Positions 1-40,276 of a DNA stretch of 40,276 nt are shown piece by piece; within the stretch, counting starts at the first letter, position 1, and each line of letters begins with the position of its first letter. Where the stretch lies: positions 1-40,276 of the forward strand of contig NZ_JACXJA010000066.1 in NCBI RefSeq assembly GCF_014705615.1, written 5' to 3'. Source of the stretch: Paenibacillus oceani. GTDB lineage: Bacteria > Bacillota > Bacilli > Paenibacillales > NBRC-103111. A program made the position numbers and the translations under genes. Under the pieces are notes generated by a model, which worked only from the letters and a program-made list of their open reading frames with translations, had not been told where the DNA came from and made no database searches.

Positions 1-84
1 GAAGAACATCGGAAAGCCGTATGCGGGAAAACCGCACGTACGGTTTGATGAGGAGGGGCTGGTAATCCCAGCCCTTTACTCTAC
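1..84 (+). mobile_element. 3' end of a group II intron (domains V and VI)
   Basis: The first 84 bases match the end of a bacterial group II intron. Domain V is at about 15-45: it opens with the catalytic AGC triad (15-17), its lower stem AGCCGT pairs with ACGGTT, a two-base bulge lies near 37-38, and a GAAA-type loop caps the upper stem. Domain VI is at about 48-80, with GGGGCTGG pairing to CCCAGCCC and an unpaired A about seven bases before the end as branch-point candidate. The intron appears to end at CTAC (81-84), fitting the usual 3' AY. The intron-encoded reverse transcriptase would lie left of the window. The short domain V resembles class C introns, which insert beside hairpins, but the class is inferred. 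Confidence 0.8.
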
Positions 85-121
85 TATTTTTACGATAATA
101 GTCAGAATGCGGCAAATGGAC

Positions 122-206
122 GAATTTAGGAGGTACAAACCGCTCTTATTTCCTGGCAGCGGGGTGGAAGTTGTGATATAAAGGGTGCAAACCGCTCTTA
201 AGTGAC
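122..206 (-). repeat. Half copy (A) of the 52-bp-period inverted-repeat element
   Basis: Two near-identical units, GGTACAAACCGCTCTTA at 132-148 and GGTGCAAACCGCTCTTA at 184-200, are spaced exactly 52 bp. They correspond to the right-arm units of the full copies at 3626-3826 and 31235-31436. The left arm is missing; the group II intron ends 37 bp upstream. No credible gene lies between the intron and 371. Confidence 0.75.
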
Positions 207-269
207 TGGGAAATCGGAATGGAGAGGCAAGACTCATTTTTGTCCAATAAAAAAACCGAAATCTGTCCA

Positions 270-331
270 TTGCCGCTTCCTGCGATCCGTCTATAATGAA
301 CAATAGAATTGTGATAATGATTCTCATTATC
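270..331 (+). promoter_or_regulatory. Promoter with Fur box upstream of siderophore-binding lipoprotein
   Basis: A sigma-A-like promoter is visible: TTGCCG (270-275), a 16 bp spacer and TATAAT (292-297). Immediately downstream, 313-331 reads GATAATGATTCTCATTATC, matching the classical 19-bp Fur consensus at 17 of 19 positions and forming a near-perfect palindrome. Its place just after the predicted start of transcription fits iron-dependent repression by Fur. Fur itself is not in the window. Confidence 0.88.
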
Positions 332-370
332 GTGGTCGCTTGATGACCTGAAAAACGAAAGGGGTACCTT

Positions 371-1408
371 ATGAATATCCGCAATTTTATTTCCTCATAT
401 GGCTTCGCCGCATCGTTCCTGCTGTTCGTCATTTTGCTTGCATCTTGTTCGAATGAGGCAACAACAGGCGGCGCAGCCACTTCGGCAGGGGGGACGCAAG
501 CCGCAGCTGGCACTGGCGGCGAAACTGTACCCGACCGGAGCGGGACCGCTGATTCCGCGAAAGCCGAGGCAACGAAGCCCGCGGTCCGGACGATTACCGA
601 TTATACGAAAAGAAAGCTGGATATCCCGGCCGAGCCGAAAAAAATCGTATACGTCGGCAGCAGCCCCGGAGACTTTTTCGTACTTGGCGTCAAACCGGTC
701 GGAGCTACGCTTGGCGTCATCTCCAGCCAGATCGTCTATCCCGAATTGCTGGGCGGGATCGAGGATATCGGCAGTTCCGAACCGAACTTGGAGAAAATGA
801 CGATGCTCGAACCCGATCTGATCTTGTTCGACGGCGTCGTTTATGACGGCAAGGCGGAGGCACTGGGCAAAATCGCTCCGGCCGTCGCTTATGATTCCGC
901 CGCGCCGATGTACGAGCGGCTGCGTTTTATGGCGGAGGTCACAGGCAAACAGATGGAAGCCGAAAACTGGATAACCGGATACGAGGCGAAAGTGAAAACG
1001 GTTCTCGATCGGCTCCAGACAAGCCCCGACGATACGGCCTCGGTATTGCTGCAGCTCGGCAAACAGCTGTATGTAATGGGCAACCGCGGTCTTGCAGTGA
1101 CGGTTTTTGATGTACTCGGTTTTACCCCCTCACCGAAAGTCAAAGAGATTATCGACGACTCGAAAAGGTTTATTACCGTTTCCTCCGAAGTATTACCGGA
1201 ATACACCGGGGATTGGCTGTTCCTGCTCTCCAATAATAGCGAGGAAACGGTAGCCGCCAAGAAGGCGCTAACCGACAGCGCGATCTGGAATTCGCTCCCG
1301 GCCGTCAAAAACGGACAAGTGTACGCATTCGAGTCGAAATGGAACTTCGACGATCCGATTACAAGGGAACGATTGCTGGACGAGCTCACCCGCATTATGG
1401 GCAAATAA
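371..1408 (+). CDS. Iron-siderophore ABC transporter substrate-binding lipoprotein
   Basis: This 345-residue protein has a lipoprotein signal peptide (hydrophobic residues 11-23, lipobox LASC with Cys26), then an Ala/Thr/Gly-rich linker to about residue 75, then a FecB/FeuA-type periplasmic-binding fold (class III, helical backbone) from 'RTITDYTKRKLDIP' to the end. It should sit on the outer face of the membrane and bind a ferric siderophore or related chelate. The start has a GAAAGGGG ribosome site seven bases upstream. A strong Fur box precedes it. No permease or ATPase genes follow, so it must use transporter subunits encoded elsewhere. Its ligand domain is clearly homologous to the C-terminal half of the next gene (both contain the string VMGNRGLA followed by similar sequence). 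The ligand is not determined. Confidence 0.88.
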   Translation: MNIRNFISSYGFAASFLLFVILLASCSNEATTGGAATSAGGTQAAAGTGGETVPDRSGTADSAKAEATKPAVRTITDYTKRKLDIPAEPKKIVYVGSSPGDFFVLGVKPVGATLGVISSQIVYPELLGGIEDIGSSEPNLEKMTMLEPDLILFDGVVYDGKAEALGKIAPAVAYDSAAPMYERLRFMAEVTGKQMEAENWITGYEAKVKTVLDRLQTSPDDTASVLLQLGKQLYVMGNRGLAVTVFDVLGFTPSPKVKEIIDDSKRFITVSSEVLPEYTGDWLFLLSNNSEETVAAKKALTDSAIWNSLPAVKNGQVYAFESKWNFDDPITRERLLDELTRIMGK

Positions 1409-1540
1409 CAGGAATATCTCCGCAGCGGCACCGCTGACAGCCGGGTGAAACCGGGCATCGAACGCCAAGAGCCAAGAGCCAGAGGTTGAGCAACACAGTA
1501 CGGAACGCCACTATCTACGCAGCAGCGTCCTCCGGGCGAT

Positions 1541-1590
1541 AAAAAGCAGGGAACGTTCAACTCTCGTTGTTGAAACGTCTCCTGCTTTTC
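1541..1590 (+). terminator. Rho-independent terminator after the siderophore-binding gene
   Basis: AAAAAGCAGG...AACGTTCAAC pairs with GTTGAAACGT...CCTGCTTTT to give a long hairpin (arms about 1541-1560 and 1567-1589) ending in a short T-run. It separates the lipoprotein gene from the second Fur box, so the AraC gene probably has its own promoter. Confidence 0.75.
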
Positions 1591-1607
1591 GTTACACTTA
1601 TAACATC

Positions 1608-1626
1608 GATAACGATTCTCAATGGA
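1608..1626 (+). promoter_or_regulatory. Second, weaker Fur-box-like site
   Basis: GATAACGATTCTCAATGGA matches the 19-bp Fur consensus at 12 positions, with the left half nearly perfect. It lies 24 bp upstream of the AraC-family start. A TATAAC at 1599-1604 could be the -10 element; no good -35 is seen because that position is inside the terminator hairpin. Confidence 0.6.
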
Positions 1627-1649
1627 AATTTGACAGGAGGCTCTGTCAC

Positions 1650-3359
1650 ATGGAAACCGATGGCGCTTTTATGCATTCTCATATGTTCCTCCTGACCGGC
1701 GTCAGGCCGCTGGACGCATGTATGGGAGAGTCAGGCACCGGCCGTCCCGACGGTCCGGGGAACGTTACAGATCGGACGATACAGCAGGCGGCAGCGGATA
1801 ACGAGCGCTGTTCGATTGCGATTTTTACGGAGGAGCCGGGAACGATGGATCTTGATGGCGTGTCCGTTTCGCTCAACCAAGGTTCTGCGATTCAGCTCCG
1901 TCCCGGCAGCCGGTATTGCATGGTGAACGTTGACGGCCGAAGGGCGGGTTGGCTGATCGAGTTTCTAACCTGCCGGGTCGGGAATAGCAGTTCTGTTGCC
2001 GGCGGATTTCCGTTACTGCCGTATCATCGGGAAATCCCCGTGTCCCCGGTCACGGCTCTATGTGCGATCGTCGAACGGTTGTCGCGAGCGTCAGGGCCGC
2101 CGGACGAACCGGCGGCCCTGCGCAGACAGGCGGCGCTGCTGGAACTGCTCGCCCTGCTGATGGAGAGCCAGCAGCGCTCTCATCGGCTCTCCGACGCAGC
2201 AGGAGCGGTTCAGCTCACAGTTGCTTATGTGAAGGAGCATTTTACCGAACCTTTGACGGTGGTACAGCTGGCAAGCATCGCCGGAGTCGGGCGCTGGCAG
2301 TTCAGTGAGCAGTTTCGCCGCTTGACCGGCCAGCGGCCGCTCGATTATATCAATACGCTGCGTTTGAACCGGGCCAAGGAGCTGCTGCTGCTCACCGACG
2401 ATCCGCTGCGGGACATCGCGCAAAGCGTAGGCTTTCGCGACGAATATTACTTCAATCGGCGGTTCAGCCGGATGTTCGGCTGCGGACCGAAGTCTTACGC
2501 GCGATTCCGCAAATCGGGCGCTTCAAAGCCGCATACCGCTCCTGCGGCAAGTTTCCGTGATCATCAACGATCACAAGCCGGACCGCTCCGGCTGATCGTA
2601 TACGGGGGACTCCTCGGGGACGTGCTCATGCTCGGTAATAAGCCGCTCGGAGCGGCGCTGGCCGTGATGGGCAGGCAAGTCGTGTACCGCGATAAACTCG
2701 ATGGCATTGCGGATATTGGCATCACCGGGGAGACCGGGGCTATCGCCGCTCTTCGACCGGACCTGATCCTGCTTGAAAAGGAAGGGAACCGCGAGATCTG
2801 CAAGGAGTCCAACATACCGGTCGTATCTTTCAAACGTACGGAAGACGTGACGGTCCGGCTTCGCGCCATAGCGGCGTTGCTGGGCGCTGAGAGGGAGGCG
2901 GATCGCTGGATTGCATGGCATGAGCAAGCAGCGGAGGGGATGTGGGCCGCTCTCCGCAGCCGGATCGGAACCGGAGAGACAGCAACGGTGCTCGTGCAGA
3001 TCGGCGAGCGGTTATTTGTGATGGGCAACCGGGGGTTGGCGGCCTCCTTGTACCATCCGCGGGGGTTCCGGCCTTCCGATGGAGCGAAGCAACTGGTGGC
3101 GGAAGGGGAGAGGTTCAGGGAAATCGCAGCGGACGAATTGCCGGATTATGATGGCGATCGGTTGTTTCTTCTTGTCTCGGGCGAAGCTTCCTCGAAGCGG
3201 AAAGCGCATCTGCTAGCCGACAGTTCCGCTTGGCGTAGCTTGCACGCCTTTCGCGGCGGCAACATTCATCTATCCGAGGCGAAGTGGAATTACGACGATT
3301 CTTTGACCCGTGAACGGGTGCTTGCCGAACTGCCGCACATTTTGGCTGCACGGATCTGA
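1650..3359 (+). CDS. AraC-family regulator fused to a siderophore-binding-protein domain (Btr-like)
   Basis: The protein has 569 residues and starts nine bases after an AGGAGG ribosome site. Residues 1-180 form a poorly conserved N-terminal segment. Residues about 188-287 hold two AraC-type helix-turn-helix motifs ('VVQLASIAGVGRWQFSEQFR' and 'IAQSVGFRDEYYFNRRFSRM'). Residues about 307-567 are a complete FeuA/BtuF-type binding domain with no signal peptide, homologous to the neighbouring lipoprotein. The architecture matches Btr (YbbB) of Bacillus subtilis, which activates siderophore-uptake genes when its binding domain holds bacillibactin. By analogy it should activate the upstream lipoprotein gene or distant uptake genes when ferric siderophore reaches the cytoplasm. 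The weak Fur box ahead of it suggests iron control as well. Ligand and targets are inferred. Confidence 0.9.
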   Translation: METDGAFMHSHMFLLTGVRPLDACMGESGTGRPDGPGNVTDRTIQQAAADNERCSIAIFTEEPGTMDLDGVSVSLNQGSAIQLRPGSRYCMVNVDGRRAGWLIEFLTCRVGNSSSVAGGFPLLPYHREIPVSPVTALCAIVERLSRASGPPDEPAALRRQAALLELLALLMESQQRSHRLSDAAGAVQLTVAYVKEHFTEPLTVVQLASIAGVGRWQFSEQFRRLTGQRPLDYINTLRLNRAKELLLLTDDPLRDIAQSVGFRDEYYFNRRFSRMFGCGPKSYARFRKSGASKPHTAPAASFRDHQRSQAGPLRLIVYGGLLGDVLMLGNKPLGAALAVMGRQVVYRDKLDGIADIGITGETGAIAALRPDLILLEKEGNREICKESNIPVVSFKRTEDVTVRLRAIAALLGAEREADRWIAWHEQAAEGMWAALRSRIGTGETATVLVQIGERLFVMGNRGLAASLYHPRGFRPSDGAKQLVAEGERFREIAADELPDYDGDRLFLLVSGEASSKRKAHLLADSSAWRSLHAFRGGNIHLSEAKWNYDDSLTRERVLAELPHILAARI

Positions 3360-3399
3360 TCGTACGGTCAGCAGCCCATCACTATAAATCGCAACACCA

Positions 3400-3490
3400 C
3401 GCATCGGGAACTGCCCGGGGGCGACGAGGCATTTTTTTAACGAAAAGATCTCAACATCCGCGGTAACGTGGAGATTGAGATCTTTTCGAA
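3400..3490 (+). terminator. Two-hairpin terminator, dispersed family copy 1
   Basis: A small palindrome GGGAACTGCCC (3406-3416) is followed by a long hairpin in which CGAAAAGATCTCAA (3441-3454) pairs with TTGAGATCTTTTCG (3475-3488). It ends the AraC transcription unit. The same two-part layout recurs at 8252-8340 and, inverted, at 31522-31615; here the stem core is AGATCTC where the other copies have GGACCTC, so both strands of the stem changed together. Confidence 0.75.
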
Positions 3491-3625
3491 ATTCCTAAAT
3501 ATTCCTTTTCTTCACCATACTAAAGCGGGTAAAGGCCCCCCCCCTTACTTGTCGAGTCAGCAAGTGCTGCAAGTTGCTTATCGTGGCTATTCGGCACTCT
3601 GCTCTGTTACTAGCTGGGGATGAAG

Positions 3626-3826
3626 TCGAATAGGGTTGGTTTGCAGCCTTTATTTTGACCGAAAACCGGCTTGGACGCGGAATACGAGCGGTTTGAAGCT
3701 GCTAATATCCTCAAATAAGGCGCAGACCGGGCCAGCTGGCTGAATAAGGGGTACAAACCGCCTCTATTTGACTCTTTCCTCCCAAGATGGCGAAAATAGA
3801 GGTCCAAAGAGACTCTTATAGGGTTA
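3626..3826. repeat. Full copy (B) of the 52-bp-period inverted-repeat element
   Basis: Four related ~26 bp units begin at 3629, 3681, 3743 and 3795. Units 1 and 2 are in plus orientation (GCGGTTTG-type core), units 3 and 4 in minus orientation (CAAACCGC-type core). Spacing is exactly 52 bp within each arm and 62 bp between arms. The whole forms an imperfect long inverted repeat that aligns end to end, including the central spacer, with 31235-31436. The short reading frames across it have no ribosome sites and are not credible genes. Confidence 0.8.
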
Positions 3827-3899
3827 GGTAGCCTTCATGTCGTCTCAACAGCGCCCAACGCGATCGGTTCGTAAGATTCGGAAGAAACTGGTTTACGAG

Positions 3900-4101
3900 C
3901 TTCATTCGAAATCGAGTCGTTCCCGCACAGCACAACCTCATCAACGACCCGGCTGGAGCGAAGGTACCGGTTCCTTTCTACTCACCAACGTACGGGATTG
4001 CTCGTTAAAGGACTGTCCGGACTTTAGTGTCGTTTCTTAACGTTGTCTACTTAAAAGGGGATACTATCCTCATTACCGGACGGTTTTTCTTAAGAAATCG
4101 A
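3900..4101 (+). repeat. Second dispersed intergenic repeat, copy 1
   Basis: Blocks CGGCTGGAGCGAAGG (3950-3964), ACGTACGGGATTGCTCGTTA (3988-4007) followed by AAGGACTGTCCGG, and CGGTTTTTCTTAA (4080-4092) recur in the same order at about 11280-11417. In this copy about 60 bp separate the last two blocks, against about 5 bp in the other copy, with a CCGGA at both edges of the extra segment. No protein-coding explanation is apparent. Confidence 0.65.
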
Positions 4102-4404
4102 GGAGAAACGGTTCGAGGTAGGGTACGAAAAAAAAGTAAAATGTTTGCGACAGCCCCTTGTCCGTCAATCCGCCACGTGCCGGCACAAAGTCACCCTTCG
4201 AACTTTTTCCCAATACGGATTACTCGGTTCATTCGGCTCCGCAATCTCCGCACTGATCGCTTCCGCTAACCGGGAATGGAATTCCGGAAATGAGGAATCG
4301 TTCCTTCAACCGGGTAAATTTCTCACCTTGCTTGAAACGGGGCTGAAGATCCGGAGCGGTTATTTCGAGCCTGCCCCAAGTTACTTTCACTAAAGCATAA
4401 AAAA
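4102..4404 (+). other. Unassigned spacer with a doubtful ORF tail
   Basis: Between the repeat and the sigma-54 promoter region one frame is open to 4393 (from about 4145). Its last 60 codons look fairly protein-like (ending LKIRSGYFEPAPSYFH), but there is no ribosome site, no recognisable family and the upstream part is repeat-like. It may be the remnant of a lost gene; I do not call it as one. Confidence 0.25.
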
Positions 4405-4441
4405 GCGGAGAGCAGCTATCCGGACTTAGAAAAGCTGCCGC
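4405..4441. promoter_or_regulatory. Inverted repeat upstream of the sigma-54 promoter
   Basis: GCGGAGAGCAGCT (4405-4417) is partly complementary to AGCTGCCGC (4433-4441). It lies about 60-95 bp upstream of the -24/-12 promoter, a typical distance for an activator site, but it could equally be an old terminator stem. Confidence 0.3.
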
Positions 4442-4497
4442 ATGTGAAGGGACATTTGTCGCGCGCGGAGAACGCTTCGGCTGGATGCTCTTCGAAT

Positions 4498-4513
4498 TGG
4501 CACGATATTTGCA
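4498..4513 (+). promoter_or_regulatory. Sigma-54 (SigL) -24/-12 promoter
   Basis: TGGCACG-atat-TTGCA matches the sigma-54 consensus TGGCACG-N4-TTGCW at every defined base, with the invariant GG (4499-4500) and GC (4511-4512) correctly spaced. Transcription should begin near 4524, about 30 bases before the first gene of the CoA-transferase operon. Sigma-54 promoters require an AAA+ enhancer-binding activator, and none is encoded in the window. Confidence 0.88.
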
Positions 4514-4554
4514 TACCTATATAAACTGAACACGTGAGAAGGAAGGTGGAGTTT

Positions 4555-5247
4555 TTGAAACGAGTATGCGAATCGTTCCGCGAAGCGATTGCGGACATCC
4601 CGGACGGCGCCACGATTATGGTCGGCGGGTTCGGTCTCGTCGGCATTCCGGAAAATTTGATAACAGCCTTGTCTGAATCGGGCATTTCCGGTCTGACTGT
4701 CATTTCCAACAATTGCGGCGTGGACGACTGGGGGCTCGGGCTGCTGCTGCGCAACCGGCAAATCCGCAAAATGATCGGTTCTTACGTCGGAGAGAACAAG
4801 GAGTTTGAACGTCAGCTGTTGTCGGGCGAATTGGAGGTCGAGCTGCTGCCGCAAGGAACGCTGGCCGAGCGGATTCGCGCCGGAGGAGCGGGCATTCCGG
4901 CTTTTTACACCTCGGCGGGGGTTGGGACACCGATTGCCGAAGGTCGGGAAGTGAGACGGTTCGGGGATAAGGACTACGTGCTGGAAACCGCGCTGACCGC
5001 CGATTTTAGTCTGATTCGTGCGATGCGGGGCGACCGGATGGGGAATTTGATCTACAACAAGACGGCACGTAATTTCAATCCGGTGATGGCGGCAGCCGGA
5101 GCGGTCACGATTGCTGAAGTCGAGGAGCTGCACGAAGTGGGAGCCTTCGATCCGGACCGCATCCATACGCCCGGCGTTTATGTGCAGCGGCTTGTGACGG
5201 GCGCCCAGCAGAAGCGGATCGAAAGACGGACGACAAGGAGCGGATGA
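4555..5247 (+). CDS. scoA: CoA-transferase subunit A (3-oxoacid CoA-transferase type)
   Basis: This is the alpha subunit of a family I CoA-transferase, which with the next gene moves CoA from a donor such as succinyl-CoA to a short-chain acid such as acetoacetate. Visible signatures are '[20 protein letters not shown]' near the N-terminus (the glycine-rich family I motif) and '[15 protein letters not shown]'. The C-terminal part '[20 protein letters not shown]' is also typical. About 230 residues is the normal length. I take TTG at 4555 as the start because AAGGTGGAG sits just upstream; GTG codons at 4534 and 4546 are in frame but precede or overlap that site. The gene is first in a sigma-54-driven operon and is followed closely by subunit B. 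The symbol reflects family membership; whether the acceptor is acetoacetate, butyrate or beta-ketoadipate cannot be decided. Confidence 0.88.
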
Positions 5248-5250
5248 TCG

Positions 5251-5928
5251 ATGAAGGCACAAGCTTTTGGCAAAGAAAACGTTCGGGAGCGGATCGCCCG
5301 CCGGGCGGCGCGAGAAATCCGCGATGGGTATTACGTCAATCTGGGAATCGGGATGCCGACGCTGGTCGCGAATTATTTGGAAGCGAACCGCGAGGTGCTG
5401 CTGCAGTCGGAGAACGGACTGCTCGGCATCGGCCCGTATCCGCAGGAGACGGAGCTTGACCCGGACCTGATCAATGCGGGCAAAGAAACGGTCACCGCCG
5501 TGACGGGAGCCGCATTCTTCGACAGCTCGGAGTCGTTCGCGATGATTCGCGGCGGTCATATCGATCTCGCCATACTCGGCGGCATGCAGGTATCGGGCCA
5601 AGGAGACCTTGCCAACTGGACGATCCCCGGACAGATGGTAAAAGGAATGGGCGGCGCAATGGATCTGGTGCACGGAGCAAAACGGGTCGTCGTCATCATG
5701 GAGCAGGTAGCCAAGGACGGCAAGCCGAAAATTGTCCGGGCATGCAGTCTGCCGCTGACCGGGCAAAACGTGGTGCACCGGATCATCACCGAACGCGCGG
5801 TGCTGGACGTGACGCCGGAAGGCTTGCGTCTGATCGAGCTTGCGGCGGGTTATACGGAAGACGACGTCCGTTCCGCGATGGAGCCGGAGCTGATTGTTGA
5901 CGGCGACGTTGTGACGGATTCTTATTGA
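5251..5928 (+). CDS. scoB: CoA-transferase subunit B (3-oxoacid CoA-transferase type)
   Basis: The beta subunit of the same family I CoA-transferase, 225 residues. The catalytic glutamate that forms the CoA thioester is in the SENG motif (Glu54), and '[14 protein letters not shown]' and '[14 protein letters not shown]' are typical of the family. It starts three bases after the stop of subunit A with a GGAGCGG-like site inside the end of that gene, implying translational coupling and equal subunit amounts. An ATG at 5244 is out of frame and not used. Subunits A and B should form a heterotetramer in the cytoplasm. Confidence 0.9.
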
Positions 5929-5982
5929 CCGCCGGCCGAATATGCGGAGAAAATGGTCTACAGAGAAGGAGCGGTATACACG

Positions 5983-6972
5983 ATGGAACAAACGATAGCC
6001 GTCCTCGGCGCGGGTACGATGGGACACGGAATCGCCCAGCTGTTGGCGCAATCCGGCAGCCGTGTCTATTTGTATGATCCGTCGGAGGAGGCGCTGGAAC
6101 GCGCCATGCAGAAAATACGGTCCAATGTGGCTGTCATTCGGTCGGAACGATGGGGCGATTGTCCGTCGGAAGACCAGGTACTGGACCGGATCGTATGCAC
6201 GCCGGACCCGGTGGAGGCGGTGGCCGGCGCTTCGATCGTAATCGAGGCGGCGCCGGAGAAGCTGGAGCTGAAGCGGGAGCTGTACCGGTTGATAGAACGC
6301 GGAATCCGAGCCGATGCGATAGTCGCTTCGAACACGTCGTCTTATGTGCCGGAGCAGTTGGTGGAAGGAATGACGTTTGCGCATCGTTTTGTCGTGGCGC
6401 ACTTTTTCAATCCGGCGCATCTCGTGCCGCTGGTTGAGATCGTGCTTCACCCGCAGACGAGCCGGCAAACGGCGGAGCCGCTGATCCGGCTGCTGAAAAC
6501 GTGCGGCAAGTCGCCGGTTGTGCTGAGTGCGAACGTCGCAGGTTTTATCGCCAATCGTCTGCAGGCGGCATTGCTGCGGGAAGCGGTTCACCTGCTGGAG
6601 AGCGGCGTGGCCAGCGCCCGCGAGATCGATCTGGCAGTGACGGAAGGCCCGGGCTTGCGATGGGCGTTAAGCGGTCCGTTGGCAACGGCCGATTATGGCG
6701 GTCTGGACGTATGGGAGCGCGTATCGGACCGGTTATTTCCGGAGCTGGATACGCGGACGGAAGCTTCCGAGTCGATCCGGCGTCTCGTACGCGGGCAGCG
6801 GCTTGGGGTGAAATCGGGCGGCGGATTTTTTGAATATCCGGACGGTGAAGCGAACGGCGCGACTCACGGACTTCCAGACGGCGTACAAGACGCTGTAGAG
6901 CAGCGCGACCGCAAGCTGATTCGGCTGATGATGGTTAAGAACGATACCCGGACAGGAGGAGGCGCCCAATGA
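5983..6972 (+). CDS. 3-hydroxyacyl-CoA dehydrogenase
   Basis: NAD-dependent dehydrogenase of about 329 residues converting 3-hydroxyacyl-CoA to 3-oxoacyl-CoA (and the reverse). The Rossmann motif GAGTMG is at residues 9-14, the catalytic His-Glu region is visible as 'AHFFNPAHLVPLVEIV', and the C-terminal helical domain contains 'GVKSGGGFFEYP'. The start at 5983 follows AGAAGGAGCGG at the right spacing; an in-frame ATG 30 bases upstream lacks a site. The stop overlaps the thiolase start (ATGA). Length and motifs fit the short-chain 3-hydroxybutyryl-CoA dehydrogenase class, not the fused FadB type. The operon context points to oxidation of 3-hydroxybutyryl-CoA to acetoacetyl-CoA. Confidence 0.9.
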   Translation: MEQTIAVLGAGTMGHGIAQLLAQSGSRVYLYDPSEEALERAMQKIRSNVAVIRSERWGDCPSEDQVLDRIVCTPDPVEAVAGASIVIEAAPEKLELKRELYRLIERGIRADAIVASNTSSYVPEQLVEGMTFAHRFVVAHFFNPAHLVPLVEIVLHPQTSRQTAEPLIRLLKTCGKSPVVLSANVAGFIANRLQAALLREAVHLLESGVASAREIDLAVTEGPGLRWALSGPLATADYGGLDVWERVSDRLFPELDTRTEASESIRRLVRGQRLGVKSGGGFFEYPDGEANGATHGLPDGVQDAVEQRDRKLIRLMMVKNDTRTGGGAQ

Positions 6973-8147
6973 AGGAAGCGTATATTCTAAATGGAGCCAG
7001 AACCGCCTTTGGCGGCTTCGGCAAAAGTTTCAAGGAGACGTCCGCGACACAGCTCGGAATCGCGTCCGCGACTGAGGCGCTGAGGAGGGCCGGTGTCGAC
7101 CCGGCTGAAGTTGAGCAGGCGATATATGGCAATGTGATCCATTCCAGCGTATCGGCCGCTTATGTAGCCAGGCATGTAGCGCTGCATGCGGGCGTTCCCG
7201 AGACGGCGCCGGCGATGCTCGTCAACCGGCTGTGCGCATCCGGCATGCAGGCGGTCGTCAGCGCCGCGCAGAGCATCCGGCTTGGCGAGGCGAATCTCGT
7301 GCTCGCAGGCGGCATCGAGAACATGTCGCAGTCGCCTCACGCCGACTTTGCGAGCCGGTTCGGCTTCAAGCTGGGGCCGATCGTGCTGGAGGATATGCTG
7401 CAGCAGACGCTCCATGATGCGTACATCGGCTGCGGCATGGGCGTCACGGCTGAAAATGTGGCGGAGCGGTACGGGATTAGCCGGGAGCAGCAGGACGAGT
7501 ACGCGGTCGTCAGCCATCAGCGTGCGGCGTCAGCGGAGCAGAGCGGCATATTGGCCGAGGAAATCGTCGGCATCGAGGTGCGCGACGGCAAGTCGGTCCG
7601 GATCGCGGACCGCGACGAACTGATTCGCGCGGATACGAACGCGGCCTCGCTCGGCAAGCTGAAGCCGGCGTTCCGGCAAGGCGGTACGGTTACGCCGGGC
7701 AACGCGAGCGGCATTAACGACGGCGCCGTATCGCTGGTTATTGCGGGCGAGGACGGCTTGCGCGGCCGTCAGCCGCTTGCGCGCATCGTCTCATGGGGGA
7801 TCGCCGGAGTCGATCCGTCGATTATGGGCATCGGCCCGGTCCCGGCTTCGCGGATTGCGCTCGGGCGGGCCGGACTTGCCATGGCCGACATGGGGCTCGT
7901 CGAGATCAACGAGGCGTTCGCGGTCCAGTATTTGGCGGTAGAACGGGAGCTGCAGCTCGACCGTGCGGTCACGAACGTGAATGGCGGCGCCATCGCGCTC
8001 GGCCATCCGGTCGGGGCGAGCGGCGCGCGGGTGCTACTGACGCTGGCATACGGGCTTCGCCGGACCGGGCGCCGGTACGGGCTGGCCTCGCTGTGCATCG
8101 GCGGAGGGCAAGGAATGGCGGTCGTGCTGGAAAATGCGGGTATATAG
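6969..8147 (+). CDS. Thiolase (acetyl-CoA acetyltransferase)
   Basis: A 392-residue thiolase. The acyl-accepting cysteine is Cys89 in 'NRLCASGMQAV', the catalytic histidine is His346 in GHPVGASG, and the second catalytic cysteine is Cys376 in CIGGGQG. It should cleave acetoacetyl-CoA, or a longer 3-oxoacyl-CoA, into acetyl-CoA units. Its ATG overlaps the dehydrogenase stop, so the two are translationally coupled. As last gene of the operon it completes a route in which a hydroxy- or keto-acid is activated to CoA, oxidised if needed and thiolytically split. Chain-length preference is not readable. Confidence 0.92.
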   Translation: MKEAYILNGARTAFGGFGKSFKETSATQLGIASATEALRRAGVDPAEVEQAIYGNVIHSSVSAAYVARHVALHAGVPETAPAMLVNRLCASGMQAVVSAAQSIRLGEANLVLAGGIENMSQSPHADFASRFGFKLGPIVLEDMLQQTLHDAYIGCGMGVTAENVAERYGISREQQDEYAVVSHQRAASAEQSGILAEEIVGIEVRDGKSVRIADRDELIRADTNAASLGKLKPAFRQGGTVTPGNASGINDGAVSLVIAGEDGLRGRQPLARIVSWGIAGVDPSIMGIGPVPASRIALGRAGLAMADMGLVEINEAFAVQYLAVERELQLDRAVTNVNGGAIALGHPVGASGARVLLTLAYGLRRTGRRYGLASLCIGGGQGMAVVLENAGI

Positions 8148-8186
8148 CCGGGAGAAATTCCCGTTGGCTGCCACGTCGGCGCCATA

Positions 8187-8228
8187 GCAAAAAGTGCCCC
8201 TATGGGCAGAGCCCATCAGGGTGTTGCT
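8187..8228 (+). terminator. Hairpin after the thiolase gene
   Basis: GCAAAAAGTGCCCCTATGGGC pairs imperfectly with GCCCATCAGGGTGTTGC around a three-base loop. There is no T-run directly after it, so it is a weak terminator or an mRNA-stabilising 3' hairpin, with the stronger structure at 8289-8335 doing the termination. Confidence 0.45.
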
Positions 8229-8251
8229 TATACGAAGGGCTGTCGCCGAAA

Positions 8252-8340
8252 GTGTCGCTATGACAGGGTGATGTCCCGATTTTCAAACGAAAGGACCTCA
8301 AATTCCGCTGTAGCGCGGAGACAGAGGTCCTTTTTCTCGA
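8252..8340 (+). terminator. Two-hairpin terminator, dispersed family copy 2
   Basis: The small palindrome GGGTGATGTCCC (8266-8277) is followed by a hairpin in which GAAAGGACCTC (8289-8299) pairs with GAGGTCCTTTTT (8324-8335) and TCCGC pairs with GCGGA inside, ending in a T-run. It closes the ketoacid operon and belongs to the family seen at 3400-3490 and 31522-31615. Confidence 0.82.
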
Positions 8341-8526
8341 ACCAGTCAAAGTAGGGCGGTAAAAAATCACAAACCGGCCTGGTTTCTTCACTGGAACTTA
8401 ATGGCTGTTTGCTTAAGGAAGGCCGCGAGGAAGAAGCCGGAAATAGGGCCAAGGCAACCGGTTCGCAGCTGATCAGAAAGCGATTTTCACTCGCTACCGG
8501 CCCCCTCTGTTACTTGGAAAACGTTG
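8341..8526. other. Spacer before the ABC transporter operon
   Basis: No gene, known RNA or clear repeat is seen here. A stretch at 8342-8365 resembles the tails after the other family hairpins (tails at 3514-3540 and 11042-11065 share ACCRTRCTAAAG followed by G-rich sequence), but the match is short. Confidence 0.3.
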
Positions 8527-8535
8527 TGCTATAAT
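8527..8535 (+). promoter_or_regulatory. Extended -10 promoter of the ABC operon
   Basis: TGCTATAAT is a perfect extended -10 element (TG-N-TATAAT). The -35 position carries no good match, as is common for extended -10 promoters. The ribosome site AAAGGGG follows at 8543-8549. Confidence 0.7.
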
Positions 8536-8557
8536 AGCAGGGAAAGGGGCGGGACGA

Positions 8558-9283
8558 ATGATCGAATTGACAAATGTGACGAAAAGCTACAATGGAAAAG
8601 TTAAAGCGGTGGACAATCTGGATCTGATTGTCAGGGGCGGAGAAATATTCGGATTTCTCGGGCCGAACGGCGCAGGCAAAACAACGACGATTAAGATGAT
8701 TACGGGGATAGCCAAACCGGACAAAGGCAGCATTACGATCAACGGCCACGATATTTCCCAGTCGCCGATCGAAGCCAAGAAGCAGTTCGGCTACGTGCCG
8801 GACAGTCCGGACTTGTTTCTGCGGCTGAAAGGGCTCGAGTATTTGAACTTCATGGCCGATATGTACGATGTGCCGAAGGAAGCCCGCAAGGAACGGATCG
8901 ATGCGCTCGCCCGCCGATTCGACATGTCGCAGGCCATATCCGACCCGATTCAGAGTTATTCTCACGGGATGAGACAAAAAATCGTCATCATGGGCGTGCT
9001 CATCCACGATCCCGCGGTGTGGATTTTGGACGAGCCGCTAACCGGTCTCGACCCCAAGTCGTCCTACACGCTGAAGGAAATGATGCGCGAGCATGCGGAT
9101 GCGGGCAAAACGGTCTTTTTCTCCACGCATGTGCTCGAAGTGGCCGAGAAGCTGTGCGACCGGGTGGCGATTATCAATAAGGGCGAAGTGTTGTTTTGCG
9201 GGACGTTCAAGGACATGCAGGAGCGGTTCCAATCGGATCTGTCCCTGGAGAGATTGTTCCTGGAGTTGACGGAAAATGAATAA
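8558..9283 (+). CDS. ABC transporter ATP-binding protein
   Basis: A 241-residue ATPase subunit. Walker A is GPNGAGKTT (residues 35-43), the ABC signature is SHGMRQ (135-140, a variant of LSGGQ common in export-type ATPases of the CcmA/NatA group), Walker B is VWILDEP (154-160) and the switch histidine is His191. It overlaps the following permease gene by eight bases, so the two form one exporter whose ATPase works at the inner face of the membrane. The substrate is unknown. Confidence 0.93.
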   Translation: MIELTNVTKSYNGKVKAVDNLDLIVRGGEIFGFLGPNGAGKTTTIKMITGIAKPDKGSITINGHDISQSPIEAKKQFGYVPDSPDLFLRLKGLEYLNFMADMYDVPKEARKERIDALARRFDMSQAISDPIQSYSHGMRQKIVIMGVLIHDPAVWILDEPLTGLDPKSSYTLKEMMREHADAGKTVFFSTHVLEVAEKLCDRVAIINKGEVLFCGTFKDMQERFQSDLSLERLFLELTENE

Positions 9284-10946
9284 GACGCTGGCGTTAACCC
9301 GCATTCTGATCAAAAACGGCTCCGGACAGTTTTCCAAATCCGGTAAGCGCGGCAAGCTGCCGACGCATATTCTTTTGCCGATTTTGCTCGCTGTCGCCTT
9401 GCTTCCGTTTGCCTCCATATTGGGCGGCTTCGTCGCCTTTTTGTATGACGGATTGAAGCCGATCGGACAAGAGGGCGCCGTGCTGGGGCTCGGGTTGTCC
9501 ATCACGAGTTTCGTCGTGTTTATGTTCGGTATTTTCTACATCATCACCGTCTTTTACTTCGCGCAGGATGTCGAGCATTTGCTGCCGCTGCCTTTGAAGC
9601 CGTCGCAGATCGTCTCGGCCAAATTTTTGACGGTGCTGTTGTACGAATATTTGACCCAGCTCGTCCTGTTGGCGCCCCTGCTGATCGTCTTCGGGGTCAA
9701 GGCCGGCGCCGGCGTGATGTATTACGTGTATGCCGTCATTACGTTCCTGGCGCTGCCGGTCCTGCCGCTCGTGGTCGCTTCGGTAGTGTCGATGGCGATC
9801 ATGAGTTTTTCGGGCATAGCCCGCAACAAGGACCGCTTCCGGTTAATCGGCGGTACGATCGCCGTCTTGTTCTCGCTCGGCTTGAATGTGTTCATCCAGC
9901 GGTCCGTCCGGAGCACGATGAAGCCGGAGGAAATCCAGAACATGCTGCTCGGCGGAGGCAATACGTTCCTCGATCTGGTGACCCAGTCGGTCCCGACCGT
10001 CAAGCTCGCGGCGAACGCGCTGCTGAAAGAATCGGAGCTCGCGGGGCTGGCGTATATCGTTTTGTTTGCAGGGGTGTCGGTACTTCTGTATGCGGCTTTT
10101 GCGGCGCTCGCCCAAAAATTTTATTTCAAGGGCGTCATGGGCATGTCCGAATCTTCCGCGCGGCGTATTCAGCTAAGCGGCCAGCAGCTGGACAAGATGA
10201 CCGTGCAGCAATCGGCCGTCCGGTCGATGCTGATGAAGGAGATACGCATTTTGCTGCGCACGCCGCCTTATTTCCTCAACTGCGTATTTATGACGCTGAT
10301 GTGGCCGATCATTATGCTGATTCCGCTGCTCTCCCAGCCTGAACTGGCGGGGATGCTCGGTCAAGCGTCACAGTTTCTCGACCAGGGCGGGATCGGTTCG
10401 ATGGTGCTGGCCGGAGGCGTCGGGGTTTTCCTGTTCATCTCCGGGGCGAATGCGACGGCATCGACTTCGATATCGAGAGAAGGGACCGGGTTTTTCGTAT
10501 TGAAATACCTTCCGGTGCCCGTACATCATATTCTGACCGCCAAAGTGATGAGCGGATGGATTGTTACGATGATCGGTACGGTTTTGATTCTTGGCGCCGC
10601 GTATTTTCTGATCCATCTGCCGCTTGCGATTATTTTGCTGCTGCTGCTGCTGGCGGTGCCGGCTACGCTGTTCACCTGCCTGACAGGCGTATGGGTCGAC
10701 CTGTTCCGCCCGGTGCTGAACTGGGATAACGAGCAGAAGGCGGTCAAGCAAAACATGAACGGCGTGTTCAACCTGCTTATTTGCGTAGCGTTTGCCGGCC
10801 TGTTGTTTTTCCTCGTGTCCCGACTCGGTTTAAGCTTGACGACGACGGCGATCGTGCTGATGCTGATTTTGGTTGCAGCCGATCTGCTGCTGTACCGACT
10901 GCTTCAGACGAAAGGTCAAATCTGGTTTGCGAAAATTGAAAACTAA
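9276..10946 (+). CDS. ABC-2 type exporter permease, large single subunit
   Basis: A 556-residue integral membrane protein with many hydrophobic helices, beginning with a segment at about residues 30-50 and ending with paired helices around 500-545. The organisation (paired N- and C-terminal bundles joined by a hydrophilic segment near residues 285-325, 'SSARRIQLSGQQLDKMTVQQ') fits the large 'putative ABC exporter' permeases of Bacillota. It is translationally coupled to the ATPase. Such pairs have been linked to efflux of peptides, lipids or antibiotics, but nothing here shows the cargo. Confidence 0.82.
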   Translation: MNKTLALTRILIKNGSGQFSKSGKRGKLPTHILLPILLAVALLPFASILGGFVAFLYDGLKPIGQEGAVLGLGLSITSFVVFMFGIFYIITVFYFAQDVEHLLPLPLKPSQIVSAKFLTVLLYEYLTQLVLLAPLLIVFGVKAGAGVMYYVYAVITFLALPVLPLVVASVVSMAIMSFSGIARNKDRFRLIGGTIAVLFSLGLNVFIQRSVRSTMKPEEIQNMLLGGGNTFLDLVTQSVPTVKLAANALLKESELAGLAYIVLFAGVSVLLYAAFAALAQKFYFKGVMGMSESSARRIQLSGQQLDKMTVQQSAVRSMLMKEIRILLRTPPYFLNCVFMTLMWPIIMLIPLLSQPELAGMLGQASQFLDQGGIGSMVLAGGVGVFLFISGANATASTSISREGTGFFVLKYLPVPVHHILTAKVMSGWIVTMIGTVLILGAAYFLIHLPLAIILLLLLLAVPATLFTCLTGVWVDLFRPVLNWDNEQKAVKQNMNGVFNLLICVAFAGLLFFLVSRLGLSLTTTAIVLMLILVAADLLLYRLLQTKGQIWFAKIEN

Positions 10947-10968
10947 CGGCTCAAAATCAAAGTGAACG

Positions 10969-11017
10969 AATCCTTCGGAAACCTGCGCGGATGCGGCAGG
11001 TCCGGAGGATTTTTTTT
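10969..11017 (+). terminator. Rho-independent terminator of the ABC operon
   Basis: AATCCTTCGGA (10969-10979) pairs with TCCGGAGGATT (11001-11011), with inner ACCTGC/GCAGGT pairing, followed by seven to eight T residues. Confidence 0.92.
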
Positions 11018-11279
11018 AATCTGCCAGAAAGTTCAAGTTCTTTACCGTGCTAAAGGGAAGGGGGGCCCTTGCTTGGGATTTGAGAACGTATACTTAGGTC
11101 CGATGACTAACCAATCCGATCGTTCTTATCGCTGAAAGACGACTTTAATCCATACTTAACGAATCCGGGGAACGTTATCGGACCGAAAGTGGAAAACACG
11201 ATCCCGATTTACGGGAATAACCATACAAGAGTTCGTTACAAATTCAAACGCCCGCATTCGGCTCTGATAACGAATGTAG
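11018..11279. other. Spacer with no recognised gene
   Basis: AT/GC composition is mixed and there is no open frame with a ribosome site. The segment 11042-11065 resembles 3514-3540, the tail after the first dispersed terminator. Several CGTTA/TAACG words (around 11160-11280) give scattered potential to pair. I see nothing else that can be supported. Confidence 0.3.
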
Positions 11280-11420
11280 GGTTCGTTAGTCATGCGACCG
11301 CAAAAACAACACGACTAAGGGTGAGCGGCTGGAGCGAAGGACCCAATCCCTCCCACGCACGAACGTATGGGTTTGCACGTTAAAGGACTGTCCGGGACCC
11401 GTACGGTTTTTCTTAATTTA
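11280..11420 (+). repeat. Second dispersed intergenic repeat, copy 2
   Basis: CGGCTGGAGCGAAGG (11326-11340), then ACGTATGGGTTTGCACGTTA with AAGGACTGTCCGG after it (11364-11396), then ACGGTTTTTCTTAA (11403-11416), match the ordered blocks of 3900-4101. The repeat ends about 45 bp before the MarR promoter. Confidence 0.65.
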
Positions 11421-11461
11421 TCAGAATCTTTCCTCAAGGAGAAGATAGATGAAATCTGCCA

Positions 11462-11516
11462 TTGCGCTTATTGGTTGCATCAAATATAATTGCATAGACA
11501 ACTAATTATTGCAATT
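11462..11516 (+). promoter_or_regulatory. MarR promoter with overlapping palindromic operator
   Basis: TTGCGC (11462-11467), 17 bp spacer, TATAAT (11485-11490) forms a promoter. An inverted repeat AATTGCA (11488-11494) / TGCAATT (11510-11516) overlaps the -10 and start region, the usual place for a MarR autoregulatory operator. The central ATAGACAACTA also resembles sites of this family. Binding is inferred from position and symmetry. Confidence 0.6.
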
Positions 11517-11543
11517 TCGGATAAGAAGGTGAATGAATCCAAG

Positions 11544-12011
11544 ATGGAACAGGAACATGCTGCAACAACCGTGAATCTGCTGGAGCGGTCGGTCGGTTTT
11601 ATGATGGGCGTCACATACCGCAAGCTGTCCAACTTGCTGCAGCACCGGTTGAAGGAATACGACATTACTCCGGAGCAGTGGTCGGTATTGTATCAGGTGG
11701 ATCGGGCGGAAGGGCTGATTCAGAAAGAAATTGCGGAGCGCACCTGCAAAGATAAACCGACGACGACACGAATTCTCGATCATCTGGAGAGCAAAGGGCT
11801 CATCTATAAGCAAACGGGCAAAAATGACCGGCGGTCGTTTCTCGTTTACGCCACCGACAAAGGATCGTCGCTGATCGGGCAGACGGCACCGGTCGAGCAG
11901 CAGCTGATCGAGGAAATCAAGATGTGCGTGACAGAGGAAGAGTACGCGCTGCTGATGGAGCTTATTATACGCATCAATCACCGCGCTGCCGAACTGACAG
12001 ATCAAGAGTAG
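11544..12011 (+). CDS. MarR-family transcriptional regulator
   Basis: A 155-residue winged-helix regulator. The DNA-binding core is visible as 'EGLIQKEIAERTCKDKPTTTRILDHLESKGLI' (recognition helix) followed by the wing 'GKNDRRSFLVYATDKG', with N- and C-terminal dimerisation helices. I start at ATG 11544. In-frame upstream codons (TTG at 11490 and GTG at 11529) lie in the promoter/operator or at the AAGAAGG site; the spacing to 11544 is rather long (14 bases), so GTG 11529 is not wholly excluded. The next gene is an MFS pump 12 bases downstream, a classic MarR-efflux pair. It should repress the operon until a small, often aromatic, molecule binds. Confidence 0.9.
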   Translation: MEQEHAATTVNLLERSVGFMMGVTYRKLSNLLQHRLKEYDITPEQWSVLYQVDRAEGLIQKEIAERTCKDKPTTTRILDHLESKGLIYKQTGKNDRRSFLVYATDKGSSLIGQTAPVEQQLIEEIKMCVTEEEYALLMELIIRINHRAAELTDQE

Positions 12012-12023
12012 GAGAAGATTCGA

Positions 12024-13295
12024 ATGCAACCAGAACAATCAGCGAGACTATGGACGAAGCCGTTCGTCGCTTTGACGATCTGTTCGTTTTTATTGTTTTT
12101 GAATTTGCAGATGCTGCTGTCTTCGTTCCCCGCCTATGTCAAAAACGAATACAAGGCCGGAGATATGACCGTCAGCTTGACGACAAGTGTGTTCGCTTTA
12201 TCGGCGATTGTAACCCGATTTGCGACGGCGGCTCTGATGCGTTACGTGCACCGCAACGTCATTTTGTATGCCGGGCTGGCGATTGCTGCCTTAACGACCG
12301 GTATTTATATATATGCTGGTTCGGTAGGAGGTCTGCTGCTCATGCGCGCCGGTTACGGTGTAGGCTTCGGGATGGCGAGCACGATCATTCCGACGCTCGT
12401 CTCCCAGATCATCCCGTCCCGGAGAATGGGCGAGGGGATCGGTTATTTTGGATTGTCCACCAGTCTGGCGATGTCCGTCGGGCCGATGATCGGCTTAAAT
12501 GTGATGGACTTGTCCGGCTTCGGTACGCTCTCCATAATGGGGACGGCTGCCATTATTTTGATTTTTCCGCTTTTGCTGCTGACTCGTGCGGCGCCGGCGG
12601 ATTCCAGGCGGAATACGGACTCCGCACCAGCGTCCGCGGCCCGCTCTCAGGGCAATCAGACGAACCGGACCAACCAGCCGGGCGAGAAACCGAGATGGAA
12701 TACGAAGTTATTATTTCCCGCCTTGCTTAATGTTATTTTGGCCGTTACTTACAGCGGTTTGCTCAGCTTTATCGCTTTGTACGGAGAATCGGTCAAGCTG
12801 GAGCAGGTCGGACTGTTTTTCTTATTTAACGCGATAACGATCATTTTGATCCGCCCGATCTCCGGCAGAATCTTCGACCGGAAAGGTCATGGAGCGGTTC
12901 TCGTCCCGGCCGCGATTAGTGTTATTGCCAGCTTGCTTCTGCTGTCGTACGCGCACACCATACCAATGCTGTTTGTGTCCGCTTTGCTGTACGGGCTCGG
13001 CTTCGGAGCGATTCAGCCGACCATTCAGGCGTGGATGCTGCGGGTAACGCCGAGAGAGCGGCACGGGGCGGCCAACAGCATGTATTACAACTCGACCGAT
13101 CTGGGCGTGTCGGCAGGGGCGATGATACTGGGGGCGATCTCGTCCGTATCGAATTATGCGGTCATGTACCGGTACTCCGCCGGCTTTATGGTATTATTCC
13201 TGGTCGTATATGCTCTTGCCGGTATGGCGGCCGCCCGGTTCGGGGCACCTCGGGCGAAGAGGGGCGCGGATATTATTTACGAGCATAAATCTTGA
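12024..13295 (+). CDS. MFS efflux transporter
   Basis: A 423-residue major facilitator with about 12 membrane helices split 6+6 by a polar loop (residues about 190-225). The family motif A-like loop after helix 2 is 'ALMRYVHRNVILYAGL' and its second-half counterpart is 'GRIFDRKGHGAVLVPA'. The ribosome site TAGGAG overlaps the stop codon of the MarR gene, so the two are co-transcribed and coupled. A drug or toxic-metabolite proton antiporter is most likely from family and partner; the substrate is unknown. Confidence 0.9.
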   Translation: MQPEQSARLWTKPFVALTICSFLLFLNLQMLLSSFPAYVKNEYKAGDMTVSLTTSVFALSAIVTRFATAALMRYVHRNVILYAGLAIAALTTGIYIYAGSVGGLLLMRAGYGVGFGMASTIIPTLVSQIIPSRRMGEGIGYFGLSTSLAMSVGPMIGLNVMDLSGFGTLSIMGTAAIILIFPLLLLTRAAPADSRRNTDSAPASAARSQGNQTNRTNQPGEKPRWNTKLLFPALLNVILAVTYSGLLSFIALYGESVKLEQVGLFFLFNAITIILIRPISGRIFDRKGHGAVLVPAAISVIASLLLLSYAHTIPMLFVSALLYGLGFGAIQPTIQAWMLRVTPRERHGAANSMYYNSTDLGVSAGAMILGAISSVSNYAVMYRYSAGFMVLFLVVYALAGMAAARFGAPRAKRGADIIYEHKS

Positions 13296-13333
13296 CGGCT
13301 GCCGCGTCTGCTATGAGAATACCGTATCGAATA

Positions 13334-13370
13334 AGAAAAATAGGTTTGGTCCAATCGTGCCTATTTCTTT
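13334..13370 (+). terminator. Possible terminator after the MFS gene
   Basis: AAGAAAAATAGG pairs with CCTATTTCTTT across a 15-base loop, within a wider GTATCG/CGATAC pairing. The T content of the right arm could act as the tract, but no separate T-run follows. Confidence 0.45.
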
Positions 13371-13429
13371 GACCGATACGAACACCAAGCTTCGGCTTTC
13401 TGCTTATTCTTGTTAAGCCAAACGGAGAT

Positions 13430-13513
13430 TACTTCTACCCCTTCCCCCTTGAAGGGGCTTTTTGAATTTCTATGTAAAATTATGGAGCTACTCATTCTAG
13501 TAAGGCGATTTTT
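13430..13513. repeat. Left copy of a directly repeated ~80 bp sequence flanking the carbohydrate block
   Basis: The sequence from TACTTCTACCCCTTCC to AAGGCGATTTTT aligns at roughly 80 percent with 25438-25508, including AAAATTATGGA and CTACTCATTC. It resembles the decayed end of an insertion element. In this copy CCCCTTC/GAAGGGG followed by CTTTTT could also form a small hairpin. Confidence 0.7.
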
Positions 13514-13559
13514 GCTTTGATCCTCTTCCAGACATGCCGGTTCGCAAAAATCTTTCGCC

Positions 13560-13760
13560 AGCTTAAGCAGGAGCTGCTGCAACACGAACTCGGTTCAGGG
13601 AAGACGCTCGTTCAGCTTTTGGAAGGACTTGGCATCACTCTCTGGCTCGATGTCCTGGCTGTTGAGAAATATGAGCTGATTGGCAATAAACGGACGAAAC
13701 GGTTGTACACAAAACCGGCTATCAGAACGCCTACTACTCGAGCCGGGTATCTCCAAAGCG
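13560..13760 (+). pseudogene. Possible decayed transposase fragment (IS256/mutator-like), weak
   Basis: One frame reads 'LLQHELGSGKTL' and later 'LDVLAVEKYELIGNKRTK', and a shifted frame continues with 'TGYQNAYYSSRV'. This recalls the N-terminal region of IS256-type transposases, where an EKYER-like string is followed by RNGYY. The match needs a frameshift and is short, so the identification is tentative. It lies directly beside the 13430-13513 repeat, supporting a dead mobile element. No intact gene is present between 13296 and 14080. Confidence 0.3.
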
Positions 13761-13880
13761 ATGAAGAGAAGTTCCTCCCAATACCGCAACCTCCACAGAG
13801 TATAATACGGGTTTTTCTAATACAGTTATTTGACTCTTATAATATTTATAAATTGTCAAACTGACTTACATAAATATGGA

Positions 13881-13909
13881 TTGACATCCGTTTTTCGGTC
13901 ATTTATGAT
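13881..13909 (+). promoter_or_regulatory. Sigma-A promoter of the first GntR-SBP gene
   Basis: TTGACA (13881-13886), 17 bp, TATGAT (13904-13909). The same -35 and -10 hexamers occur upstream of the second SBP gene at 27229-27258. The predicted leader to the ATG at 14081 is about 165 bases. Confidence 0.75.
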
Positions 13910-13943
13910 GAAATTGTTCTTAATTATTGTTTTATTTATAACC

Positions 13944-13978
13944 TTGACTCTCATAATAACTACGTTTTTTAGAGTCAA
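13944..13978. promoter_or_regulatory. Perfect inverted repeat in the GntR-SBP leader
   Basis: TTGACTCT (13944-13951) and AGAGTCAA (13971-13978) are perfectly complementary across 19 bases. It lies in the transcribed leader, about 30 bases after the predicted start, and could be an operator for autoregulation or an RNA hairpin. Confidence 0.45.
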
Positions 13979-14080
13979 AAGGCGGCTTCTGGGGTTACTT
14001 ATGCAGACGGGGAGGCGGGAAGTATAAGTTCATGATAAACTAAGCGGTAGTTGAAAATGACCGACATTGGAGCGTTGAAG

Positions 14081-15469
14081 ATGGGAATACGACCGACCAG
14101 GGAACAATTTAACCGACAATTGGAGCAAATTACCGGCACGCTGCGCAACGAAATGATCGAAGGCCGCTATGCCCCAGGCGAATATTTGCCGGCGGAGCGT
14201 ACGCTGATGGAACGATTCCGCATGAGCAACAACGCGGTGCGCACCGCATTGGAAACGCTCGTCCGCGAAGGCTGGATCGAGAAGGTGCCGAGAATCGGGA
14301 ACCGGGTGGCGGCCGGACGTCCTCCGGTGAAGCTGGTGCTCGCCCGCAACATCGTTGCGCAGCGCAATCTCGAGCTTTCCAGGCTGCTGGACAACTTCCA
14401 CCGGCAATTTCCGTGGATTTCGGTGGAGACTCATAGGATTGATGGGCAAGGGAATACGGGGGACGCGGATTTGGTGTTGGTGGATAATTATCAGTTTCAG
14501 CGTATGGTCGAGGACGGAGCCATGAAGAAGCTGGAGCCGCTTGCCGGGCGCGAGGACATGTATCCGGGACTTGCCAGGCAGTTTGCGGTTGAGGGAAGCT
14601 TGTATATGCGGCCGGTCGTGTTCTCGCCGATCGTGCTTTGCTACAACAAAGCGCATTTCCGCGAATGCGGGCTGATGGAGCCGGACGGAAGCTGGACATG
14701 GGACAACTTGCTCGATTGTGCAGAGAAATTGTCGGACGGTAAAGGTAGATACGGATTCAGCTTTCACGCGCAGGATATGAATCGATGGCCTCTTTTTTTG
14801 CTGCAAAGCGGTGAACGGTTCGAATGGAACGCGGGACAGCTGAACGATTTACGCGGCACCCGGCTGCTGGAGAGCATGAAGGTGTACAAACGGATCATTC
14901 ATAACCGGAAGGCGTTCCCGCTGTTTCTGTCCGAGAGCAACGGCGATATTTTGCAAATGTTCGAGGAAGGCAAGCTGTCGATGATTTTGAACACCTACAT
15001 GGGGCTGAACTTGTGGAAACATGCGAATCTGGAGTACGATGTGGCGCCGGTTCCGTTCATTTACGAGCCGCGGACGCTTGTTATTGTTCTCGGCATCGGC
15101 ATAAGCGCCAAGTCCGCACACAAGGAAGAAGCGCGGCTGCTGGCCGATTATTTCGTTTCCGCCGGTGCGCAGAATTACATTTACGAGCATACGCTCAGCA
15201 TTCCGAGCACGCAACTGCCCACTTATTCGCCGGTCGCCTCGACGTCTGTCGGCATCAACCGCCCGGAGCGTTACGCGTTATTTCGCGAGATGATGTTTTC
15301 CCACCGCACCCATAGAGATTTGGGCATCCCGGTTATGTCTTTACCCAAAATATTTCAACCTTTGAAAGCTTATTTGGCCGATATGATTGACGAAAACGAA
15401 TTGTGCGACCGGATTCGCGGCGCGTTGTCCGGCGAAACGGGGGCGGGTGCGAGCGAAGCGGGCGACTGA
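14081..15469 (+). CDS. GntR-type regulator fused to an ABC solute-binding (SBP family 1) domain
   Basis: About 462 residues with no signal peptide. Residues 5-75 are a GntR winged helix ('GEYLPAERTLMERFRMSNNAVRTALETLVREGWIEKVPRIGNRV'-like region, seen as two strings: PAERTLMERFRMSNNAVRTA and EGWIEKVPRIGN). The rest is a solute-binding fold of the sugar/oligosaccharide class: 'SPIVLCYNKAHFRECGL', 'SWTWDNLLDCAEKL', and 'EEARLLADYFVSAGAQNYIY' match elements of secreted SBPs. The start at 14081 has GGAG eight bases upstream; TTG 14051 and ATG 14057 are alternatives with poorer sites. It is followed by an SBP remnant and an intact SBP gene. It should sense a cytoplasmic ligand and control the carbohydrate genes downstream. 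A paralogue is at 25572-26999. GntR fused to a LacI-like sensor (AraR) is known; this sensor fold is different. Confidence 0.85.
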   Translation: MGIRPTREQFNRQLEQITGTLRNEMIEGRYAPGEYLPAERTLMERFRMSNNAVRTALETLVREGWIEKVPRIGNRVAAGRPPVKLVLARNIVAQRNLELSRLLDNFHRQFPWISVETHRIDGQGNTGDADLVLVDNYQFQRMVEDGAMKKLEPLAGREDMYPGLARQFAVEGSLYMRPVVFSPIVLCYNKAHFRECGLMEPDGSWTWDNLLDCAEKLSDGKGRYGFSFHAQDMNRWPLFLLQSGERFEWNAGQLNDLRGTRLLESMKVYKRIIHNRKAFPLFLSESNGDILQMFEEGKLSMILNTYMGLNLWKHANLEYDVAPVPFIYEPRTLVIVLGIGISAKSAHKEEARLLADYFVSAGAQNYIYEHTLSIPSTQLPTYSPVASTSVGINRPERYALFREMMFSHRTHRDLGIPVMSLPKIFQPLKAYLADMIDENELCDRIRGALSGETGAGASEAGD

Positions 15470-15485
15470 ACTTGTGGAGGGACCG

Positions 15486-15660
15486 ATGATGGCTGCTTGC
15501 CGCCGTACTGGCGGCAGCCTCGCTGACGGCTTACGCCGGCGGCAAAATGAAAGCGGTAACAAGGCGGGTGAAGCAACCGATCAGGCGCCGGAGCAAACAC
15601 AACCGATGGATCTGGTGTTTTATCCGTCGTCCGGGATTTCGACGAAGCCAACTTTATTAC
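15486..15660 (+). pseudogene. Decayed N-terminus of an SBP lipoprotein gene
   Basis: A good ribosome site (GGAGG, 15476-15480) and ATG at 15486 introduce a broken reading frame. One frame encodes a lipoprotein signal, 'WLLAAVLAAASLTAYAGGK', in which the lipobox cysteine has become tyrosine (TAC for TGC). Past an A-run the frame shifts and another frame encodes a typical mature SBP start, 'NESGNKAGEATDQAPEQT' and 'MDLVFYPSSG'. A further shift gives 'FDEANFIT', matching the position of 'WTEEVFNERF' in the SBP at 27459. The rest is missing and the intact SBP gene begins 30 bases later. I read it as a relic of a second, tandem SBP gene. Confidence 0.65.
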
Positions 15661-15690
15661 AATAAGAATTTCAAATTAGGGGGTTGACCC

Positions 15691-17028
15691 ATGAAAAACA
15701 TCAATAGATGGTTGAAGCTGGGTATTATCGGTATGGGAACGGCGGCCATGCTGAGCGCTTGCGGTGGAGGGTCCGGAAGTAAATCGGAAGCGGGAGAAGC
15801 GACGGCCGGAGGAACGGAGCCGGTTGCGCCGGCGAAGCCGAGCGGTCCGGTCGAGATCAATCTCGTGACACCCGATGCGACGATTACGCCGGAATTTCTC
15901 GAACGGCTGGCCAAAAAGTTTCCGGACTACAAGATTAACCGCTATAACCAGGCTACGAAAGGATCGACGATTCCCGATCTGCTAACCAACGGGACGCCGA
16001 TCGATATTGTCGGCCGCGCCGCGACCGTCTTCGAGAACGATGTAGTCGTTCACAAGCTGCAGTACAATATGGAGCCGCTGCTCAAGCAGGCCGGCGTTCA
16101 GACGACGGATTTCGAACCGCAATTGGTTAACTACGTCCGCAGCATTTCCGACGGCGGCATGTATGGCATCCCGGGCGGGAGCGCTATCAACCATGTGCTC
16201 TTTTACAACAAAACGTTGTTCGACCAATTCGGCGTAGCCTATCCGAAGGACGGGATGAGCTGGGAGGAGACGATGCAGCTCGCGGCCAAAATGACCCGCA
16301 ACGAGGGCGGGAAACAATACTACGGATTCGCCGGAAATACCGGCATAATGACGGCAACGAATCAGTTATCGATCCCGTTAGTGAACACGAAGACGCAAAA
16401 GCCGACGATCAATACCGATGAGCGCTGGCGCTCGTACTTCCAGATTATTTACGGCAACTCTGTTCTGAATGATGCACTCAAGTCGAACAACAAGGCGTTC
16501 AGCGGCGGGGCGAAAAATCTGACCGAAGGCGACACGGCGATGCTTTTGTTCAATGCCAATATCGGCATTATCGACAAGGCGCTGCAGGAGGAAAAAATCA
16601 ATTGGGATATGGTAGCGTTGCCGAGCTTTAAGGAAGTGCCGAAAACCGGCAGTCCGATGAACTCGACGCTTTGGGGATTGACGAACCAGACCCGGAATCG
16701 GGAAGCGGCGATAGATGTGATCAAGTATATGGTCTCGGATGAAGTTCTCGGCGACCTCGCCAAGCTTGGTTATCTCGTGCCGAAGCAGACGGATGCGATC
16801 AAGCGCGTATTCGCAACCGAAGCGAAACCGGCAGGGAAAAACTGGAATGCGGTCAATTATAATAAATTTGCGGCTTTCCCGGAAATGACGGTCAGCGATG
16901 CGGCCATTGCAGCCCTGTATTCCAAGCAGATCGAAGTCATCGTCAAGGGCCAGACGGACATGAACACCGCGTTCCGCACGATTGAAGAGGAAGCGACCAA
17001 AATCATCGAGGAAAACGCGAGAAAATAA
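15691..17028 (+). CDS. ABC sugar transporter solute-binding lipoprotein (SBP family 1)
   Basis: A 445-residue lipoprotein: signal with hydrophobic core at residues 9-21, lipobox LSAC with Cys24, a Gly/Ser/Glu linker, then a solute-binding domain with 'VLFYNKTLFDQFGVAYPKDG' and 'MSWEETMQLAAKM', the usual SBP_bac_1 signatures. It should bind a sugar or oligosaccharide outside the membrane and pass it to an ABC permease. No permease genes are nearby, so the membrane part must be elsewhere. An AGGGGG site precedes the ATG. It follows the GntR-SBP gene and the SBP relic without a clear terminator, so it probably belongs to the same transcript. It is related to the SBP at 27459-28781. Confidence 0.9.
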   Translation: MKNINRWLKLGIIGMGTAAMLSACGGGSGSKSEAGEATAGGTEPVAPAKPSGPVEINLVTPDATITPEFLERLAKKFPDYKINRYNQATKGSTIPDLLTNGTPIDIVGRAATVFENDVVVHKLQYNMEPLLKQAGVQTTDFEPQLVNYVRSISDGGMYGIPGGSAINHVLFYNKTLFDQFGVAYPKDGMSWEETMQLAAKMTRNEGGKQYYGFAGNTGIMTATNQLSIPLVNTKTQKPTINTDERWRSYFQIIYGNSVLNDALKSNNKAFSGGAKNLTEGDTAMLLFNANIGIIDKALQEEKINWDMVALPSFKEVPKTGSPMNSTLWGLTNQTRNREAAIDVIKYMVSDEVLGDLAKLGYLVPKQTDAIKRVFATEAKPAGKNWNAVNYNKFAAFPEMTVSDAAIAALYSKQIEVIVKGQTDMNTAFRTIEEEATKIIEENARK

Positions 17029-17070
17029 AGAGGACGTTTTATTTTGCAGAAGTAGCACATACAGAAGTCC

Positions 17071-17096
17071 GGGGAACACGTCGAAACTTGTTCCCC
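17071..17096 (+). other. Intercistronic hairpin between SBP and oxidoreductase genes
   Basis: GGGGAAC (17071-17077) pairs with GTTCCCC (17090-17096), extendable by CC/GA. No T-run follows, so it is better explained as a 3' stabiliser or partial attenuator that keeps SBP mRNA in excess over the downstream genes than as a full terminator. Confidence 0.55.
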
Positions 17097-17118
17097 GACA
17101 TATAGAGGAGATGGAGAG

Positions 17119-18108
17119 ATGCATATTTTACGTGCAGTTGTCGTCGGAGCGGGGGCGATCGCGGGCCTTCATTTGCGGACGCTTGCGGCAAGCGAACGAA
17201 CCGAGCTTGTCGGCGTCGCGGATATTTCCGGGGAGCGGGCCCGCTTGGCGGCCGAAGCTTACTCGATCAAGCCTTACACGGACTACAGGGCGATGGTGCG
17301 GGCGGAGAAACCCGACATTGTCGTTATTACGCTGCCGCATGTTTTGCACAAAGAAGCGGCAATTTGGTGCGCGGAGCAAGGGTGCCACGTGCTGCTGGAG
17401 AAGCCGATGGCGATGAATGCGCGCGAATGCGCGGATATCAACGCCGCGGCTGCCCGCTGCGGCATTGTGCTGGCCGTGGGACATATGCAGCATTATTTTG
17501 CGGAAAATGTGAAAGCGAAGCAACTGATTCAGTCCGGCAAGCTGGGGAGGCTCGTGACGATCATCGATCGGCGCTACGGGTATTATTTCGACGAGAAGCG
17601 TCCGGCCTGGTTTCTGGATAAGGAAACTTCCGGCGGAGGGATCGTCATCAATATCGGCAGTCATTCGATCGATAAAATCCAGTGGTTGACGGATTGTCAA
17701 ATAACGAGCGTTAAAGCGGAACTGACGTTTTACGGCGAACGGGGCGATGTCGAAGGAAGCGCCAGCTTGCTTATGCGCACTTCGCATGGGGCGACAGCTT
17801 CCGTCTCGCTCTTCGGCTATCGCGGCGTGCCGCCGGCCAATGAGACGGAGCTGTTGTTTACGGACGGAGCGCTGAAAATCGTGGCGAGAAAAGGGCTTTG
17901 GATCAGCGGTGCAAACGGCTACGAGCTTGTCGACACAGGCGCAAAGGGCGAACCGTTCGCCCCGCAGTGGGACGATTTGCTGAACGCCATCGGGCAAGGC
18001 TCGGAGCTGTCGATAACGGGAACGTATGCCCAAACCGTCTCCGCCGTCGTCGATGCCGCATATCGCTCCCACGAAACCGGCAGAGCGGAGGAAGTTGCCG
18101 TCATCTGA
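17119..18108 (+). CDS. Gfo/Idh/MocA-family NAD(P)-dependent oxidoreductase
   Basis: A 329-residue cytoplasmic dehydrogenase. The N-terminal Rossmann motif is 'VVVGAGAIAGLHLRTLA' (residues 7-23), the catalytic EKP lysine motif is at residues 94-96, and the second catalytic region is 'NIGSHSIDKIQWL' with His182 and Asp185. Family members oxidise or epimerise sugars, inositols or sugar acids. The ribosome site GAGGAG lies eight bases before the ATG. Position between an SBP and a secreted lyase suggests it processes the imported sugar or uronate. The substrate cannot be assigned. Confidence 0.9.
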   Translation: MHILRAVVVGAGAIAGLHLRTLAASERTELVGVADISGERARLAAEAYSIKPYTDYRAMVRAEKPDIVVITLPHVLHKEAAIWCAEQGCHVLLEKPMAMNARECADINAAAARCGIVLAVGHMQHYFAENVKAKQLIQSGKLGRLVTIIDRRYGYYFDEKRPAWFLDKETSGGGIVINIGSHSIDKIQWLTDCQITSVKAELTFYGERGDVEGSASLLMRTSHGATASVSLFGYRGVPPANETELLFTDGALKIVARKGLWISGANGYELVDTGAKGEPFAPQWDDLLNAIGQGSELSITGTYAQTVSAVVDAAYRSHETGRAEEVAVI

Positions 18109-18161
18109 TGTTGGCTAGCCGCAGACGCTCGAAGATAAACGTTTTCGAGGAGGAATGGCAA

Positions 18162-21100
18162 TTGCGCAGATGGATGGTCTGGACCGTGGTGTTGATGATG
18201 ATCGTGCCGTACGGTTTGCTGGGCCCGGGAAATCGGACATCGGCCGCCGGGCAAACGATTGTTGAGGAAGGTGAAGCTCCGATCGAGGCGTATACGAACA
18301 AGTGGAACGTAATTTCTGCATGGACCGCCGCTCCCGTCATCGACGGGAAATTGGATGAGGCGGCATGGAGCGGCGCCGCGCCGCTAGACGATTTCCGCAC
18401 GGCCTATTACAACGAGCCGGCGACCGGCGGCATCGCCTATAAAGTGGCTTACGACGAGACGAATTTGTACATCGGAGGAACGTTTGACGAGGAAGAAAGG
18501 GGCGTACTGGAACGGATCGAAATCGTGATCAGTCCGCAGACGGCAGGCGGGCTGCATTATGTGGCGTCCCTCCCGGTCACTCCTTCGGGAAGGACGTTCA
18601 CGACGGTCTGGAACCAGACGCTCGACGGTGTAGACCCGCAAAGGGTGAAAATCAGCGCCTTCTCCCAAGAAACGTCGTTGGCGGGCGGTGTCTTTACGGT
18701 CGAAGCGGCCATTCCGTTATCCGCCTTCGGGTCCGCCGTCGTCTCGCCGGGCGCAGAATGGCGGATGAATATCATCCACTTGCATCATCTGAATACGAAG
18801 CCGCTCTCCTCCTGGGTACCGATCCGCACGTCGAGCTTCTGGGATACGTCGGGGGCTGTAAAGGTGCCGGCCAATGTCGTGGACGAAGGGCGGCTCGGCT
18901 CCGTCTTTTTCGAACGAACGACGCAGGGCGTTGCTTGGACGCTACTCGAACCGGTGCTCGACTATACCGGTTTTGCGACGAAGCGGCTGTCCTTTGACGG
19001 GACCAGTCTGGAACCGGATGATACTGTCTTTGAGCTGAAATGGATAGATCCGCTCGGCAACGTGACGACGCTTGACGACGTGCAGGCCGCTTGGGAAGGA
19101 AGCCTCGGCGTGCTGACGTTCTCGCATCCCGGGCCGCTTCGCGACGGCATGTACCAGCTGCAAATACTGGCGTGCGAAGACGATCCGGCCGATTGTCGGT
19201 TCGCCGTACTGACCTTCGACAGGGACAGCCTGATCGACGCGGGCATCGAAGATGCGGAGCAGGCGTCTCCCGCCGGCGATGTCGTTCCGGTGACGCCGGC
19301 CCCCGCCTCGGCGGCCGTCGAGAACATACTCGAATTGATCCCGGACCGGGTCGGCTTCCGCTTCGCCGGCTTGCCGGAAATGCCGGAGCTGAATCCGGAC
19401 GGGTTATACACGCTGTCCGCCGACGGCAAAAGCATGGTTGCGCCCAAAACCGGCACGGCGTATCCGAACACGCAGTATCCGGAAAACGGCACGGTGACCG
19501 CCGTCAACCGAAAAGGGGAAACGCTGGAGTATCCGTATTACGAAGACGCCGAAGGCAAGCGATACTTTTTATCCGCGCATTTGTGGTATTTGCAAAAAGC
19601 GTATACGCTCAATCAGACGAATGCGATCGCCAAGACCGACCCGCTCGGTGCGGCACGCCTGCTGTACCGGTTTGCGCAAGTGTACGAAGGCTACGTGCCG
19701 ACGACCGATTATAACTGGTATAACTATCCGATCAACATCACCTCCGGCCCGCCGTTCAACTATTGGGGCGGCATGTGGAACCGCTGGTCGGTATCCGACC
19801 TGAACAGTCTTCGCCCGCTCCTGCAAGCTTACATGGAAGTGAAGAAGTCGGACGCCCTGCAAGTGCTGAGCCAGGAAGTCGGGGAAGACGTCGAGAAGAA
19901 GCTGGTCGAGCAAGTAGTGATGCCGTCCGTCGATTATGCGCTCAGCTATCCGACGACGCTCGGCAATATGGACTATACCCAATGGCTCGGCCTGATTGAC
20001 GCCGGCAAGGCGATTGGGCAGCCTGACTACATTCATAACGTGGTGGAATGGATGAGGGAATACGTCGACAGGCGGTATAGGTCCGACGGCTTCTGGTACG
20101 AAGTGGCGCCCTCCTACCACGTGCAGTCGACCGACGGTCTGAATTTGGCGATCGGGCAACTGCAGGGGTACAGCGACCCGACCGGGTACGTTTCACCGCG
20201 TTCGGGACTGCATTTCGACAATTTGGATATGTATAACGATTTTCCGATCATCGGCAAGGCGAAGGAAATCCCGAACCTGCTTTCCTTTCCGAACGGCCAA
20301 CTGCTGCCCGTCCAGGATTCGTGGGCGTCGGATAAAGCGAAGGCGCCGCGGTCGGACGTTGGCTCTATGCTGCTGCCCGATGCCGGCATCGGCCGACTGT
20401 CCGGCGGAACGGGCGCGGACCGGACACAGCTTTACCTGGAGTTTACGCCGAAGACCGGGCATACGCACTACGATCCGTTGAACTTGAATTTGTACGCGCA
20501 GGGCCAGGAATTGCTGCCCGATCTCGGGTACACGTATACGAAATACCGCTATTTCACCCTGTCCACGCTCGGCCATAACACCGTCGTCGTCAACGGCAAA
20601 AACATGACCACGGCCGGCGCGGGCAAAGACGGCGGGGCGATTGAGGCCTTCGCCTCCGTCGGCGCGTTCCAGGCAATGCGGGCAAGCGAAGAAAACGCTT
20701 ACGCGGAGACGGAAACGTACAGCCGGGAGCCGTGGTTCGTTCCGTTCGCCGGCGGGAATGGCGGTGAAGGCTACGTGCTCGATCTGTTCCGCGTAAAGGG
20801 CGGCAGCCGCCATGAATATACGTTGCAGGGCGACGCGAACCATGACGCCGAATTCGAGACGGACCTGCCGCTTGAATCGTACGGCCCGTACCTGCTGCCG
20901 CCGGGAACGGAAGTGCACGAAGCGGAATCCTTCAACGAGAGCGGCACGGCGGCAGGGAATTATCCCGCCTACATTTATGTGAACGATGTGCAGAAGGCCG
21001 AACTGTCGGGCGACAAGTACGAAGTGACGCTGGAGACGTCCGACAACGGGGCGGACAAAGCGAAGCTGAAAATTACCGGTTTGCTGGAGGAAGGGAACAA

Positions 21101-24100
21101 CGAGCTGTATTTGGGCCGTTCTCCTTCCATTCGCTCCACACGGTTGTTCGGGAAAAGCAAGGACACGAACGACGAAGCGGTCCAATACGACATGCCGAAG
21201 CTGGTGTTGAGACGGGAAGCAGCCAACTTGAACAGCACGTTCGTGACGGCGTTGGAGCCGTATACGGGCGCTGCCGGGGCGAAGATCGATTCGATCAAAC
21301 GGCTGGAGCCAAGCCAGTCGCCGGAAGGCGCAGTAGCAGTGAAGGTGACGTACGGCGATGTCACGGACTATTTGCTCAGCTCGCCGGAGCATCCGGACCA
21401 GCCGCTCGTCGTCGGAGACATCACGATGCGCGGAGAGATGGGCTTTATCCGGGTGGAGGACGGCGTCGTACAGAACATGTACCTTGTCGGCGGAACCGAA
21501 CTGAAGAAGGGAAGCAAGGAGATCAGCGCGCAAGGCTCCGTCACCGGGACGATTACCGGCACGAAACGCAAGGCGAACGGCGATCCGTACGACGCGATCG
21601 TGACGAGCACGCCTATCGATCCGGCGATTGCCGCCCTCCTGAAAGGGAATTACGTCATCGTAACGCATCCGGACGGATCGACGAACGGATACAAAGTCGG
21701 GGACATCCGCAGCGAGGCGGGACAAACGGCGATCGTCCTGGCCGAATACGATCCCGGATTCGAGCTGAAAGCGGACGGGACGTCGCAGATGATGTTTTAT
21801 CCGGCGAAAAGCTGGACCGGCACGCATACGTTCAAAATCGCCAACGTGGAAGCGCTGGACCGCAATCCGCTGCAAGCCGTCACGGTGGAAGCGCCGCAGC
21901 GGGATTTGCCGAAAGGCGAGAAGGTTCCGCTGGCCGTGTACGGGGTGAACCGGGACGGCAGTCCCGCGGTGTTGTCCGCGGGAGAAACGGTTTTTACGAG
22001 CAGCGATCCCGCCGTCCTGGCGGTCGACGCAAGCGGCAACGTCACGGCGGTCGGTGACGGGACCGCCACGGTGAGCGTCGAGGTGACGTTGAACGGAGTG
22101 ACGAAGGCGGCAAGCGTCGTCATGTCGTCGCAATCCCGGTCGCTGCAAACGTACAATATCGTCGATCTGGACATCGCCGAGCAGACGGTGCCGACGCTGT
22201 ACGTGGCTGAAACGAATACGGTGCAGCTTGAGGCGAATGCGGGCGGACAGAGCATTGCGTTCGACTTCGAGGTTGCGGAGGACGCCGCGTATGCCATCGG
22301 GATCAAGCCGTTCAAGGCGGGCAGCTACGGGAAGTACAAGATCAGCGTCGACGGCACGCAGCTCATGACCTACGACTTCTATAGCAGCATCGGCGGAGCG
22401 AGCACCGCGTTCGAGACGATCGGGACGATGCCGTTAACGGCGGGCACGAACCGGATCGCGCTGGTGGGTGAAGGGAAAAACGCAAGCTCCAGCAACTACA
22501 AATTCGGGCTGATCCAGTTGGAAATCAAGGAGTCGTTGCCCGACGCTCCGGCCTTACAGGCGGCGGCCGGGCCGATCTATCCCGGGCAGGCGTTCGCCAT
22601 GACGTTTGCCGATTCCACCGCATGGCGGAGCGAGATATCCGGCGTGACGGTTGACGGCGTCCCGCTGGCGAGCGGCCAATATACCGTCTCGCCGGGCAGC
22701 ATCGCCTTCGCTGCGGATGCGCTGCCGGCCGGAGAAGGCGCGGCCTGGATCGTCGTGCAGGCGACGGGATACCGGCACGCGGCCGCGGAGCAGCGGATCG
22801 CATCCGCCGCCGCGCTGAGCGGGCTTGCGGTCGGCCCGGGCAGGCTGAGCCCGCCGTTTGCGCCGGAGACGCTCGACTATGCCGTGCTGGTCGACGAAGC
22901 CGTGTCCGCGCTAACGGTCACGGCACAGACGTACCGGCCCGACGCCGTCATCACGGTTGGCGGGCAGACGTACGGCAGCGGGTCGACGATCCCGCTCGCC
23001 CTCCAGCCCGGCGCCAACCCGCTGTCGCTCGCCGTTGCTGCTTCGGACGGCAGTTCCGCCATCTATACGGTGACGGCTTACCGGGATGTCCGCGAATTCG
23101 AGCCGATCGGCACTGTAGCGGGGGCCGTGTACGGTGCGGGCGGCGCTCCTTTGGCCGGAGCGGTCTTGCGGTTCGTCGGGCAAGCGGAAGTGGCTGCGAC
23201 GACGGACGAAGACGGCCGCTTCGCGATTGCAGAAGTGCCGAACGGGAGCTGGCAGCTTGCGGTGACGAAGCTGGATTATCTGGATGGTCTGTCTAACGTA
23301 TTCGAAGTGACGACAAGGCAGACAACGTCCGTCGACGTGACGCTGCAACGGTCGTCGGTGCCGGTTTTGTCCGGCGTGACATACGGGGCGGCGGCGATCG
23401 GTGACCCGGTGTCGGCGACGATGTCGCGCGACGGGGTGCTGCATCTCGTTCCGGCCGGTACGGCGGCGACGCAGGCGGCGATTGAAGCGGCGTCGGTCGT
23501 CACGGTCGGCGGAGCGGTGTACGGCACGCGGGCGACGGCTGCGGCGGGAGTCGCGGCCGCACTGGACACGACCGATTTTGCCTCCGGCCTGTACGTGGCA
23601 TACGCGATCGACGGCGCCGGCAACGTGTCTGCGGCGTCGGAGCGAATTGCAATCATCCCGCGCAGCCTGGCGGCGATCGACAATACGAGTCCGTTCGTGA
23701 TGTTTTCCGGCTCTGGGACGACGACGACGAGCGCCAGCCTCCTGTACGGCGGCAGCGAATGGATCGGCACGGCGAAAGGCGCGACCGTGCGGGCGCCGTT
23801 TTACGGGACACGGGGGCAAGTGCTCGCCACGAGGGCTTCGAACGGCGGCTTGGCGGACCTCTATGTGGACGGCGTTTACCGGACAACTTACGACTTCGTC
23901 AAGCGCGGCACTGCGCAATACCAGGCGGTTGTATTCGACACGGGGCTTTTGCCGCTTGGCGCACATACGGTGGATATCGTGTCCAAGGGAGAAATCGGGG
24001 CAAACTCGCTGAACAACTGGATTCGGTTCGACGCGCTTCTGGTCAACGGATACGAGTCGATCGGCACCGTAACGGGGACTGTGTACGGTGAGGAGGGCGC

Positions 24101-25010
24101 TCCATTGACCGGAGCGGTCGTGCGGCTTGTCGGGCAAGCGGAAGTCGCGGCGGCGACGACGGATGGAGACGGCCGCTACACGATCGCGAACGCGCCGGGC
24201 GGAAGCTGGCAGCTTGCCGCGATGAAGCTGGATTACGTAGACGGTTTGTCTGACGTATTCGCCGTGGAGAACGGACAAACAACGTCCGTCGCCGTGACGC
24301 TGCAACGGTCGCCGGTTCCGGTTTTGTCCGGCGTGACGTACGGGGCGGCGGCGATCGGCGACCCGGTGTCGGCGACGATGTCGCGCAGCGGGGTGCTGCA
24401 TCTTGTCCCGGCCGGTACAGCGGCGACGCAGACGACGATTGAAGCGGCGTCCGTCGTCACGGTCGGCGGGGCGGTGTACGGCGCTCGGGCGACGGCTGCG
24501 GCGGGAGTCGCGGCCGCGCTGGACACGACCGATTTCGCCTCCGGCCTGTACGTGGTGTACGCGATCGACGGCGCCGGCAACGTGTCCGCGGCGTCGGAGC
24601 GGATTGCAATCATCCCGCGCAACTTGGCGGCGATCGACAATACGAGTCCGTTCGTGATGTATTCCGGCTCCGGAACGACGACGACTAGTGCCAGCCTGTA
24701 CGGCGGCAGCGAATGGATCGGCACGACGAAAGGCGCGACCGCGCGGGTGCCGTTTTATGGGACGCGGGCAAAGGTGCTCGGAACGTTGGCGCCCAACGGC
24801 GGCTTGGGCGACATTTATGTGGATGGCATTTACCGGACGACGTATGATTTTATGAGGCGAGGCACTGCACAAATCCAGTACGTCGTGTTCGATACGGGCG
24901 TTTTGCCGCTTGGTGCGCATACGATCGAAATACGGGCGACAGGGGAGAAAAATCCGGATTCGCAGAACATTTGGGTCCGGTTTGACGCGCTGCTGGCCAG
25001 CGGATTTTAG
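18162..25010 (+). CDS. Giant secreted multidomain heparinase II/III-like polysaccharide lyase
   Basis: About 2282 residues from TTG 18162, chosen because GAGGAGG lies eight bases upstream and a signal peptide follows directly (MRRWMVWTVVLMMIVPYGLL, export end near residue 31). The frame is open back to 17898, but that part overlaps the oxidoreductase gene. Domains in order: CBM9-like module (~48-236); Ig-like segment (~247-357); alpha/alpha toroid (~467-740) with 'PSYHVQSTDG' near 650; heparinase II/III beta-sandwich with 'GHTHYDPLNLNLYAQGQELL' near 765 and 'LGHNTVVVNG' near 803; BIG2 Ig-like domain (~1240-1325); CBM6/35-like module (~1327-1457); DUF1533/HID-like domain (~1463-1548); cadherin-like beta-sandwich (~1552-1641); then two tandem ~318-residue repeats, each opening with a carboxypeptidase-regulatory-like domain. 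No LPXTG or SLH anchor is seen, so it is probably released or held by its binding modules. The fold predicts eliminative cleavage of an acidic polysaccharide; the substrate is unknown. Confidence 0.85.
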   Translation: MRRWMVWTVVLMMIVPYGLLGPGNRTSAAGQTIVEEGEAPIEAYTNKWNVISAWTAAPVIDGKLDEAAWSGAAPLDDFRTAYYNEPATGGIAYKVAYDETNLYIGGTFDEEERGVLERIEIVISPQTAGGLHYVASLPVTPSGRTFTTVWNQTLDGVDPQRVKISAFSQETSLAGGVFTVEAAIPLSAFGSAVVSPGAEWRMNIIHLHHLNTKPLSSWVPIRTSSFWDTSGAVKVPANVVDEGRLGSVFFERTTQGVAWTLLEPVLDYTGFATKRLSFDGTSLEPDDTVFELKWIDPLGNVTTLDDVQAAWEGSLGVLTFSHPGPLRDGMYQLQILACEDDPADCRFAVLTFDRDSLIDAGIEDAEQASPAGDVVPVTPAPASAAVENILELIPDRVGFRFAGLPEMPELNPDGLYTLSADGKSMVAPKTGTAYPNTQYPENGTVTAVNRKGETLEYPYYEDAEGKRYFLSAHLWYLQKAYTLNQTNAIAKTDPLGAARLLYRFAQVYEGYVPTTDYNWYNYPINITSGPPFNYWGGMWNRWSVSDLNSLRPLLQAYMEVKKSDALQVLSQEVGEDVEKKLVEQVVMPSVDYALSYPTTLGNMDYTQWLGLIDAGKAIGQPDYIHNVVEWMREYVDRRYRSDGFWYEVAPSYHVQSTDGLNLAIGQLQGYSDPTGYVSPRSGLHFDNLDMYNDFPIIGKAKEIPNLLSFPNGQLLPVQDSWASDKAKAPRSDVGSMLLPDAGIGRLSGGTGADRTQLYLEFTPKTGHTHYDPLNLNLYAQGQELLPDLGYTYTKYRYFTLSTLGHNTVVVNGKNMTTAGAGKDGGAIEAFASVGAFQAMRASEENAYAETETYSREPWFVPFAGGNGGEGYVLDLFRVKGGSRHEYTLQGDANHDAEFETDLPLESYGPYLLPPGTEVHEAESFNESGTAAGNYPAYIYVNDVQKAELSGDKYEVTLETSDNGADKAKLKITGLLEEGNNELYLGRSPSIRSTRLFGKSKDTNDEAVQYDMPKLVLRREAANLNSTFVTALEPYTGAAGAKIDSIKRLEPSQSPEGAVAVKVTYGDVTDYLLSSPEHPDQPLVVGDITMRGEMGFIRVEDGVVQNMYLVGGTELKKGSKEISAQGSVTGTITGTKRKANGDPYDAIVTSTPIDPAIAALLKGNYVIVTHPDGSTNGYKVGDIRSEAGQTAIVLAEYDPGFELKADGTSQMMFYPAKSWTGTHTFKIANVEALDRNPLQAVTVEAPQRDLPKGEKVPLAVYGVNRDGSPAVLSAGETVFTSSDPAVLAVDASGNVTAVGDGTATVSVEVTLNGVTKAASVVMSSQSRSLQTYNIVDLDIAEQTVPTLYVAETNTVQLEANAGGQSIAFDFEVAEDAAYAIGIKPFKAGSYGKYKISVDGTQLMTYDFYSSIGGASTAFETIGTMPLTAGTNRIALVGEGKNASSSNYKFGLIQLEIKESLPDAPALQAAAGPIYPGQAFAMTFADSTAWRSEISGVTVDGVPLASGQYTVSPGSIAFAADALPAGEGAAWIVVQATGYRHAAAEQRIASAAALSGLAVGPGRLSPPFAPETLDYAVLVDEAVSALTVTAQTYRPDAVITVGGQTYGSGSTIPLALQPGANPLSLAVAASDGSSAIYTVTAYRDVREFEPIGTVAGAVYGAGGAPLAGAVLRFVGQAEVAATTDEDGRFAIAEVPNGSWQLAVTKLDYLDGLSNVFEVTTRQTTSVDVTLQRSSVPVLSGVTYGAAAIGDPVSATMSRDGVLHLVPAGTAATQAAIEAASVVTVGGAVYGTRATAAAGVAAALDTTDFASGLYVAYAIDGAGNVSAASERIAIIPRSLAAIDNTSPFVMFSGSGTTTTSASLLYGGSEWIGTAKGATVRAPFYGTRGQVLATRASNGGLADLYVDGVYRTTYDFVKRGTAQYQAVVFDTGLLPLGAHTVDIVSKGEIGANSLNNWIRFDALLVNGYESIGTVTGTVYGEEGAPLTGAVVRLVGQAEVAAATTDGDGRYTIANAPGGSWQLAAMKLDYVDGLSDVFAVENGQTTSVAVTLQRSPVPVLSGVTYGAAAIGDPVSATMSRSGVLHLVPAGTAATQTTIEAASVVTVGGAVYGARATAAAGVAAALDTTDFASGLYVVYAIDGAGNVSAASERIAIIPRNLAAIDNTSPFVMYSGSGTTTTSASLYGGSEWIGTTKGATARVPFYGTRAKVLGTLAPNGGLGDIYVDGIYRTTYDFMRRGTAQIQYVVFDTGVLPLGAHTIEIRATGEKNPDSQNIWVRFDALLASGF
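23100..25010 (+). repeat. In-frame tandem duplication inside the giant lyase gene
   Basis: Unit 1 starts at 23100 and unit 2 at 24054, a period of 954 bp (318 codons). The segments 23355-23700 and 24309-24655 are almost identical at DNA level, including synonymous sites; the rest is more diverged. Unit 1 has one extra codon at 'LLYGG'. The uneven similarity suggests a recent duplication or gene conversion of the middle part. Confidence 0.9.
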
Positions 25011-25089
25011 CCCGTCGCGCGTCGCCGAGGGAGGCGACGAACAAAAAATAGAAGAAACGTGGGCGGTGCGTAAATAAAGCCGCAAAACG

Positions 25090-25142
25090 AAACCACAACC
25101 TCCGGCCGTCCGTTTATAACGGCATGGGGGTTGTGGTTTTTC
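25090..25142 (+). terminator. Rho-independent terminator of the giant lyase operon
   Basis: AAACCACAACC (25090-25100) pairs with GGTTGTGGTTT (25128-25138), followed by T residues; the A-run on the left arm makes it possibly bidirectional. A smaller hairpin, GTCGCC...GGCGAC at 25021-25038, lies just after the stop codon. Confidence 0.85.
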
Positions 25143-25437
25143 GTAGAAATAGTTTAAGAGTTTATAAGGACTTACGATAATTTCGTGAAGGATCTTATTG
25201 AGGCCGCTACCCGGATGCGGGCGACCGTTGCTCCGGCTGACTATTAGCATATCGTTCTCCTGCCAATCTTCTTACGGTATCTGTCCATCCGATACGATAA
25301 CTGCCGCAAGCAACTTGAAGCGGAATTTGGGGAACCAACAAGTCCGAACTACATGAAACAAGCTGGATTCGGACAGTAAAAAGATGAAGATTTACCAGTG
25401 GAAATGAACCCATTCATAAAATTTGGATACTTCTACT
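25143..25437. other. Spacer with a possible 3' gene remnant
   Basis: From about 25250 to 25380 one plus-strand frame reads like the tail of a protein (LRYLSIRYDNCRKQLEAEFG ... MKQAGFGQ, stop at 25378-25380), but it is preceded by a stop at about 25243 and has no start. I do not recognise the family. Together with the repeat at 25438 this looks like debris of a lost gene or mobile element. Confidence 0.25.
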
Positions 25438-25508
25438 CCTTCCCCATTGAGGCTTCGTGAATTTCCATGCAAAATTATGGAACTACTCATTCCAGCGAGG
25501 CGATTTTC
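25438..25508. repeat. Right copy of the directly repeated ~80 bp sequence flanking the carbohydrate block
   Basis: TACTTCTACTCCTTCCCC through GCGAGGCGATTTT aligns with 13430-13513 in the same orientation, with a two-base gap. The two copies enclose the 12-kb block of the first GntR-SBP fusion through the giant lyase. Confidence 0.7.
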
Positions 25509-25560
25509 TTATGGTTTATTATCAACATTAGAATTTAACATAGCCAATCTATAAAGAATC

Positions 25561-25592
25561 AAGCCGCGTCCCTACTTGGGGATAGCGGCTTG
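25561..25592 (-). terminator. Hairpin spanning the stop of the second GntR-SBP gene
   Basis: On the minus strand AAGCCGC and GCGGCTT pair, with inner TCCC/GGGA, enclosing the stop codon. The following sequence (GATTCTTTATAG) is only moderately T-rich, so termination is likely but not certain. Confidence 0.55.
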
Positions 25593-26999
25593 TTGCGGTT
25601 CCCGGCGCGCCGGATAACGGGATGTGATCGCATCGATTTCAGCGCGCAGCGTGTCCTCGCCGATCAGCCCGGTCCAGTAGTTTTTCAGCGTCTCGTGCAG
25701 CTCGCGGAACGCTGGAGCCGACAGCTCCAAATCCCGGTACGTCCGAAAAGCGGGGATAATGTCCCGAAACAGGTGAAACCGGGACGGCCGGTTGAGCGTT
25801 CGCTCTCCTTCGTCCGGAGCTTCGGCGGCCGCCTTCAAGGCAGGGATGCTGAGCGTATGTTCCCGGATAAGCCGCTGCACACGGGGCGATGATAAATAAT
25901 CGGCGAGAAGCTGGGCTTCCTCCGGATGCTTGGTAAGCGTATTAACCGCAATCCCCGTGCTTGACAGCAGCGTCCGGGGGTCGTGCATATACGGCAGGGA
26001 AGAAATATCGTATTCGAGCGACGAGGAGGAGAAACGGTTCAATGCCTCGTAGCCGGTAATAATCATAGACGTTTTGCCTTGCAAAAACAAAGTGCCTACA
26101 TCGTTCTCCGAGCTGAACAGAAGGTTCGGGAAATAGGTGTGGTTCCCCATCATTTCTTTACTGAGCCGAATCCCGTCGAGCCAAGCCCCGGAGCGGGTAC
26201 CCGCGGCCGAAGAGCCGGTCCCCTGCAGCAAAAATAGCGGCCAGCGTTCGTGATGAAGCGGCTGAAAATGAAAACCGTAACGCTGACCCGGTATGGACAG
26301 ACGTCCGGCCTCAACGATGGCGTGCTCCCAGGTCCACCCCGAATCCGGCTCCTGTACGCCAGCATCGCGAAAATGCCGCAAGTTATAGGCGAGAACGAGG
26401 GGAGAAAACTGGATCGGCTGCGCATACAGCACGGAGCGTTCGGTAAACACTTTGTTCAAAAAAGGATAAACGTCCCCGCTCGGCTGCTGCGGCTTCAAAA
26501 TGTCCTCGTAGCCTTCGCCGGTGACTTCCTCAAAATGGCGGTCCTTGATCGTGATCAGGTCGACCAGGCCGTTATCCATCATGGGACGCATCGTCTTGAC
26601 GAATGTCGGATACGAGTTGACGGCTACAGCTTCGACGTGAATCTCCGGATGCAGCTGTTCAAAATCGGCAAGAAGCCTGGATAATCCGAGCTCCAGCTCG
26701 TCCTTCAGATAACAGCCGAGCATGAGCGTAACCTCGGACTTCCCGGACGGTTCCCGACCGGAGGTGACAACCATGCTGCCCACTCGCGGAATTTTCTCGA
26801 TCAGCCCCTCCTCCGCCAGCTCCTCCAGCCCTTTGCGCACCGTTTTGTTGCTGAGCCCGAATTGTTTGGCCAAATTTTTTTCGGGAGGCAGGTAGGTTCC
26901 CGTCTTATAGATGCCGGTATGAATACCGTCGCGCAGCTGATCGACCATATCGTTCAGCCGGGAACGAAACGTTCTTCTGCCGGACTCTGATGAACTCAT
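25572..26999 (-). CDS. Second GntR-type regulator fused to an ABC solute-binding domain
   Basis: About 475 residues from ATG 26999 (MSSSESGRRTF), where the GntR domain begins shortly after; an upstream in-frame ATG at 27083 would add 28 unlikely residues. Residues about 10-80 are a GntR winged helix ('KNLAKQFGLSNKTVRKGLEE', 'EGLIEKIPRVGSM'). The remainder is an SBP family 1 fold ('FSPLVLAYNLRHFRDAGV', 'SGWTWEHAIVEAGRL', 'EEAQLLADYLSSPRVQRLI'). It is paralogous to the fusion at 14081; both share 'LEYD', 'DPRTL/EPRTL' and 'EHTLSIP' at the same places. It is divergent from an SBP lipoprotein gene and probably controls it and the lyase-like gene downstream. The ribosome site is weak. Confidence 0.85.
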   Translation of the reverse strand: MSSSESGRRTFRSRLNDMVDQLRDGIHTGIYKTGTYLPPEKNLAKQFGLSNKTVRKGLEELAEEGLIEKIPRVGSMVVTSGREPSGKSEVTLMLGCYLKDELELGLSRLLADFEQLHPEIHVEAVAVNSYPTFVKTMRPMMDNGLVDLITIKDRHFEEVTGEGYEDILKPQQPSGDVYPFLNKVFTERSVLYAQPIQFSPLVLAYNLRHFRDAGVQEPDSGWTWEHAIVEAGRLSIPGQRYGFHFQPLHHERWPLFLLQGTGSSAAGTRSGAWLDGIRLSKEMMGNHTYFPNLLFSSENDVGTLFLQGKTSMIITGYEALNRFSSSSLEYDISSLPYMHDPRTLLSSTGIAVNTLTKHPEEAQLLADYLSSPRVQRLIREHTLSIPALKAAAEAPDEGERTLNRPSRFHLFRDIIPAFRTYRDLELSAPAFRELHETLKNYWTGLIGEDTLRAEIDAITSRYPARREPQQAAIPK

Positions 27000-27138
27000 G
27001 CACCATTCCAACTTTCGCTTGATGTCGTAAAAGATTGACGTAATCCGGCTAAAGCCAGCCGGCCATGGCCGCATACCGCACACCGCACGCGGCTGCAGCC
27101 GGTTGCTTCCCTATGTCGTCAGCGGTTATTCTTACTTG

Positions 27139-27168
27139 TATCATACCGAAAAAGAAAACGGTTGTATA
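27139..27168. promoter_or_regulatory. Candidate operator between the divergent GntR-SBP and SBP genes
   Basis: TATCATACCG (27139-27148) and CGGTTGTATA (27159-27168) form an imperfect inverted repeat around an A-rich centre. Its place in the divergent intergenic region suits a GntR operator, but no second site is known to support it. The rest of 27000-27228 shows no gene. Confidence 0.3.
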
Positions 27169-27228
27169 GGGAGTGGGGCTGCTTTAAAGCGGATTAAATT
27201 CCGAATGATTCCTTCGAGAAAAAATGAA

Positions 27229-27258
27229 TTGACAGCATATCGGGTTCGGTTTTATGAT
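27229..27258 (+). promoter_or_regulatory. Sigma-A promoter of the second SBP operon
   Basis: TTGACA (27229-27234), 18 bp spacer, TATGAT (27253-27258). The leader to 27459 is about 195 bases. The hexamers are the same as those ahead of the GntR-SBP gene at 14081. Confidence 0.75.
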
Positions 27259-27458
27259 AAAAGTACATCAAGGGGAATTACAGTATTCATCTATCATGAA
27301 AGTTGACGTTGAGGAGGTTGCGCAGCCGGTATTTATTATTTTAAGTGTGATTTGGAATCAAGGGGAATCAAATGTCGTCGCTTTAACAATATCAAATCAA
27401 GCGATCGGCCGATGTTAGCAAGCGGCCCGACGATCAGAGAAACGAAGGAGAGAATGCG

Positions 27459-28781
27459 ATGAAGCGGGGAACTGGGAAAACGGTAGCGATAAGTTTGTTG
27501 ACGGCGCTTCTTGTAAGCGCTTGTGGCGGCAATGCGGATAAGGGAGCCGGGAATCAGCAACCGGTGAATGACAAAGGGGCTGCGGAAGTAAAGGAAACCA
27601 GCTATCCGCCGGCTAAGCTGGTCATTTATTCGACGAGCGGCTGGACGGAGGAAGTTTTTAACGAGCGGTTTGGTAACGCTATCAAAGCGAAATTTCCGCA
27701 GCATACGTTCGAGTATATCCAATGGAAAAACGGGACCCGTTATCCTGATCTGATAGCCTCCAAGCAGGAAATCGACATCGTCTGGGAATCAATCGCCAAA
27801 TTCGCAAGCGGTCCTCTGGCGTTTAATATGCAGATGGATATGACGGAGCTGATGAAGACGCATAAGGTCGATACGAGCCGAATCGAGCCTACACTGATGG
27901 ACTTGATGAGGGAAATGTCCGGCGGCAAAATGTACGCGTTGCCCGTACAGAACAATACGACCGTGCTTTACTACAACAAAGACATCTTCGACAAATTCGG
28001 CGTTTCTTATCCGAAAAACGGCATGACCTGGGACGAAGTGTTCGAGCTGAATAAACGTCTGACGCGGACGGACGGCAATGTGCAGTATGTAGGGCTTGCG
28101 ATGCAGCATTATTTCCCGACCAATTCGTTATCGCTCGGGTATGTCGATCTGAAGACGGAGAAGCCGACGATCTCAAGCGAGAAGTGGAGGTCCTTGTACG
28201 AAGTGTACGGAAAGCTGGCGGAGCCGCAAGGTTACAAGGATAAAATCAGAGCCGGCAAGAAAATACCGGAAGTGATCTCCTTCGTCAAGGATAAAGACGT
28301 CGCCATGCTGGCGGCGCTGGCCAACACCCATATGACCCAGGACATGTCCTCGATGAACTGGGACGTCGTCAGTATGCCGGTGTTCAAGGAAGCTCCGCAA
28401 TCCGGTCCGCAAGGCTACCCGACCTACTTCGGCGTATCCGCGATCAGCAAAAACAAAGATCAGTCGATGGAGGTGATCAAATATTTGATCTCCGACGAGT
28501 TCCAATTAAGCGTATCCAAGACAGGAGCGCTGCCGGTAGTTAACACGAAGGAAATCAAGGACGCTTTCGCCAAGGATACGAACTTCAGCAGCAAAAACGT
28601 GAAGGTAGCTTTTTATGAGAAGTTTGCTCCGATCGCGCCGAAGACGATTTACGATCCAGGTGTCGAATCTGCCTATAACAAAAACATTATCAGCTACGCG
28701 CTGGGCGAAATGGACCTGAATACGCTGCTGCGCCAAGCCGAGGAAGCTGCTTCGAAATCGATCGCAGACCAGAAAAAATAA
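27459..28781 (+). CDS. ABC sugar transporter solute-binding lipoprotein (SBP family 1), second copy
   Basis: A 440-residue lipoprotein with a short signal, lipobox VSAC (Cys22) and a Gly/Asn-rich linker. The solute-binding domain shows 'TTVLYYNKDIFDKFGVSYPK', 'GMTWDEVFELNKRL' and a C-terminal helix region typical of SBP_bac_1. AAGGAGAG precedes the ATG. No permease genes follow; the next gene is a cytoplasmic lyase-like protein. It is homologous to the SBP at 15691 and to the relic at 15486. Its gene is divergent from a regulator with the same fold, which suggests the two recognise related ligands. Confidence 0.9.
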   Translation: MKRGTGKTVAISLLTALLVSACGGNADKGAGNQQPVNDKGAAEVKETSYPPAKLVIYSTSGWTEEVFNERFGNAIKAKFPQHTFEYIQWKNGTRYPDLIASKQEIDIVWESIAKFASGPLAFNMQMDMTELMKTHKVDTSRIEPTLMDLMREMSGGKMYALPVQNNTTVLYYNKDIFDKFGVSYPKNGMTWDEVFELNKRLTRTDGNVQYVGLAMQHYFPTNSLSLGYVDLKTEKPTISSEKWRSLYEVYGKLAEPQGYKDKIRAGKKIPEVISFVKDKDVAMLAALANTHMTQDMSSMNWDVVSMPVFKEAPQSGPQGYPTYFGVSAISKNKDQSMEVIKYLISDEFQLSVSKTGALPVVNTKEIKDAFAKDTNFSSKNVKVAFYEKFAPIAPKTIYDPGVESAYNKNIISYALGEMDLNTLLRQAEEAASKSIADQKK

Positions 28782-28838
28782 AGAAATGGCACATGCGGTC
28801 TGAAATAACAAACGATCGACCTGGAAGGAGGAGCGGGA

Positions 28839-31193
28839 GTGACCGTGACTGATGCAACAAAAAAGTCCGAGCGGATGGCCGGTATCGAGGATTATACGAT
28901 TTTGCTGGAAAGATGGGTTCGGGGGGCAAAGCCTTATCTGTATGTCTGCCCGGATCGCCCGGACCTGGCCTGTTACGGTACGGGAGAGAACGGCTGGGGC
29001 GTCCAGACGAATCAAAAAGCGTTTGCCGCGTTCGCCGTGTTGGCGGAAGCCCCGCAATTCGATGAGCGGCGTGCCGGCATCAGCCGGCTTGAGGTCAGAG
29101 AGACCGCTCTGAGTCTGCTGCGATACAGCCTTCATACGCATCTTGTGGGAACGCACACCTGTACGGACGGAACCGCATGGGGTAATACGTGGATCAGCGT
29201 TCTGGGGATGGAGCGGATGATGCATGGGGTCGAAGCGGTCGAGGGTTATATGACCGACGAGGAGCGCCTGCTGCTGAGACGGGTCATGCTGTCGGAGTGC
29301 GACTGGCTGCTCGATCATTGCGAGATCGTCGCCGGCTTGACGGCGAAGGAAGGACGCAACAAGCCGGAGAGCAATTTGTGGAACGGCGCGTTTCTGCACC
29401 GGACGGCGATCCGTTATCCGGACGCCCCGAGAGCTGAGGAGTACCGCGACAAGGGCACCGACTTCCTGATCAATTCCGTATCCGTTCCGGCAGATGAAAG
29501 CTGCGAAGAAATCGTCGACGGCCGGAAAGTGTCAGAGCGGTATGTTGGGGCGAATTTTTTCCCTTCGATGGCGCTGAATCATCACGGCTATCTGAATGTC
29601 GGTTATATGGTCATCTGCTTGTCGAATATAGCGATGCTTCATTTCGACTGCCTCGGCAAAGGGATACGGGCGCCGGAGTCGCTGTACCGGCACGCCCGGG
29701 AGCTGTGGGATGCGGTAAAGTCGTGCACGTTCCCCGACGGCCGGCTGCTGCGGATCGGCGGCGATACGCGAATTCGCTACACGTATTGCCAGGACTACGT
29801 GATTCCGGTCTGGCATATGATCGCGAACTTGTTCGGCGATGCGGAGTGCGCGAAGCTGGAGGACGGCTGGCTGCGCCAAATCGTCAAGGAGATGGACGCC
29901 TCGGGGGACGGCACGTTCCTGTCGTTCCGCTGCGGCGCTCTGCTCCGCGAATCGCCGCTTTACTTTACCCGGCTCGAATCGGACCGGGCGGCGGCGTTGT
30001 CGATGGGGCTTGCCTGGCGGGAGCTTGCTTACCGCGGCGTCACGCAAGGCGCGTCTGCTGCGGAAGCCGTGCCACCTGTGCAACACGTGCCAGCTGGCGT
30101 CAACACGCCGCTCCGCGAAACGGATGAAACAGCGGGGACGGCCGGGTCCGCGAGTCCGGACTCCTGGCATGACGCCTACCACGGCGCGTATTTGCAGAGG
30201 GGCAAGCAGCGGATCGCTTCATGGGTATGGGAATCGGCGGAGAAGCCGCAAGGGCTGATCGTGCCTGCCGGCTCCAGCGACATGGCCGAATGGCGCGAGA
30301 ACCTGTCCGGACAGCTGCAGGGGTACGGCCTGTTTACGGAGCAAAAGCTGGATGGGCATACGGGGCACCTGTTTCCGGGCGGATTCGTTACGTCAGGCAG
30401 TACGACCCTATTCACCCGGGGGCTCCTCGCGGAAGGACAGCAGGATCAGGAGCTTGCCCGCAGCCGGCTCGTATGCGCGGCGCTGCCCGACGATACGCAT
30501 ATGCTCGTGCTGCAATATGTCGCCGCCTCGGGGCAGCGGACGATGCTAAGGTCGGTCAAAGGGTTGAACCTGCTTATTCCGAACGATCTGTTCAACGGCG
30601 GACGCCGCGACTATTACCATGAGCACGGGGGGCGTTCCGTAACCGGCCTTGTTAACGGGGAGGAGATCGTCTCGACCGGGTCCCGCTGGCTTAATGTCGA
30701 CGACAAGCTGGGAGTTGTAGCGGCTTACGGGACGGACGGGATCTCGATCCACAGCCCGGGCCGAAGAAATGTCGGGCTGAAGACCAATCTACGGACGGCG
30801 GGGCTGGAGAAGACGTTGTATGCCGACACCGTCTGCGGTCCTTGCCGGACAGAAGCTATATCCGTACCGGCGGGCGAGCCGCTGCTTGATACGGGGTATC
30901 TTCTGCAAGCCGGCCTTCCTAGGCAGAAGACTGCCGCCTATGCCGGGGACGACCGCCTCTTGTCCGTGATCCGGCATGAAGCCGGAGTGATCCGGGCGGT
31001 AAGCGTCCGGGGAGCGGACGGTCATCTTTACGTACTTGCGGCGAATTTCGGAACAGAAGACGGCAAGCTTCCTATTCCGCTGCCGGGAGCGGCGGCCGAT
31101 CTTGTTACCGGTGAGGAGCTGAGCGCAGATCTTGACGGCTCGCTCGTGGTGGAGCTGGCAGGGGGAACCGCACGGCTGCTGAGGATGTTCTAG
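28839..31193 (+). CDS. Cytoplasmic toroid-plus-beta-sandwich protein, putative oligosaccharide lyase or hydrolase
   Basis: 784 residues from GTG 28839, five bases after AAGGAGGAG. There is no signal peptide, so it acts in the cytoplasm. The first ~400 residues are helical and resemble an alpha/alpha toroid, with conserved-looking strings 'ESNLWNGAFLHRTAIRY' (near 177) and 'NHHGYLNVGYM' (near 247; Asn, His and Tyr are candidate catalytic residues by analogy with toroid lyases). A low-complexity linker lies at about 405-440. The C-terminal ~340 residues are beta-rich ('AYHGAYLQRGKQRIASWVWE', 'YYHEHGGRS', 'VVAAYGTDGISIHSPG'). This two-part layout matches heparinase/hyaluronate-lyase-like enzymes, but I cannot name a PL family. 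Next to an SBP it probably degrades an imported oligosaccharide. Confidence 0.7.
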   Translation: MTVTDATKKSERMAGIEDYTILLERWVRGAKPYLYVCPDRPDLACYGTGENGWGVQTNQKAFAAFAVLAEAPQFDERRAGISRLEVRETALSLLRYSLHTHLVGTHTCTDGTAWGNTWISVLGMERMMHGVEAVEGYMTDEERLLLRRVMLSECDWLLDHCEIVAGLTAKEGRNKPESNLWNGAFLHRTAIRYPDAPRAEEYRDKGTDFLINSVSVPADESCEEIVDGRKVSERYVGANFFPSMALNHHGYLNVGYMVICLSNIAMLHFDCLGKGIRAPESLYRHARELWDAVKSCTFPDGRLLRIGGDTRIRYTYCQDYVIPVWHMIANLFGDAECAKLEDGWLRQIVKEMDASGDGTFLSFRCGALLRESPLYFTRLESDRAAALSMGLAWRELAYRGVTQGASAAEAVPPVQHVPAGVNTPLRETDETAGTAGSASPDSWHDAYHGAYLQRGKQRIASWVWESAEKPQGLIVPAGSSDMAEWRENLSGQLQGYGLFTEQKLDGHTGHLFPGGFVTSGSTTLFTRGLLAEGQQDQELARSRLVCAALPDDTHMLVLQYVAASGQRTMLRSVKGLNLLIPNDLFNGGRRDYYHEHGGRSVTGLVNGEEIVSTGSRWLNVDDKLGVVAAYGTDGISIHSPGRRNVGLKTNLRTAGLEKTLYADTVCGPCRTEAISVPAGEPLLDTGYLLQAGLPRQKTAAYAGDDRLLSVIRHEAGVIRAVSVRGADGHLYVLAANFGTEDGKLPIPLPGAAADLVTGEELSADLDGSLVVELAGGTARLLRMF

Positions 31194-31234
31194 TCGGAGG
31201 GTCCGGCCGGTTCGTTCCTCGATGGCATGGAGGA

Positions 31235-31436
31235 GCCGATAAGAGCGGTTTGTACCCTCTATATGGTGTGAAACCAGCTTGGGCGGGGAAATAAGAGCGG
31301 TTTCCAGCTCCTAATATCCGCGAGAAGGGGGCAGGCCCGGCTAACTGGCAGAAATAAGAGGCACAAACCGCCCTTATTCGTCTCTGACTTGCCGATATGC
31401 CGAAAATAGAGGGTGCAAAAGGCTGTTATTCTTTGT
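31235..31436. repeat. Full copy (C) of the 52-bp-period inverted-repeat element
   Basis: Units begin at 31238, 31290, 31353 and 31405: 52 bp within each arm and 63 bp between arms. Units 1 and 2 carry AAGAGCGGTTT, units 3 and 4 the reverse form (GGCACAAACCGC, GGGTGCAAAAGGC). Unit 1 is complementary to unit 4 and unit 2 to unit 3, so the whole could fold as one ~200-base hairpin. The alignment with 3626-3826 runs through the spacers too. Confidence 0.82.
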
Positions 31437-31521
31437 CAAACCCGCAAGTAGATACGTGTTCAGCGCTCCTGCCCCTGCCCCTCCCTTTCGCTCACCAACA
31501 AGCTGCCGATCCGACGTTCCT

Positions 31522-31615
31522 TCAGAAAAAGGACCTCAATCCCACTTTACTGTGGATTTGAGGTCCTTTCGTTTGGATACGGGGACGTTCCCGTCGCATG
31601 CGAACCGAACAATCG
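31522..31615 (-). terminator. Two-hairpin terminator, dispersed family copy 3
   Basis: Read on the minus strand: GGGAACGTCCCC (31592 to 31581), then GGACCTCAA (31566 to 31558) pairing with TTGAGGTCC (31539 to 31531) and a T-run. The strand order and flanking words (CAAACGAAAGG) match the copy at 8252-8340. It ends the MalY transcription unit. Confidence 0.82.
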
Positions 31616-31629
31616 GGATATCCCCCTTC

Positions 31630-32802
31630 TTACCGGTCGTTCGCCGCTTTGCAGAACGCCTCCAGCGCTTCCTCGACGATCGAGCGCGGGCAGCCGAGGT
31701 TGATGCGCAGCCAGCCCTCGCCGTCCGTACCGAATACGGAACCTTCGGTGAAGGCAACTTTCGCCTTGCGGAACATCAAGTCCTTCAAGCCGGCGGGATC
31801 GAGCTTCAGCGCCCGGCAGTCGACCCACAGCAGGTAGGTGCCCTCCGGCCGCATCGGCTTCACTTCCGGCAGATGCTCGGCCAAGTAACTGATCGCGAAT
31901 TCGACGTTACCGGCGACATACTCCTTCATCTGCTTCAGCCAGTCTTCCCCGTGATTAAATGCCGCTTCGACCGCATCCTGGGCAAAATGCTGCGCCATAT
32001 GCAGGCTGAGCGCCTTGAACCGCTGATCCAGCTTGCGCCGTTTGGCCGGATCGGAGACAACGATGAACGACGTATGCAGGCCGGGCATATTAAACGTTTT
32101 GGTGGCGGCCAGGCAGGAGATCGTAATCTCCGCCAGCTCCGGCGACAGCGAAGCGAGCGGGCGATGGGTATAACCCGGCAGCGCGAGATCGCCGTGAATC
32201 TCGTCGGAGACGATCGTAACGCCGTATTGCCGGCACAGCTCGCCGAGCTTCCGCAGCTCGCCCTCGCTCCATACGCGGCCGCCGGGATTGTGCGGACTGC
32301 ACAGCAGCATCAGCTTCGCTCCGTCCTGGAACAGCTTCTCGAGCTGGCCGTAATCCATCTCGAACCGGCCGCCCTGGTGCAGCAGCGGATTCATGGCGAC
32401 GGTACGCCCGTTGTTGCGGATGACGTCGTAGAACGGATAGTAAACCGGCGTCTGAATGACAACCGCGGCTCCCGGCTCGCTGAACAGCTCGACAGCCAGC
32501 GCCAGCGAGGTGACGACGCCCGGCGAATCGATAATCCACTCCGGCTCCACAGCCCATCCGTGATTGCGGCGGTACCAGTCCACGATCGCCTGCAAATAAC
32601 CGTCATGGCGGATCGAATAACCGTACATCCCGATCGCCGCCCGTTTCTCGATCACTTCGCGTACGGCCGGAGGGCTGGCAAAATCGGTATCTGCTACCCA
32701 TAACGGCAAAATGTCTTTATCTCCGAACAGCTTCTCGCTTTGATCCCATTTGTAGGAGCGTGTGTTTCTCCGGTCGATGCGGCGGTCGAAATCGTATTTC
32801 AT
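31630..32802 (-). CDS. MalY/PatB-type PLP-dependent aminotransferase or C-S lyase
   Basis: About 390 residues, fold type I PLP enzyme. The PLP lysine is Lys235 in 'AATKTFNMPG', the cofactor aspartate region is 'VSDEIHGDL' and the family string 'CSPHNPGGRVW' is present. N-terminal 'LPLWVADTDFASPPAV' is characteristic of the MalY/PatB group, which cleaves cystathionine or cysteine conjugates or aminates keto acids. The start at 32802 has GGAGG eight bases upstream; a TTG five codons earlier lies in that site. It follows the FCD GntR gene on the same strand with a 57-bp gap. Whether it serves sulfur metabolism or the pathway encoded divergently is open. Confidence 0.9.
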   Translation of the reverse strand: MKYDFDRRIDRRNTRSYKWDQSEKLFGDKDILPLWVADTDFASPPAVREVIEKRAAIGMYGYSIRHDGYLQAIVDWYRRNHGWAVEPEWIIDSPGVVTSLALAVELFSEPGAAVVIQTPVYYPFYDVIRNNGRTVAMNPLLHQGGRFEMDYGQLEKLFQDGAKLMLLCSPHNPGGRVWSEGELRKLGELCRQYGVTIVSDEIHGDLALPGYTHRPLASLSPELAEITISCLAATKTFNMPGLHTSFIVVSDPAKRRKLDQRFKALSLHMAQHFAQDAVEAAFNHGEDWLKQMKEYVAGNVEFAISYLAEHLPEVKPMRPEGTYLLWVDCRALKLDPAGLKDLMFRKAKVAFTEGSVFGTDGEGWLRINLGCPRSIVEEALEAFCKAANDR

Positions 32803-32841
32803 GTCGGGTTCCTCCAAGTGATGTGGTTTCTCTTTCGATTC

Positions 32842-32861
32842 AGTTTAGTTTAGTTTAGTTT
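32842..32861. repeat. Pentanucleotide microsatellite (AGTTT)4
   Basis: Four perfect AGTTT units plus a partial fifth. On the minus strand it begins at the stop codon of the GntR gene and fills part of the gap before the MalY ribosome site, so slippage would change the intercistronic distance, not a reading frame. Confidence 0.9.
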
Positions 32862-33516
32862 AGTTGACATCTTCGGACCGGTACGTTCCGACATGGTCGG
32901 CCCAAGCTTCGGCTATCTGCTCCGGATCGCCCTTGCGGATCGACTTGAGCAGCAGCTCGTGTTCCTTCCACAGCTTGTTCAGATCGTCATAGGCTCGGCC
33001 CTGGATCATGAAATGAAGCCGGATCCGGTTGTAGATCGACGTCCACGTGCCGAGCAGTCCCGGCATATCGGCCAGGCTGATGACGTATTCGTGAAACATC
33101 AGATCGTTGTCCACGATCCGGGTCAAGTCCCGCTGCGCGGCGCCTTCCTTCATGGCGGCCACGAATCCGGCGAGCCTCTCGAGCTCGCGTTCCCCGATAT
33201 TCGGCAGCGCCTTGCGGATGGCGAACGTCTCGATGATCAGGCGGATCGGATTCAGCACGTCGCGCACTTCTTCTCCGCTGATATCCGCCACCGTCGTTTC
33301 TTTATAAGGAAGCGAGACGAGCAGTCCTTCCTGCTCCAGCATCCGGATCGCCTCGCGGACCGGCCCTCTGCTGACGCCCATCTGCTTCGAGATTTCCACT
33401 TCGCGCAGACGGTCGCCGGACTTTAATTTGCCTTGAAAGATCGCCTTGCGAATATCGTCGGTAATTTTGTGACGCAAGGAGGTCGCTTTTTGCTCGTCAA
33501 ATCGGAAATCGGACAT
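32860..33516 (-). CDS. FCD-type GntR-family transcriptional regulator
   Basis: 218 residues. Residues 12-78 are the GntR winged helix ('REVEISKQMGVSRGPVREAI'). Residues about 85-215 are the helical FCD ligand domain, with the metal-binding set Asp138-x3-His142, His186 and His208 intact. FCD regulators bind carboxylic acids such as sugar acids or dicarboxylates. It is divergent from the dehydratase operon, and a palindromic site overlaps that operon's -35 element, so it most likely represses the operon until its acid ligand appears. It is co-directional with the MalY-like gene. The start MSDFRFDEQK lies about 15 bases after a GGAAG-like site; the family length fits. Confidence 0.9.
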   Translation of the reverse strand: MSDFRFDEQKATSLRHKITDDIRKAIFQGKLKSGDRLREVEISKQMGVSRGPVREAIRMLEQEGLLVSLPYKETTVADISGEEVRDVLNPIRLIIETFAIRKALPNIGERELERLAGFVAAMKEGAAQRDLTRIVDNDLMFHEYVISLADMPGLLGTWTSIYNRIRLHFMIQGRAYDDLNKLWKEHELLLKSIRKGDPEQIAEAWADHVGTYRSEDVN

Positions 33517-33668
33517 CGGGTTCGCACTTCCTTCAATATATGGTTCACTTTATTCATAGTAAGGGAATCCGGCTTGATTGTAAACATTCGGACATCGGCA
33601 CGGACTAGTAGGAATGAAACCGAGACACGGTCTTCCACACTCAGGAATGATGATGATGCATTTAAAAT

Positions 33669-33701
33669 ATTGTTGACAATCGTACAATAATATCGAATAC
33701 T
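33669..33701 (+). promoter_or_regulatory. Promoter of the dehydratase operon with overlapping GntR operator
   Basis: TTGACA (33673-33678), 17 bp spacer, AATACT (33696-33701). The palindrome ATTGTTGACAAT (33669-33680) covers the -35 and a further ACAAT follows at 33684-33688. FCD regulators typically bind short palindromes of the TTGT-N-ACAA type, so repression by the adjacent regulator is likely. Confidence 0.65.
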
Positions 33702-33750
33702 GGTAATGTCAGCTATGCATTGGAGCATGCGGAGAGAGGGGAAGTCGAAA

Positions 33751-35487
33751 TTGAGTGATACAGGTAATGAGCTGCGCAGTCAGAAAGTGCGGAGCATGAG
33801 CTTCGAAGGAGACGCTTTGCGCATGTCGATGGACTGGACAGTGGCAGACCTGGACAAGGTGCAGGTGCTGGTGGAGAGCACGGCCGGCTCGAGTCATCCG
33901 AGTTCGTATCATCTCGATGAACTGGTAGCCGAATCGGAGAAAGGTGTGTTGCAGGCGGGAGGCAAGCCTGCCCGCTATACGACGACAGATATATGCGACG
34001 GCATCGCACAAGCGCACGAAGGGATGCACTATTCGCTCGCTTCGCGCGATTTCATAGCGTCTATGGTAGAAATTCACGTGAAGGCGACGCCTTTCGACGC
34101 GATGGTGCTCAGTTCGGCGGGGGATAAAGCGGTTCCAGCCCACCTGATGGCGATCGCGCGTCTGGACATTCCGGCCATTCACGTACCGGGCGGGGCGATG
34201 GGAGCAGGGCCCTGCATGAAGTCGAACGAGGAATTGTGGCATATGAGCGTGCAGGTCAAGGAGCAGACGATGACGAAGGAGCAGTTTCTCGCCTTCCAAC
34301 GGGCCTGCTGCCCGACGTGCGGCGCCTGCCAGTATATGGGGACCGCTGCGACGATGCAGGTGATGGCGGAGGCGCTCGGCCTCGCGCTCCCCTGGTCAGC
34401 GCTTATACCGGCGACGAACGCCGAGATTCGGCGGATGGCGAGAGCCGCAGGCCAGCAAGTGATGGAGCTTCACAAAGCCGGAATCCGGCCGTCGGATATT
34501 TTGACGAAGCAAGCGTTCGAGAATGCGATCATGATCCATTCCGCAATCGGCGGCTCGCTGAACGCAGTTATGCACTTGATCGCCATAGCTCGGGAGATCG
34601 GCATCGAGCTGGATGCAGAGACATTCGACGCGATTCACCGGACGATCCCGGTGCTTGTCGATACGAAGACGGCCGGGAAGTATCCGACCGAGCTGTTCTG
34701 GTATGCGGGCGGCGTGCCGATGGTCGTGAAGGAGTTGAAGTCTTACCTTCATCTCGATTGCATGACCGTTACGGGCCGGACGCTCGGAGACAATCTGGAG
34801 CTGTTCGAACGCAGCGAGATGCCGAATTATGCGGAGATGTTTCTGGCCAATTACAAGCTGAACAAGCGGGACGTCATCTACCCGATCGGGAAACCGCTGA
34901 AGGCGGAAGGCTCGCTGGCGCTGTTGAAAGGGAACTTGGCGCCGAACGGAGCGACGATCAAAAAATCCGCCGTCGTGGAAGAAATGATGGTGCATGAAGG
35001 CCCCGCCAAAGTGTTTGACAGTGAGCCGGCGGCGGTCGAAGCTTATTTGAACCGCGAATTCCGCCAGGGCGACGTTATCGTGATCCGCTATCAAGGGCCG
35101 CGTGCGACGGGAATGCCGGAAATGTTCTACATGTCCGAGCTGATCGCCTCCGATCTGGTATTGTCCAGAACGACGGCTCTAGTGACGGACGGGCGGTTCT
35201 CGGGCGCTACACGGGGACCGTGCGTCGGTTATTTGGGACCGGAGGCGGCCGACGGCGGGCCGATCGCCTTGATCGAGACGGGCGATATTGTGCGGATCGA
35301 CATTCCGGCAAGAACGCTCGACATCGTCGGGATTAACGGTGAGATGCTCGGGCAGCAGGAAATCCGGGATGTCCTGGAGAAACGAAAAGCACAGTGGAAA
35401 CGTCCGGTTATCCGGCACAAGGGAGCTCTCGGGCAATATACGAGGCTGGCAAGGCCGGCTTTGGAGGGCGCTTCGATACACGAATAA
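33751..35487 (+). CDS. IlvD/EDD-family dehydratase with atypical Fe-S region
   Basis: About 578 residues from TTG 33751, about nine bases after GAGAGGGG; an earlier TTG-type start at 33706 would begin at the predicted transcription start and is unlikely. Family signatures: 'DICDGIAQAHEGMHYSLASR' (Glu90 in HEGM), 'GDKAVPAHLMAIARLDIPAI', 'CPTCGACQYMGTAATM' and the C-terminal 'TDGRFSGATRGPCVGYLGPE' with the catalytic serine. The Mg ligands Glu90, Asp125 and carbamylatable Lys126 are kept. Of the three Fe-S cysteines of canonical enzymes, only the one in CGAC (Cys193) is obvious: the usual CDK is GDK here and the usual TPCNIHL-type cysteine is Ser in 'HPSSYHL'. It probably dehydrates a polyhydroxy acid, such as a sugar acid, to a 2-keto-3-deoxy product. 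It is first in an operon with M81, SDR and a glycosidase-like gene. Confidence 0.85.
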   Translation: MSDTGNELRSQKVRSMSFEGDALRMSMDWTVADLDKVQVLVESTAGSSHPSSYHLDELVAESEKGVLQAGGKPARYTTTDICDGIAQAHEGMHYSLASRDFIASMVEIHVKATPFDAMVLSSAGDKAVPAHLMAIARLDIPAIHVPGGAMGAGPCMKSNEELWHMSVQVKEQTMTKEQFLAFQRACCPTCGACQYMGTAATMQVMAEALGLALPWSALIPATNAEIRRMARAAGQQVMELHKAGIRPSDILTKQAFENAIMIHSAIGGSLNAVMHLIAIAREIGIELDAETFDAIHRTIPVLVDTKTAGKYPTELFWYAGGVPMVVKELKSYLHLDCMTVTGRTLGDNLELFERSEMPNYAEMFLANYKLNKRDVIYPIGKPLKAEGSLALLKGNLAPNGATIKKSAVVEEMMVHEGPAKVFDSEPAAVEAYLNREFRQGDVIVIRYQGPRATGMPEMFYMSELIASDLVLSRTTALVTDGRFSGATRGPCVGYLGPEAADGGPIALIETGDIVRIDIPARTLDIVGINGEMLGQQEIRDVLEKRKAQWKRPVIRHKGALGQYTRLARPALEGASIHE

Positions 35488-35500
35488 AGGGGAGTCGCAT

Positions 35501-37039
35501 ATGAGAATCGTCGTGGGCGGGCTGCTTCAGGAAAGCAATACGTTTAGCGAAGCGAGCAGCACCTTGCAAGATTTCCGGAAGTATTACTTTCGACTCGGCG
35601 AGCAGCTGCTCCAGCCGCAGACCGCGGAAAACGAGCTGACCGGATTCATCCGGGCGGCTGCCGAGGAGGAACGGGAGCGGGCAGGGAAAATTACGCTGCT
35701 GCCGACGATGTTTGCACAGGCGGTCTCGTCCGGACGAGTTCCGCGGCGGACGCTGGACGAGCTGAAACAACTATTGACCGGCCAACTGGCGCGCCTCCCT
35801 TCCTGCGACGGCATCCTGTTCGCGCTGCACGGCGCATGGGCGGCCGAGGATCACGACGATGCGGACGTTGAAATCATCGAGGAGCTGCGCCGCTGGGCCG
35901 GGCCCGATGTGCCGATCGTCATCACCCTCGACTCGCATGCGAACGTCACCGGCCGCATGGTCCGGCTGGTCGACGGCATTGTTGGCTACCGGACATTCCC
36001 TCACGTCGATTGCGAGGAGACCGGTTATCGTGCCGCGAAGCAGCTGTTCCGGATTATACGCGGTAAGACGAAGCCGCATCTCAAGCTTAAGAAGGTGCCG
36101 ATGATCGTGCCGGCTGAGAGCCATCAGACGTACCGCGGGCCGATGTACGAACTGTGGGAGGAAGCCCGCGCGGGCGAGCGCGAGGACCCTTCCCGGCTCA
36201 CCTCGCTGTTTCTCGTCCAGCCTTGGCTGGATATCGAGGAGATGGGCTGCTCGGTAATCGTTCAAGGCGATGACCCGGACCGTACGGAGGCGGAGGCGGA
36301 CCGTCTGGCCGGGCTGATGTGGAGCAAGCGCAGCGAGTTCGAGGTGGACCTGTACTCGGTGCCGGACATTATACGGAAACTGGAAGCGGACCCGGACCGC
36401 AGCCTGCCGTACATCGTCTCCGACTCGGCGGACAGCCCCGGCGCGGGCTCTCCGGGCGACAGCAACTTCGTGCTGCGGCGGCTGCTCGAGCTCGGGGCGG
36501 ACCGCCGCTGGAATTGCCTGCTCTCGATGCTCGACCCCGATTCGGCGGCAGCCGCAGTCTTGGCCGGGGAAGGCAGCGCCGTGAAGCTGCGCCTCGGCCA
36601 TTCGGTCAGCCGATCCGTCGGCGAACCTCTGGATATAGAAGCCGTCGTCGCTACTGTGGGGACCGGGAAATTCCGCTTTGGCGGCGGCACAGCGAACCGG
36701 ATGGAGGCCGACATGGGACGCTGCGCGGTCGTGCGGATCGGGACAATCTCGCTGTTGCTGATGGAAAACGCAACGTTCACCGGAGACCCCGCGATGTACA
36801 GGAGCGCCGGACTTGAGCCTGCTGAAGCCGACCTCGTGCTGGTGAAGTCGGCCAACCAGTTCCGGGCCGAATACGAGAAGCTGTCGGACCGTATCTATAT
36901 TCTCGATACGCCGGGAGCGAGCACCGCCAAAATCAAAAGTTTGGCGTTCGAGCGCATCCCGAGGCCGATGGTTCCGTTCGACGAAAATTTCGCATGGCCG
37001 GCCAGGGAAGGGGAGAGTACCGATGCGACTGCAAAATAA
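35501..37039 (+). CDS. M81/MlrC-like metallohydrolase
   Basis: 512 residues from ATG 35501, preceded by AAAGGGGAG six bases upstream; the in-frame extension to 35288 lies inside the dehydratase gene. The N-terminal M81 domain shows 'VGGLLQESNTFS', 'GILFALHGAWAAEDHDDADV' and 'TLDSHANVTGRMV' with candidate metal-binding Asp and His residues. The C-terminal MlrC domain contains 'SDSADSPGAGSPGDSNFVL'. The family is named for microcystinase C, but most members sit in small-molecule catabolic operons and their substrates are unknown. It overlaps the next gene by 17 bases. Its place between a dehydratase and a dehydrogenase suggests hydrolysis of an amide or ester, or lactone-like ring opening, in a catabolic route. 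Confidence 0.9.
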   Translation: MRIVVGGLLQESNTFSEASSTLQDFRKYYFRLGEQLLQPQTAENELTGFIRAAAEEERERAGKITLLPTMFAQAVSSGRVPRRTLDELKQLLTGQLARLPSCDGILFALHGAWAAEDHDDADVEIIEELRRWAGPDVPIVITLDSHANVTGRMVRLVDGIVGYRTFPHVDCEETGYRAAKQLFRIIRGKTKPHLKLKKVPMIVPAESHQTYRGPMYELWEEARAGEREDPSRLTSLFLVQPWLDIEEMGCSVIVQGDDPDRTEAEADRLAGLMWSKRSEFEVDLYSVPDIIRKLEADPDRSLPYIVSDSADSPGAGSPGDSNFVLRRLLELGADRRWNCLLSMLDPDSAAAAVLAGEGSAVKLRLGHSVSRSVGEPLDIEAVVATVGTGKFRFGGGTANRMEADMGRCAVVRIGTISLLLMENATFTGDPAMYRSAGLEPAEADLVLVKSANQFRAEYEKLSDRIYILDTPGASTAKIKSLAFERIPRPMVPFDENFAWPAREGESTDATAK

Positions 37040-37787
37040 AACCGCGCTCGTAACCGGAGGCTCGACCGGCATCGGCCGGGAGGTCTGCCTGGCCTTTGCA
37101 GCCGAAGGAGCGAAGGTCGCGGTTAATTATTACGGGACGGAAACGAAGGCGAGGGAACTCGTCGCCGAGATCGAATCCCGCGGCGGGCAGGCGATGGCGC
37201 TCTACGGGGACGTCAGCAGCGAAGCGGACGTGGCGGCGATGATCGATACGGTGAACCGCTCTTGGGGCGGTGTCGATATCCTGGTTAATAACGCAGGGAT
37301 TTATCCGCGTAAGGAATGGTACGAGATTACAGGAGACGAATGGGACCGCGTACAGGCGGTCAACCTGAAATCGTGTTTTCTGACGAGCAAGGCCGTATTT
37401 CCTTCTATGCGCGAGCGCGGGTACGGGAAAATCATTAACGTGTCGTCGGTAACGTTTCTGAGGGGGAACAAAGGATTCGTGCATTATGTCGCCTCCAAAG
37501 GCGGCGTCGTCGGCTTCACCCGGGCGCTTAGCCGGGAAGTCGGCAAGCACGGCATCACGGTTAATGCGATTTCCCCGGGCGCGGTGATGACCGAGCAGGA
37601 GCTGCTCGATATGCCCGATCCCGCCGAGCAGGAGCGGACGCGGGTTTATTTGGAGGAAGAGCAGGCGATTCCCCGGCGGCAACTGCCGCTTGATATGGTC
37701 GGCGCGTTTTTGTTTCTGGCTTCGGCCGAGAGCGACTTTATGACAGGCCAGACCGTGAATGTCGACGGCGGATGGGCGATGCACTAA
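37023..37787 (+). CDS. SDR-family oxidoreductase
   Basis: 254 residues, classical short-chain dehydrogenase. The cofactor motif TGGSTGIG is at residues 11-18, NNAG at 89-92, the catalytic Ser142 follows 'INV', and Tyr155 and Lys159 form YxxxK. The C-terminus 'GQTVNVDGGWAMH' is typical. It resembles glucose/gluconate-type or 3-oxoacyl reductases and probably interconverts a hydroxyl and a ketone on a sugar-acid-like substrate. It overlaps the M81 gene by 17 bases, so the two are tightly coupled. Confidence 0.92.
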   Translation: MRLQNKTALVTGGSTGIGREVCLAFAAEGAKVAVNYYGTETKARELVAEIESRGGQAMALYGDVSSEADVAAMIDTVNRSWGGVDILVNNAGIYPRKEWYEITGDEWDRVQAVNLKSCFLTSKAVFPSMRERGYGKIINVSSVTFLRGNKGFVHYVASKGGVVGFTRALSREVGKHGITVNAISPGAVMTEQELLDMPDPAEQERTRVYLEEEQAIPRRQLPLDMVGAFLFLASAESDFMTGQTVNVDGGWAMH

Positions 37788-37824
37788 AGATGGTAGCCCG
37801 TGAAGGGCAGATGGGGTGGCGCGA

Positions 37825-39570
37825 ATGCGACTTTTGGAACTGGAATGCCGTTGTCTTCTTGCAGAGGCGGAGGAAGCGGCGCGAATTGCGGCGGAACGGA
37901 TCGCGGAAATAACCGGCGGCGGCGCTCCCGACAGGTTGCGGATCACCTTCGATTCGGTCCGTACCGACGGATTCGTGCTGGAAATAACGGAGAATCGGGA
38001 CGTTTTCATCGGTGCGGCCCGGACCAGAGACTATGTGGCGGGACTGGGCGAGCTGCTGAACCGGCTGCTTGCTGCGGCGGACCGTGCAGGAGCGCTCGGC
38101 GCGGAGGCGGACCCGACGGCGGGCGGAGCGGCGATCAAGGTGGAGCTGGCTCCCGGCAGGTGGGAGATTGCACCTGAGCTGACGGACCGGATTCATTATA
38201 TGCCCGGCCATTTCGGCAATTCGTTTGAGGTGTGCTGGAGCGGGGAGATGCAGCGTTATTTGGAAGATCTGGCGCTGGCCGGGGCGAGCGGCTACGGCGA
38301 TTGGTTCGATCCGAACGATATGCCGGACCCGTATCATTCTCATGTGTACCACAGCAGCTCGATGTTTTTGTGGCGGAGGAAAAAAGAGTGGCTGCGTATG
38401 AGCCAGCGGCTTGGGCTGGATAACATCCTGGTCATTACGCCGAACGTAGGCTACGTGGACCAGATGCGTCCGGACTGGGTCGGGGTGCGCGATCACAAGC
38501 TGCGCGTTCAAGGCCAGGTGCTGTGCCCGTCCAATCCGGCGGCGCGGGAAGTTATCCTGAACAACCATCGCCAGCTGTTCGACGATCTGAAGGAGAGCGG
38601 GATTCGCATCGAGAAGATCGTCTGCGTCCCTTATGACGACGGCGGCTGCGCCTGTCCGTCCTGTCAGCCGTATTATCCGGTGTTTCTGGAGCTTGTCCGG
38701 GATGTGTACGGGACGGTAAGCGCCTTCTATCCGGAGCTGAAGGCCGATATATGCGGCTGGTGGACGTCGGACGAGGAGCTGCTGCAGCTTCAGCAATTTA
38801 TCGCCGGCCCGGCCAAAGACTGGTTCGGCGTCTACCAGTTCAGCGCCACCTATGGCGTGTTCGAGCTGCCTGACGTGCGCGAGCGGATCGGAGACATGCG
38901 GCTCGGCTGCTTCCTGCATATCGGCTTCTCGCATGACCGGAGAGACGTGTATACGAAAACGGGCGTTCACAGCGCTTCCCGGCGGATCAGCTCGGTGCTC
39001 GGGTCGTTTGCTCGTCAGCAATGCACCGGCTTTATGAGCTACAACGAATCGTTCGGGGATCACTTCAACGCTTTCGCGGCGAGCCGGCTCGGCTGGAATC
39101 CGGCGGGCGGCGTACGGGATATCGCCGAATATTACGGTCGTCTCCTGTTCCGGCTCCGGGGTGATACGCTGAACCGGTTTGTCGATGTGCTGCTGGAGAT
39201 GGAGATGTTGGAAGAGTCTAAGGCGGCGGGGTGGCAGCGGGAGCTGGAGGCGATCGAGCGGTACGCGTCGGTTGACGAGAACCGTTCCTGGTCGTTCGCC
39301 CAGATCCGGCTGAAGGCGGAGCTGATGGCGCTCGATTATACGATCGCGTCGCAGATGGATAGTGGTGGCATCGAGGCCGCCTACCCGCTGATGAAGCGGC
39401 GGGTGCAGCGTACCGAGCGGCTGTGGCGCAGCGTATACGGCTTCGGCGTGCTCCGGCACATCCTCATTCCCGACAACATGATGCCGCAGTGGTATAAAGC
39501 TTATACGAACTATGCGAATACAGGCGCTGCCGGTTCGATTCGCAGCGGTGTGATGAGCAGCGAGGCTTGA
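37825..39570 (+). CDS. Putative TIM-barrel glycoside hydrolase with GH20/GH67-like N-terminal domain
   Basis: About 581 residues from ATG 37825 (GGGGTGG five to eight bases upstream; GTG 37816 is an alternative start). Residues 1-100 look like the small alpha/beta domain that precedes the barrel in GH20, GH67 and GH84 enzymes ('ARIAAERIAEITGG', 'DVFIGAARTRDYVAGLGELL'). The central part has barrel-like strand ends ('LDNILVITPNVGYVDQM', 'IEKIVCVPYDDGGCACPSCQ' near 270, 'ADICGWWTSDEELL'), then a helical C-terminus. The DGGCxCxxC string, with nearby Asp/Glu residues, is the most distinctive motif. No signal peptide, so cytoplasmic. As last gene of the operon, 37 bases after the SDR, it may release the sugar acid handled by the upstream enzymes. 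No GH family is assigned. Confidence 0.65.
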   Translation: MRLLELECRCLLAEAEEAARIAAERIAEITGGGAPDRLRITFDSVRTDGFVLEITENRDVFIGAARTRDYVAGLGELLNRLLAAADRAGALGAEADPTAGGAAIKVELAPGRWEIAPELTDRIHYMPGHFGNSFEVCWSGEMQRYLEDLALAGASGYGDWFDPNDMPDPYHSHVYHSSSMFLWRRKKEWLRMSQRLGLDNILVITPNVGYVDQMRPDWVGVRDHKLRVQGQVLCPSNPAAREVILNNHRQLFDDLKESGIRIEKIVCVPYDDGGCACPSCQPYYPVFLELVRDVYGTVSAFYPELKADICGWWTSDEELLQLQQFIAGPAKDWFGVYQFSATYGVFELPDVRERIGDMRLGCFLHIGFSHDRRDVYTKTGVHSASRRISSVLGSFARQQCTGFMSYNESFGDHFNAFAASRLGWNPAGGVRDIAEYYGRLLFRLRGDTLNRFVDVLLEMEMLEESKAAGWQRELEAIERYASVDENRSWSFAQIRLKAELMALDYTIASQMDSGGIEAAYPLMKRRVQRTERLWRSVYGFGVLRHILIPDNMMPQWYKAYTNYANTGAAGSIRSGVMSSEA

Positions 39571-39680
39571 GCGCGGGATCGTCCGCATCCCTGTGCCTGA
39601 TGATCGCCGGCCGGTCCCGAAGATCAGATACACGAAGGCCCAGGCTTAGCAATGTGTCCAAAATAATAGGTGCATGAGCG

Positions 39681-39722
39681 GCTTCCCGCCCCACGATCCA
39701 GTGGTGTGCGGGAAGCTTTTCT
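39681..39722 (+). terminator. Rho-independent terminator after the glycosidase-like gene
   Basis: GCTTCCCGC (39681-39689) pairs perfectly with GCGGGAAGC (39708-39716), followed by TTTTCT. It ends the dehydratase operon. Confidence 0.88.
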
Positions 39723-39740
39723 GCGTCCCTGCTCCCGAGT

Positions 39741-39763
39741 AAAAATAGCCGCCAAGAGGCGGC
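39741..39763 (-). terminator. Minus-strand terminator facing the TnpB element
   Basis: On the minus strand GCCGCC (39763-39758) and GGCGGC (39753-39748) form a hairpin with a TCTT loop followed by TATTTTT. It would stop transcripts running out of the TnpB element toward the operon. Confidence 0.7.
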
Positions 39764-39876
39764 GATCCGCATACAGTCGGCCGAATCTTCGACGCGGTCC
39801 GGACAATCAGCCGGAGAACCGCTCGCGCCGGCAGTAAGCATCGACAAGGTCTGTTTTTGGCAGAAACGTTTTTTTG

Positions 39877-39975
39877 AACCTCTCATGACTAAAGTCACGA
39901 GATTCTTGGGTAGTCCCTTCTAACGAAGAGAAGTTCACCAAGCTAACCCTGTCGTTCCGACAGTTCGTGTAAGGT
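39877..39975 (-). ncRNA. Right end of the TnpB element and probable omega RNA
   Basis: After the tnpB stop the minus strand carries a short hairpin (CTGTCGGAACGACAG, 39957-39943 region) and then the conserved right-end hairpin in which CTCGTGACT pairs with AGTCATGAG (about 39902-39881), ending in GAGGTTCAA near 39873. In TnpB systems this region is transcribed as the guide-scaffold RNA and the next ~16-20 bases outside the element (about 39872-39853 on the minus strand) act as guide. The RNA itself is inferred from family knowledge. Confidence 0.6.
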
Positions 39976-40276
39976 TTACACAGCAAGAAGTCTTTTGCCT
40001 TCGGCAAGAATATTCAGGCTTGCGTTAAAGTCTCGGTCGTGATGCGCTCCACATTCCGGGCAGTCCCATTCACGCAACTTCAAATCTTTTACATCTTTGT
40101 GCTTGTAGCTACAGCAGGAGCATAATTGCGAAGATGCGAATGTTGAGCCTACAGCCACTACGATGCGGCCATACCACTTCGCTTTGTACTCTAGCATGGA
40201 GCGAAACATCGACCAGGAAACCTCGCTAATGGCCTTGGCTAACTTACGATTCTTGACCATATTGGCTACCTGTAAA
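39976..40276 (-). CDS. tnpB: TnpB RNA-guided nuclease, C-terminal part (cut by window edge)
   Basis: The frame is open to the right edge of the window, so only the last ~100 residues are seen. They contain a zinc ribbon (CSCC, later CPEC) and the RuvC-III motif '[13 protein letters not shown]' with its catalytic aspartate. These are hallmarks of IS200/IS605 or IS1341-type TnpB, an RNA-guided DNA nuclease. A methionine at 40260 is internal, not the start: codons upstream (LQVAN) continue the protein. Whether a tnpA transposase accompanies it cannot be seen. Confidence 0.92.

Follow-up and report, generated by a model that had tools for sequence, protein, structure and literature searches.

The intergenic DNA of Paenibacillus oceani contains a repeat made of four imperfect palindromic units that lie approximately 5, 6, and 5 helical turns apart, and three copies of it, one of them partial, lie in the window (the whole 40,276-nucleotide stretch of DNA analyzed here). 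The relevant features of the window are as follows:

12-84, plus strand: domain V, marking the 3′ end of a group II intron, at the contig start (Rfam RF00029, 53.8 bits)
119-206, strand ambiguous (44.0 bits on the minus strand and 38.5 on the plus strand with the element profile): third element, interrupted by the group II intron, with its remaining two units at ~125 and ~177
3545-3616, plus strand: upstream flank module, adjoining copy A and common to other copies
3617-3832, plus strand: full four-unit element, copy A, with units at ~3629, 3681, 3743, and 3795 (profile 182 bits)
3834-4090, plus strand: downstream flank module, common to other copies, with a terminator-like hairpin close to its end
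31232-31442, plus strand: full four-unit element, copy B, with units at ~31238-31264, 31290-31315, 31353-31378, and 31405-31430 (profile 196 bits)

The four units of each full copy can be read directly at these positions, each unit is an imperfect palindrome as the original prediction had described, and none of the three copies overlaps a called gene. Copy B begins 39 bp past the called stop of a plus-strand gene (ending at 31193) and lies 187 bp ahead of a called convergent gene on the minus strand (31630-32817). The last part of the downstream flank module recurs without a core at 11322-11450. A recognizable shared flank is found upstream in 33 of 103 copies and downstream in 32 of 103, and flank similarity between copies weakens with distance from the core. 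The third element had been described as a half copy; its two units are present, but judging from the adjoining domain V they are what remains of an element that a group II intron has split, with the junction (read by eye) near 84/85. Partial elements adjoin five of the nine group II intron matches in the genome; those five represent one intron type, which adjoins elements at 5/5 places and interrupts them at more than one unit.

Searches of the 8.05-Mb genome identified 483 matches to the unit motif with ≤2 mismatches, compared with 47 for a reversed control, and 263 matches to the unit-3 motif with ≤3 mismatches, compared with 0 in the control. Because unit 1 can also match the unit-3 motif on the opposite strand (121 matches derived from 94 elements in the DNA examined), the 263 matches correspond to ~204 elements, and we estimate that the genome carries ~200-350. 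From 213 rows, we aligned 103 non-redundant four-unit copies after dropping opposite-strand duplicates, repeats, short copies, and those scoring <90 bits; one copy count took copies scoring >40 bits. The 40 sampled tiles were chosen around listed copies and deliberately took in contigs with mixed orientation. The gene-context count dropped copies with <60 bits, <140 model columns, or an orientation margin of <15 bits, and 0 of 92 copies overlapped a called gene by >30 bp. With further copies this abundant, the element is not a chance pattern, and the observation is confirmed in a stronger form than it was first given.

Spacing between units is far from random, and it is preserved although the sequence between them varies, as had been claimed. 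Neither a lack of further copies nor random spacing, the two outcomes that would have told against the original prediction, was observed. Units 1 and 2 lie 52 bp apart in 98 of 102 copies (the others fall within 50-54), as do units 3 and 4 in 95 of 102 (range 51-60); the central gap between units 2 and 3 has its modal length of 62-63 bp in 81 of 103 copies (range 59-70). Thus 52 bp, or 5 helical turns, alternates with 62-63 bp, or 6, and the resulting lattice of 52/63/115/167 was seen across 1.56 Mb of tiles from the same genome. The spacers are just 63% identical across copies, with length nearly fixed. One spacer subtype, which by eye has balanced +1/-1 changes, is still 52 bp long in 18 of its 19 copies and 54 bp in the other. 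Among copies with a common downstream flank (35 of 36 were used), the core has 74% identity and 0.37 indels per copy, with the caveat that retrieval by a whole-core profile favors intact cores, whereas the flank has 54% identity and 8.8 indels per copy, a value that serves as the sole yardstick for presumably unconstrained change and may be inflated by over-counted gaps at that identity. Within 43 flank copies, some lacking a core, conserved anchor pairs 48-56 columns apart stayed at the modal distance in just 19-45% of copies. Because spacer sequence drifts while spacer length hardly changes, the geometry appears to be selected, more so than the sequence of the spacers.

The same 52/62-63 alternation occurs in other Paenibacillus species, and relatives also have spacings of 50, 51, 59, 61, 66, and others. 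When 84,980 species genomes were scanned for exact matches, with spacings of 36-66 allowed, 29 matches were returned, all of them in Paenibacillus and 27 of them spaced at 52. The unit-pair pattern, applied to 104 family genomes, matched in the P. oceani genome alone (16/16 at 52 bp); both it and a simple palindrome expression were too strict for relatives. Using full-element blastn against 59 genomes, we found only short pieces outside the P. oceani genome, in 3 genomes.

We somewhat favor the explanation that the element is a BIME-like phased array of putative protein-binding palindromes. The palindromes would serve as double-stranded binding sites kept on one face of the helix by 5- and 6-turn spacings; the units would be occupied side by side by a symmetric protein in several copies or by a single multimeric complex, and the bound protein would bend the DNA at gene ends, wrap it, or bridge it. 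The geometric part of the original suggestion of a protein array on one DNA face gains support, in that a six-turn spacing alternates with 52 bp and length is kept; the binding part is a prediction from the palindromic units, and the helical face is the presumed object of selection. This reading also draws on the placement of copies outside genes and away from divergent gene pairs and on their orientation with GC skew. Set against it are the other spacings in P. oceani and its relatives, ortholog-like sites that lack the element, and the weak pairing signals described below.

An alternative that we consider unlikely, albeit worth weighing, is that the units act as single-stranded structures, forming hairpins either in the 3′-end RNA as a stabilizer or terminator or in lagging-strand DNA. 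The palindromic units themselves are compatible with this, as are the folding energies of 20 copies (-62 to -88 kcal/mol, values without a shuffle baseline), and some group II introns prefer hairpins, so the one intron type within elements at all five places may point the same way. The single long hairpin that had been envisaged, pairing unit 1 with unit 4 and unit 2 with unit 3, is not supported: the covariation scan shows no prominent helix of this kind, unit 1 pairs with unit 3 instead in the best fold of one copy, and by eye the consensus of spacer 1-2 does not complement that of spacer 3-4. Covariation in support of pairing is weak at most. The strongest antidiagonal peak among the 103 copies (z 6.3) is an artifact of a spacer-subtype column pair, 50-57. 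Several weaker windows lie just above the parallel-diagonal control maximum of 3.46, namely 41-56/124-109 (3.85), 53-68/90-75 and 68-83/180-165 (both 3.7), and the unit-3 palindrome (3.57, with 67% of cells paired), and mutual information adds a handful of long-range pairs, among them 45-121 and 22-48. Inner palindrome positions pair above shuffles in relatives, but so do 3 of 4 off-register controls, and in the P. oceani genome they pair no more than shuffles. RNAalifold analysis of 63 copies returned no consensus pairs on the plus strand and -2.2 kcal/mol on the minus strand, in a test of low power since column shuffles also gave nothing; at the gathering score, Rfam had no match for the element in the window. 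Furthermore, loops would not be expected to have exact spacer lengths.

Gene context bears on the same alternative. The left-hand gene is co-directional with the element in 74 of 84 copies, which favors this alternative, although 38 of these are convergent pairs and agree by definition. Based on a simple rule of our own, terminator-like sites occur inside the core in 9 of 74 copies and within 350 nt past the element in 12 of 74; however, in 33 of 74 such a site separates the upstream stop from the element (compared with 1 of 74 in one shuffle each), and because it precedes the element, many copies may lie outside the upstream mRNA.

We assign a similarly low probability to the possibility that the element is a non-autonomous mobile element and nothing more, its spacing a transposase requirement that brings the host no gain. 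The ~200-350 copies and the flank modules shared past the core would suit mobility. So would orientation: the direction of the element matches GC skew in 82 of 92 copies, including 33 of 38 convergent-flanked copies, a pattern that insertion into single-stranded DNA of the lagging strand would be expected to produce. At ortholog-like sites in two relatives, there was no lattice pair for 9 of 9 checkable elements (13 matches among 170 flank proteins, covering 9 elements, at element-free sites too diverged for junction reading), so the host apparently does not need the element at those sites. One relative's element locus maps to a P. oceani site whose nearest listed element is ~7-8 kb away. Conversely, P. 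mesophilus shares one site, where a conserved block lies ~359 bp from one element and 358 bp from the other. An inert copy should also collect indels as its flank does, and the core does not. No transposase was found near copies, and mobilization by a Y1/RAYT transposase gained no support: the genome has 5 matches to PF01797, which by eye look like IS200-like pieces, and none has an element within its 1.6-2.1-kb locus, although all are at or near contig ends with one side unseen.

That an ordinary transcription factor uses the units as operators is very improbable: ~26-bp symmetric sites at whole-turn spacings do resemble cooperative operators, but the copies are rare between divergent genes (2 of 84, compared with 94 of 404 background gaps), and in the named relatives no cluster with both flanks called lies there (0 of 12).

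The phased-array reading places the element beside repeat systems known elsewhere. E. coli BIMEs have two kinds of spacer, and REPINs are inverted palindromes dispersed as one unit and associated with RAYT transposases; the element here differs from REPINs in having four units rather than two and in having no Y1 gene seen near its copies. We know of no helical-phase lattice in BOX or RUP. These pneumococcal repeats resemble the element as small interspersed repeats of a Firmicute (PMC3049150). BIMEs occur at >100 copies per genome, in clusters whose palindromes are regularly spaced and alternate in orientation; they bind proteins including gyrase and IHF and are targeted by other mobile elements (PMC2817692, PMC1525189). 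The P. oceani element is similar in its number of extragenic palindrome copies (103 aligned) and in its regularly spaced unit clusters of alternating or inverted orientation; no RAYT gene was seen beside an element, at Y1 loci visible from one side. Regularly spaced REPs are reported for Xanthomonas, and the segments between REPs in Stenotrophomonas BIMEs are said to differ substantially in length (PMC2817692); here, in contrast, the spacers keep rigid lengths (52 and 62-63 bp) as their sequence drifts. REP palindromes carry a GTAG or CGTC tag at one end (PMC3733652); by eye, the element consensus has CGTC after unit 3 only, and units 1, 2, and 4 have no tag. Insertion sequences such as ISPsy8, which target REPs, have all of their copies at a fixed point within palindromic repeats (PMC1525189); the intron resembles them in its 5/5 association with elements, but it belongs to the group II introns and interrupts the elements at more than one unit. 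In the open-access literature searched, we recognized no description of these Paenibacillus repeats.

The element bears on what interspersed palindromic repeats such as BIMEs do and on whether their spacing matters. By analogy with E. coli BIMEs and their gyrase and IHF, the element could have a chromosomal or topological role, and its rows of predicted protein-binding sites may help organize the chromosome. A more specific version of this idea, which we put forward only speculatively, is that the elements are replication-polarized chromosome-organizing sites of Paenibacillus, on which a putative dedicated protein would form a phased filament or loop over palindrome arrays of 5 and 6 turns, with ~1 site per 23-40 kb oriented along each replication arm; GC skew would here stand as the proxy for replication direction. 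Natural copies whose spacers drift at fixed lengths provide a genetic signal for selected helical geometry, and the 52/62/52 array offers a concrete bait for finding the putative binding protein. The element would furthermore mark gene ends with a signal oriented by replication.

Direct reading of the sequence confirmed the original prediction of two full copies of the element in the window, each with its four palindromic units (u1 to u4) where they had been placed. Features of the window are as follows:

12-84: group II intron, the sole Rfam match at gathering score
119-206: partial third copy of the element
371-1408: separate gene with a Peripla_BP_2 domain (Pfam), near the AraC-type gene
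1650-3359: one gene with an AraC-type helix-turn-helix and a periplasmic-binding-protein domain (Pfam HTH_18, Peripla_BP_2)
3437-3490, 8233-8515, 31507-31607: second dispersed repeat, which carries a strong hairpin of terminator-like form (AAAGGACCTCA...TGAGGTCCTTT)
3617-3832: element, copy A
3950-4090, 11322-11450: repeat with CGGCTGGAGCGAAGG, then a GGACnGTCCGG terminator-like hairpin
17898-25010: very long open reading frame (2370 codons)
23088-24931: direct repeat (step ~955 bp) overlapping that frame, with a 779-codon frame on the opposite strand
31232-31442: element, copy B

The consensus of the second dispersed repeat has ends GGCTGTCCC / GGGACAGCC and resembles a MITE of an insertion-sequence family, perhaps IS1182. 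The CGGCTGGAGCGAAGG repeat occurs both with and without the four-unit core. On another contig (C54, 30057-30427), four identical palindromic units stand in tandem at 115-bp steps.

Within the 8.05-Mb genome (94 contigs), all 40 candidates scored from 218 first-look candidates of a blastn-type search matched the element at E ≤ 0.01, the window's own copy included. The unit motif at ≤2 mismatches gave 483 matches vs 47 for the reversed control, and the unit-3 motif at ≤3 mismatches gave 263 vs 0; because 121 unit-3 matches in the DNA examined came from 94 elements, the 263 correspond to ~204 elements. A profile search of 793 kb read end to end (contigs C1, C2, C8, and C11) identified 35 elements at E ≤ 0.001, and 28 of these scored ≥90 bits; extrapolated genome-wide, the two counts correspond to ~355 and ~284 elements, respectively. 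Together, these figures give an estimate of ~200-350 copies.

Among 103 aligned non-redundant copies, spacing between fixed points of the units was 52 bp for u1-u2 in 98/102 copies and for u3-u4 in 95/102; u2-u3 spacing was 62 in 81/103 and 61 in 16/103, and this central gap is mostly 63 when measured by palindrome start. A pair pattern permitting gaps of 26-50 returned a spacing of 52 in 16/16 matches. By arithmetic, 52/5 and 62.5/6 both come to 10.4 bp per turn. The core is ~191 bp long (exactly 191 in 43 of 63 copies, 190 in 12), and these 63 copies have a mean pairwise identity of 69% and 33.7 substitutions per copy from consensus. Modules outside the core are kept in 33/103 copies upstream and 32/103 downstream.

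For the 35 copies with a downstream flank, copy-to-copy identity is 54% in the flank, where each copy carries on average 3.0 deletions and 5.8 insertions; in the core of those copies it is 73.5% (83% in the units, 63% in the spacers), and the averages are 0.29 and 0.09, respectively. This 20-fold indel contrast is inflated by possible over-gapping of the flank by the aligner and by retrieval of copies with the core profile, although in our judgment these probably do not account for it. Conserved flank anchors 48-56 columns apart kept their modal distance in only 19-45% of 43 flank copies, some of which lack the core. One spacer subtype, which by eye combines an insertion with an offsetting deletion, has a spacing of 52 in 18/19 copies and 54 in the other.

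None of 92 well-scored copies (1.6 Mb) overlapped a gene called with a simple codon model by >30 bp. In the element's frame, flanking genes were convergent for 38 copies, both along the element for 36, both opposed for 8, and divergent for 2, with one flank absent in 8; the 404 background gaps of ≥200 bp, oriented to the leading strand, numbered 91, 192, 27, and 94 in the same categories. Among named relatives, 6 of 12 clusters with both flanks called were convergent and 0 divergent. Local GC skew matched element orientation in 82/92 copies (Fisher p = 7e-15), including 33 of the 38 convergent-flanked copies (p = 4e-6), where gene direction is uninformative, and agreed in 30/32 copies above 40 bits in the end-to-end stretches.

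Of 104 family genomes, 28 contain palindrome matches at ≤3 mismatches, against none in any genome for the reversed control; a lone match may be an unrelated hairpin. A looser search of four genomes, counting palindromes on both strands, gave 98 matches vs 30 in the control (G003), 172 vs 26 (G079), 224 vs 28 (G084), and 88 vs 14 (G089). Loci of several species show spacings of 52, 62/63, and 52 and longer alternations, the longest being an array of ~14 units in Paenibacillus sp. Root444D2 (locus L287; final intervals 59, 52, and 50). Across 19 named stretches of relatives, the 77 neighboring intervals <250 bp were 52 in 41 cases, 62 or 63 in 26, 61 in 2, and others in 8. An exact-match scan of 84,980 species genomes permitting spacings of 36-66, which may exclude records of the window's own genome, returned 29 matches spread over 19 stretches, every one titled Paenibacillus (spacing 52 in 27, 51 in one, 63 in one); some of these records duplicate genomes G003, G079, and G081 and so are not independent of the family-genome results.

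For nine elements checked, no lattice pair was found at ortholog-like sites, defined by flanking genes at ≥60% identity, in the DNA examined from relatives G003 or G002. At two conserved flank pairs, the gap was shorter where the element was absent. One G003 element lies ~359 bp from a conserved block that in the window's genome lies 358 bp from an element. Most checked copies were thus either acquired in the lineage of the window's genome or lost from the relatives; at least one copy looks older.

The genome has nine group II intron matches (RF00029), five of which have near-identical ends (52.6-53.8 bits). Each of these five (C5, C7, C8, C14, and the window) adjoins a partial element and lies at a contig end, so its other half is unseen. 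The profile places the break in unit 1 (C5, C8) or unit 2 (C7); extrapolation places it near the end of unit 2 in C14 and the window. The other four matches are outside elements, one ~110 nt upstream of an element.

Hairpins forming in lagging-strand DNA are a possible explanation that could account for both the polarity and the intron target. That the units act as hairpins more generally is weakened, since covariation tests gave only weak or confounded signals and terminator-like sites stand before the element in 33/74 copies (1/74 shuffled), as opposed to after it in 12/74 and inside it in 9/74. A purely selfish element leaves the upkeep of length after insertion unexplained.

An open-access literature search returned no report that we recognized as describing these arrays. 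The nearest known kind is the BIME, described in PMC2817692 as a set of REPs that are regularly spaced, alternate in orientation, and are bound by gyrase and IHF among other proteins, with RAYT transposases proposed to move them; REPs also serve insertion sequences as targets, according to PMC1525189. The Paenibacillus arrays have plan and place in common with BIMEs but differ in their fixed spacing. Geometry, constraint, placement, polarity, and distribution are observed here; our preferred reading, with moderate confidence, is that the elements are BIME-like phased arrays of DNA and protein, the binding protein and the role of the arrays being inferred.
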